Origin: a virus
Direction: 5' to 3' (one strand)
Virus record (IMG/VR): IMGVR_UViG_3300017963_000517
Span: 1 to 35,537 of that record
Length of the DNA stretch: 35,537 bases
In this document: positions 1 to 35,537 of the stretch, piece after piece
Position numbering within the stretch: position 1 is the first letter of the stretch
Layout of the letters: every line of letters starts with the position of its first letter
Made by a program: the position numbers and the translations under genes
Notes under the pieces: model-generated
Databases searched by the model: none
What the model was told of the DNA's origin: nothing
The model's input: the letters and a program-made list of their open reading frames with translations, nothing else

Positions 1-81
1 ACTATTCTCGCAAATCTCCGATGGATGCAGGATGAATGGAAACGAGATACCGACAGGAGTACGGTGTTTAAAAAGTTTTAG
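1..81 (+). CDS. C-terminal end of an unknown gene (partial)
   Basis: Frame 1 is open from the window edge to a TAG at 79-81 and gives a 26-residue tail ending in VFKKF. The next gene starts 9 bases later with a GGGGTG ribosome site, so the two are probably co-transcribed. The tail is too short to identify. DUF5131 genes often sit beside a 'three-Cys-motif partner' (TcmP) gene, so that is one candidate, but nothing in these residues shows it. Confidence 0.4.
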   Translation, partial: TILANLRWMQDEWKRDTDRSTVFKKF

Positions 82-90
82 GGGTGCTAT

Positions 91-762
91 ATGCCATTAA
101 ATAAATCAAAAGGTAATATGTATCCATTTGTAACGCACACATGGAACACGGTTAAAGGCAAGTGCCATCATGGTTGTTCTTACTGCTATATGAAAAGGTG
201 GGGTGAACAAAAGCCCGTGAGGTTTGATGAAAAAGAACTTAAAACTAATCTTGAAGAAGGAAGTTTTATATTTGTCGGTTCATCATGCGATATGTGGGCT
301 GAAAAAATACCATCAATTTGGATAAAGAAAACCCTCTTTCATTGCCTTGTTTTTCCTCGCATTAAATATCTTTTTCAAACGAAAAACCCATCAAGGTTTT
401 GGGAATTTAGCCTTAATATGCCTGATGAGTGCATTTTAGGAACCACCATTGAAAGCAATCGGTGGTATGATAAAATGGGGAAGTCCCCCCATCCCGCAAT
501 ACGTTTTGAAAAAATGGCAACTCTTTCAGAAAGTGGAATTCCTGTAATGGTAACGATTGAACCCATTATGGATTTTGATGTCTATGAATTATCAGATTGG
601 ATTATTTATATACAGCCCGAATGGGTCAACATAGGTGCTGACACTCAAAAAAGCAACCTGTCGGAACCAAGTGCAGATAAGATTTATAAATTAATCGAAA
701 TCCTCAGAAACGATGGCCTTGAGGTTAAAATTAAGGACAACCTGAAACGGCTTTTGAAATAA
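91..762 (+). CDS. DUF5131 (phage Gp37/Gp68-like) radical-SAM-type protein
   Basis: The 223-residue product has a Cys-x3-Cys-x2-Cys cluster at residues 25, 29 and 32 (KCHHGCSYCYMKRW), the pattern that holds the 4Fe-4S cluster in radical SAM enzymes. Blocks typical of DUF5131/PF07505 follow: FVGSSCDMWAEKIP near residue 80, FQTKNPSRF near 95 and GTTIESNRW near 117. It is somewhat short for the family. Family members occur in phages and mobile elements; the substrate is not established as far as I know. The start has an AGGGGTG ribosome site. It lies 60 bases before the likely integrase start and reads with it, away from the virion genes, so it is probably lysogeny-side cargo. The family call is firm; the biochemical role is open. 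Confidence 0.82.
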   Translation: MPLNKSKGNMYPFVTHTWNTVKGKCHHGCSYCYMKRWGEQKPVRFDEKELKTNLEEGSFIFVGSSCDMWAEKIPSIWIKKTLFHCLVFPRIKYLFQTKNPSRFWEFSLNMPDECILGTTIESNRWYDKMGKSPHPAIRFEKMATLSESGIPVMVTIEPIMDFDVYELSDWIIYIQPEWVNIGADTQKSNLSEPSADKIYKLIEILRNDGLEVKIKDNLKRLLK

Positions 763-824
763 TCATGTTGAATTTTCCCCAAAACAATTGTACCCCTCAA
801 AAAAACGAAGGGGGGGTTAATTGG

Positions 825-1931
825 ATGCAAAAGGGAAAAGTGGGTTATGACCCGAAAACACGGCGGTATTATGTATCATGGTATGATGAATATACTCATA
901 AAGGCTATAAAATATGGTTCTTTGAAGGGATCAAGATGTATCATCCCGAACATGCGGAACAGCTTCTTGGGGCTATGCGTGCTGATTATAAGCGCAAAAA
1001 AGGGGCTTTTAAAATCCAGAAATGGACACAGCAGAAATCAGATGTTGGAGAGTTTCTTTGGGGTTGGATTGAAATTTACAGGTCGAACATATCAGAAAGC
1101 ACTTATATTAATTGGAAAAGCCGCATCAAGAACCATATTGAACCGTTCTTTACCAAAAGAAATCTTGATCTTAGTGAGATCAGCTATGGGATTTTATTAC
1201 AATTTGCCAATCAATTACCTTTAGCCGGTCAATCAAAATTAGAGGTTTTGTCAACCTTGAGAACCGCATTAAAACATGCCAGGCGTGAAGAGCTGATTGA
1301 AAACATACCGGAGTTTCCCGAAAAGAAAAAACTTGGAATTATCAAAAAGCCCCCTCAATGGCTGCCTGAAGATCGCAGGGTTAAGATTATACACTGTATG
1401 CCAGATTATCATCAACCAATATTTGCGTGGTGCGCTTATCATTTGCGAAGGCCATCAGAAGGCATGGCTTTATGGAAATCAGACTTGCAGAATGATATTT
1501 ATTATATCCAGCGAAATTTCAGTAATTCAAAATTAGTGGACCATACAAAAACCTGGAAAGTATCCCCTACGCCAATAGCGGATCGCTTTAAACCATACCT
1601 CAAGAAAATGACTAAATCCTTTAGCCCGTTTTATTTTATAAATCCAAAATCAATTTCAAAAACACAGCATTACACCCAAACAACTATGCGAACCATATTA
1701 AAAAAAGCCCTTAAAAAAGCTAATGAACCGCACATAAGTTTGTATCACTTCCTGAAACATTCAAGCATTACACAACTAAGCCATGCCGGTGTGCCTGATG
1801 CTGATATTGCGTTAGCGGCTGACATAGATGTCGGCACGGTCAAACATTATCGAATAGCAGCAGTATTGGCTAAAAAGCAGGAAGTTTTAAATAGCCCTGT
1901 GCTAGAAATCGCACTAAACTCTAAAAAATAA
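825..1931 (+). CDS. int: Tyrosine-recombinase integrase (divergent active site)
   Basis: Site-specific recombinase of about 368 residues that should integrate and excise the phage genome. I chose the ATG at 825 because a GAAGGGGGG ribosome site precedes it; the frame is open from an ATG at 765, which lacks one. The N-terminus (VGYDPKTRRYYVSWYDEY) looks like an Arm-DNA-binding domain. A SAM-like core-binding helical region spans about 72-160 and the catalytic domain about 175-350. Catalytic candidates are R209 (HLRRPSEG), a lysine in TKTWK near 242-245, H308 and Y342 (VKHYRIA). The HxxR box reads HFLK, so the second arginine is replaced by K311. The usual LGH box reads AADID. Both are unusual and may mean altered activity, although the gene is intact. 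A 17-base motif in its 3' end recurs downstream. Confidence 0.88.
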   Translation: MQKGKVGYDPKTRRYYVSWYDEYTHKGYKIWFFEGIKMYHPEHAEQLLGAMRADYKRKKGAFKIQKWTQQKSDVGEFLWGWIEIYRSNISESTYINWKSRIKNHIEPFFTKRNLDLSEISYGILLQFANQLPLAGQSKLEVLSTLRTALKHARREELIENIPEFPEKKKLGIIKKPPQWLPEDRRVKIIHCMPDYHQPIFAWCAYHLRRPSEGMALWKSDLQNDIYYIQRNFSNSKLVDHTKTWKVSPTPIADRFKPYLKKMTKSFSPFYFINPKSISKTQHYTQTTMRTILKKALKKANEPHISLYHFLKHSSITQLSHAGVPDADIALAADIDVGTVKHYRIAAVLAKKQEVLNSPVLEIALNSKK

Positions 1932-2052
1932 CCATTTGAATTTTTTGCATAAAAGTTAATGCGCTTATTTATCAGAAATATAAGCGCAAAAATAATAACA
2001 CATAATATCAAGAATTTGTAAGAGGCAGAAAGATGCTGTGCTAGAAGTCGCA
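1897..2052. repeat. 17-bp direct near-repeat at the integrase 3' end (candidate arm/att site or integrase relic)
   Basis: CTGTGCTAGAAATCGCA at 1897-1913, inside the last codons of the integrase, recurs as CTGTGCTAGAAGTCGCA at 2036-2052 with one mismatch, in the same orientation. Read in frame, the second copy gives KRQKDAVLEVA, resembling the integrase tail KKQEVLNSPVLEIA. It may therefore be the remnant of a second integrase 3' end, exchanged during recombination, rather than a pure DNA site. Either reading marks this as a recombination-prone spot. Confidence 0.45.
1960..1988. terminator. Stem-loop after the integrase gene
   Basis: TGCGCTTAT at 1960-1968 and ATAAGCGCA at 1980-1988 form a perfect 9-bp inverted repeat with an 11-nt loop, 29 bases after the integrase stop. 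The sequence after it is A-rich on the + strand, so it is a poor rho-independent terminator in that direction. It lies between the two copies of the 17-bp repeat and could equally be a protein-binding dyad. Confidence 0.4.
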
Positions 2053-2120
2053 ATTATGAAACAAAATTGGAGTCCCCACGAAAAACAAAAAAGCGTGTGA
2101 GCTTTTGAAGGAGGATTGAG

Positions 2121-2306
2121 ATGAAAATAATAGCAACAATAACAGATTTCGGTGCAAAATTAAACATTGGGGGAGATGAAGTTAGAGAATCTTTTGTTCT
2201 TTTTATCCCTGATGGAAAAGTACCTGAGCCAATTAAAAAATATTTATATGACAGCAAAATTAGCAAATACCAAACGTTATCATTTTCGATTTTTAGGGAA
2301 GATTAA
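2121..2306 (+). CDS. Small hypothetical protein, 61 aa
   Basis: An AGGAGG ribosome site lies at ideal distance before ATG 2121, the strongest argument that this is a real gene. The product is soluble, without signal peptide or membrane segment. It begins with a beta-strand-like MKIIATITDFGAKLNIGGDE and has hydrophobic VLFIPDGKVPEPI in the middle. I do not recognise it. It continues the + strand group of the integrase and may be a small regulatory or accessory protein. Confidence 0.6.
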   Translation: MKIIATITDFGAKLNIGGDEVRESFVLFIPDGKVPEPIKKYLYDSKISKYQTLSFSIFRED

Positions 2307-2345
2307 CCCCCCAAATCAACCGCCAAAGGAAGGGTGTTCAAAAAA

Positions 2346-2379
2346 CCGTACCGTTCACGAAAAATGAACATGGTTACGG
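2346..2379. other. Hairpin between two small + strand genes
   Basis: CCGTA at 2346-2350 pairs with TACGG at 2375-2379, and GTTCA at 2353-2357 pairs with TGAAC at 2365-2369, with a CC/GG pair between and small bulges. No U-run follows. It is followed by a short direct repeat GTGAAAC (about 2390 and 2401) just before the next gene's ribosome site. It may be a leader structure or an operator; function unknown. Confidence 0.35.
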
Positions 2380-2424
2380 ATAAGGCCACGTGAAACCATA
2401 GTGAAACGATAAGGAGGGTAGGGG

Positions 2425-2577
2425 ATGGTAAAGGCAAGTCAAGTATTTATTGATTCAATAATAGATTCTGGAATAGGAGCATTATGCTCTATTCTTTGTG
2501 AATGGTGTGGTCGCACTCATTACAATAAGCTATTATGGGTACGGCATCGGATGTTGGCACGATGCCAGAATGTATAA
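2425..2577 (+). CDS. Small Cys-rich protein, 50 aa
   Basis: A short gene starting at ATG 2425, 8 bases after a near-perfect AAGGAGGG ribosome site, and ending at TAA 2575-2577. The middle reads ALCSILCEWCGRTHY, followed by a further Cys near the C-terminus (MLARCQNV). The C-x3-C-x2-C arrangement plus nearby His looks like a small zinc-binding knuckle. No domain name can be assigned. It is the last + strand gene before the convergent late operon. Confidence 0.55.
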   Translation: MVKASQVFIDSIIDSGIGALCSILCEWCGRTHYNKLLWVRHRMLARCQNV

Positions 2578-2603
2578 TACAAAAAGGTATATTATTGTTT
2601 TTT
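2574..2603 (+). terminator. Weak terminator-like hairpin between convergent transcripts
   Basis: ATAATAC at 2574-2580 can pair with GTATATTAT at 2587-2595 with a 2-nt bulge, and a T-run follows at 2598-2603. It overlaps the stop of the last + strand gene and lies 22 bases before the end of the last - strand gene, where a terminator is expected. The stem is AT-only and therefore weak. Confidence 0.35.
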
Positions 2604-2624
2604 GTAAAAAATAAGTTACTGGTC

Positions 2625-3029
2625 TCATGGTGCTGTTAAAACCTTTCGTTTATTGTCAGAATCAGTGCATCTCTTGGCAAATGTCTTTACCGCCTGATAT
2701 ACCCACCATGCCCTTATCTTTGACATACCATCCTCAATACAGGCTTTTTTAAGTTCAAGGTCAGCTTGTTTGCGCCATTCCTGATTGATACATCCCTTTC
2801 TCATTAACTCATACAAAGCATCATGTATGAGGCTTCCCCGCATAAAATTCTTGGTGTCAATCGCAGGGCCAGAAGGACCATCCCAACAATAACCATCTCG
2901 CACCCATAAACGACCTGTTTTGGTTAGACCGATATATGTTATTAAAATATCTTCGGACGGTGTTATGTCGGTTTGGACATGATAATGCTCGACAAGCTGA
3001 TATTTGTATCCTGATTTATATTTAATCAT
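2625..3029 (-). CDS. DUF1353 family phage protein
   Basis: A 134-residue protein with the family hallmarks: VRDGYCWDGPSGPAIDT near residues 43-59, GSLIHDALYELM near 65-76, and a conserved-type Asp at about 90 (RKQADLELKKA). DUF1353 (PF07087) proteins are common beside phage lysis genes. The His-Asp pair at 69-70 hints at metal binding, but I know of no established activity. It is the last gene of the leftward late operon, 3 bases after the preceding gene, next to DUF5675 and a membrane protein, so a lysis or envelope role is plausible. The family call is good; the function is inference. Confidence 0.75.
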   Translation of the reverse strand: MIKYKSGYKYQLVEHYHVQTDITPSEDILITYIGLTKTGRLWVRDGYCWDGPSGPAIDTKNFMRGSLIHDALYELMRKGCINQEWRKQADLELKKACIEDGMSKIRAWWVYQAVKTFAKRCTDSDNKRKVLTAP

Positions 3030-3032
3030 TTC

Positions 3033-3227
3033 TTACCCCATCAAATGAACCTGTAAGGCTCTAATTAAATCGTTCTCAAACAACTCAATATCTTCTCTGT
3101 TCCCTGACACCACAATTTCATCGAGATAATAGTCAACCACAATTCCCAAGTCGTATTTTGAAGCAATGGCTTTGCTTAAATTGATATGCTTTGACTTTCC
3201 GATCATGTTATATCGTCTATTCGCCAT
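3033..3227 (-). CDS. Small hypothetical protein, 64 aa
   Basis: The ATG at 3227-3225 overlaps the stop of the upstream DUF5675 gene as TGATG, the usual coupled start, so I prefer it to an in-frame TTG three codons earlier. The product has a KSKHINLSKAIASKYDLG segment and an acidic IELFENDLIRALQVHLMG end, predicted alpha/beta and soluble. A VVDYYLDEIVVSGNREDIE block resembles the INLINGTRSYIGQSEDIKRLE block of the 77-residue protein at 31635-31868, so the two may be distantly related. Function unknown. Confidence 0.6.
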   Translation of the reverse strand: MANRRYNMIGKSKHINLSKAIASKYDLGIVVDYYLDEIVVSGNREDIELFENDLIRALQVHLMG

Positions 3228-3637
3228 CAGTCCCAAGCCTCTTTAATTGTCAACCTGAACTTCGGGTATGGCGCCATTATATTTTTAAACCGTGTCATGG
3301 TATCCATCGAGCGTCTTATTGCATCTGAGTCACGGTCTATGTATTCCCCTAAACATACACATCCTTCTGTATCTTGAACCTTATTGCCACTGTGAAATCG
3401 AATTAAACTTCTGTTTGGAACATTCAATATTTCATAAGTTGTGCCAAACTTCATAGATAAAACTCTTTCACATTCATACTGACCGGCAGGTATACAGGCA
3501 AAATTTCTTTTATTCTCAAATACGGGCGGTTCTAATGTTACACAAAAATATCTTGTCGATATAAGTAAATTCCCGAAACAACCCACAGGGAAAGCATCCT
3601 CAATTCTAATGATTTCAATGTGGGGAATAATAATCAT
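3227..3637 (-). CDS. DUF5675 family protein, candidate peptidoglycan-acting enzyme
   Basis: I place the start at ATG 3637, which overlaps the previous stop as ATGA; a GTG four codons upstream is possible. The 136-residue product shows the DUF5675 (PF18925) pattern: TLEPP near 34-38, CIPAGQYECERV near 48-59, VPNRSLIRFHSGN at 73-85 and DTEGCVCLG at 89-97. The His82...Gly-Cys93 pair resembles the HxGN...GC layout of L,D-transpeptidase-like folds. That makes a cell-wall role in lysis an inference, not an established fact. It stands between a small membrane protein and DUF1353 and is the best lysis-enzyme candidate in the window. Confidence 0.72.
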   Translation of the reverse strand: MIIIPHIEIIRIEDAFPVGCFGNLLISTRYFCVTLEPPVFENKRNFACIPAGQYECERVLSMKFGTTYEILNVPNRSLIRFHSGNKVQDTEGCVCLGEYIDRDSDAIRRSMDTMTRFKNIMAPYPKFRLTIKEAWD

Positions 3638-3975
3638 TGCTTCAACCACTCACCTATTGCCTTAAACCATTCCGGTCCTTTTATAATTATGGTCGTCAAT
3701 AAACCACCACCACCAAATACACCGGCAACCTTCTTTTTGTTTAACTTAGTAGGGGCAACTATACCGTTAATGCGCTTATCAATACGCTTAACGGTTTCTT
3801 CACAATGTACTTTCTGTTTTTTCATACATTCTTTTAATTCCCCTACATCAGATTGCATGACAGAGTTCACCTGAAAAATAAGCCCAAGTTTTTTGTCGAT
3901 AGCACTTTGGTTGGCAGAGTCCTGTATTTGGTTAAACTGTTCCGGTGTGATTGTGATTTTTAGGTCGTTGCTCAT
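3634..3975 (-). CDS. Single-pass membrane protein with coiled coil, possible holin/lysis accessory
   Basis: The 113-residue product has a predicted coiled-coil region (about 14-75, including ECMKKQKVHCEETVKRIDKRI) followed by one hydrophobic segment near 84-98 (AGVFGGGGLLTTIII). It ends in an amphipathic GPEWFKAIGEWLKQ. A coiled coil plus C-terminal membrane anchor is the layout of XhlA-type lysis accessory proteins and some holins, but I see no diagnostic motif. It is translationally coupled (ATGA) to the DUF5675 gene, which supports a lysis role. Confidence 0.55.
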   Translation of the reverse strand: MSNDLKITITPEQFNQIQDSANQSAIDKKLGLIFQVNSVMQSDVGELKECMKKQKVHCEETVKRIDKRINGIVAPTKLNKKKVAGVFGGGGLLTTIIIKGPEWFKAIGEWLKQ

Positions 3976-3984
3976 GGTTGCCTC

Positions 3985-6255
3985 TTATTGCGTATCATAA
4001 TTTCCACTTACTCCAACACTTATACCGTCCGGAGATGGGTTTGTAGGTTGCGATCCGCTTTGTACCCAAAACTGAATATGTGCCGAAGAATCCTGTGTGT
4101 TACCTGCGGGATCTTGACAGCGAGAGTAAATATTATTCTCCCCTTCAGAAACGTCTATTGTCTTTGTATGTCCTGTTCCTGAACCGTCCATCGTATTAGC
4201 CATATCACCATAAGCCTTATCACTTGTGTCATATTTGCAGGTACAACTTTCATCTGTATTATGATAAATCTCTTTTGTAGTAGCATAAGACAAGTTTCCG
4301 TCAGGACCGAACGATTGAGAGGTTGGGGCTGTTGTATCAGCAACATAAGCTCCCATATCCCATTGGGTTTGATCTCGATCAATTAAAGTAAGGGTGAGGC
4401 CAGCTCCTGGCTTTCCGGTTCCTGCTTTCCATCCGTATCTTTCTGTCCCGTTTCCAACATCTACCCCGTCATTAATACCCGATGAGCCTACTTGTAGGGA
4501 GAAATCTTCATTTCCCTCATCTGCAAATGTAGCGGCGGTTTCATCAGTTCCGGTTACGCTGCTAAACTCGTCTGTAGCATTTATATCGTACTGAAACTCT
4601 CCTTCTTCATTACCTTCCATCTTGTTATACGCCCAATAAGTAGGTGTGTCTGTATCACGCCTACCACAGTTACCAGAAGGGCATTCAAAAATATTTTGTG
4701 CAATCACATTACCCGTACTGGCATCATTCCCCATTACCCGAATGGCGAGCATACCAGCCTCATTACCTGTAGCAATATTATTCTTTATCTCCGAGTTTTT
4801 ATGGTAGCCACAGAATCGGAAAGCAACTTCATCTCCATCTTCAATGTGGTTTCTCACTCCGTTTGTAACGGTATTGTTATAAATTTTTACATTTTCGTGG
4901 TAATCACTACCATCGGGCTTTGATGAAATGCAATGCCCTCTATCCTGTGTCGTGTTTGGAGGGGATAAATTCCAACCATTTATTACATTGCCATAAGCCT
5001 CATTGTAACCACCATCATTGAAGTAAATAGCGCCAGAACCTATGTTTTTAAAGTAATTAAACCTTACAATATTATAAGCCGTTTCTTCTTCTGGATTTCT
5101 CAACTCTCCACAACAGAATGTAACTGCTCTATCCATAATCTGTTCGTAAGTTCCCATCAAAGTTCTTTGGTCTGCCCAACCATGATTCTCAAAGTGATTA
5201 TACTCAACTGTCCAGTGATTTCCCCAAGAAGATACCATACCCCTATCACCAAATGACCCAAGTTGTGCTCCAATGTTTGTCATAGTACAGTTTTTGACGG
5301 TGTTATAGTCACTGTCATAGCCCGAAACTCCGTTTCTTGCCCATGAAATTGTTACGTTATCAACAGTATTATTATCTGAGTTATTATCAAGTCGAATAGC
5401 CGCAGCTACCGTGTTCCTGATAGTAAGATTTTGAATGGTATTATAGTTTGAGTCTTCAAGATCAATAGCTGCATAACCATCACCATTATAGTATGAGTGA
5501 TAGCCACTCCCCTCGTATGCAGCATCCCTTCCGCCTGGCCCATCCACATCAATCCCATCTATTGTGATATAATCTTTACCGTCAAGGTGAATACCCCTCA
5601 CTCTTACGCCAACGACACAAGTACCTGGCGCACCGTCGGACGAGTGAATGTACACCATATTCTCATCTTGAGGGAACCATGAATGTTCATCAAGCATATT
5701 ATCATCTAAATCTGATACAGAAGGATTTGAATTTGAGGATGCCGGACGATCATAATCACAATCGCAGAATGAATCCCCATACATATGCTTTGGTAATAGC
5801 ACCAATGGACTTCCACATGCGACACCCCAAGGATTCATGGTGGTAGTGGAAGCCTTGTATATATCATTATTCGTACCTGGATTATGCACTGTCCAGGCAC
5901 TTATTTCTTCACCCATACTAATCTTAGGACTTTCTCCAACTTCATGTGTAATGGTAATCACATTGCCTGATGTTCCCGATGAACCTACCGTCAAGGTTTC
6001 ATAGTAGGTTTCATCTTCGCAAAGATATAAAACATCGTTTGGACCTACTTTATTATCATCGGCATCATCGGTATCCCATTGGATAGCATCAAAACCATCC
6101 CAACAGTTGGCTTCGCTTGTGCCATCCTCTAAACCAGCACCATGACCGTCCCTGCAAACGTAATGAGTCTCGGTGTATGCCGCATATACGAGCATTACCG
6201 ATATAGCGACAGATAGAAGAAGCATTGTTGACGTATATATAAAGTGTTTTTTCAT
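3985..6255 (-). CDS. Secreted right-handed beta-helix protein (tailspike / pectate-lyase-like)
   Basis: A 756-residue protein. Residues 1-26 are a clear Sec signal peptide (MKKHFIYTST..., hydrophobic core LLLSVAISVMLVYA, then AYTETHY). From about 215 to 510 there are repeated short N-rich strands such as YNTIQNLTIRNT, NNTVDNVTISW and YNTVKNCTMTNIG, the hallmark of parallel beta-helix proteins (pectate-lyase and tailspike folds). The final region holds a beta-sandwich-like stretch with Cys pairs (DESCTCKYD, IYSRCQDPAGN). Such folds often bind or cut polysaccharide; no catalytic residues can be assigned by eye. It is coupled (ATGA) to the upstream secreted gene. The signal peptide is odd for a virion spike and could mean export to the host surface instead. 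Confidence 0.75.
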   Translation of the reverse strand: MKKHFIYTSTMLLLSVAISVMLVYAAYTETHYVCRDGHGAGLEDGTSEANCWDGFDAIQWDTDDADDNKVGPNDVLYLCEDETYYETLTVGSSGTSGNVITITHEVGESPKISMGEEISAWTVHNPGTNNDIYKASTTTMNPWGVACGSPLVLLPKHMYGDSFCDCDYDRPASSNSNPSVSDLDDNMLDEHSWFPQDENMVYIHSSDGAPGTCVVGVRVRGIHLDGKDYITIDGIDVDGPGGRDAAYEGSGYHSYYNGDGYAAIDLEDSNYNTIQNLTIRNTVAAAIRLDNNSDNNTVDNVTISWARNGVSGYDSDYNTVKNCTMTNIGAQLGSFGDRGMVSSWGNHWTVEYNHFENHGWADQRTLMGTYEQIMDRAVTFCCGELRNPEEETAYNIVRFNYFKNIGSGAIYFNDGGYNEAYGNVINGWNLSPPNTTQDRGHCISSKPDGSDYHENVKIYNNTVTNGVRNHIEDGDEVAFRFCGYHKNSEIKNNIATGNEAGMLAIRVMGNDASTGNVIAQNIFECPSGNCGRRDTDTPTYWAYNKMEGNEEGEFQYDINATDEFSSVTGTDETAATFADEGNEDFSLQVGSSGINDGVDVGNGTERYGWKAGTGKPGAGLTLTLIDRDQTQWDMGAYVADTTAPTSQSFGPDGNLSYATTKEIYHNTDESCTCKYDTSDKAYGDMANTMDGSGTGHTKTIDVSEGENNIYSRCQDPAGNTQDSSAHIQFWVQSGSQPTNPSPDGISVGVSGNYDTQ

Positions 6256-6845
6256 GGTGATTTCGTAAACAGAACGTATTTGTACGTCTTACTTGTCCCC
6301 TCATTATCCCACGACGACCCATCAGACGAGTAACTCTGGACTTCCACTGTTCCATTGGCGTCGTGCCAAGTGACGTAGTTACTCCCGTCAGTAGTGTCGG
6401 AATATAAGGAAACATGGTAGTAATTATTTAATGTTAAGCCACTTGACGGAGTGCTAAAAGTAAAGGCTGTTTCGACCTCACTCCCTCCAATACCGTTACA
6501 CTCAACGGCATCAGATGTGCCAAGTGCCGCACCTGTAGGCTTCGCAGGACTGCCCCCGTCATCAGCAAAAATAGCAATTTTGTACTCATGTGAACTTGAC
6601 CCCGTGAAATGGATGAAGGCATTAACCTGACAAACGCCTTCACTATTTGGACCTGTGTATTGAAACCGACTGGCCCTGTATTTATTATCGGCTGCTCTGG
6701 CAACAGCGGCGGGGGATGAAGATGCTCCTTCCTCTGATTGTTGTTCATCGCAAGTAGCGACAGAAGGGACTTTCATTACAATGTCTGCACTGGTAACAGA
6801 AGCAAAACATACAAGTAGTATAACAAATAAAAATCGTCTTATCAT
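6252..6845 (-). CDS. Secreted beta-sandwich protein (choice-of-anchor-like)
   Basis: A 197-residue product with signal peptide MIRRFLFVILLVCFASVTSA and cleavage before DIVMKV. The mature part alternates hydrophobic strands and contains KYRASRFQYTGPNSEGVC, IHFTGSSSHEYKIAIFADDG and NYYHVSLYSDTTDG. This resembles carbohydrate-binding or 'choice-of-anchor' jelly-roll domains of secreted proteins. It overlaps the genes on both sides by 4 bases, so it is made with the beta-helix protein. A role as surface adhesin or partner of that protein is inference. Confidence 0.6.
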   Translation of the reverse strand: MIRRFLFVILLVCFASVTSADIVMKVPSVATCDEQQSEEGASSSPAAVARAADNKYRASRFQYTGPNSEGVCQVNAFIHFTGSSSHEYKIAIFADDGGSPAKPTGAALGTSDAVECNGIGGSEVETAFTFSTPSSGLTLNNYYHVSLYSDTTDGSNYVTWHDANGTVEVQSYSSDGSSWDNEGTSKTYKYVLFTKSP

Positions 6846-8056
6846 ATCGCTGGCTCCTGAAATCCGAGAATCAAAATTAATCCTTTAGGATCGGTAGTAG
6901 GCGTTACCGCATCAATATCTACCCGAATAACATCGTTTTCAGCCACATCATCGTTGTTTGTGTCGATTACCGCTGCCGTGGCCGCCGTGTCTGAACCAGT
7001 CTCATCTTCATCTATGGTTAATTTCGTGGAAAGCATATCAGCGGTTTGGGTTAAGTTATAAATTTGGATATCTGATGTATCCGTCCCGGTTCCGGTTCCA
7101 GCGGTAATACATTCAGCATGAACATCCACAAGGTTCATCCCTGCTACTTTTTTGTCTATTTGAAAGTATGCTGCGCCATCACCTGTAGCCCAATCTGTTG
7201 TATATTCAACAACAATAATCTGCCGTGGTTCATAAGCCTTGATTATAGAAGCTGGAAATATCCACTTATCCAAATCTTCATCATATTTGGCAATCGTAGT
7301 CTTTGAACCGCCCTTATTGGCATAAATATAAACATCATTATTTTCTGAACCGTCTGCTCCGTCAACATATTGAGCACCAATGCTCACTGAATATTTATCT
7401 GAACCAGGGTTATTTATATCGTTTAAAATAACTTCAGGATTTTCAGTCGGAACTGAATACTTTGTCTTGTTTGCGAGATCGAAAGCAAAAACTGTACTCA
7501 ACTCGTATATATCTTGATTGGTCGTATGCGTGGCAGCCGTTGAACCTAAAACACCCCTGACAACCGTGATTGTCGTTCCATCGTCAATAGAACTCACTGA
7601 CATGAACTCACTTTCAATTAAAATTACTTCATTGGCAGTAAGTAGGCTGGAATCGTCAACGGTTATCGCAGTTTCAGAAGCGTCTAATTCTTCATCAGTT
7701 TGTGCTGTGGTATCGGTTTTATATTTCAAGGCATAACGAGCGTCCGATGAATCGTAACCGACCCATATAGTTTGAGAAGTATTGACAAATGTGCCATCGT
7801 CGTCTTGAAATGTTTGAACTTCACTCCATATTTGGGCTGCGTCTGTGTGTGGTATCTCAGCAACTAATTGCACTGTAGTACCGGAGGCCTCAAAATCATC
7901 TGCCTCAAGGTCAACCATAGAGTGTTTGATTACATCTGCACCAAACGCCGCCGCTATGGTGTCGGCATCGGAAAGGGTGAGTGATTTTGGTTGTGGACAA
8001 AACCCAAGCGCTATAAGAGCTGAAATTAAAACTATTATAGGAATAAATCTCTTCAT
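6842..8056 (-). CDS. Secreted virion-like beta protein, 404 aa
   Basis: The N-terminus MKRFIPIIVLISALIALGFC is a signal peptide. The Cys at 20 is preceded by LGF, not a good lipobox, so a lipoprotein is uncertain. Residues about 120-185 (LDASETAITVDDSSL, VILIESEFMSVSSIDDG, VVRGVLGSTAATHT) match a small beta domain widespread in phage structural proteins. The C-terminal 130 residues (IIVVEYTTDWATGDGAAYFQID, IRVDIDAV, GLILILGF) look like a jelly roll used in phage decoration or fibre proteins. Virion-type domains behind a signal peptide are unusual. It may coat cells or join particles outside the cytoplasm. Confidence 0.6.
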   Translation of the reverse strand: MKRFIPIIVLISALIALGFCPQPKSLTLSDADTIAAAFGADVIKHSMVDLEADDFEASGTTVQLVAEIPHTDAAQIWSEVQTFQDDDGTFVNTSQTIWVGYDSSDARYALKYKTDTTAQTDEELDASETAITVDDSSLLTANEVILIESEFMSVSSIDDGTTITVVRGVLGSTAATHTTNQDIYELSTVFAFDLANKTKYSVPTENPEVILNDINNPGSDKYSVSIGAQYVDGADGSENNDVYIYANKGGSKTTIAKYDEDLDKWIFPASIIKAYEPRQIIVVEYTTDWATGDGAAYFQIDKKVAGMNLVDVHAECITAGTGTGTDTSDIQIYNLTQTADMLSTKLTIDEDETGSDTAATAAVIDTNNDDVAENDVIRVDIDAVTPTTDPKGLILILGFQEPAI

Positions 8057-8065
8057 AACAACCCC

Positions 8066-8551
8066 CTATTCACCCTCGATCCAGCAAAGAATTCCCAATG
8101 TCACTTGATCGCCGCTATCTCCAATGTCATTGAGAGTGAGCTTTAGCTGTTCCAATATTGGCGGATACTGATTATAGTCCTCGCTGAGATCGTTTCCCGG
8201 CGTGTCAGCATCTTTGGAAAAGGCATCGTTATCGTAAACATCCACCAAGGAGTTTGACCAGGTTACGTCAATCGTGGTATTTGGGATAACCCCGCCGGTC
8301 CCTGGGATTACATCCATAATCATCATTGTTGCACCCTGCATCTCATATTTAAGCTGTGGATCGAGGGTTGACAGTGCAAGCAAATCCGTAGCTGACAAAG
8401 CACTACCGTCTGACGTACAAACCACTTTCCAGTAAAGATAATGCGGCGTTCTCGCAACCCTGCTGACAGTGAGCGTCCATGAGGCCCATGAATAGCATGC
8501 ACAAAGCAAAAGAATAAACATCGTTAAAATTGCAATTTTAATACGTTTCAT
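8066..8551 (-). CDS. Secreted hypothetical protein, 161 aa
   Basis: The first 23 residues (MKRIKIAILTMFILLLCACYSWA) are a strong Sec signal peptide; the mature chain begins SWTLTVSRVAR. The remainder is beta-rich and acidic, with YLYWKVVCTSDGSALSATD near the start and LTLNDIGDSGDQVTLGILCW at the end; no known domain is recognised. It is the first of four consecutive secreted proteins downstream of the tail fibre, separated by 9 bases from the next. It is probably part of the same exported set. Confidence 0.55.
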   Translation of the reverse strand: MKRIKIAILTMFILLLCACYSWASWTLTVSRVARTPHYLYWKVVCTSDGSALSATDLLALSTLDPQLKYEMQGATMMIMDVIPGTGGVIPNTTIDVTWSNSLVDVYDNDAFSKDADTPGNDLSEDYNQYPPILEQLKLTLNDIGDSGDQVTLGILCWIEGE

Positions 8552-8552
8552 T

Positions 8553-8792
8553 TTAAACTCCCTTGGTTCTTTGGTTGCGTGTTGGCAATGCTACACTTTT
8601 AATAGCCTCTATCTTTTCGGCTTTGGCCAGTTTTTCTGGATTCAGATTTGTTTGTTCTATAATGACAGCATCCAGCCGTTTGCGGATCTTATTATCAATG
8701 CAATGCTGAAGCCACTCCTGAACCTTACCGATACCTAAATACGATTCGAGAATTTCGTTTTCTCTTTTTGTAATAGTTATAGTTATGTTCAT
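8553..8792 (-). CDS. Small phage protein, 79 aa
   Basis: The start is ATG 8792, preceded by an AAAAGGGAG ribosome site; an in-frame TTG at 8813 would overlap the fibre gene. The chain opens with the beta-like NITITITKRENEILESYLG, continues with VQEWLQHCIDNKIRKRLDAVI and ends in a charged helix. Proteins of this kind recur near tail genes of phages but I know no function. It sits 1 base before the signal-peptide gene downstream and 14 bases after the fibre gene. Confidence 0.55.
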   Translation of the reverse strand: MNITITITKRENEILESYLGIGKVQEWLQHCIDNKIRKRLDAVIIEQTNLNPEKLAKAEKIEAIKSVALPTRNQRTKGV

Positions 8793-8806
8793 CTGTCTCT
8801 CCCTTT

Positions 8807-9931
8807 TTAACAAATCAGTGCGCCTGAAAAGTATGTATTTGTATCTATGTCCGTTTGAGCAGTTCCGCCGGACTGATACACTTCAACTTTAGCCGTATCC
8901 GTGGCATCCATATCGGCCACAACAGCAATGGCCATGGAAAAATTTCCAACATCAGCAGAAAACTTAGTTGGATCGAGATAGGCTAAATAGCTTCTATTGC
9001 TGGTGTTAATACAAATGTAATAATAAGTCGCGGCTGAATCGAGATTTTTAAGCCGCATAGAAACACTCAAAAGATATTTACCATCCACAGGAGCGGTAAA
9101 TATATTTGATGCAAAGTTACTCCCAACGTCAAAAACTTCCGTTCCAAACACCACTTCAACAGCACTATCTTTTGCAAAATTTTGCTGTTCCGCCGCCGGA
9201 TAAGCCAGAAAACTTGGCTGGCCGGTATTTACCATTTCGCCATCGTCGGTAACGGTAATAGTGGAACATTTTTGCACTTTTCTTGCGCCGCCATCTCCCC
9301 GGACAAGGGTATTGTCTGTGATAACCGCATCGGCCTCAATAAAGTTTGTCAAACCCAAAGTGGCTAACATGGCAGCCGCATCAGTATCATCGAGCAGGGT
9401 TTCGGCAAATGAACTTATCACGCCAGCATAGGCAGATAGATCAAAGACGTTTTCAAGCCCATCCAAACTTACATTCCAGCCAAGTACGCCCCCTGCAGAA
9501 GGAAGCGGAAGGGTCGGATCAATGCTCGAAGATATAGAATCAGGAAATGCCAACACTCTTGATAGAGAACCTTTAAGATCCTGAATCGCCATTGTTAATT
9601 TATCAAGTGAATTCTCAAAGGTTTCATAAAGAGTGGCCATGCCTTCAATGAAATTCGATGCCTGGGTGTGTGGGATGGCTCTTAAAATCGTGAGAGTATA
9701 TCCAGAAGCATAGGTTTCCACGGTTGTCACGGTGCCGCCGTCTGAGTAATCGTCATTAGTGGCGGAAACAGAGTAATCGGTTGTTTCTGTCAATGTCGTA
9801 TCGTTATCGTCTGAATCCGTGAGGATAATCGTCAAATCCGAAGTTTCATTGATTGGAAACGTAAAGTCGAATTCTGTTAAAGAACCGTTGCAATTATGTT
9901 GAACTCTTCCTGTTGAGGCTGAGATTGTCAT
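8807..9931 (-). CDS. Tail fibre with T7-type N-terminal domain and C1q-like tip
   Basis: A 374-residue protein. Residues 1-130 follow the T7 fibre attachment pattern: GRVQHNCNGSLTEFDFTFPI, a TDYSVS block, LTILRAIPHTQ and then ENSLDKLTMAIQDLKGSLSR. The middle is a short linker with a predicted helical stretch. The last ~135 residues fit a C1q/TNF-like jelly roll: VVFGTEVFDVGSNF, FTAPVDGKYLLSVSM and a final FSGALI. It should attach at the tail and bind a host receptor, probably as a trimer. It follows the internal virion genes directly, 12 bases after the 1037-residue protein, as in T7-like tail modules. Confidence 0.78.
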   Translation of the reverse strand: MTISASTGRVQHNCNGSLTEFDFTFPINETSDLTIILTDSDDNDTTLTETTDYSVSATNDDYSDGGTVTTVETYASGYTLTILRAIPHTQASNFIEGMATLYETFENSLDKLTMAIQDLKGSLSRVLAFPDSISSSIDPTLPLPSAGGVLGWNVSLDGLENVFDLSAYAGVISSFAETLLDDTDAAAMLATLGLTNFIEADAVITDNTLVRGDGGARKVQKCSTITVTDDGEMVNTGQPSFLAYPAAEQQNFAKDSAVEVVFGTEVFDVGSNFASNIFTAPVDGKYLLSVSMRLKNLDSAATYYYICINTSNRSYLAYLDPTKFSADVGNFSMAIAVVADMDATDTAKVEVYQSGGTAQTDIDTNTYFSGALIC

Positions 9932-9943
9932 TGTTTCTTCCTT

Positions 9944-12900
9944 TTAATTCATTGATCTTAAAAGATGTTCCTGACTAATTAACTCTCGATATTGTGAATA
10001 TTTTTGTAGCCACTTTATTTTTGCGAGTTCTTTAGCTTCTAAGAACTTATTGCGTATCATCATTTCTTTTTGGTCTGGATTTGCTTCTTTATAAACACTG
10101 TCACGCTGAACCATTTCATTTAATGAGTTTTTAAGATTCTTTCCTGTAGAATCCAGACTGATTTCGTTCATCCATACGATAAAATCATCATATTGATGAG
10201 GTGTGAGTTCTATTTTAATACCCTCAAAGGACTGTGTTCTTCCGGGTTTTCTGATATGGATGTGATGATTTAACAACTCATCATCAATGGGAGAGCCTTT
10301 CTCTTTGGCTACATAAACCGGACTGATTGCGCTATATACTATTTCTGCAAAACTTCTATCCTCACTAATAGCCGTTGAAATCGGTTCTCCCCAGAGATTA
10401 CGCCGCCTTGGAAGATCATCAGACAAACCTATAATTCTTGATTTTACAGCATCCATGATAGAATACACAGCTTCAAGCTCAGGATTTACCGTTCTTTCAA
10501 TTTGCGCCGCTCCGGTTGGAACTAAAGATTTTGCAAAATTCTGAAGGTATTTATTTCCGTATCTATCCGGATCTTCCATGGCATTTACAGCTTCAGAAAT
10601 ACCTCTTAACCATGTCTTAGAAGTCACATTTTTAGAGATAGACGCAATAATCGCTGTTGCCATCTTTTCAACTTCGGGTTGCAATTCTTCCCCGGCAAAT
10701 CCGGCAATTTGCGTAAAATCAGCGGCTAACCCAAACAGCATTCCCAAAGGTTCGAGACGATTATACGCATAAAACTTATCACCAATTTTAATTGAGTATG
10801 GTTGATTCTTTCGCCTCCATGTCGAATAATCCGCACCTGACGGACCTCCACCCGTGATTTTACCCATTGCCGCAAAAGTACCCGCAACAGCCATTGCCAT
10901 AGAGCCTAAAGACATACGAGCTAAAGCTAAATCCCTTCTTGCCCCACCTGCAGAAATATCCGAACGAACATTTTTCATCAGCGGAGCTAAAGGTGATCGT
11001 TCAAATCCGAACTTTAAAATATTGGTTGGAGTTCTTATAAACGGCACAAGAATTTTTAAAGCAGGGTTTTTACTCTTTGATATATCCCTTAAAATTCTAC
11101 TTTCTAAGGGTTTGGTAAATGTCTGATACCGTGATGCATCAACAGCCGCTAAATGAACGTCAGGCGCATGAATTTCGGGATCATTTAAAATGTCCTGCAT
11201 TCTCTTTGCAGCCTCATCTCCTTCAAGCCCCTCTTCCAAAACTGTTCTAAACGCTCTGGCTCTTAATTCCATGCGGTAGCCAATGCTTTTAAAAAGGTCA
11301 TCCTCGGCCATAAGAAAGCGCCCTGGCAGTCTTATTCCTTCTCCTAATAGATCAGCCGCCTTTGCCGCCATTCCGCCCTCTATGAAGGCATTAGGGGTTA
11401 TTTTATTGATTGATGGAAGCTGTCTGATATTCTCAGCGCTTATAGACTTATACCTTGCAGACTCTAATTTACTTAAAACATCTTCGGCCTCACCGGTTTT
11501 AACGACACGGGCAAAAGATTTTAAGCCGTCCTTAAACCCTTCAACAAGCCCATAAGCTAAATGAGCGGTTTCTCTTTCTGATATTGCCTGGCTCCCAAAT
11601 ATACGGCCTATCTCAGCCGCTACAAATCTTTCAGGGATTTGCCAAAGGGCGTTTAGGGTGTTTGAAAGCATGTTAACAGCGTGAGTCTGAGGTCCAGACA
11701 ATAAACCGTTAATCCATGCCTCAAGGAACATATCCGTTGTTGTTGCTCTCTGAACCTGTTTGACAAAAGTACTGATTTGTTCCGGTGATTCAAAAGAAGA
11801 TAAAGCCTCTGCCATTTTTTCGGTTGACGCTCCACCCGGCAATTCTTCCAAAAAGTCTTTTATCTGATTAACCCTTATCTCAGAACTTTTAGACTTAATA
11901 TTAAACGATTGTAACGCACGCCCGGCCTCGGCGGTCATACCGGATACTTGCGCTTGTATTGCATAATGAAGGTTTAAAGCCTTTCGGAACTCAAATTTGT
12001 CTAAATCTGTAGCCTCTAAGGTATTTACTTTTTTAGCTAAATTAGCCAAATTCTCAGATGATGACACTAATATGCGTCTTGCAGCTACAGCTTCTTCGGC
12101 GTTAAATGCTTGACCTTTACGGCGTTTCAAAAGCTGTTGCGGAGTCATGCCTATAAGATTTGAAACCCTCTCGGTTTCTTTATTGGTTCTGACACCACGC
12201 CGGGCTTCGCCTATCTCTGTAGAAAAAGTCTTAGCGGTTTTACGAATTATTGAGTCAATATCATCGGTTGTATCAATACGTTCCATATTGATATTGACAG
12301 CGTATTTATCTGTTTTATAGGGTTTCCCGGGTTGATCGAACTTTTCAACAGCTGTACCCAAATCCTGTTCACTTTTAGGAACACCGGAGCCCAATACTTT
12401 TTTAGCTTCGCTTACAGAAACCTCTCCCTGTAAATCATTAATAACCTTTTGTCCAATTTCATCCGGTTCTCCCGAATCTAAGACCTTTCGGACTTTTTTA
12501 ACCCCCTCTTCAATAGCTTCAGTAGTAGCGTCCTTTCCGAGCATCTTGACAACACGCTTTTCAATCGCCCTCTCAATGGTTACACCAGAAACCATTCCCG
12601 TTAAAACATTAAACGGCAAAGCCAACCCCGGAACCTTCTCGCCTATCTTTTCAGTTGCCATGCCGACAGGAACATCAGACACCGCACCTATCACACCGGA
12701 TGTTATTGCTCGGCCTAAAGATGGCAACAGTTTCATCCCAGAGCTTATAGCTATTTTTCCAGCCCCACCAAATCCACCGGCAAAGGCTGAAACAGGGTCA
12801 ATCCATGGTTCCTCAAGAGGTTTGTCCTTTTCCTTAATATTTTCAATATTCTTGACATTTTCAGAAGTTTTGGTATTGTTTGTATGTCTTTTCAATGCAT

Positions 12901-13057
12901 TAACAGCAGGAGAATTATATTCATGGGCGATTTGTCTCCCAAGGAGGTACTGGCCGCTAAAATCATCTTTTACGCCAGTAAATACCTCGTCAAGCTGCTG
13001 ATCTTTCTTTGTGGATGCTTGCTTGTTAATTGGTTTTTCTGGCTGATAGACTTTCAT
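9944..13057 (-). CDS. Large internal virion / DNA-ejection protein
   Basis: A 1037-residue protein, mostly helical, with hydrophobic stretches near 95-155 (SAFAGGFGGAGKIAISSG, VLTGMVSG) and 715-735. It carries the motif GLLSGPQTHAVNMLSN near 450, which recurs in very large phage virion proteins thought to be ejected with the DNA. A second block, PFIRTPTNILKFGFERSPLAP (near 665-685), is also typical. By position and size it corresponds to T7 gp16-like core proteins, although no lysozyme-like catalytic domain is evident. It follows the 513-residue coiled-coil protein and precedes the fibre gene. The role as ejection protein is inferred from context and these motifs. Confidence 0.72.
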   Translation of the reverse strand: MKVYQPEKPINKQASTKKDQQLDEVFTGVKDDFSGQYLLGRQIAHEYNSPAVNALKRHTNNTKTSENVKNIENIKEKDKPLEEPWIDPVSAFAGGFGGAGKIAISSGMKLLPSLGRAITSGVIGAVSDVPVGMATEKIGEKVPGLALPFNVLTGMVSGVTIERAIEKRVVKMLGKDATTEAIEEGVKKVRKVLDSGEPDEIGQKVINDLQGEVSVSEAKKVLGSGVPKSEQDLGTAVEKFDQPGKPYKTDKYAVNINMERIDTTDDIDSIIRKTAKTFSTEIGEARRGVRTNKETERVSNLIGMTPQQLLKRRKGQAFNAEEAVAARRILVSSSENLANLAKKVNTLEATDLDKFEFRKALNLHYAIQAQVSGMTAEAGRALQSFNIKSKSSEIRVNQIKDFLEELPGGASTEKMAEALSSFESPEQISTFVKQVQRATTTDMFLEAWINGLLSGPQTHAVNMLSNTLNALWQIPERFVAAEIGRIFGSQAISERETAHLAYGLVEGFKDGLKSFARVVKTGEAEDVLSKLESARYKSISAENIRQLPSINKITPNAFIEGGMAAKAADLLGEGIRLPGRFLMAEDDLFKSIGYRMELRARAFRTVLEEGLEGDEAAKRMQDILNDPEIHAPDVHLAAVDASRYQTFTKPLESRILRDISKSKNPALKILVPFIRTPTNILKFGFERSPLAPLMKNVRSDISAGGARRDLALARMSLGSMAMAVAGTFAAMGKITGGGPSGADYSTWRRKNQPYSIKIGDKFYAYNRLEPLGMLFGLAADFTQIAGFAGEELQPEVEKMATAIIASISKNVTSKTWLRGISEAVNAMEDPDRYGNKYLQNFAKSLVPTGAAQIERTVNPELEAVYSIMDAVKSRIIGLSDDLPRRRNLWGEPISTAISEDRSFAEIVYSAISPVYVAKEKGSPIDDELLNHHIHIRKPGRTQSFEGIKIELTPHQYDDFIVWMNEISLDSTGKNLKNSLNEMVQRDSVYKEANPDQKEMMIRNKFLEAKELAKIKWLQKYSQYRELISQEHLLRSMN

Positions 13058-13071
13058 ATCCCACCGTTTTT

Positions 13072-14613
13072 CTAATCTTTAACTATTTGCTTTTTAAGTT
13101 CATTTAGACCATCGTTCGACCCTGATGCCCTGTTTTCATCGTTTATTAAGCCTTTAAGGTCATTAATAGTCTCAATCTGTCTTGAATATTCATCAGGACT
13201 CATAATTCCCAATTCATATGCTGTCACTGTAACTTCTTCAGCTTCATTTAAGGCCGTGACATCATTCTTATCGCCATCAAGATAAGTGGGTTTAGGAAGT
13301 CCATTCCGAGTTCGCCTTAAATGAGATGTATAATCCTCAATGGTTTCAAGAGATGCCTCTATCGGATCTTTACCCGCTGCGATTTTATAGAGCATGTCAA
13401 TAGTGGCTTGAGAGTGTTTTAAATTCTTATCCGGACTCCACCGATCAAGCTGTGAGGGAGCAAGGGCTTCATTTAAAATCTTCACGGCTAAAGAGCTTCG
13501 TTCTTTTGACAAAGCTTTCATCATTGCAGCATAGGTTTTGCCCGATATTTGTTTTTGTTTTAATGCGGTCTTTAGCTCCTTTTTAACGTCAATACCAAAA
13601 GCAATTGATTCCGAAAAATCACCAACAACAAGCGGATTGTCTTCAACTTCTTCTTTCTTCTCAATAGTGTTTGTCAGGGATATTTTTTCAGATCCACTTA
13701 AAAGATTTGATTTTGAAACAATTTCAAACGCATCGTCATATTTTCCTTTTAAAATTAAATCCGCAACTTTTAATTCTTCTTCATCGTGAGCTTCTTTCTC
13801 GGCCTCTTTAAACCGCTTCTCTTCTTCATTTTTTCTGATTCGCTCCTGTGTTTCATTCTGTTTCTGTTGCGCCAGTGCTTTTTCGATTTTTTGCTGTTTA
13901 ATCTTTGGTGATAATTCAAATTCTCCACCCTTTAAGTCTTTTTCAGCTTTTTTGGGATCTATCTCGATAAGTTTATCGGCTCTTACAGACTCGGCAGAAT
14001 CATTAAAATTCTGAATATAACCTTCGGCATTCTTGAGAGTCATAACGTGATTTGCAACAAGAGACATGGTTTTTATTTCCAAATCCTTTTTTATGATTTC
14101 TAATTTTGCTGGATCAGACTCATTTGAATAATCGTCTAATAATTGATTATACGAAATCTGATATTCTCCTATGGCTCTTTCCGTTACGACTTGCCTTTTT
14201 TTATCTCGAATCACGTTTCTAAGCGTTGATGAATGTTGCGTAAACATTCTCTCAAACGCAAGGCCAAGAGATTGATCGTCTCCTATTTTTTCCGCATAAT
14301 CCTCTCTTAATTCCTCTAATTGCTTATCGAGATCCGTTTCAAAATTTTCGTAATCAATCCTTTCAAAATAACTCTCGGATATCTTATCTATATCACCCCT
14401 GAATTCCCGCTCGATTTCAAGAGACTTTAATGCCCTTACAGCTTTTTCCTCGGCCTCCTGAACCTCTGTGATATCTTCCGCACCATAACGGCCAAACTTG
14501 GCAACAGCACTTGCAGATTCAGCCGCCGCCCTTGCCGGTCCACTGGCAACACCCAAAGGCATCTCAGGTGATTGAATAACCTTCTCTGATGTGAATCTCG
14601 GAATTTTAGGCAT
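13072..14613 (-). CDS. Internal virion protein, coiled coil (T7 gp15-position)
   Basis: A 513-residue, highly charged, almost entirely helical protein with a long coiled coil around 230-300 (NETQERIRKNEEEKRFKEAE). The N-terminal part contains ASGPARAAAESASAVAKFGRYGAED, a pattern common at the start of phage internal virion proteins. It starts inside the TAATG overlap with the gp14-like gene and lies before the 1037-residue protein, the gene order of a T7-type internal core. No enzymatic motif is visible. Function is inferred from order and composition. Confidence 0.65.
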   Translation of the reverse strand: MPKIPRFTSEKVIQSPEMPLGVASGPARAAAESASAVAKFGRYGAEDITEVQEAEEKAVRALKSLEIEREFRGDIDKISESYFERIDYENFETDLDKQLEELREDYAEKIGDDQSLGLAFERMFTQHSSTLRNVIRDKKRQVVTERAIGEYQISYNQLLDDYSNESDPAKLEIIKKDLEIKTMSLVANHVMTLKNAEGYIQNFNDSAESVRADKLIEIDPKKAEKDLKGGEFELSPKIKQQKIEKALAQQKQNETQERIRKNEEEKRFKEAEKEAHDEEELKVADLILKGKYDDAFEIVSKSNLLSGSEKISLTNTIEKKEEVEDNPLVVGDFSESIAFGIDVKKELKTALKQKQISGKTYAAMMKALSKERSSLAVKILNEALAPSQLDRWSPDKNLKHSQATIDMLYKIAAGKDPIEASLETIEDYTSHLRRTRNGLPKPTYLDGDKNDVTALNEAEEVTVTAYELGIMSPDEYSRQIETINDLKGLINDENRASGSNDGLNELKKQIVKD

Positions 14614-15077
14614 TATCTTATTCTTATACTTCCAGGTAACTGTTTGGTTTTATAAAATGAATATGCCGACAGTCCCGTACTTCCTAATCCCGTTAAAAGT
14701 GTACTCCTTGATTGATATTTTGCGGTTTTTTTAGCCTGTCTTCCTTGGAATCTATACAAATCGGCTGTTTCCTGCGCCCCGGTTCGAATATTTAAAGCCT
14801 CTTTTTCACCTTCTGCGGCCGTATCCGCAAGAACCGTCAATGGACTTCCGGAAGACAGATCAACACCGGCCTTTGCATACAAAGCCCTTTGAGTTCCAAG
14901 AAGTTGCTTTAATTTTTTCCTTGCTATTTCCTCTTCTTGAATTCCCTTTCTTTCGGCTAATCGAGCATTATATTCAGCAGCCGCAGCCTCGGCCTCTCCA
15001 GCTTGTCTCTGCTGCATTGCCGATTGAATCGTGCCAAAAGCCTGAACAGCTAATAATACATAAGGAAGCGCACTCAT
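14613..15077 (-). CDS. Internal virion protein (T7 gp14-like)
   Basis: The 154-residue product has a hydrophobic N-terminus (LPYVLLAVQAFGTIQSAM), a long Ala/Glu-rich helix (EAEAAAAEYNARLAERKG) and the block LLGTQRALYAKAGVDLSSGSPL. The same layout is seen in gp14-type internal virion proteins of podoviruses. A second hydrophobic stretch (TLLTGLGSTGLSAYSF) lies near the C-terminus. In infection such proteins leave the capsid and help form the DNA channel through the host envelope. It is coupled by TAATG to both neighbours. Confidence 0.72.
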   Translation of the reverse strand: MSALPYVLLAVQAFGTIQSAMQQRQAGEAEAAAAEYNARLAERKGIQEEEIARKKLKQLLGTQRALYAKAGVDLSSGSPLTVLADTAAEGEKEALNIRTGAQETADLYRFQGRQAKKTAKYQSRSTLLTGLGSTGLSAYSFYKTKQLPGSIRIR

Positions 15078-15523
15078 TATGTCCTCGCATACATTAGGAA
15101 GTCCTCACCATTTGGACCATATTTTTTCAAAAGCCCTTCGGGTTTAAATCCAAGGCGTTCAATAAATTTCTTGCCGTCTTCGTAATCCGCTACGACAACA
15201 GTTTGCAACCTTCTCAAATTATTGGTCTTGACAATAAGATCAAGGTGTTCTTTCACGGCTTTAAATACTGTCTTTTTGTACTTTTTGATTTCCGAAGATA
15301 CCAACATCCAGCATTCACCCCTGTTGTATCCAAAGAGTATCACACCGCCACAGCCTATAATCTTATCATCAACAAACAGAGAGTAGGACGGTCCCGCAGT
15401 TTCCCATTCTTTTGTCCAGCTCTCCCAATCCTTTAATTTAGAAAGTTGCAGATCAAAGTCTTTTACGTTTTTGTCTAAAACCTGATAGGCGTGATCTGCT
15501 TTATAAGGAACGATCTTAACCAC
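15077..15523 (-). CDS. GNAT-fold protein (T7 gp13-like)
   Basis: The start is probably GTG 15523, since a GGAGGT ribosome site lies 8 bases before it; the frame itself is open from 15550. The 148-residue product fits the GNAT acyltransferase fold: YSLFVDDKIIGCGGVILFG (strands 2-4), a helix with YKKTVFKAVKEHLDLIV, and ADYEDGKKFIERLGFKPEG, the usual motif near the acyl-CoA side. T7 gp13 and its relatives (DUF2833 type) are GNAT-like and are needed for virion assembly. It sits between the nozzle gene and the gp14-like gene, the same relative position as in T7-like phages. Confidence 0.72.
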   Translation of the reverse strand: MVKIVPYKADHAYQVLDKNVKDFDLQLSKLKDWESWTKEWETAGPSYSLFVDDKIIGCGGVILFGYNRGECWMLVSSEIKKYKKTVFKAVKEHLDLIVKTNNLRRLQTVVVADYEDGKKFIERLGFKPEGLLKKYGPNGEDFLMYART

Positions 15524-17768
15524 TGATCTCGACCTCCGCCACAAGAGCAAGAACGGTCATTGGAAGTGGAACATCCTGAACAATTGAAACTTCCGCATCC
15601 TCACCCCAATCACCATAAAACTCTAAACTCTTAGAACCGGTAAAAAGTTCTGGATCCTCTCCGATGCCAAATGGAATTGGTTTCAAGTTGTCTGTGTCGT
15701 AACCGACTTTTGCACTACAGGTTTCATAAAAATCGAGCAGGATCTCTCCTATTTTTTTCTTTTTACCCCTGGTAGATCCAGATCCAGAATCCACATGAAT
15801 TTTAGAAGGTTCGATAATAGAAGTGAAATTTAATCCAATATGAATTAAGTTTCCGTAATATGTTAAACTGACTTCGCCGGAATCCACCGTAACATCTGGA
15901 TGAACGGCACCGTCCATTAAAACGGACACCGACTCACCTTCAAGATGATCGAGCCCTGTCACATCCTTTTTGACTTTCTGAGCGGTTCCGCCTGATGTGT
16001 AGGTTCCCCAGCCAGATGAATTTATCCCAGACAACTCAAGAGTGTTTGCCGCTTTATTTGCAACGGTATAAGCCGAATCAAGACCCTGATTAACTTCTGT
16101 CATACCCTCAACATCTTTTATTCTGATTTTATCCCCGTTTTCAAATGAATGGCCGGTGATTGTCACCACTGCAGGATCGGCATTTGTAATGCCTTCTATA
16201 TCTTCGGCATCGCCCCCATCCCATGTCAGACCGGAATGAACGAAAAAACAATCTTTGATCTGGGAGAAAAACTCCATGGGTTTAAAATATTCAACATATC
16301 TTTTCGTTGAACCGCCTATGGTTCTGTTTACAATAACCCAAATCTGATCTTCTTCGTTTTCATCGCTTATCACAGCAACGGACTCAAAACTTCCATCCGT
16401 AACGATTCTGAACCATGCATATATTTCCTCCTGAACCTCATATGTCATGCCTATAAGCTGACCATCGGCACGAACAGCCCATAAGATAGGAAGGGGCTCG
16501 CTTTGAATATCCATATCCACAATACCGGATGTGGCAAGCGTGGCACCCATGGCAATATGCTTTGAAACCCTTGTCATATCTGGAGCGATATATTTGTCTG
16601 TTTCAAAAGAATATACAATTTGCTTTACACTTCTTCCGCTTCGCGTTACCCAAAGCAACGCATCCGCAACCTTTTGAGGTTCAATATTTTTAACGCCAGC
16701 ACTTATTTGTTTTTTACAAACCACATTTGTTTGTGTAATAGGGTCTTCGGCGCTTGAAGCGCCCATTTTAAAAATACCACCGACAGTTCCAATCATTAAA
16801 TAGTCTTGTCCAAAAAGCCACCGGGTTCTATCAACACGGTTTGAAGCAATGGTATATTCTATTCCTGCACTATCATCGTCAGTATCAATAGCAAAATTGT
16901 CATAATCACTAACATGGCTAAGATGAATGGTTTGTGGATTGTTATTTGTTCCAGCAGCAGCTAATCTTTGTTCAAAAAATGTGCCGCATGAAGGATTTTC
17001 GTCATTAAGGCCAAAAAGACATTCTTGCGCCGTACCGCCAGAAACATAAGCATTATAGCCAGTTGAATCTTCATCTACCAACTCGAATGTTCCACCAGCA
17101 CCAGTTACAACATTGTCAACCTTGAAATAACGATTATTAACTTCCGTCATTCCAACAACGCCCTTTATATAAACCGTACAGTCCCATTGAGCGCAAAATA
17201 TTCCACCGGCAACACATTCGCAAAACGTTGCTGGAATGTTAGCACAAGTTACCACCGCAGGGTCGGCTTTGGTAATGCCAGTGATTACCATTGCATCACT
17301 GATTCCAGCCACAAAATCATCAAGCGTCCAATTCGTATGGCTTGTACGGGTTAAAGTTTTCGGCGGATACTCTGGATGAAATATATAAAGAATGTCTGCG
17401 CTCTGGGTAAACTTTAATTCAAAAAGATGCTCTTCGGCATAGGTCGTTGTAATTTCAACGGGATTTCCAGCATCAAGCACCTGGCCCTCATCCTTATACA
17501 CACGAATATAATTTTCTCCGAATTCCAGAATATACGCTTGGATAGTGGAGAAGTGAAACGGAACCAATTTTGAAGCCTTGGAAGACGTTTTTGTTTCCAC
17601 CACAAAATAATTTCCGGGCATTCGCATGGCTCCGCCCTCAACAAGAGGAATCATGTTTTCAAGCGTACGGCATCCTGAATGATACTTTGTGATATCGCTT
17701 CGTGCAGATATCTTCGGGCTTAATTCACCCCCGTTAAAGGAGTTTATGAGCGGATTAGCCTGTGCCAT
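15516..17768 (-). CDS. Tail tubular protein B / nozzle with two FCCH-like repeats
   Basis: ATG 17768 overlaps the previous stop as TAATG; the upstream in-frame extension is ignored. The 750-residue product starts with NSFNGGELSPKISARSDITKY, then GCRTLENMIPLVEGGAMRMPG, the standard opening of podovirus tail nozzle proteins. Two related inserts, near 170-255 and 545-625, share ITxADPAVVT, VEGMTEVN and SGGTAQ. This repeat is often labelled ubiquitin-activating-enzyme FCCH-like in phages, although it has nothing to do with ubiquitin here. The protein should form the tail tip below the adaptor encoded by the gene upstream. Confidence 0.8.
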   Translation of the reverse strand: MAQANPLINSFNGGELSPKISARSDITKYHSGCRTLENMIPLVEGGAMRMPGNYFVVETKTSSKASKLVPFHFSTIQAYILEFGENYIRVYKDEGQVLDAGNPVEITTTYAEEHLFELKFTQSADILYIFHPEYPPKTLTRTSHTNWTLDDFVAGISDAMVITGITKADPAVVTCANIPATFCECVAGGIFCAQWDCTVYIKGVVGMTEVNNRYFKVDNVVTGAGGTFELVDEDSTGYNAYVSGGTAQECLFGLNDENPSCGTFFEQRLAAAGTNNNPQTIHLSHVSDYDNFAIDTDDDSAGIEYTIASNRVDRTRWLFGQDYLMIGTVGGIFKMGASSAEDPITQTNVVCKKQISAGVKNIEPQKVADALLWVTRSGRSVKQIVYSFETDKYIAPDMTRVSKHIAMGATLATSGIVDMDIQSEPLPILWAVRADGQLIGMTYEVQEEIYAWFRIVTDGSFESVAVISDENEEDQIWVIVNRTIGGSTKRYVEYFKPMEFFSQIKDCFFVHSGLTWDGGDAEDIEGITNADPAVVTITGHSFENGDKIRIKDVEGMTEVNQGLDSAYTVANKAANTLELSGINSSGWGTYTSGGTAQKVKKDVTGLDHLEGESVSVLMDGAVHPDVTVDSGEVSLTYYGNLIHIGLNFTSIIEPSKIHVDSGSGSTRGKKKKIGEILLDFYETCSAKVGYDTDNLKPIPFGIGEDPELFTGSKSLEFYGDWGEDAEVSIVQDVPLPMTVLALVAEVEISG

Positions 17769-18430
17769 TATCTCCCTGCATCCTCCCAATCAGAATTGCC
17801 GGTTTCATTCTCAAGATATTCACCTTTTCGATCATGCGCCTCTGCCCAATCTAAAGCTTTTTCATATCGAAGCATCATGGTATCGTAAATTCCTTTGCCT
17901 TTAGAAAGCGGCATGGTTAATTCAGCGGCCAATCTGAACGCAAGGGCATTGATAAATGATGCTGAAAACTTATTCACATCAACCACCCTTCTTATATAGA
18001 TGATATACAGGTCGGCAGATGAATTGTCGTAATCGGTTGCCAGAACCATCGTGCCATCAGAAAGCGTTTCAATGCTGTAGGAATATCTTGTACCCTCAAT
18101 TTCAAACTGTCCGAAAACATAAGAAGTATGATAAGACCCTGAAGGATATACGCATGGATCGTCTTCTTTGTTTTCAGCAAGCTTTAAAAAGTCAGAAGGA
18201 AGAGTGTAGGCGTAATCATAGCCGAATGCAGGGGAAGAAGGATTTTGAACAAGGGCTTTCCTGGTTCGCGCGAATGACCAATTTCCAGCTTCAAGAACTT
18301 CGTCCCTGATATAATCCCAGACATTGTTTGCCGCAATAGCTTGGGCGGAATCCTCGCCAGCATCTACGATTCTTAAAGCGCCGATCCGCCCAAGCGCCAT
18401 ATTGATGACACCCGTTTTGTCATAGGCCAT
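17768..18430 (-). CDS. Tail tubular protein A (head-tail adaptor)
   Basis: A 220-residue protein with the family opening INMALGRIGALRIVDAGEDS, followed by CNLCY-independent markers: an Ala-rich AIAANNVWDYIRDEVLEAGNW segment (near 29-50), YDYAYTLPSDFLKLA (near 71-85) and IYIRRVVDVNKFSASFINALA near 150. These match T7 gp11-type adaptor proteins that join portal to nozzle. A GAGGG ribosome site precedes ATG 18430. It is coupled with the nozzle gene by TAATG. Confidence 0.8.
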   Translation of the reverse strand: MAYDKTGVINMALGRIGALRIVDAGEDSAQAIAANNVWDYIRDEVLEAGNWSFARTRKALVQNPSSPAFGYDYAYTLPSDFLKLAENKEDDPCVYPSGSYHTSYVFGQFEIEGTRYSYSIETLSDGTMVLATDYDNSSADLYIIYIRRVVDVNKFSASFINALAFRLAAELTMPLSKGKGIYDTMMLRYEKALDWAEAHDRKGEYLENETGNSDWEDAGR

Positions 18431-18433
18431 TTT

Positions 18434-18763
18434 TTAACCCTCGGTTTCGGATTTCTCAACCTTTCCGGCTGCCAAGGCTGCCTCGCAATGGCCCAAATGG
18501 AGAGAAATGTTTTTTACTTCTTTGTCGCAATATTTACATTTAACCATTTTAGCCGGCTTCGGCTCGACAACACCGGGTATCTTTCTCGTAGTCTGGATCA
18601 GCTTTCCTTTTTTATCCTTGGTTTTGTGATACACTTCGGTTCCCGGGGGAAAATCAAAATACAAAGCAATCGGCTCCATGGGATCGATATCGTCTGTATC
18701 CCCGGGATAATACCTTCTGCCTCTTTTTGTGCACCAACAACGCCTTTTACAAGTAACAACCAT
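18434..18763 (-). CDS. Small Cys-rich protein with zinc-finger-like tail, 109 aa
   Basis: A strong GGAGG site precedes ATG 18763. The N-terminus is basic with three Cys (VTCKRRCWCTKRGRRYYPGD). The middle carries a TDDIDPMEPIALYFDFPPGTEV stretch typical of small head proteins. Residues about 75-93 read KCKYCDKEVKNISLHLGHC, a C-x2-C...H-x3-H/C zinc-finger-like unit. It lies between the cement protein and the tail adaptor, so a head-completion role is possible. I do not recognise the family. Confidence 0.6.
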   Translation of the reverse strand: MVVTCKRRCWCTKRGRRYYPGDTDDIDPMEPIALYFDFPPGTEVYHKTKDKKGKLIQTTRKIPGVVEPKPAKMVKCKYCDKEVKNISLHLGHCEAALAAGKVEKSETEG

Positions 18764-18785
18764 TTTTTCCTCCGTAATTCATGGG

Positions 18786-18803
18786 GGGGGCTTTTCAGCC
18801 CCC
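18786..18803 (-). other. Strong G/C hairpin between head genes
   Basis: AGCCCCC at 18797-18803 and GGGGGCT at 18786-18792 form a 7-bp stem with a 4-nt loop, 12 bases after the stop of the cement-protein gene. No U-run follows on the - strand, so it is not a classical terminator. It could protect the 3' end of the capsid-cement mRNA or slow ribosomes and lower tail expression. Confidence 0.5.
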
Positions 18804-18814
18804 GTTATTTAAGT

Positions 18815-19216
18815 TTAGGCAGCGCCATCCTTATTGGTACCAAACCACATGGTAACTTCGCCCAATGTTGCCGACTCGGATACGATATCAAACAATGCTC
18901 TTGCATATCGCAAACACGGAATTGAGCCCATTGGCACATAAAAGTGAGCCCCAAGGGTAAGGTTGGCAACCGGAATAAACATGCCGGAATGCTTGGTTGT
19001 TGGCGAGGTCGCGGCACCATGAACGATCCAGAGAATCGCTCCGCTGTCAAGATCCGTGAAGGCTTCTGTGACAACCATGTGGAGGCCAAACTCTCCACCG
19101 GCATTTACATTTGGAGTTGTTTGCTCGAAATCAACTTCATTCTCGCTGTATTCATCGGCAGCATGACCGATATCAGCGTCATCATGAAGTAAATATTTAT
19201 AGTCATACATAGGCAT
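18815..19216 (-). CDS. Capsid cement/decoration protein (Bbp16-like)
   Basis: A 133-residue beta-rich protein directly downstream of the capsid gene. The chain DYKYLLHDDADIGH..., LHMVVTEAFTDLDSGA, TLGAHFYVPMGSIPCLRYARALFDI and GEVTMWFGTNKDGAA resembles the BPP-1 cement protein Bbp16, a jelly-roll subunit that clamps capsid subunits from outside. The match is by pattern and gene position, not by calculated alignment. A strong ribosome site (AAGGAGG) suits the high copy number expected. Confidence 0.7.
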   Translation of the reverse strand: MPMYDYKYLLHDDADIGHAADEYSENEVDFEQTTPNVNAGGEFGLHMVVTEAFTDLDSGAILWIVHGAATSPTTKHSGMFIPVANLTLGAHFYVPMGSIPCLRYARALFDIVSESATLGEVTMWFGTNKDGAA

Positions 19217-19248
19217 TTTACAGCCCTCCTTTTTGCCTTGTTTAAGGT

Positions 19249-20265
19249 TTAAGTAACTTCGGTTTCTGTTTCATCGAGCATCTCGGCCTTATAAACCGGA
19301 ATGCCTCTGAACACCGTAATATTTCCGCCCCATACGTTATCCGGAAGATAACGCACATTGGTTTTGTCCTTGGCCCGAATGTCGAGATACTCTTTAACAC
19401 TTGCAGATACCAACATTACCGTACCGGGAGCCGCCCCGCCGCTCGGAAGCCTGTTAATCATCCTGATGGCATTGTCCTCATCAAAGATATTAGACGAGCC
19501 GGTTACTTCGATATTAGCCAACCTCTGAACGCATCGCTCGTCTTTGACCACAAGGCCCATATACCAAGCGAAATGAGTTCTCAGGACTTCCATGTATTTT
19601 GGTGTAGCTAAAGTGTTTGTGTTGGCGGTATGCTTTCCGAGATCTTCAATATGAAGACCGCCCGGAAGGTTTTTAGGATAGATCCCGAAAACCTTATTTT
19701 TCCCGAGCTCAAGAATCCATACGCTCGTTGTGTCACCGCCGGAACCGCCTTGATCCAATACGTGAGGCTGCCACGTGGTATCACCGTTTGGATAACGATC
19801 AATCTCGTTAAACCGTACCGCCAGTCCGTTAAACGCAGCAGGATCAGAAGCCAGAGAACCATAAAGAATAAGATCTTCCATTTTCTGAGTCAAGCCCTCG
19901 ACCTTGGCCTGATCTTCGTCCTGCCTCCATGCGTTAGGATCGTTCTGAATTTTCCAAAGCGCATAATCAACCTCGGAATAATCTTCCACCATGGCGATCG
20001 GATCGGTGAACGGTGTTTTATGAGATGCGGAAAGGACAACACCCTCATTGAACCGCCTGGTTCCAGGTGTCGGGATATATGTCCTTCGAGCATCGATGTT
20101 GGACATTATTTGATTACTTGCGACCATTGGAAGCAACCTTATAAGAGGACACTTCCGCGCAAGAATATTTGCAGCCCATATATACTGAGCCTGTGCATCT
20201 AAGGATGTGTAGGAATTAACCACATCCATAAGAGTGTAATATCCTAAAAGGTCTGTTGAGGCCAT
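19249..20265 (-). CDS. Major capsid protein (BPP-1 Bbp17 / epsilon15 gp7 type)
   Basis: The likely start is ATG 20265 behind GAAAGGAGAG; the frame is open further upstream but that part covers a structured leader. The 338-residue length matches the ~335 residues of epsilon15-type capsid proteins. Recognisable parts are NILARKCPLIRLLPMVASNQ near 30-47, RTYIPTPGTRRFNEGV, a segment rich in YSEVDYALWKIQNDP near 95-110, and the C-terminal YLPDNVWGGNITVFRGIPVYK. It should adopt the HK97 fold. It lies between scaffold and cement genes, and its translation start is 20 bases after a complex RNA element shared with one other gene. Confidence 0.85.
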   Translation of the reverse strand: MASTDLLGYYTLMDVVNSYTSLDAQAQYIWAANILARKCPLIRLLPMVASNQIMSNIDARRTYIPTPGTRRFNEGVVLSASHKTPFTDPIAMVEDYSEVDYALWKIQNDPNAWRQDEDQAKVEGLTQKMEDLILYGSLASDPAAFNGLAVRFNEIDRYPNGDTTWQPHVLDQGGSGGDTTSVWILELGKNKVFGIYPKNLPGGLHIEDLGKHTANTNTLATPKYMEVLRTHFAWYMGLVVKDERCVQRLANIEVTGSSNIFDEDNAIRMINRLPSGGAAPGTVMLVSASVKEYLDIRAKDKTNVRYLPDNVWGGNITVFRGIPVYKAEMLDETETEVT

Positions 20266-20284
20266 TTTCTCTCTCCTTTCATAA

Positions 20285-20381
20285 GGGCAACAAAAAAGGG
20301 GCAAACAGATTGAGTGGGTGAGCACTCACCTGCTGCCCCTTAGTTTTTTTGCTGTCCTCTACTGGCCGGTAGAGTTAGCCC
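20285..20381 (-). promoter_or_regulatory. Structured RNA leader E1 before the capsid gene
   Basis: Read on the - strand it fills the scaffold-capsid gap. In order: block GGGCTAACT; hairpin CTAC/GTAG; block AGGACAGCAA; stem AGGGGCA/TGCCCCT enclosing hairpin GGTGAG-TG-CTCACC; six U; block GTTGCCC, which can pair back with GGACAGCAA over 8 of 9 positions. An alternative pairing TGAGTG/CACTCA competes with the inner hairpin. The same blocks and architecture recur at 23560-23663 with different stem sequences that still pair. GC stem plus U-run looks like an attenuator or terminator, and no promoter separates it from the capsid start. It may also be a processing or stability element. Confidence 0.65.
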
Positions 20382-20387
20382 GAATTG

Positions 20388-21107
20388 TTATGGTTTCGGA
20401 GACTTGTCATACATCATTCCGGTTTTGCCTTCTTTTTGTTTCAAAGGCGTGCCGGGCGGAGTGGTATCATCCCCCATGGCCTTACCAATTTCAAAAAATG
20501 CTCTGATAAGGACAGGATGATTTCCCAGTCCGGTTTCATCAAGGAATGCGTCAAACTCAGCCCCCGAAAATTTTTGAAATGCACGTTTTGTGATTTCAAG
20601 GTTTTCGTCGTAATCAGCCCCCCAATCGGTTTTAAGCTTTTCATCAGCTTCGGTCTTTGAACTTTCCGCTTTTCTATTGATCTCTTCATTCAAGCCCTGA
20701 ATAAAACCGTCCCAGGCTTGAGAAATCAAAGTGGCTTGATCTTTTGATAGGTTTGCCTTGTGGAAGGTGTCTCTCGCCCAATTAGTCATAGCCTCATCGT
20801 GCTCGACACCCTCTCCTTTTGGAAATTCGTAATCCTCCGCCTTTTCTGGAACGCCTAAAGCTTTAAAGAATGCTGATTTTTCCTCCGGTGTGGATTGCTC
20901 AGTCAACTTGGGGATATAATCCTTGGTGATACTTTCCTCAAAGGTTGTAACTTTCCCCTGAAGTTCATTCACCCTCCCATCAAGCTCACTGGCCTTCCCC
21001 ACAGTGTCGAGATGTGCTTTTGCAAAATCTCCAATAGTCTCGAATGAGGTAAAAGCTTCGTTCTCTTTCAGGTCGTCCGGTAACTGTGCCATCCATTCAC
21101 CCGCCAT
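20388..21107 (-). CDS. Head scaffolding protein
   Basis: A 239-residue acidic helical protein directly upstream of the capsid gene. Its N-terminus WMAQLPDDLKENEAFTSFETI plus GDFAKAHLDTVGKASELDGRV is the usual start of phage scaffolding proteins of this kind. A predicted coiled coil (ELQGKVTTFEESI) and the block PEKAEDYEFP near 95 are also typical. The C-terminus is charged (PLKQKEGKTGMMYDKSPKP), as for capsid-binding scaffold tails. The ribosome site AGGAG is strong. No protease motif seen. Confidence 0.75.
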   Translation of the reverse strand: MAGEWMAQLPDDLKENEAFTSFETIGDFAKAHLDTVGKASELDGRVNELQGKVTTFEESITKDYIPKLTEQSTPEEKSAFFKALGVPEKAEDYEFPKGEGVEHDEAMTNWARDTFHKANLSKDQATLISQAWDGFIQGLNEEINRKAESSKTEADEKLKTDWGADYDENLEITKRAFQKFSGAEFDAFLDETGLGNHPVLIRAFFEIGKAMGDDTTPPGTPLKQKEGKTGMMYDKSPKP

Positions 21108-21121
21108 AATCTATACTCCTT

Positions 21122-21352
21122 TCACTCTTTTGGTGAGTTTTTATATTCCATCTTGGCATTAGCTATGCGCTGCATAGCCTCTGCTTTGGCCTTTTGATCT
21201 TCAGCTATTTTCTTAGCAACTTCTTGTGCCATCTTAAATCTTTCTGGGTCCGCCTTTATGACTTCTGCCTCTGTAAGAGTGTGTGCATCATTTTCAGCCA
21301 TCCACTCTTTTTCTTCCTCTGTTTTATCCGGCATTGCTACTGTGTCTGTCAT
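21122..21352 (-). CDS. Small helical hypothetical protein, 76 aa
   Basis: Starts in the ATGA overlap with the 49-residue gene. The product is acidic at the start (MTDTVAMPDKTEEEKEW) and then one long charged helix rich in Lys/Ala (MAQEVAKKIAEDQKAKAEAMQRI). It is encoded immediately before the scaffold gene and could be a head-assembly accessory. No family recognised. Confidence 0.55.
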   Translation of the reverse strand: MTDTVAMPDKTEEEKEWMAENDAHTLTEAEVIKADPERFKMAQEVAKKIAEDQKAKAEAMQRIANAKMEYKNSPKE

Positions 21353-21498
21353 TGTTTCTTCCTTTTTCTTTTACGCAATTCAGCCCCCTTGACCTTTCCC
21401 GCATTAATAGAGGCATAAAAAACTTCTTCGCCCTTTTCTTTGCCGAAATGCCTTTTCATTTCAGTAAGTACGGTTTTTCCTTTTTTAGTCAGTGGCAT
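21349..21498 (-). CDS. Small basic phage protein, 49 aa
   Basis: A short gene from ATG 21498 to TGA 21351-21349, coupled to the next gene by ATGA, behind a GAGAGGGAT ribosome site. The product MPLTKKGKTVLTEMKRHFG..., then KGEEVFYASINAGKVKGAE and a very basic tail LRKRKRKKQ, matches a small protein often found in head modules of many phages (MPLTKKGKKI...YGxKKGExVFYAS). Its function is not known to me; the basic tail suggests nucleic acid contact. Confidence 0.7.
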   Translation of the reverse strand: MPLTKKGKTVLTEMKRHFGKEKGEEVFYASINAGKVKGAELRKRKRKKQ

Positions 21499-21500
21499 TT

Positions 21501-21734
21501 TTAATCCCTCTCTATGTGCTCCATATCTCCCGATTTACTTGAGCCTAAAAGCACTTTTTTTAAATCGACCTTGCCATCCTCATATACTTTCAGCCTATAC
21601 TCAACTGTAAGCGGAGGATGTTTTTTAATAGATGTCTGGATTTTGTCCGATACTAACGCGAACATTATAAATCCGAACAAAACGCCAAGCATTCCAACTA
21701 AAAACAATGCATTAATCTGCGACTTCTCTGACAC
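21501..21734 (-). CDS. Small single-pass membrane protein, 77 aa
   Basis: GTG start at 21734 with GGAGGT 8 bases before it, overlapping the O-antigen-ligase-like gene by 23 bases. One membrane helix at about residues 9-27 (ALFLVGMLGVLFGFIMFAL) is followed by a short soluble domain with TVEYRLKVYEDGKVDLKKV. The coupling to the preceding envelope gene suggests a shared role in the inner membrane. No family recognised. Confidence 0.55.
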   Translation of the reverse strand: MSEKSQINALFLVGMLGVLFGFIMFALVSDKIQTSIKKHPPLTVEYRLKVYEDGKVDLKKVLLGSSKSGDMEHIERD

Positions 21735-22815
21735 GAAGCTGTACCTCCAAAATTGCCAGCCATAAAATGATAAGCATTCCGTTTATTGCGTTCATTCTAA
21801 AAGCTGAATTGGCGATACACACGCCGATTACAGCACCGAGAGATGAAAGCGAAATTATACAATGTCTGGGAATTTTAAAATCTCTGATTGTTAATTCTCT
21901 CGCTCTTAAAATCACACTTATTAAAAAATTTACAGTTATGAAAATCGAAACAATTCCCATTTCGATATAGTTTTGAATAAAAGTATTGTGTAGCCTTATA
22001 ATTCCTTTAAAAATAGGCTTTACTTTTATTACGTCTTGATAAATCTCGGTCCATCTGCCAAGACCGATACCCAAAAGGTAAGTTTTATGATGAACTGATA
22101 ACTTTACAGCCTCGGTCCATATATTTAAGCGCCTACTGATATCCGGGGCATCTATAAAAAGCGTATAAAATATAAGACCTGAAAATATTAATACAGGCGG
22201 CCAAAATTTATACCCGTTCAGCCCTGCATAGATTATAAACGCAAGACATAGCCCGACAACACCCCCAAAAGACTTGCTTAATATTAATCCGACAACAGGG
22301 ATCAATATAAAAAAAAGCCAGCCTTTCCGAAAAAACGCCGGAGCGCAAAGAGCCATAAGTGCACTTGATTCATTAGGGTTTGCGGTTAAGCCCGTTGGAA
22401 ACCTCCATTTCACAATAAAAGCCTCGAAAAACAGGATGTATAAATGAAGCATGGCAACAATACATAAGGCATCAAATATGCGTTCACAGTTCTGGCATTT
22501 TAAAACGATAACAGAATAAAACAGGCAGCCCACTGTTATGTTTATCAACACCAAATGAGATTGCATGGTGTTTAATTTACCGGTATATAAAAATGCCGGC
22601 AGAGAATGAGAAATTAACGCCAGCAATAAAAACACTGCTACCCATTTGTTCACGTTCTCATATAAAAAGATCGCAAAAACGAGTAGGGATGCACAAACAA
22701 CCATGAACTCAAAAAGAGCCCTCATGTTCTTTGCAGGAAAATGGATAAATGCAATCATTAAAACGATAGAAGCAATTACCCATTGCCATTTATTGTTTCG
22801 CTGTGTAAACTCCAT
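21712..22815 (-). CDS. O-antigen ligase/polymerase-like membrane protein (Wzy_C family)
   Basis: A ~367-residue polytopic membrane protein with about ten hydrophobic segments. It shows Wzy_C/WaaL signatures: PTGLTANPNESSALMAL near 140-156, LSKSFGGVVGL near 179-189, an Arg/Trp pair in RRLNIWTEA near 228-236, GIGLGRW at 249-255 and LHNTFIQNYIEMGI at 275-288, whose His matches the catalytic-type His of the periplasmic loop. Such proteins join O-antigen or related glycans in the periplasm. Temperate phages can carry polymerase homologues for seroconversion. Its location between portal and scaffold, overlapping both neighbouring genes, is very unusual. Which glycan it uses is unknown. Confidence 0.78.
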   Translation of the reverse strand: MEFTQRNNKWQWVIASIVLMIAFIHFPAKNMRALFEFMVVCASLLVFAIFLYENVNKWVAVFLLLALISHSLPAFLYTGKLNTMQSHLVLINITVGCLFYSVIVLKCQNCERIFDALCIVAMLHLYILFFEAFIVKWRFPTGLTANPNESSALMALCAPAFFRKGWLFFILIPVVGLILSKSFGGVVGLCLAFIIYAGLNGYKFWPPVLIFSGLIFYTLFIDAPDISRRLNIWTEAVKLSVHHKTYLLGIGLGRWTEIYQDVIKVKPIFKGIIRLHNTFIQNYIEMGIVSIFITVNFLISVILRARELTIRDFKIPRHCIISLSSLGAVIGVCIANSAFRMNAINGMLIILWLAILEVQLRVREVAD

Positions 22816-23539
22816 CAAAACCCTTCAACTCTAAATTGGCCGTTGCGTGAGTTGTGGCATTAAACACTTCGATGGTATAAAAATGCCCCGCTGTCATTGC
22901 GGCAATTCCTGTGGCATCCAAGGTCAAAGTCAGGACATCGCATTTGACATCAAGGGATGCCTCGGTTGATGTAACTGTGCTCTGGCCTATCTCAGCGGCA
23001 TCAAACGCTGTGCCATCGGCATTGTCCCAAAGCATCCAATCCAGTTTTGTGCTTGTACCGTCAGCGGTATTAGACGAAATCAGGGCATAAAAAACCAGCG
23101 CCGTATCAGCAACATAGTCCGGTGGCAGCCTAAAGGTTTTTTGAATGCCCGCGGTTTCTCCCGAGTTGTCCCAGATAATAGCCGGGATATTATCAGCAGT
23201 TCCCATCTCCGGCGCTGAAGCATCGTCAATGTCGTCGGCTGAATCAACTACCCAGCCGGCCAAGCCTCCGCCGATACCAGGAAGTGGCCTTGTCACATTG
23301 GCAATTTCACCGGCCCCCACTTTTTCAGCCGGAAGTATGACATCAGTGTTGACGGTCAACGTATTAATGTTTGCGGTATTCCACGGAGCATCCGAATTAC
23401 CCAAACATCCGACACTGGGACGATCCGGATTTTCGCATCTGCCTACGGTCCCTCCGCAACCGTACCCAGACGCATAAGCCATGCCAGCAGTCATTAAAAC
23501 GATCAAAATTGCCACTAAAACTTTCTTAAAAATCTTCAT
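22790..23539 (-). CDS. Secreted jelly-roll-like protein, 249 aa
   Basis: The ATG at 23539 has a GGAGGAAAGGA ribosome site and opens a signal peptide (MKIFKKVLVAILIVLMTAGMAYA, mature SGYGCGG). The first mature segment has three Cys (GYGCGGTVGRCENP, VGCLGN). The rest looks like a beta sandwich: IIWDNSGETAGIQKTFRLPP, YVADTALVFYALISSN, KLDWMLWD. Similar beta domains occur in phage head fibres and decorations. It is located in the head cluster, is preceded by RNA element E2 and overlaps the O-antigen-ligase-like gene. Either an exported surface protein or a virion decoration added outside the cytoplasm. Confidence 0.62.
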   Translation of the reverse strand: MKIFKKVLVAILIVLMTAGMAYASGYGCGGTVGRCENPDRPSVGCLGNSDAPWNTANINTLTVNTDVILPAEKVGAGEIANVTRPLPGIGGGLAGWVVDSADDIDDASAPEMGTADNIPAIIWDNSGETAGIQKTFRLPPDYVADTALVFYALISSNTADGTSTKLDWMLWDNADGTAFDAAEIGQSTVTSTEASLDVKCDVLTLTLDATGIAAMTAGHFYTIEVFNATTHATANLELKGFDGVYTAKQ

Positions 23540-23559
23540 TTTCCTTTCCTCCGGTTTCC

Positions 23560-23663
23560 GGGCAACAAAAAAAGGAGCGAAGTGTAAGCCGATAAATCGG
23601 GTGTGAGCCTCACACTTGCTCCTTAAATTGCTGTCCTTTGGGGAGCTACCCCTCAGTAAGCCC
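23560..23663 (-). promoter_or_regulatory. Structured RNA leader E2 before a secreted head-cluster gene
   Basis: Second copy of the element before the capsid gene. On the - strand: GGGCTTACT; hairpin GGGG-TAGCT-CCCC; AGGACAGCAA; stem AAGGAGC/GCTCCTT extended by AAGTGT/ACACTT; inner hairpin GTGTGA-GGC-TCACAC or CCGAT/ATCGG; seven U; GTTGCCC. The flanking blocks are nearly identical to E1 while the stems differ but keep pairing, as expected for a selected RNA fold. AAGTGT can pair either with the outer ACACTT or, shifted, within the inner hairpin, so two mutually exclusive folds exist. It ends 10 bases before the ribosome site of the 249-residue gene. Confidence 0.65.
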
Positions 23664-23673
23664 AAGTTTTATT

Positions 23674-23943
23674 TTATTCTAAACCCTTCTTTAAAAGATC
23701 TTCTTCTTCCTGTTCTTTCCCTTTTGAAGACACTCCCGCAAGCGATTGAACAACCTCCAAAAGAGTATCTTCGGCAAAAATACCGCATTTATGTAAAATT
23801 GCTGTTCCCACGTTGTTTTCGGATACCTGGACCTTGTTATCAGGGTCAAGCATACATCCAAAATGACACGTGGTTAAAATATCAGCCAACACCTCAAGGC
23901 CGATGGGAGAATTTAAAAAAACTGTTCGGTATTTATCTTTCAC
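23674..23943 (-). CDS. Bbp19-like small head protein, 89 aa
   Basis: GTG start overlapping the portal stop as GTGA. The chain YRTVFLNSPIGLEVLADILTTCHFG resembles the Bbp19-type phage domain (F...G..VL.dL), and the end is acidic/lysine-rich (GKEQEEEDLLKKG). In BPP-1-type phages a gene of this kind lies between portal and capsid cluster. Its function is unknown. The match is by motif and gene order. Confidence 0.6.
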   Translation of the reverse strand: MKDKYRTVFLNSPIGLEVLADILTTCHFGCMLDPDNKVQVSENNVGTAILHKCGIFAEDTLLEVVQSLAGVSSKGKEQEEEDLLKKGLE

Positions 23944-25655
23944 TCTTCTTTATATCCCATCATTTCACCGAGCGGGCTATCAGGGGAAACCTCTTTTCCA
24001 GCAGCCGGGGCCGATCTTGCGGCTTTTTCCGCGATAGCAATTTCCTCCATTAACTCTTGTTTTTGTTGTCTCAACTGTCTAATCTTTTTAATCTTATTCG
24101 GTGAATTCATGGCCTTCTGTGGAAATCCCCTGGAAATCAGAAGTTCTTTGCCAGCCTCATCAGGATTGATAAGATCAAGAATTTCTGGAAATATCTCGGA
24201 TATCCCGCCAATTGCATCAAGCCCCTGAGTAATACCCTGAGACTTAAAAAGTTTTTTCTGAGCCTGTGCCAGCGGTCCTAAATATTCGGTTTCGATATCG
24301 CCCCCGGCAAGATCAAGTAGAATGTCCGGCGGTCTTGGAATTCTTTTTGCTCTATACTCAATGTGAAACACTTTGTCATGTGCAGGATTTAAGAACTCTG
24401 TTTCAAACTTTCCTATTCTTAATCCTAAGATCGCGGCTTTTTCTCCGCCCATCTCGATAACCTGGGTTGCTGTAAGCTCCACTTTCTGAGCAACAGCTTG
24501 TGACAGCATAAGAAAGAAGTCCACATGAAAATGATCCTTGATCGCGTCTCGATATCTGTCCTGCATCTCTATCCCATACGGAAGTTGAATACCGGTAACA
24601 AGCGGTTTTGGAGCTCGGTCCATGGTTTTAACCCATGTCCAGCCTTTAGGTCCGATATTGACTTGCCCTCTCAAATCTGAAGTGCCGACCATTGGAGGCT
24701 CAACCATTTTGTGTCCGGCTATTAAATTCGTCCTTCCGGCCTGATTTGCTGTCATTACATCAATAAATGCATCCCAGGCAGGAGATCGACCATACCACTC
24801 ATCATTATTTTTTCGCCAGCGCCAGGTTAAAAATGCACTGTCATCAAATCCGGATTCAAGTAAAAGTTTATTTCCCGGCTTTAAAACCCAGATAGAAGCA
24901 TAAGGTTTATTTTTCTTGTTCAGTTTTTGAACATCATAATCTTCTCTGGGATAACACGCATGAACAACCTCCATTTCCTGATGCATGTTTTTGTCGTACT
25001 TGTCTTTAAAATTCGTATCTGCCTCTTTCATGGTTTCAAATCCGAATTTTTCTTTTAACTGTTTCAGGGTAAGTTTATAGTCTCGATAATGGGTGTCCAC
25101 TTCGCCAAAATAATTCTCAGCAACATAGCACTCTCTGAAATGCGGGACCCTGAAAATAACGCGAGAATTTTTAATGTCCTCTTCAATGTTTACGGTAACG
25201 GTTCCGACAGTCACGGCATCCCTTACGATCTCGGGGGCTATGTCGTATAAATTAGAGGCCATCAGTGCCGAATACATAGCCTCTTCAGCGTCTTCAAGCC
25301 ATGCCTTGATCTCGGGTATGGAATCAACTCTTTTACCGCTCCATTGCCTCATCCCCGAATATCTGGGAAATACCATTCTCTGAGGTAGGGTATAGGCAAA
25401 CCACCTGAAAGACTTTGAAATCGTGTATCCGGTAAAACCATCGGTCAGAAGATTCGCAGCGCCCAGGGCAGTACCATCATATACTTGAGTGCCCGTTTTT
25501 TGGCCTTTCGCCTGAGTACCGTCCTTAACCTTTCTTCTGCCATGATAAATATAAGTCAGAATATCATCAATCATGCCCTCAAACGGACGGCGGATTTCCT
25601 GAAGCACCTTTAGAGTGTTGTTGATGTCTTTTACTTTGTCTTCGTCTGACCTCAT
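23940..25655 (-). CDS. Portal protein (head-tail connector type)
   Basis: A 571-residue protein of the podovirus head-to-tail connector family (PF12236-like). Indicators are the N-terminal RRPFEGMIDDILTYIYHGRR, YDGTALGAANLLTDGFTGY near 70-88, LTWRWRKNNDEWYGRSPAWDA near 273-293, and MTANQAGRTNLIAGHKMVEPP near 299-319. Length agrees with portals of epsilon15-like phages. Twelve copies should form the ring through which DNA enters. The C-terminus has a coiled coil (LRQQKQELMEEIAIAEKAARS). It follows the large terminase after one 71-residue gene. Confidence 0.83.
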   Translation of the reverse strand: MRSDEDKVKDINNTLKVLQEIRRPFEGMIDDILTYIYHGRRKVKDGTQAKGQKTGTQVYDGTALGAANLLTDGFTGYTISKSFRWFAYTLPQRMVFPRYSGMRQWSGKRVDSIPEIKAWLEDAEEAMYSALMASNLYDIAPEIVRDAVTVGTVTVNIEEDIKNSRVIFRVPHFRECYVAENYFGEVDTHYRDYKLTLKQLKEKFGFETMKEADTNFKDKYDKNMHQEMEVVHACYPREDYDVQKLNKKNKPYASIWVLKPGNKLLLESGFDDSAFLTWRWRKNNDEWYGRSPAWDAFIDVMTANQAGRTNLIAGHKMVEPPMVGTSDLRGQVNIGPKGWTWVKTMDRAPKPLVTGIQLPYGIEMQDRYRDAIKDHFHVDFFLMLSQAVAQKVELTATQVIEMGGEKAAILGLRIGKFETEFLNPAHDKVFHIEYRAKRIPRPPDILLDLAGGDIETEYLGPLAQAQKKLFKSQGITQGLDAIGGISEIFPEILDLINPDEAGKELLISRGFPQKAMNSPNKIKKIRQLRQQKQELMEEIAIAEKAARSAPAAGKEVSPDSPLGEMMGYKEE

Positions 25656-25658
25656 GGT

Positions 25659-25874
25659 TTAACCCAAAATCGTTTTGTAAACATTCGGGCTTGTCATAAC
25701 GCCCCCGGGACCGGTCAAAATCGTGGAAGCCCGACCCCTTCTTTTCCTCAAAGCATCGGCCTCTCTTGCAGCTGCCTCCTTAACCTCTTCCGAATCGTCC
25801 GTTACAGGTTCCGACTCTGGCATTACTTTTGTCGGGCTTTTCGGTTTTCTAAATAAATTCGTAAAAGCAGACAT
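25659..25874 (-). CDS. Small conserved phage protein before portal, 71 aa
   Basis: Coded between terminase and portal. The product is Pro/Glu-rich and disordered at first (KPKSPTKVMPESEPVTDD), then has KEAAAREADALRKRRGRASTILTGPGGV and ends KTILG. The block RRGRASTILTG...K(T)xLG recurs in small proteins at this spot in many podoviruses. Function unknown, perhaps packaging or head related. AATGGAGG is the ribosome site. Confidence 0.65.
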   Translation of the reverse strand: MSAFTNLFRKPKSPTKVMPESEPVTDDSEEVKEAAAREADALRKRRGRASTILTGPGGVMTSPNVYKTILG

Positions 25875-27404
25875 CTAAGCCTCCATTCCATATTTTAAAG
25901 GATCGTATGAACCGTCCTCTTCTTTGTTCATACCAAACTTCATAGGGTCATAAGGATTGCCCGGGATAAGAATCTTCTGTTGCATAATTTCTATCGGCAT
26001 TTGTATGGCAATGTCTATACCTGATCTTACATAATATCTTGTGCAATCCATCAAATGATCGTTTTCCTTGACTACCTTGCCGTTTTTATCCCTGCGATAT
26101 AACCTGAATTCCTCAAACCATGGAGCGCAAGACCTGAAAACTTTTAATTTTCCGGTTGAAAGAGCGACAAAAACATCAAATATACCAGCCTCCCTTGCGT
26201 TATCAGCAGGAGAAAGCTCTAAACCAAGATCAACGTATTCGTCCATTAGTTTTTCGCCGTCTCTCTGACTTGAAGCCCTCGCCCCTGGATCTGCAACCCC
26301 TGGTATCCATTTCCCCCTTGATTTTATGGCCTGAACATGAACCGGTGGCTCAGACAGGCCTTTTTTATAGACAGAATATATATAAGATGTGCCGGTATCC
26401 CGGTCTGTAGCCCCCCACGCTGCGGCTGTGCAGTTCCAGCCCACATCAAAACCATACGCCCTTGACCAATATGGAGGTATTGGAAAATCATCAATCACAA
26501 TATAATCTTCAAGAAGCGGATATATAGCCCCCGACCCCAACTGAGGTATGCCTTTAGATCTTGCATCCCTTTGGTGCGGAGGCAAACTGGCCCATCGTTC
26601 CTTCTTTTCTTTTTCCGAAAGATGAGGCGCATCATCCCAAGTCGCTTGAATTACAAATCTCATAACCTGATCATGCGGTCCTGGAAGTTTTCCATCGGGC
26701 ATGAACTTCTTGACAACCTCGGACACCCCCTGCAGAGGGGTAAAAGTCAACATAATCATACCGCCAGTTGTCATAATGCGGATCAGGCATTCATTATAAA
26801 CATCGTCCGGAGGCTCCTCATCCAGCAAGATCACATCCTGCTCAACACCTTCAAATGCCTTCCTGCCCTGCTCGTATGACTTAAAACCTAAGACAGAAAC
26901 CCCACCGGTAACATGCTGGATAAAAACTGTTTCTATGGCATCAGGAATCCCCCCAGCCTTGCGCTTATAATCCAAAATACAATCATGGGGAATCAAACCC
27001 GTACCAATATCAGAAATCGGTCCCAATAATTTGTGTTGCAGAATATCTCTTGTGGTCTGATTCGTGGTGCCTGAAGCCCAGGCCTTTATTGGACCGGTAA
27101 ATCTATACCCTTCCCACCAATCAGGATAAATGCCCGTTAAATGACAGGTCAGCTCATAACCCCCCATTCCTTCGGTTTTCCCAATCCGATTCGCAGCCAT
27201 GGCGCCGCGCTCACGAAATTTCTTACCCGCTCGAAAAAATTCCATGTGTTTCGGATAATTATGCCGCGACAACGGACCTGTCTCTGGATAAAAAGATTCT
27301 ATCTTCTTATGCTCATATCGCCGTACGCGCTCTTTTAAACGAATATATAAGAGTTCTTTTTCCCTGCGGCTTAATTTTGACAGGTCTGGCTTTGCTTCCA
27401 GCAT
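25875..27404 (-). CDS. terL: Terminase large subunit
   Basis: DNA-packaging motor ATPase and nuclease of 509 residues. The ATPase part has a Walker-A-like AANRIGKTEG at 70-79 (GKT at 75-77), Walker B VILLDEEPP at 191-199, and the coupling motif TFTPLQG at 220-226. The nuclease part has its first acidic residue at D320 in YGFDVGWNCTAAAW and another likely in WIPGVADPGARAS near 372-384. It docks on the portal encoded two genes downstream and works with the small subunit encoded at about 31.3 kb. It overlaps the sigma-factor gene by 34 bases, an unusual coupling. Confidence 0.88.
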   Translation of the reverse strand: MLEAKPDLSKLSRREKELLYIRLKERVRRYEHKKIESFYPETGPLSRHNYPKHMEFFRAGKKFRERGAMAANRIGKTEGMGGYELTCHLTGIYPDWWEGYRFTGPIKAWASGTTNQTTRDILQHKLLGPISDIGTGLIPHDCILDYKRKAGGIPDAIETVFIQHVTGGVSVLGFKSYEQGRKAFEGVEQDVILLDEEPPDDVYNECLIRIMTTGGMIMLTFTPLQGVSEVVKKFMPDGKLPGPHDQVMRFVIQATWDDAPHLSEKEKKERWASLPPHQRDARSKGIPQLGSGAIYPLLEDYIVIDDFPIPPYWSRAYGFDVGWNCTAAAWGATDRDTGTSYIYSVYKKGLSEPPVHVQAIKSRGKWIPGVADPGARASSQRDGEKLMDEYVDLGLELSPADNAREAGIFDVFVALSTGKLKVFRSCAPWFEEFRLYRRDKNGKVVKENDHLMDCTRYYVRSGIDIAIQMPIEIMQQKILIPGNPYDPMKFGMNKEEDGSYDPLKYGMEA

Positions 27405-27964
27405 TTTTTAAACGCCTTTCTAACCTTTCTCGATACCGAAAGAATTATCTGAGATACTCGAGTATAAGAAATTCCCTTCATGTCGCCAATCTCGCGCAAA
27501 GTATAACCATCCCAGAAATACAGCTTTAATATCTCAATAGTATCTTCTCGGCATTTTAAAGTGTTTATATGTGCAAAGATTTTTTGAACCAAATCCTTAT
27601 TACAAACCTTGCCTTCAGTGCCATTCACAGAATAGGCCAATGAATTTTCAAAAGAATTAAAGTTTTCGGGGTTCGAAAAATTCACTTTTAATAAAGCTGC
27701 TTTATCAGTACAATTCCTCGGCGTTCCAGAAACCATTCTGAGATGGTCCAGAACACCCCCGCGAATCTTTATTCCAGCAAACGTCCCAATAGTAGCCCCC
27801 ATGGATTCATCATAATTATCAATCGCCCTTATCAAAGATTCAACAGCAGCAGATTCACAATCGTTGCGAGTCCAAGAATCGTTTATATTTCTATTCGTAC
27901 ATATCTTCCCGGCAATAGACTTCGCAAAAGATGTATAATTCAAAACTGTTTCGTTTCTATTCAT
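27371..27964 (-). CDS. Phage-encoded sigma-70-family factor
   Basis: A 197-residue protein with sigma region 2 at about 8-80 (AAVESLIRAIDNYDESMGATIGT, then FAGIKIRGGVLDHLRMVSG, close to the FliA/WhiG pattern of KIRGxxLDxLR) and region 4 at about 124-187 (ILKLYFWDGYTLREIGDMKG, YTRVSQIILSVSRKVRKAF, a helix-turn-helix). Region 3 appears short. It should direct host RNA polymerase to chosen phage promoters, probably late ones. It sits inside the packaging operon and its 3' end overlaps the terminase gene. Which promoters it uses is not evident. Confidence 0.78.
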   Translation of the reverse strand: MNRNETVLNYTSFAKSIAGKICTNRNINDSWTRNDCESAAVESLIRAIDNYDESMGATIGTFAGIKIRGGVLDHLRMVSGTPRNCTDKAALLKVNFSNPENFNSFENSLAYSVNGTEGKVCNKDLVQKIFAHINTLKCREDTIEILKLYFWDGYTLREIGDMKGISYTRVSQIILSVSRKVRKAFKKCWKQSQTCQN

Positions 27965-28300
27965 CTACCTAAAGCTATAATAACTTAAAGTGCCGGCCAA
28001 CCTGCTACCAACAACTATCTCACCGCTGCCAAGGTTTGAAACCTCAACATAAAGGCCGGTATTGTTAAATCGCGCAAACTGAAGCACAATTCCGTTGAGG
28101 CCCAAAGCAATCGCATCATACGTCTGAGAAGGAATAACCCTTGCTGTTGCGGTCTTGCTATCATCAGCCTCATTGTAACACGCAACAGTTGGGTTGTTTG
28201 TGCCATCCGACCCTATAATAATATCCATTAAAAAATTAGGCCCGCTATGGATAAGCGTGCTCTCGGTTATCCTTGTTGGAATTACGAATATATTGTCCAT
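27965..28300 (-). CDS. Hypothetical beta-rich protein, 111 aa
   Basis: Likely start ATG 28300 behind AAAGGGG; an earlier in-frame start lacks a site. The sequence is beta-rich, with ITESTLIHSGPNFLMDIIIG, NPTVACYNEADDSK and GLYVEVSNLGSGEIVVGSR. The pattern resembles small head or trimer proteins that occur between adhesin and packaging genes; a firm family cannot be assigned. It lies just after the DUF1566 protein gene and its stop touches the sigma gene start. Confidence 0.55.
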   Translation of the reverse strand: MDNIFVIPTRITESTLIHSGPNFLMDIIIGSDGTNNPTVACYNEADDSKTATARVIPSQTYDAIALGLNGIVLQFARFNNTGLYVEVSNLGSGEIVVGSRLAGTLSYYSFR

Positions 28301-28335
28301 TTTATACCCCTTTATCACTCAAATGCCCGAATAAC

Positions 28336-29208
28336 CTATCCTCGGACGAACCGCACATAATACTTGCGCGTCTGCTTATTGCGGTTGTACACGAGCCCAT
28401 TGCCGAAGTACACGTTGAACGCGTAGGCGCTATTGCACGGATGCGTAGACGCGGTCCAATGATAGACATTGGGTGTTGACGGAAATGCGGTGGTGTCGAT
28501 GGCCGGGTTGCAGTTGCCCAGGTTGATAAGTTTTGTCAATTCAAAATAATTAGGAATCCGCCAGTCCGTGTATCCGCCCAGGGAATTGGTGTTGGCCTGG
28601 TCCAGGGCATCCCAGATCAGGTCGTCTACCGTGGCGATGGTGACCGTGTCGCCGGCCGCCTCGTCGGTCAGCGCCTCCACCGTTACCAGGTTGTTGGCCG
28701 TGATGGATGAAACCGTGTACGTACCGTCATTGTCGTCCGTGCCCGTGACCGTGAATTTGCGCCCGGCGCATAAGGCATCCGTGTCGAAATCCCCGGCAAC
28801 CGAGTTGATGGTTTTGGTACCGGCCGTGAAGCTGATATCCGTCTTTTCGGATAGAGTCCACTGCTCCCAAAACAGCTTGCCGGCCGTTGCCGGTCCGATG
28901 TCCGCCGTGGGCACGTACCGCGCCCACATGAGCCCGGTGCGGGCGTCCCGCACGCAGTTGTTGCTCAGGGCATGGGTCTTGCCGTTGATGGTGATATTCG
29001 TGGTGCCGCTGTACTGCCCGGTGCTGTAGATTACATACCTTCTCGGCAGCCCTTTCTCTAAATCACCGTCGTCACCTGTGGTATAGCTTGTCGTTTGTCC
29101 GGTTTTTAGGGGGTGTGACGTTTTCCCTGAGGGCCGCAAGATACCAGCATAGGCAACCGTCACAATTAAAAAAATTGAAATAAATATTATAGATAGTCGC
29201 TTTTTCAT
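28336..29208 (-). CDS. Secreted DUF1566 (Lcl C-terminal, C-type-lectin-fold) adhesin-like protein
   Basis: A 290-residue product with signal peptide MKKRLSIIFISIFLIVTVAYA. The DUF1566/PF07603 pattern is split: DARTGLMWARYV near 88-99 and then DLIWDALDQANTNSLGGYTDWRIPNYFEL near 195-223, HWTAST near 248 and a final YYVRFVRG. Between them (about 128-190) is an inserted small beta domain (FTVTGTDDNDGTYTVSSI) widespread in phages. The C-terminal FNVYFGNGLVYNRNKQTRK is where DUF1566 proteins diversified by retroelements vary, but no template repeat or reverse transcriptase is seen. Large parts are distinctly GC-richer than the neighbours, so acquisition or exchange is likely. Coupled ATGA to the upstream secreted gene. 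Confidence 0.75.
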   Translation of the reverse strand: MKKRLSIIFISIFLIVTVAYAGILRPSGKTSHPLKTGQTTSYTTGDDGDLEKGLPRRYVIYSTGQYSGTTNITINGKTHALSNNCVRDARTGLMWARYVPTADIGPATAGKLFWEQWTLSEKTDISFTAGTKTINSVAGDFDTDALCAGRKFTVTGTDDNDGTYTVSSITANNLVTVEALTDEAAGDTVTIATVDDLIWDALDQANTNSLGGYTDWRIPNYFELTKLINLGNCNPAIDTTAFPSTPNVYHWTASTHPCNSAYAFNVYFGNGLVYNRNKQTRKYYVRFVRG

Positions 29209-29534
29209 TTAACCGCCTTTTGCTCTATAACAACCGGAGGCCTGTTGTCTGTATAGTGATTAATATTCCTTTCCGATTTTAAAACATTTTTTGAGTCATA
29301 CACTTTTTGATTTATTTTTTTAATTTCCCCGGCGGGATAATACTCATGGGTTTCAACACGTTTACTCACTTGCTTTCCTTCTTCGTTCTTTACAATCTCA
29401 GACCAAACCTTGATACGACCATTCAGACCTTTTTGAACACTTATAATTGAGTCGTTTTCCCAGACACAATTCCACTCAGCGCTTAAAGAAAGCGGACATA
29501 AAACAAAAATCAAAATTAGTATTACTTTTTTCAT
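29205..29534 (-). CDS. Small secreted protein, 109 aa
   Basis: ATG 29534 begins a signal peptide MKKVILILIFVLCPLSLSA, with the mature chain starting EWNCVW. The rest is charged with a GRIKVWSEIVKNEEGKQVSKRV segment and EYYPAGEIKKINQKVYDSKNV, beta-hairpin-like. It overlaps genes on both sides by 4 bases and is therefore co-translated with the DUF1566 protein and with the coiled-coil membrane protein. No family recognised; a periplasmic chaperone or anchor for the DUF1566 protein is a guess. Confidence 0.55.
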   Translation of the reverse strand: MKKVILILIFVLCPLSLSAEWNCVWENDSIISVQKGLNGRIKVWSEIVKNEEGKQVSKRVETHEYYPAGEIKKINQKVYDSKNVLKSERNINHYTDNRPPVVIEQKAVK

Positions 29535-30184
29535 ATCAACCAAAATCCCATGTGGCTTAAAGTTGTTAAAATTAAAATGTATATAATCGTGGCGCTTAGC
29601 CTTTTCTCCTTGGCCCAAACAGCTGCAACAGAACCAAGCCTTTCATTTATGTTCTTTTTATATTCTTCCCTTATTCTAAAAATTTCAGCTTCGTATCGTC
29701 GTTTTAATGCCTCTTTTGAAGTTTTGGTTGTGGATATCTTGGCTTCATAGGTATTTTTAACTCGTCTTATCTCGTCATCTTTAAGAGACATCTCCCTTTC
29801 AAATCGCAAGCCGTTCTTTTTTATTTCAACATTAAATTTTAACTTGTTTGATTTTAATTTGGAAATAACCCTCTTAGACAAAACCTTTTCGGCACGAATC
29901 CTTCGATCTAAATATTCAATCTCTTTCTTTAAATCCTTGGCCTTCTCTATTAAGGCGTGCTCCTCGACAACCCCCGAAACATCTATATCCTTGGCAACAT
30001 TGCGAACATACCAGGCAATCTGATTGTCGGGCACGGGCTTGCGCTCGTGTACGATCTTTTTATAGCAATGCTCCATTGCCGCTTCGATCTGATGCTGAGA
30101 TAAATTAAACACGGCACCGAGCTCTACCTGTTTATGAATTTCAAGGCTTTTTCCAGCATACCAATCAAGAATTTCTTTCTTCAT
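29531..30184 (-). CDS. Coiled-coil protein with C-terminal membrane anchor, 217 aa
   Basis: The N-terminal ~65 residues look like a small helical domain (ILDWYAGKSLEIHKQVELGA, FNLSQHQIEAAMEHCYKKI). Residues about 75-190 form a long charged coiled coil. One membrane helix lies near 197-215 (SATIIYILILTTLSHMGFWLI). Tail-anchored topology with a cytoplasmic coiled coil is expected. The gene begins the group of two secreted proteins downstream and is preceded by a pair of direct repeats. Function unknown. Confidence 0.55.
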   Translation of the reverse strand: MKKEILDWYAGKSLEIHKQVELGAVFNLSQHQIEAAMEHCYKKIVHERKPVPDNQIAWYVRNVAKDIDVSGVVEEHALIEKAKDLKKEIEYLDRRIRAEKVLSKRVISKLKSNKLKFNVEIKKNGLRFEREMSLKDDEIRRVKNTYEAKISTTKTSKEALKRRYEAEIFRIREEYKKNINERLGSVAAVWAKEKRLSATIIYILILTTLSHMGFWLI

Positions 30185-30192
30185 GCCGCCAT

Positions 30193-30279
30193 TTCCTTCT
30201 CTATATAACCTTTCAGGAATATACTCTTGTGTTTTCCCACGATTTTCCGCACCTATATAACTTTTTGAGAATATACTAC
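30193..30279 (-). repeat. Two ~35-nt direct repeats, 52-nt period
   Basis: On the - strand AGTATATTC-n7-GTTATATAG-n4-GGAAA occurs twice, at about 30279-30245 and 30227-30193, 52 nt apart. The period is not a multiple of three and the repeats lie in the gap before the coiled-coil gene, so DNA-level or RNA-level function is more likely than a repeated peptide. Possible roles are activator or sigma binding, or a promoter pair. The second copy overlaps a potential 19-codon leader frame ending at the downstream ATG. Confidence 0.5.
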
Positions 30280-30282
30280 TCC

Positions 30283-30492
30283 CTAAACATCAATAATTTC
30301 AGCGTTACCCAAGGCATCCATAATCTCATCCAAATCACCACGATCAGCAAAACTACCAACACGCAATACCTTCGAAATACGACGATTACGAACATCATGA
30401 ATACCACGTATCACCTTAAAAACACTCACTTTCTTATCATTCCTCGCAAACTCAAACGCTTCCGTATCAGTACCGCCTAATATGTAAAGCAT
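30283..30492 (-). CDS. Small hypothetical protein, 69 aa
   Basis: ATG 30492 is preceded by a GGGGGG-type ribosome site. The product reads MLYILGGTDTEAFEFARN, then a basic middle (GIHDVRNRRISKVLRVGS) and an acidic end (RGDLDEIMDALGNAEIID). The opening looks like a Rossmann-type beta strand and loop, but the protein is too short to be an enzyme of that class. No family assigned. It lies before the direct repeats at 30.2 kb. Confidence 0.55.
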   Translation of the reverse strand: MLYILGGTDTEAFEFARNDKKVSVFKVIRGIHDVRNRRISKVLRVGSFADRGDLDEIMDALGNAEIIDV

Positions 30493-30611
30493 TGCACCCC
30501 CCTTATAATTCCGGAAATATCGAATGATGGATACAACGATACAGACCCACTGGCCGCTATATGGCCCCCCACCCCCTCGATATTAGGGTCCCATATTGAA
30601 AAGTGTCTCAA
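30477..30611 (-). CDS. Possible 44-aa gene with TTG start
   Basis: A frame starting at TTG 30611, which overlaps the stop of the GIY-YIG-like gene, has an AGAAGGG ribosome site 5 bases before it. It ends at TAG 30479-30477, 16 bases inside the next gene. The product begins RHFSIWDPNIEGVGGHIA and ends SGIIRGVQCFTY. It looks like a compact beta protein and fills a gap otherwise empty. No family or codon statistics support it, so it is only a candidate. Confidence 0.35.
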   Translation of the reverse strand: MRHFSIWDPNIEGVGGHIAASGSVSLYPSFDISGIIRGVQCFTY

Positions 30612-30931
30612 ATTACCCTTCTTAGATCGTCAAGTATGATTATTTGTGATCTCAGACATTCTAAAGACATAGCCGTTATATTTTTATTTCTTTTTAATAT
30701 ATTGAGATAACTCCTAATTTTATCAGTCATGTAATACCATTCACCCCTGACCAATAAATCCCTAAAGCGTTCATGTAATTCTTGTTCTTTTTTTCTATCT
30801 CCTTCAATGACACAATAAAGCTTTAGTTCTTCAGGATTGCTACCCTGCAGGGCTTTTAATCGACCATAAGGATCGAGTCTTGTATAGCCAATTTTCACAT
30901 ATCTATCGTGTTGTGTGATAAAATAAATCAT
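30608..30931 (-). CDS. GIY-YIG-like protein (T5orf172 / Mug113 type)
   Basis: A 107-residue protein. The order YF (3-4), VKIGYT (12-17), Arg24, LQGSNPEELKL (28-38), Glu residues near 49-51, His53 (ELHERF) and GEWYY (63-67) matches the T5orf172/MUG113 branch of the GIY-YIG fold. These are probable nucleases or DNA-binding domains; in standalone form their role is uncertain. The key Tyr, Arg and Glu positions look retained. It is the next gene after the small terminase, as HNH/GIY nucleases often are near packaging genes, so a helper of DNA packaging is possible. Confidence 0.72.
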   Translation of the reverse strand: MIYFITQHDRYVKIGYTRLDPYGRLKALQGSNPEELKLYCVIEGDRKKEQELHERFRDLLVRGEWYYMTDKIRSYLNILKRNKNITAMSLECLRSQIIILDDLRRVI

Positions 30932-31069
30932 AATCTGATAAGGAACATTATGTTAACTATTGAGCATTTCAGAGAAAATAAGAGAAAACAAGAGATTGTG
31001 GGTTTTTGCATGTCTCATAAGTTGTTGATATTAGGTATCAGATAAACACTATTTCTTATTTCCTCATAA

Positions 31070-31600
31070 TCACTCACAATCGCTATTTTTCGAGTCTATG
31101 ATTTCGGCATTTTGTACTGTTTCTTCCGGTATTTTAGGTTGATATGAAATTACCTTAGATATGAACGACTCAATAGCTCGATCCAGATCATCATCAGACA
31201 TGGTTATTTCAAGGGTTTTCTTAACATCTATGTCCTGCTTTTCAGAATAATTATAATTACTTGCCAGATTAAGGGCGGCAATTTTAGGATTGTAAATACC
31301 GAGCATAGACTTTGCCACAATATCAGCCTCAATCCGCTCCTTTGCACGTGATATGACGTCAAAATACGGCTCTTGTGCTTGATAATTCAGCAACGTTTGT
31401 CTATTTGTATCAAGGAAACTGGCTAACCCTGCGATATCATAAGGTTTGCTTGTTTTAACCGTTGTTATACCTTTTGAGAACGGGTGTTGTATTTTTATAA
31501 TGGTATTATCGCAATGTTCGAAGTATGCGTCTATTTTCTTTTGGAGTTCTTCTGGGGATTTGAATTTTAGGGGTCTGCCTATTTTGGGTGTTTTTGCCAT
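31070..31600 (-). CDS. terS: Terminase small subunit-like protein
   Basis: A 176-residue protein with GRPLKFKSPEELQKKIDAYFE at the N-terminus, PYDIAGLASFLDTNRQTLLNY near 58-78 (helix-turn-helix for recognising packaging DNA), and AKERIEADIVAKSMLGIYNPKIAALNLASNY near 91-121. This is the layout of gp3-like small terminase/DNA-packaging proteins. It is separated from the large subunit by about 3.7 kb of accessory genes, which is unusual. No good ribosome site is visible before ATG 31600; an inverted repeat covers that position. Confidence 0.8.
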   Translation of the reverse strand: MAKTPKIGRPLKFKSPEELQKKIDAYFEHCDNTIIKIQHPFSKGITTVKTSKPYDIAGLASFLDTNRQTLLNYQAQEPYFDVISRAKERIEADIVAKSMLGIYNPKIAALNLASNYNYSEKQDIDVKKTLEITMSDDDLDRAIESFISKVISYQPKIPEETVQNAEIIDSKNSDCE

Positions 31601-31640
31601 GATTAGCCGGTTAAATAATTTGTTGTTTGTTTAACTAATC
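31601..31640 (-). promoter_or_regulatory. Inverted repeat over the terS translation start region
   Basis: GATTAG (31601-31606) and CTAATC (31635-31640) with the inner GTTAAA (31610-31615) and TTTAAC (31630-31635) can pair, leaving a bulge and a short loop. It directly precedes the small terminase ATG and overlaps the end of the upstream gene. The gene lacks a good Shine-Dalgarno sequence, so this fold could limit its translation, or it could be a TerS binding site (pac) candidate. Confidence 0.4.
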
Positions 31641-31868
31641 GGCCAGCTGGTTGAATTCTTTTTGGAGTGTGTCAAGTATATCCTGCTCTAATCTTTTAAT
31701 ATCTTCTGATTGGCCGATATAGCTGCGTGTTCCGTTTATTAGATTGATATCAACAATTACATTACGATGTCTTGCCAAGTTTTTGACTATTGATATTACA
31801 TAGGCGCTAATTCCGTCACTTTCTGGGGTTAATCGCATTAACCCTTCAATGCTTTCCGCGATTTCCAT
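31635..31868 (-). CDS. Small hypothetical protein, 77 aa
   Basis: First gene downstream of the promoter at 31.95 kb. The product has an IEGLMRLTPESDGISAYVIS start and a VDINLINGTRSYIGQSEDIKRLEQDIL middle; the latter resembles part of the 64-residue protein at 3033-3227. The chain appears alpha/beta and soluble, ending FNQLAD. Ribosome site is weak (AACAATAAA before the ATG). Its place before the small terminase suggests an early-late switch or packaging accessory, but this is guesswork. Confidence 0.5.
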   Translation of the reverse strand: MEIAESIEGLMRLTPESDGISAYVISIVKNLARHRNVIVDINLINGTRSYIGQSEDIKRLEQDILDTLQKEFNQLAD

Positions 31869-31927
31869 TTTATTGTTTAGCCGTGATAATAATTTGATTT
31901 ATTAGGGATTTTCTCTAATTCTGTTTA

Positions 31928-31957
31928 TTTATACTACTTTGGAATTATTGCTGTCAA
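31928..31957 (-). promoter_or_regulatory. Sigma70-type promoter for the packaging/structural operon
   Basis: On the - strand TTGACA (31957-31952) is followed after 18 nt by TATAAA (31933-31928); GTATAA one base earlier would give 17 nt. The -35 box is perfect. It lies about 60-90 bases before the first gene of the leftward late set, in the largest gap of the region, and nothing else here competes. Confidence 0.65.
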
Positions 31958-31971
31958 CACTTTTTTTGACA
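31952..31971. promoter_or_regulatory. Dyad overlapping the -35 box
   Basis: On the + strand TGTCAA (31952-31957) and TTGACA (31966-31971) form a perfect 6-bp dyad spaced by 8 nt, one arm being the -35 box itself. This is the normal place for a repressor or activator site. Confidence 0.4.
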
Positions 31972-32006
31972 AATTTAGGCTTGAAAGTGATATAATTATG
32001 CAACAG

Positions 32007-32021
32007 TGACAATATTTGTCA
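32007..32021. promoter_or_regulatory. 15-bp palindrome TGACAA-TAT-TTGTCA
   Basis: A perfect 6-3-6 palindrome located 35 bp from the dyad over the promoter and covering the stop codon of the Zn/HTH gene. A pair of dyads around a promoter suggests operators; the HTH protein encoded next to it is the natural suspect, but no binding can be shown. Confidence 0.4.
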
Positions 32022-32510
32022 TTTCTTCACGCCCTTGACATATCGGCACACTGAGTTATAACTCGAACCGATTAGTGGGCCTATTTTTGATCGCTCCAAG
32101 CCTTTTTCAAATAATATCCTTGCAATTTTCTCTCGAACTGTTGGAACCGGCTGTGTCTGATGTCTCTCATTTTGTAATGATTCGACAGTAGTATAGAATT
32201 TATCACACATTGATTTAATAAACTTCTGGATGTTTTCCTTATCATTAACGTCTACGAAATAGTGTGTTTTTAAATTATCCCAATCAAAACCACCATGACC
32301 GTCTGTCGGCATATCATTGTATGAACAGGGGCATAATCCGAGAAAATTTATATATTCCAGACGTTTTGAACAGTTCTTGCAAGTGTCGTTGTTTTTATCA
32401 AATCCAGCCAAATCACACAAACTACCGTCCGGGCCATTCGTTAAACACGGGTTTCTCATTTTTCCGTTCCAGGTTTTTTTAATGACATTAATCAAAATCC
32501 TCTTTTCCAT
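32019..32510 (-). CDS. Zinc-binding HTH protein, possible regulator
   Basis: Start taken as ATG 32510, which overlaps the nuclease-like gene; a longer frame exists but would overlap it strongly. In the 163-residue product, Cys at 22, 32, 44, 47, 60 and 62 (CDLAGF, TCKNC, LCPC) suggest one or two zinc sites. The C-terminus (REKIARILFEKGLERSKIG, then SSYNSVCRYVKGV, about 126-161) looks like a helix-turn-helix. A DNA-binding regulator of the neighbouring promoter is a reasonable reading. No known family recognised. Confidence 0.55.
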   Translation of the reverse strand: MEKRILINVIKKTWNGKMRNPCLTNGPDGSLCDLAGFDKNNDTCKNCSKRLEYINFLGLCPCSYNDMPTDGHGGFDWDNLKTHYFVDVNDKENIQKFIKSMCDKFYTTVESLQNERHQTQPVPTVREKIARILFEKGLERSKIGPLIGSSYNSVCRYVKGVKK

Positions 32511-32871
32511 AAACCTTAACCCGGGGAGCCCAAATCTTTTGTTTACCCCCTCGTTTTTTTTTGATTTTACGCCAACCCCAAAGCTCGATTGAACCACCGG
32601 CGTTAAGCCATTCAGGGGCAAATTCGTTTTCCAGTATTTTGCGATTGTGCTCGGCAAAGTTCTGTCCACACGATTGAATTCCACAAATTCCAACTGGCTT
32701 TATGGCAATAATATCAATAAAGTTAAATAAATCCTGCCTTATTCCCGACCTTTTGCCGTTTGGTAATAACACTCCACCGTAAGGATTAAACCTTTCGACA
32801 ATCCCACAAATATAACCTTCCTGCCTAAGAGCCCGTAATGTTCTTTGGGTATTACTTAAACCCTTTGCCAT
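32488..32871 (-). CDS. PD-(D/E)XK-like nuclease-type phage protein
   Basis: A 127-residue basic protein. LRQEGYICGIVERFNP near 15-30, RQDLFNFIDIIAI at 45-57, GIQSCG at 64-69, and WLNAGGSIELWGWRKI near 89-103 follow a pattern seen in small phage proteins related to VRR/Holliday-junction-resolvase-like nucleases. Glu26, Asp47 and Gln66 fit the metal-binding positions, with Q in place of the usual E in the ExK element. If active it would cut branched or replicating DNA. Located among replication genes, which agrees. Confidence 0.6.
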   Translation of the reverse strand: MAKGLSNTQRTLRALRQEGYICGIVERFNPYGGVLLPNGKRSGIRQDLFNFIDIIAIKPVGICGIQSCGQNFAEHNRKILENEFAPEWLNAGGSIELWGWRKIKKKRGGKQKIWAPRVKVYGKEDFD

Positions 32872-33038
32872 CCTTCCTGTCTCCTGTCGTTATCAGACCG
32901 CCGCTCTCCGATTCGTCTCCCATCACCCTCTATGAGTACCCGTTGCCTATTGCGCCGATCTCGGAATTCTATCCGCCGAAGTTTAAAGGGTAGAGGATGA
33001 CCAGCGCCCCTGCGCTCGGCTTTACGCCTTTCAATCAT
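32856..33038 (-). CDS. Small Arg-rich protein, 60 aa
   Basis: Starts at ATG 33038, 4 bases after the 46-residue gene, and overlaps the nuclease-like gene by 16 bases. About 17 of 60 residues are Arg (MIERRKAERRGAGHP, FRDRRNRQRV, GERRSDNDRRQEG). A nucleic-acid-binding peptide is likely; no fold or family can be named. The arginine-rich RRxxRR repeats could also be disordered. Confidence 0.5.
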   Translation of the reverse strand: MIERRKAERRGAGHPLPFKLRRIEFRDRRNRQRVLIEGDGRRIGERRSDNDRRQEGWQRV

Positions 33039-33041
33039 TAT

Positions 33042-33182
33042 TCAACCCTCTTCCACATCTTCAAGATCAGGATAACCCCCATCTCTGCCGACACAAATAA
33101 ACGTGCCGACAACAACAGCCAAGATCACCAACATAAGAAACACCACGCCAATAACCATGGCCCATTCGATAACAACATTCAT
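33042..33182 (-). CDS. Small single-pass membrane protein, 46 aa
   Basis: ATG 33182 overlaps the stop of the upstream gene as ATGA; the frame ends at TGA 33044-33042. The peptide has one clear membrane helix (about 8-31, MVIGVVFLMLVILAVVVG...) and then an acidic GGYPDLEDVEEG tail. Small membrane proteins in phage early regions often modulate host functions, but nothing more specific can be said. Confidence 0.55.
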   Translation of the reverse strand: MNVVIEWAMVIGVVFLMLVILAVVVGTFICVGRDGGYPDLEDVEEG

Positions 33183-33361
33183 TGTTCCTTCTCCTTTCTC
33201 ATTTCCCTGATTTTTTTAACTAACCTTGCGGCTTGCCTTACTATCTTATGACATGCGAGTTTTTGGAAATGTTCTAAATCATCATAAGAATGTTTTAGGA
33301 TTCTATCTTCTTTTAAAATTTCTGCGGCCGCTCTTACCGCTTCTTCAAACGTCGCCTTCAC
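33179..33361 (-). CDS. Small helical protein, 60 aa
   Basis: Overlaps the helicase stop by 17 bases and is coupled to the next membrane-protein gene by ATGA. The product is helical and charged (TFEEAVRAAAEILKEDRILKH...ARLVKKIREMRKEKEQ). No family recognised. The overlap with the helicase gene implies joint translation with the replication set. Confidence 0.5.
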   Translation of the reverse strand: MKATFEEAVRAAAEILKEDRILKHSYDDLEHFQKLACHKIVRQAARLVKKIREMRKEKEQ

Positions 33362-34667
33362 TTCGTTTTCTCTCTAAAGTTAAAAACCTTGTGAACTTAC
33401 TCTCCCATTTTAAGTTGATTGTTCCTATCGGTCCGTTTCTGTGCTTTGCGATATTCAACTCTGTCTGACCCTCATAGTTTTCTTTCTCGTCATATGCTGC
33501 CGGCCGATACAAAAACATAATAACATCTGCATCTTGTTCAAGCGTTCCACTGTCGCGCAAGTCTGACAGCACTGGCCTCTTGTTTTTCCTACTCTCCAAT
33601 GATCTGTTAAGTTGGGATAAAACGATCACCGGAATATTAAATTCCTTTGCCATGGCCTTCATGGCCCCGCTGATCCCCGCAACCTCTCTGTCTCTGGATG
33701 CTTCCTTGTCTCCCTTGATTAACTGAAGATAATCGATAATAATCACCTTGATATCGTGCTTCTCGATGGCGGAAAACGCCTTTGATCGAATAGCCGAATA
33801 ATGAAGTGCCGCTGAATCCTCAATATAGACCGGCCAGTTAAAGGCCCTTGCCTGTGCTTTGTTTAGATCCTCCCAGTCTTCCTCCGCAAACCTTCCGCTT
33901 CTAAACTTTTGAAGATTGACCTTGCTCTCTGAGGCAATCTGCCGATCATAGAGTTGATGCTTTGACATCTCTAAAGAAAACACCAATACCGGATCCCCAC
34001 GATTAGCTATATTTCTCGCCATATTCATACAAAGCGCCGTCTTTCCCATGCTCGGCCTTGATGCCAAAAGAATAAAATCAGTGGGTTGAAATCCGCATGT
34101 ATACCAATCCAAATCAACAAAACCCGATGGGATGCCGGTAAGCTTGCCTTTATTATGATATAATTTCTCATATCTTTCAGATGCTTGCATTGATAATTCG
34201 GAATATGAGGAAAGGTTTGATTTTGATTCGTAATTAATAGAAGAAATCGAGCGCCTGGATTTTTCCAGAATTAAGGAAGTGTCTTCTTGGGGATCGTAAC
34301 AGTCTTGAATGATTTTATGGGATTCTTCTATGAGTTTACGTAAAATAGATTTCTCTTTTAGAATTTTACAATATGTTTCAATATTAGATGCGATTGGCAC
34401 AACATCAATTAATTGTGCTAAATAAAACGCTCCGCCAATTTCCTCTAATTGATTTCGTTCCCGCAAATAATCAACAAGGATATTTAAATCGATAGGTTCT
34501 TTTTTAGAGTGTAAATCACAGATTGCAGAAAATATCTTTTGATTGGAAGTTTTATAAAAATCATTGGAAGTTAAAAGATTGACCGCTTTTTGAGTATACC
34601 CTAAAAGACAGGACGCTAAAATAGATTCTTCTGTCTCGATGCTCTGTGGGGGAACTTTAGTTATCAT
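33345..34667 (-). CDS. dnaB: Replicative DNA helicase (DnaB family)
   Basis: A 440-residue helicase with an N-terminal DnaB domain (about 1-105, PQSIETEESILASCLLG) and a RecA-like C-terminal domain. Walker A is SRPSMGKTA at 203-211; Walker B is VIIIDYLQLI at 308-317. The SLEMS motif lies at 231-235, and LSQLNRSLESRKNKRP plus DLRDSGTLEQDADVIMFL (near 360-395) match the DNA-binding loop and arginine-finger region. It should unwind phage DNA as a hexamer. It overlaps the initiator gene by 11 bases, as helicase loader/initiator pairs do. Confidence 0.9.
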   Translation of the reverse strand: MITKVPPQSIETEESILASCLLGYTQKAVNLLTSNDFYKTSNQKIFSAICDLHSKKEPIDLNILVDYLRERNQLEEIGGAFYLAQLIDVVPIASNIETYCKILKEKSILRKLIEESHKIIQDCYDPQEDTSLILEKSRRSISSINYESKSNLSSYSELSMQASERYEKLYHNKGKLTGIPSGFVDLDWYTCGFQPTDFILLASRPSMGKTALCMNMARNIANRGDPVLVFSLEMSKHQLYDRQIASESKVNLQKFRSGRFAEEDWEDLNKAQARAFNWPVYIEDSAALHYSAIRSKAFSAIEKHDIKVIIIDYLQLIKGDKEASRDREVAGISGAMKAMAKEFNIPVIVLSQLNRSLESRKNKRPVLSDLRDSGTLEQDADVIMFLYRPAAYDEKENYEGQTELNIAKHRNGPIGTINLKWESKFTRFLTLERKRSEGDV

Positions 34668-35418
34668 ATATACCCGTGTCTCCTGCTTTGCCTATTTTCG
34701 GTTTTTTAGTTTCTGATTGCTTGTTTTTATCCCTAAACCAAACGCCACGCATTTTTTGTTTCCAACCTCGGACTTTTTTACCAGTAGAGTCAGTCCAAGG
34801 CGGTTCAGCTTCATCGTAATATTTAAAAGCGTTAATTGCAGATTCTTTCGTGTATCCATTGTCTATAAAATATTTAACAACATCGTTAAAGGTAGGTGGG
34901 GTAAATTGTTTGCGCTTTTTCTTTTTCTTTTTTTTCTTTTTATCTTTATCTTCTTCTTCTTCTTCTTCTTGTCGGAAAGTTACTTCGTCTTTACTTCGTA
35001 GTGACTTCGTAGTTTTTTTGAGTTGTTTTTGTGTCCAGTTATCGCATAATTCTTTTAATTTAGGACAATTAAGCTGTATAGTTTGTGTGTTACCTGAACC
35101 CCTAATTTTAAAAAAAACTCTCTTTTTTTTATCTTCAAAACTGCGTAGAAACTTCAAAACTTTGACCGTTTTTTTGTAACTTGTATGATAATTTTTTATC
35201 CAACTTTTGACTAAAAATTTATTGTAGCCAGGAGTTTTTACATTAAATTCATCTGCCATAAGTTCAAGAGTTCGATAAAAAACATGCTCACCGGCAAGAC
35301 CAAATAGAGTTATCAAATCCCTAATAAGAGCATCATTTCGACTTTTAGAAATATGCTTAAACCATTTGATGACACACCTCTTTATATTTGATTGATTAAA
35401 TTTTTCCGTTGTTTGCAA
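34657..35418 (-). CDS. Phage replication initiator protein
   Basis: The frame opens at TTG 35418; no ATG or GTG lies between it and the conserved part, so a TTG start is likely but the ribosome site is weak (ACGAGG). The 253-residue product has an N-terminal winged-helix-like domain (FKHISKSRNDALIRDLITLFGLAGEHVFYRTLELMADEF segment, 20-58), a charged linker at 130-170 with runs of Glu and Lys, and a C-terminal domain (PTFNDVVKYFIDNGYT...AFKYYDEAEPPW, KVRGWKQKMRGVW) typical of phage O/DnaD-like replication proteins. The layout, origin binding then helicase contact, parallels lambda O. The likely origin is inside the linker-coding region. Confidence 0.75.
   Translation of the reverse strand: MQTTEKFNQSNIKRCVIKWFKHISKSRNDALIRDLITLFGLAGEHVFYRTLELMADEFNVKTPGYNKFLVKSWIKNYHTSYKKTVKVLKFLRSFEDKKKRVFFKIRGSGNTQTIQLNCPKLKELCDNWTQKQLKKTTKSLRSKDEVTFRQEEEEEEDKDKKKKKKKKKRKQFTPPTFNDVVKYFIDNGYTKESAINAFKYYDEAEPPWTDSTGKKVRGWKQKMRGVWFRDKNKQSETKKPKIGKAGDTGIYDN
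34915..35010. other. Candidate replication origin: three 11-bp iterons plus polypurine tract
   Basis: ACTTCGT occurs at 34982-34988, 34993-34999 and 35004-35010, exactly 11 bp apart, with similar flanks (ACGAAGT-A-rich on the other strand). Right beside it, 34915-34970 is almost pure pyrimidine on the + strand, (CTT)n plus T-runs. The iteron period is not a multiple of three and the encoded residues do not repeat, so the repeat is at DNA level. It lies in the linker of the initiator gene, as lambda ori lies in gene O. Confidence 0.6.
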
Positions 35419-35537
35419 AGCGCATTAAAAACCTCGTAGACCGATTTTTCTAAATGCGCCGGAGGGTCGGGCAAATACTTTCGGCACACTTTAGTTATAA
35501 GCCTGTCTATGTGTTTAATACGCTCATATAGGAGTGG
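35382..35537 (-). CDS. C-terminal end of an upstream gene (partial)
   Basis: A frame enters from the right window edge and ends at TAA 35384-35382, overlapping the initiator's TTG start by 37 bases. The 51 visible residues include RIKHIDRLITKVCRKYLPD and SVYEVFNALCKQRKNLI, a plausible helical C-terminus. The overlap is long, so either the initiator starts later or this frame is not a gene. Not identifiable. Confidence 0.4.
   Translation of the reverse strand, partial: PLLYERIKHIDRLITKVCRKYLPDPPAHLEKSVYEVFNALCKQRKNLINQI

Follow-up and report, generated by a model that had tools for sequence, protein, structure and literature searches.

Predicted export of adhesin-like proteins and a candidate glycan ligase cassette encoded in the late operons of an uncultured podovirus

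What could seven proteins with predicted signal peptides do for a phage that encodes them in the same operons as its virion genes? The window (the whole stretch of DNA analysed here) is a linear contig of 35.5 kb from an uncultured podovirus and comprises genes for an integrase, DnaB, TerS, TerL, portal, a scaffold-position protein, capsid, tail proteins and internal virion proteins. Two further contigs (G001 and G002) represent the same phage with an identity >99% where compared. The seven signal-peptide genes are located on the minus strand and share late operons and orientation with the TerS, TerL, portal, scaffold and tail genes, and several of them overlap their neighbours by 4 nt. From this arrangement and from the predicted features of the proteins it appears most likely that these proteins leave the cytoplasm at a late stage of infection and have their role at the host envelope. 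Among the other genes, a phage-encoded sigma-70 family factor (regions 2 and 4; 27371-27964) overlaps the start of TerL, a GNAT acetyltransferase-like gene (15077-15550; match slightly under the curated cut-off) is found amid the genes for tail and internal virion proteins, and a DUF5131 gene with a weak radical SAM match (91-762, plus strand) adjoins the integrase. A terminator scan gave no excess if compared with shuffles.

The sequence-only reading had proposed seven Sec signal peptides, and all seven N-termini were found on the minus strand, at 29534 (MKKVILILIFVLCPLSLSA), 29208 (MKKRLSIIFISIFLIVTVAYA), 23539 (MKIFKKVLVAILIVLMTAGMAYA), 8551 (MKRIKIAILTMFILLLCACYSWA), 8056 (MKRFIPIIVLISALIALG), 6845 (MIRRFLFVILLVCFASVTSA) and 6255 (MKKHFIYTSTMLLLSVAISVMLVYA). 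Signal peptides were called in 7/7 by a purpose-written rule-based scorer of n-, h- and c-regions that looks for a basic n-region, a hydrophobic h-region, small residues at -3/-1 and a soluble mature part with no transmembrane segment. All seven products show these features of Sec substrates, the one at 8056 (w6842) being weak at the c-region. The scorer recognized 11/11 textbook signal peptides and five out of five exported E. coli proteins but none of 66 other E. coli proteins, and it called 33 of 8,600 shuffled versions of the N-terminal 60 residues of window proteins; no signal peptide was called in the remaining window genes. The base rate in 78 loci picked by terminase similarity amounts to 16 calls in 1,030 ORFs (~0.6 per 35.5 kb), compared with 6 of 38 ORFs in the window when the same automatic ORF caller is used (7 counting the internal start at 29534), which corresponds to P of about 3e-5 to 4e-5. 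The products at 29534 and 23539 begin with ATG codons internal to longer ORFs, and the cleavage site of the 8551 product was placed by homology to its counterpart in contig L086. With these controls the signal peptides of the seven products are predicted to be genuine. Sequences cleaved by a prohead protease (PMC10367356) were set aside as an explanation since the products are not capsid proteins.

The accompanying claim that members of this set carry virion-type domains holds for the products at 29208 (Lcl_C), 8056 (fibre-tip domain) and 6255 (beta-helix) and, by a moderate fold match, at 23539 (jelly roll), but no domain was identified in those at 29534, 8551 and 6845. Of these last three, w29205 (29205..29534, minus strand) is a predicted exported protein of 109 aa with a signal peptide reaching to residue 19. 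In its homologues from L104 and L117 no signal peptide was called, and none was seen in the G014 homologue, where the start codon was left out of the comparison. The predicted exported w8066 (8066..8551, minus strand; 161 aa) has a homologue in L086/L087 with 46% identity in which the signal peptide is kept and C45 and C156 are conserved. The third one, w6252 (6252..6845, minus strand; 197 aa), is also predicted to be exported and shows no family match. The gene w6842 (6842..8056, minus strand) combines a signal peptide of weak cleavage site with fibre domains. Its middle part matches a tail-fibre family, and its C-terminal 120 residues are 57-61% identical to the ends of two proteins that both lack a signal peptide, one of 897 residues with a minor-tail match (L177), the other of 304 residues (L179). 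The largest member, w3985 (3985..6255, minus strand), consists of a signal peptide and a right-handed beta-helix (Pfam Beta_helix, 1.4e-9) with 17 Cys in the mature part; cysteine is commoner in the exported mature parts than in non-exported virion proteins, mostly due to this protein. Within its gene a stretch of 145 bp (window 4537-4681) differs from G001 at 19 sites, and since 16 of the 18 changed codons are synonymous and only 2 non-synonymous, it resembles a patch that was acquired by recombination and is subject to purifying selection. Tblastn against phage isolates gave no match for w8066, w22790, w21712, w28336, w6842 and w3985, and the tip domain of w6842 alone weakly matched two phage isolate records. 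An ordinary tail fibre outside the exported set is encoded by w8807 (8807..9931, minus strand; phrog_1640, 4.6e-28), with a T7-type N-terminus, a weak C1q match and no signal peptide.

The gene w28336 (28336..29208, minus strand) codes for a signal peptide followed by an Lcl_C (DUF1566) lectin-type domain (Pfam Lcl_C, 1.5e-24), and its composition is mosaic with a GC content of 39% across 29101-29208 and 57% across the rest. Relatives with 58-74% identity are found in L099-L104 and L117. Those in L099, L100, L102-L104 and L117 start without a signal peptide, and among the relatives compared only the window and L107 (G014) possess one. In L117, a contig of a WOR-3 MAG, the Lcl_C gene is followed by a homologue of w29205. 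As three of the families occur without a signal peptide in other phages, export is apparently an added feature.

A second peculiarity of w28336, missing from the sequence-only reading, is its putative retroelement-type hypervariation. The region 28386..28443 (minus strand) comprises 12 of 12 differences between the window and G001/G002 across 12.7 kb. These 12 sites fall into seven NNY codons and affect positions 1-2 only. As in known retroelement (DGR) targets with a C-type lectin fold (Lcl_C, Mtd), the variable codons are C-terminal and correspond to Asn codons of a template, six of the seven aligning with those in the template repeat of its relative L103. With its substitutions clustered in AAY-type codons, at their positions 1-2, and located at the 3' end of a gene for a lectin fold, w28336 thus bears the signature of a DGR target. 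Template repeat and reverse transcriptase were found neither in the window, whose genome is incomplete, nor in G001, G002 and most relatives, the exception being L103/G012. There, L103 9872-12497 is a complete-looking retroelement with an Lcl_C target devoid of a signal peptide, a template repeat ~650 bp downstream and a reverse transcriptase. According to a survey, phage DGR targets have no signal peptides (PMC6199706), and w28336 differs from those reported by its predicted signal peptide and by the lack of a template or reverse transcriptase in the sequences of this phage. A hypervariable exported phage lectin would, if true, be an exception to the published rule. Both G001 and G002 start exactly at window 28626 within the GC-rich body of this gene; perhaps repeated or variable sequence may halt assembly at this point.

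The product at 23539 belongs to a cassette whose second gene was absent from the sequence-only reading. Gene 1, w22790 (22790..23539, minus strand), codes for a signal peptide and a jelly roll resembling carbohydrate-binding modules (CBM), and gene 2, w21712 (21712..22818, minus strand), for a polytopic membrane protein related to the O-antigen ligase WaaL. The ORF of w21712 overlaps w22790 by 29 nt and its true start may be internal. It is followed by a small protein with one predicted transmembrane segment (21501..21734, minus strand); G011 and L137 encode a small membrane protein in a similar position, the likeness being positional. Besides the window the tandem occurs in G014, G011, L136, L137, L138/L139, L140, L146, L150/L155, L152/L156 and L153, i.e. 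in 11 contigs or groups of near-identical contigs and at least 10 distinct uncultured phage contigs, with the ligase frame interrupted in L153 and gene 1 cut by the contig end in L140. As called, the two ORFs overlap by 23-32 nt in the window, G014, G011, L136, L137, L138, L140, L152 and L153, abut in L146 and are 49 nt apart in L150. Only gene 1 is seen in L143 and L135, and the ligase gene occurs without its signal-peptide partner in L147 and L148. Most neighbours that can be read code for capsid, portal or scaffold-type proteins; the surroundings are less clear in L137 and L140, both of them short contigs. Two family members searched by tblastn yielded no match to the cassette among 50,697 phage records, and a profile of w22790, run in search of a host, detected none in ~1,235 genomes of four phyla; it finds 10 of 12 viral contigs because most of its rows come from those contigs.

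Signal peptides were called in all 11 complete proteins of the w22790 family (counting L143), which share 28-47% identity with the window protein; together with the w8066 pair this is as expected under selection. In the model of w22790 (mean pLDDT 75.8, with residues 25-75 unreliable) the chain folds as a jelly roll, which carbohydrate-binding modules and a Klebsiella tailspike match moderately, the TM by target reaching 0.59 at most. For the w21712 family both the Wzy_C profile and the WaaL fold place it in the WaaL/Wzy_C superfamily. Wzy_C matches were obtained in 11 of 12 members at E <= 0.05, the window member being under the curated cut-off, and a profile search of the family with the WaaL structure 7TPG gave E 5.1e-5. 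Alignment of the w21712 model with WaaL by VIA-align covers 303 residues with Z 19.9, and Foldseek returned no clear WaaL match among the top matches listed for this model. As candidates for the catalytic Arg and His of the Wzy_C region, R230 and H277 are invariant in the family and align by count with R265 and H313 of 7TPG, leaving a third Arg (R191) unmatched. On this sequence and model basis, the putative enzyme fits the roles of a ligase, a polymerase and an O-oligosaccharyltransferase alike.

Related arrangements are known from both phages and bacteria. Like the O-antigen ligase or polymerase genes of the phages D3 and VarioGold, w21712 encodes a Wzy_C-family membrane protein, and in VarioGold such a gene stands beside a signal-peptide gene in a moron cluster that runs opposite to the late genes (PMC9658991); in contrast, w21712 is found within a late operon adjoining head genes. 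Genes of O-oligosaccharyltransferases often adjoin those of their acceptors (PMC3643930), and PglL/PilO systems resemble the cassette in that a WaaL-family enzyme and an exported protein are encoded side by side and in one direction (PMC3643930). But their acceptors are pilins, and the PglL_A motif (PF15864) gave no Pfam match at E <= 0.05 in any of the 12 members of the w21712 family.

Sets of the same kind exist in other phages, and signal peptides on phage-type domains are present in further contigs. Of 271 ORFs in ten cassette contigs, 37 received a signal-peptide call. When the cassette genes are left aside, the count is 28 calls in 262 ORFs versus 16 in 1,030 in the comparison set, some calls resembling lipoproteins or membrane proteins and the two sets being picked differently (by cassette and by terminase), so that the enrichment may reflect host or lineage. 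In L137 a tail fibre has a signal peptide. In L086 the homologue of w8066 is followed by further products with signal peptides, one matching a tail collar fibre, another combining a beta-helix with polysaccharide deacetylase; no cassette was seen in the 8.8 kb of this contig examined. In G014 a head structural protein of phrog_399 (L110 1202-1918, minus strand) has a signal peptide and a plausible ribosome-binding site. A search of the open-access literature turned up no account of a whole set of fibre proteins bearing signal peptides, and the signal-peptide genes of Porphyromonas gingivalis phages are not described as fibre-type domains with a ligase cassette.

We retain, as predicted and well supported, the proposal that this phage encodes an adhesin-like exported set. 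In our main reading, to which we assign a probability of about 55%, the seven proteins leave the cytoplasm by the Sec route and function in the periplasm or on the surface of infected cells, where they would remodel the envelope before lysis. The predicted signal peptides would direct the products through Sec, and the mature parts would represent fibre, lectin-type or carbohydrate-binding modules, some of which are encoded elsewhere without a signal peptide (judged by comparison for three families and by domain matches for the others). The jelly-roll protein would be made in tandem with the WaaL-like protein, which, by sequence and fold, would transfer a lipid-linked glycan at the periplasmic side. 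The location in late operons suggests late expression, so by gene order the set would be made together with the virion genes. It could then cover or trim receptors and matrix, sparing progeny from loss on the old cell, and the ligase might attach glycan to the lipid A core or to its exported partner, while retroelement-type mutagenesis would keep the binding face of the Lcl_C protein changing. The mode of action may be masking of receptors, trimming or glycosylation of the surface, or joining of virions at lysis. A known case is Llp of phage T5, an exported envelope protein that blocks its receptor (PMC9586334). Both Llp and the present set are phage-coded and (here by prediction) targeted to the envelope, and Llp interferes with the receptor (PMC9586334). 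However, Llp is one small lipoprotein and superinfection exclusion proteins are described as early (PMC9586334), whereas here seven larger proteins are encoded in late operons and some consist of fibre-type domains.

The virion-type domains and the position of the genes inside head and tail clusters would also suit virion parts that, once exported, acquire disulphide bonds and perhaps glycan from the ligase, and that bind to particles when the inner membrane fails at lysis. The Cys excess in the mature parts and the neighbourhood of the CBM-like jelly roll gene with head genes are consistent with such a maturation in the periplasm, and in G014 the signal peptide of the phrog_399 head protein may point to a role in virions rather than at the envelope. 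Nevertheless, a conventional fibre (w8807) is present without a signal peptide and to our knowledge no tailed phage assembles in this way; hence we regard this explanation as unlikely. That some tailed phages export a portion of their fibre and decoration proteins through Sec, modify one of them by the ligase in the periplasm, diversify another by a retroelement and attach them to particles at lysis is a conjecture we hold to be quite improbable.

The integrase in the window could point to lysogenic conversion, in which the set is expressed from the prophage and alters the surface of the lysogen as do the O-antigen genes of phage D3, and temperate phages do carry O-antigen ligase-family genes, the one in VarioGold adjoining a signal-peptide gene (PMC9658991). 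An action during lysogeny, which had been suggested before, is nonetheless less likely, because the virion operons on the late strand contain all seven genes, of which several overlap their neighbours, unlike the separately oriented moron cluster of VarioGold (PMC9658991), and because promoter-like sites (scan for the sigma-70 consensus only) are not in excess over shuffles across 20300-30600; we consider this role rather doubtful. The hydrophobic N-termini might also be uncleaved membrane anchors or have another role, with most of the proteins remaining at the cytoplasmic side or at the inner membrane. For w6842 an uncleaved anchor is conceivable due to its weak cleavage site, but most of the N-termini end Ala-x-Ala-like, the mature parts are hydrophilic and signal peptides are kept in distant homologues, which makes this very unlikely.

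This podovirus and scattered, unrelated uncultured phages provide proteins made of tail-fibre and sugar-binding parts with predicted secretion signals and often pair one of them with a relative of O-antigen ligase. The preferred reading suggests that such phages use adhesins of their own, among them one that is kept hypervariable, to rebuild the envelope of the host cell when infection is well advanced. If this is true, phages shift adhesin modules between virion and host envelope by gain and loss of signal peptides, and the phage-borne glycan ligase cassette among head genes would offer a testable route for a late change of the cell surface.

Follow-up and report, generated by a model that had tools for sequence, protein, structure and literature searches.

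Control of head-gene stoichiometry in phages is usually credited to promoters, ribosome sites and plain terminators. In T7, the late terminator T-phi lies within the head operon and, being leaky, fixes how much capsid message is made relative to downstream message, and RNase processing of phage transcripts has precedents in both T7 and lambda. A further system, the HK022 putRNA, is a nascent phage RNA of ~70 nt that consists of two hairpins, lies downstream of early promoters, is linked to termination and binds the beta-prime zinc-binding domain of the polymerase (PMC9378689).

The RNA element that we describe here occurs in two copies, A and B, in the window, by which we mean the whole stretch of 35,537 nucleotides of viral DNA that was analysed. 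The element resembles intrinsic terminators and attenuators in that a GC-rich hairpin is directly followed by six or seven U residues (U6-7) inside an operon, and in that the terminator strand has an alternative partner. It differs from them in its conserved, sequence-specific 5′ domain (GGCUAAC-P2-GGACAGCAA), in the conservation and pairing of the letters past the U-tract, and in having no leader peptide and no known ligand. Riboswitch leaders likewise combine a small conserved domain with a terminator downstream of it, a strand of which can pair in two ways, but the element has neither an association with metabolite genes nor an Rfam match. The likeness to T-phi lies in the proposed role, that of a leaky terminator in a head operon; T-phi is a plain hairpin after the capsid gene, whereas the element precedes head genes. 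Like putRNA, the element would be a nascent phage transcript in which two hairpins are connected with termination (PMC9378689), but there is no evident shared sequence, and the copies of the element are found among head-cluster genes rather than downstream of early promoters.

Both copies lie on the minus strand, A at 20285..20381 and B at 23560..23663, and the sequence confirms an earlier, sequence-only reading of this DNA that had placed two elements there with shared blocks in a common order. We list these blocks as GGGCTWAC, hairpin P2, GGACAGCAA, an A/T-rich spacer, the long hairpin P3, U6 or U7, and GUUGCCC. In copy A, the conserved 5′ block GGGCUAAC (20374..20381) supplies the 5′ strand of helix P1 (GGGC), a strand of an alternative pairing (GCU) and a joint (UAA). 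It is followed by P2, predicted as CUCUAC/GUAGAG (20357..20374), the conserved block GGACAGCAA (20349..20357), P3 with its strand X, loop complement X′ and terminator strand X″ (20298..20339), the U6 tract (20292..20297), and GUUGCCC (20285..20291), the 3′ strand of a three-way junction predicted for the read-through RNA. In copy B, P2 is GGGG/CCCC with interior mismatches (23636..23656), GGACAGCAA lies at 23628..23636, P3 carries an inserted hairpin, CCGAUUUAUCGG (23574..23622), and the U7 tract with GUUGCCC occupies 23560..23573. The conserved blocks of both copies, and the U7 tract with GUUGCCC of copy B, are defined by an alignment of 11 copies. Both copies fold beyond dinucleotide shuffles (z of −5.6 for A and −3.9 for B). 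Their P2 and P3 sequences differ throughout and the pairing is retained; indeed, the compensatory stems that had been proposed are real (CUAC/GUAG versus GGGG/CCCC, and GGUGAG/CUCACC versus GUGUGA/UCACAC).

As previously noted, each copy takes up the gap that separates a stop codon from a Shine-Dalgarno sequence with its ATG; the start codon lies ~20 nt past the element in both cases, and the ribosome sites are purine-rich. A consensus promoter scan lists no minus-strand site within A or B, nor between either element and the gene start, in agreement with the earlier statement that no promoter intervenes. Downstream of copy A is the major capsid protein gene (19249..20265, minus strand; Pfam GP7, E 1.2e-69), and upstream is a putative scaffold gene (20388..21107, minus strand), which has no Pfam match and is assigned by its position before the capsid gene; this gene order is conserved in relatives. 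Copy B lies between an 89-aa gene that follows the portal gene and the gene for a secreted 249-aa protein (22790..23539, minus strand). The secreted protein has a signal-like N-terminal stretch, judged by eye, and no Pfam or PHROG match, and its homologues occur in two other carriers of the element.

The element is found well beyond this phage, with a total of 12 distinct copies in 11 phages: the two in the window and ten in ten other IMG/VR contigs, whose head genes are mostly unrelated. A three-part pattern run over IMG/VR returned five further carriers and two other contigs of the window phage, while patterns in which one block was dropped returned L159, L225, L258, L269 and L306, each of which has the omitted block or a close variant of it. 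The outside copies were retrieved with patterns derived from A and B and the conservation of the core letters is therefore partly selected; the pairing of P2 and P3 was no part of these patterns. A covariance model for which only the ten outside copies were used was run on ~145 kb, in which it found both A (E 2.6e-14) and B (E 4.8e-12), these E-values being rough owing to a short calibration. Because the model knows only the outside copies and still finds both, A and B are not chance resemblances. The element spans ~90-112 nt, with an anatomy that 11 copies share exactly and the twelfth, L306, almost exactly. Each of the other carriers has one copy (some of these records are short fragments), and the window phage has two.

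Judged by sequence and predicted structure, the element is a real RNA family that matches none in the databases searched. None of the 4227 families of Rfam 15 reached its gathering score on the window, on copy A alone or on six other contigs, even with permissive filters, which bears out the original impression that no known family fits; a preQ1-like match on copy A was discarded, at 14 bits against a threshold of 39 and with an A-rich tail that is missing in most other copies. In genome contigs, the strict pattern gave 0 matches and a relaxed one only chance matches, and 384 Omnitrophota genomes, an uninformative set picked without a host hint, gave no hit. A blastn search of INPHARED with three copies returned no full relative, and nothing of this kind turned up in the open-access literature searched. 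In IMG/VR, a loose pattern of GGACAGCAA followed by GTTGCCC gave, among the matches listed, only hits judged to be chance apart from contigs of the window phage; in the last pattern scan most matches were likewise chance and L306 alone was real. A search for related loci with the portal of L225 and L258 as query returned only these two phages.

The placement of the copies is consistent: they share the strand of the coding sequence and are nearly always bounded by a stop codon on one side and by the Shine-Dalgarno sequence and start codon of a head-cluster gene on the other, typically a few to ~50 nt after the stop codon and 15-35 nt before the next start; in L154 and L306 the distances to the adjacent open reading frames are longer or less certain. 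The downstream gene differs among the phages, and where it has no family match its assignment rests on position. It is the capsid gene for copy A and the secreted protein gene for copy B, the scaffold-position gene between portal and capsid in L153, L225, L258 and L269, the portal gene in L154, a gene for a head-maturation-protease-related protein in L159, a 171-aa gene between terminase and portal in L158, a PHROG protease-related gene in L155, and small genes upstream of a putative portal gene in L157 and L306. The portals of L258 and L225 are only 46-49% identical, yet the element stands before the scaffold-position gene in both. In phages whose capsids are homologous (49-74% identity; a further group at 32%) and whose genes stand in the same order, no element precedes the capsid gene, and the covariance model found none in those of their records on which it was run. 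We conclude that the element is gained and lost independently of the capsid gene. The sequence-only reading is extended by the recurrence of the family in ten further phage contigs, where the gene that follows is of scaffold-position, portal, head-protease-like or other head-cluster type.

Conservation of structure is evident from a MAFFT alignment of 11 copies. In a junction composed of P1 (GGGC/GCCC), P2, AGCAA/UUGUU and the base of P3, 92% of cells are paired, compared to only 46-62% for control pairings that were slid along the alignment. We observed 18 double-sided changes versus 6.4 in shuffles, and a covariation score of 0.264 (0.127 when shuffled), which none of 500 shuffles reached. 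Most of the covariation sits in P2. In P1 there is a single covarying pair, the outer G-C, which is U-A in L159; read-through RNA alone bears GUUGCCC, and from this change it therefore seems to be under selection. GCU/AGC is invariant and AGCAA/UUGUU hardly varies, its departures being unpaired cells only; these two pairings are not proven by covariation. RNAalifold recovers the three-way junction unprompted, and on the ten outside copies it chooses the alternative, GCU/AGC with P2. The anatomy of an intrinsic terminator, a GC-rich stem (CC or CCC) followed immediately by U6-7, is present in every copy, while the spacer opposite the U-tract varies in sequence and length. A promoter built of the two conserved blocks was rejected, as the spacing between the blocks is too variable.

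The folding predictions support the view that the conserved letters would serve two mutually exclusive folds, one before read-through and one only after it. For an RNA that ends at U6, GCU/AGC, P2 and P3 are predicted in most copies. When GUUGCCC is present, the form closed by P1 is better than the GCU/AGC form by 2-7 kcal/mol in 11 of 11 copies; its junction is made up of GGGC/GCCC, AGCAA/UUGUU and P2, with UAA and GAC as conserved joints, which we take to resemble the UAA/GAN loop motif. The long-range pairing that had been suggested is predicted here too, with GGGC/GCCC and AGCAA/UUGUU as better partners than GGACAGCAA and GUUGCCC, and it competes with the local GCU/AGC. X, the top of the 5′ strand of P3, also has a second complement in the loop (X′, 5-7 bp, 11 of 11 copies), with runs that sum to 58 compared to a mean of 34 and a maximum of 47 in 2000 loop shuffles. 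A strand with a mutually exclusive second partner, as expected of an attenuator or expression platform, is therefore found both in X′ and in GCU/AGC versus GGGC/GCCC with AGCAA/UUGUU. A role for X′ as a timer of terminator formation was dropped, since the long stem wins ~13 nt before the end of U6 with real and shuffled loops alike.

We give an even chance to the reading that the element is a leaky or conditional intrinsic terminator, that is, a transcriptional attenuator, acting in cis in the late head operon. From the sequence we infer termination and refolding in vivo, and with them regulation, an effect on expression and the possible involvement of a trans factor or ligand. Up to the U-tract, the nascent RNA would form GCU/AGC and P2, and with the polymerase at U6 the P3 terminator hairpin would form, so that a fraction of polymerases might stop there and upstream message would come to exceed downstream message. 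The polymerases that get beyond U6 would make GUUGCCC, upon which the RNA would refold, GGGC/GCCC and AGCAA/UUGUU closing a three-way junction with P2 just upstream of the next ribosome site. The outcome would be a set ratio between cistrons and a structured leader on the downstream message. The domain GGCUAAC-P2-GGACAGC is probably recognised by a factor or by the polymerase itself, which would choose between the outcomes, and the read-through RNA probably also has a job as a structured 5′ leader beside the ribosome site. If the terminator before the capsid gene were strong it would starve the phage of capsid, and read-through should therefore be high or regulated. On this model RNAs should end at U6, and the three-way junction should form in read-through RNA and nowhere else.

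The invariant U6-7 behind a GC clamp, together with the paired letters past the U-tract, suggests an attenuator with a functional read-through RNA: a terminator needs the U-tract with its variable opposite strand and a purely double-stranded processing site does not, while a plain terminator has no need of pairing beyond the U-tract. Such processing is an unlikely explanation, in which the coaxial P1/P3 helix of a full-length late transcript would be cut by RNase III or a similar nuclease, splitting the message and leaving hairpins that shield the ends of both pieces. The long P3 helix, the greater stability of the read-through fold, the location between stop codon and ribosome site and the pairing past the U-tract would all suit it, but a nuclease site requires no strict U-tract, the P3 helix is short and imperfect in some copies (L154), and relatives of the same gene order do without the element. 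These relatives also count against a put-like antiterminator, which we consider improbable, in which the nascent 5′ domain would bind the polymerase in cis so that this and later terminators are ignored and the head operon is transcribed through. The two hairpins with conserved flanks and the adjacent terminator in a phage transcript would suit it, and HK022 putRNA offers a precedent (PMC9378689), but the element is unlike put in sequence and in location (put being in early operons) and would need to carry its own terminator.

Equally improbable is a trans-acting small RNA, a stable product of ~85-105 nt, the 3′-terminal piece of the upstream message, which the stop at U6 would free to act elsewhere. 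The compact, conserved form, the end in a U-tract and the conserved single-stranded blocks would fit, but such an RNA would exclude the conserved letters past U6 that pair with the 5′ end, and the fixed site just before a start codon favours action in cis. It is very improbable that the element is a mobile or recombination DNA element of the MITE or REP kind, inserting into head-cluster intergenic gaps; its sporadic occurrence and absence from syntenic relatives would be explained, but A and B, rather than being near-identical within one genome, differ throughout their stems with pairing kept, and the copies hardly vary in orientation or in how far they stand from the next start codon. The attenuator reading has counter-evidence of its own: phages with homologous head genes manage without the element, P1 has only the one covarying pair, and X′ leaves the predicted switch point unmoved.

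The proposal of a cis-regulatory or processing RNA that tunes the most abundant virion products, possibly with alternative folds, thus survives as to structure, alternative folds, terminator-like anatomy and placement in head-gene gaps, but the tie to the most abundant products as such is not supported, because homologous-capsid phages lack the element and the gene after copy B encodes a secreted accessory protein that may or may not be abundant. If borne out, a sequence-specific RNA placed before different head genes would give phages that are mostly unrelated a common, portable means of regulating stoichiometry. A tentative and rather unlikely extension sees in the small conserved domain a sensor of a phage protein or of polymerase state; the two exclusive folds would decide the entry of transcription into the head-assembly genes, and this would-be new class of phage regulatory RNA may, in phages unrelated to one another, link the expression of head genes with assembly or infection stage. 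A tie to a phage sigma factor was set aside, as the factor occurs in the window phage and the phage of L306 but also in a non-carrier. The covariance model can be used to search other collections. In the marine podophage AP013547, a weak 20-bit match is located downstream of the capsid gene; an ordinary terminator might account for it.

A Watson-Crick palindrome (GGCC, AGCT, TGATCA, TAATTA or TCGCGA) lies in or beside the loop of the P2 hairpin in 9 of the 11 element copies, and these sequences suggest that the RNAs could possibly dimerize through kissing loops. Directly 5′ of the element, about half of the copies, from different phages, have an AT-rich flank resembling TAACAATTT, which in most copies is found about 12 nt ahead of the GGGC. 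In the phage that carries copy L269 (L298), the gene immediately upstream of the element in the head cluster was identified by eye as encoding a GroES-like co-chaperonin.

In the marine Autographiviridae phage AP013547.1, a weak, 20-bit match to the element (L301, positions 2436-2517) falls between the capsid gene and the gene for tail tubular protein A, and both GGACA and UUUUUUUGUGCCC are present in it. The match may be a distant relative or else a plain terminator.

The window phage (21712-23539, − strand) and two other carriers of the element, G010 (14994-16467) and G025 (18192-19794), have in common a module that encodes a secreted protein and a Wzy/O-antigen-ligase-like membrane protein (47-51% and 28-33% identity); this module is absent from five syntenic phages that lack the element. 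The module possibly functions in surface modification or in exclusion of other phages.

The window phage is probably temperate, since it encodes an integrase (765-1931, + strand) and a DUF5131/radical-SAM-like protein (91-762, + strand). A 197-aa protein (27371-27964, − strand), whose gene runs into the beginning of the terminase gene, contains sigma-70 regions 2 and 4 and may be a sigma factor with which the phage transcribes its late genes.
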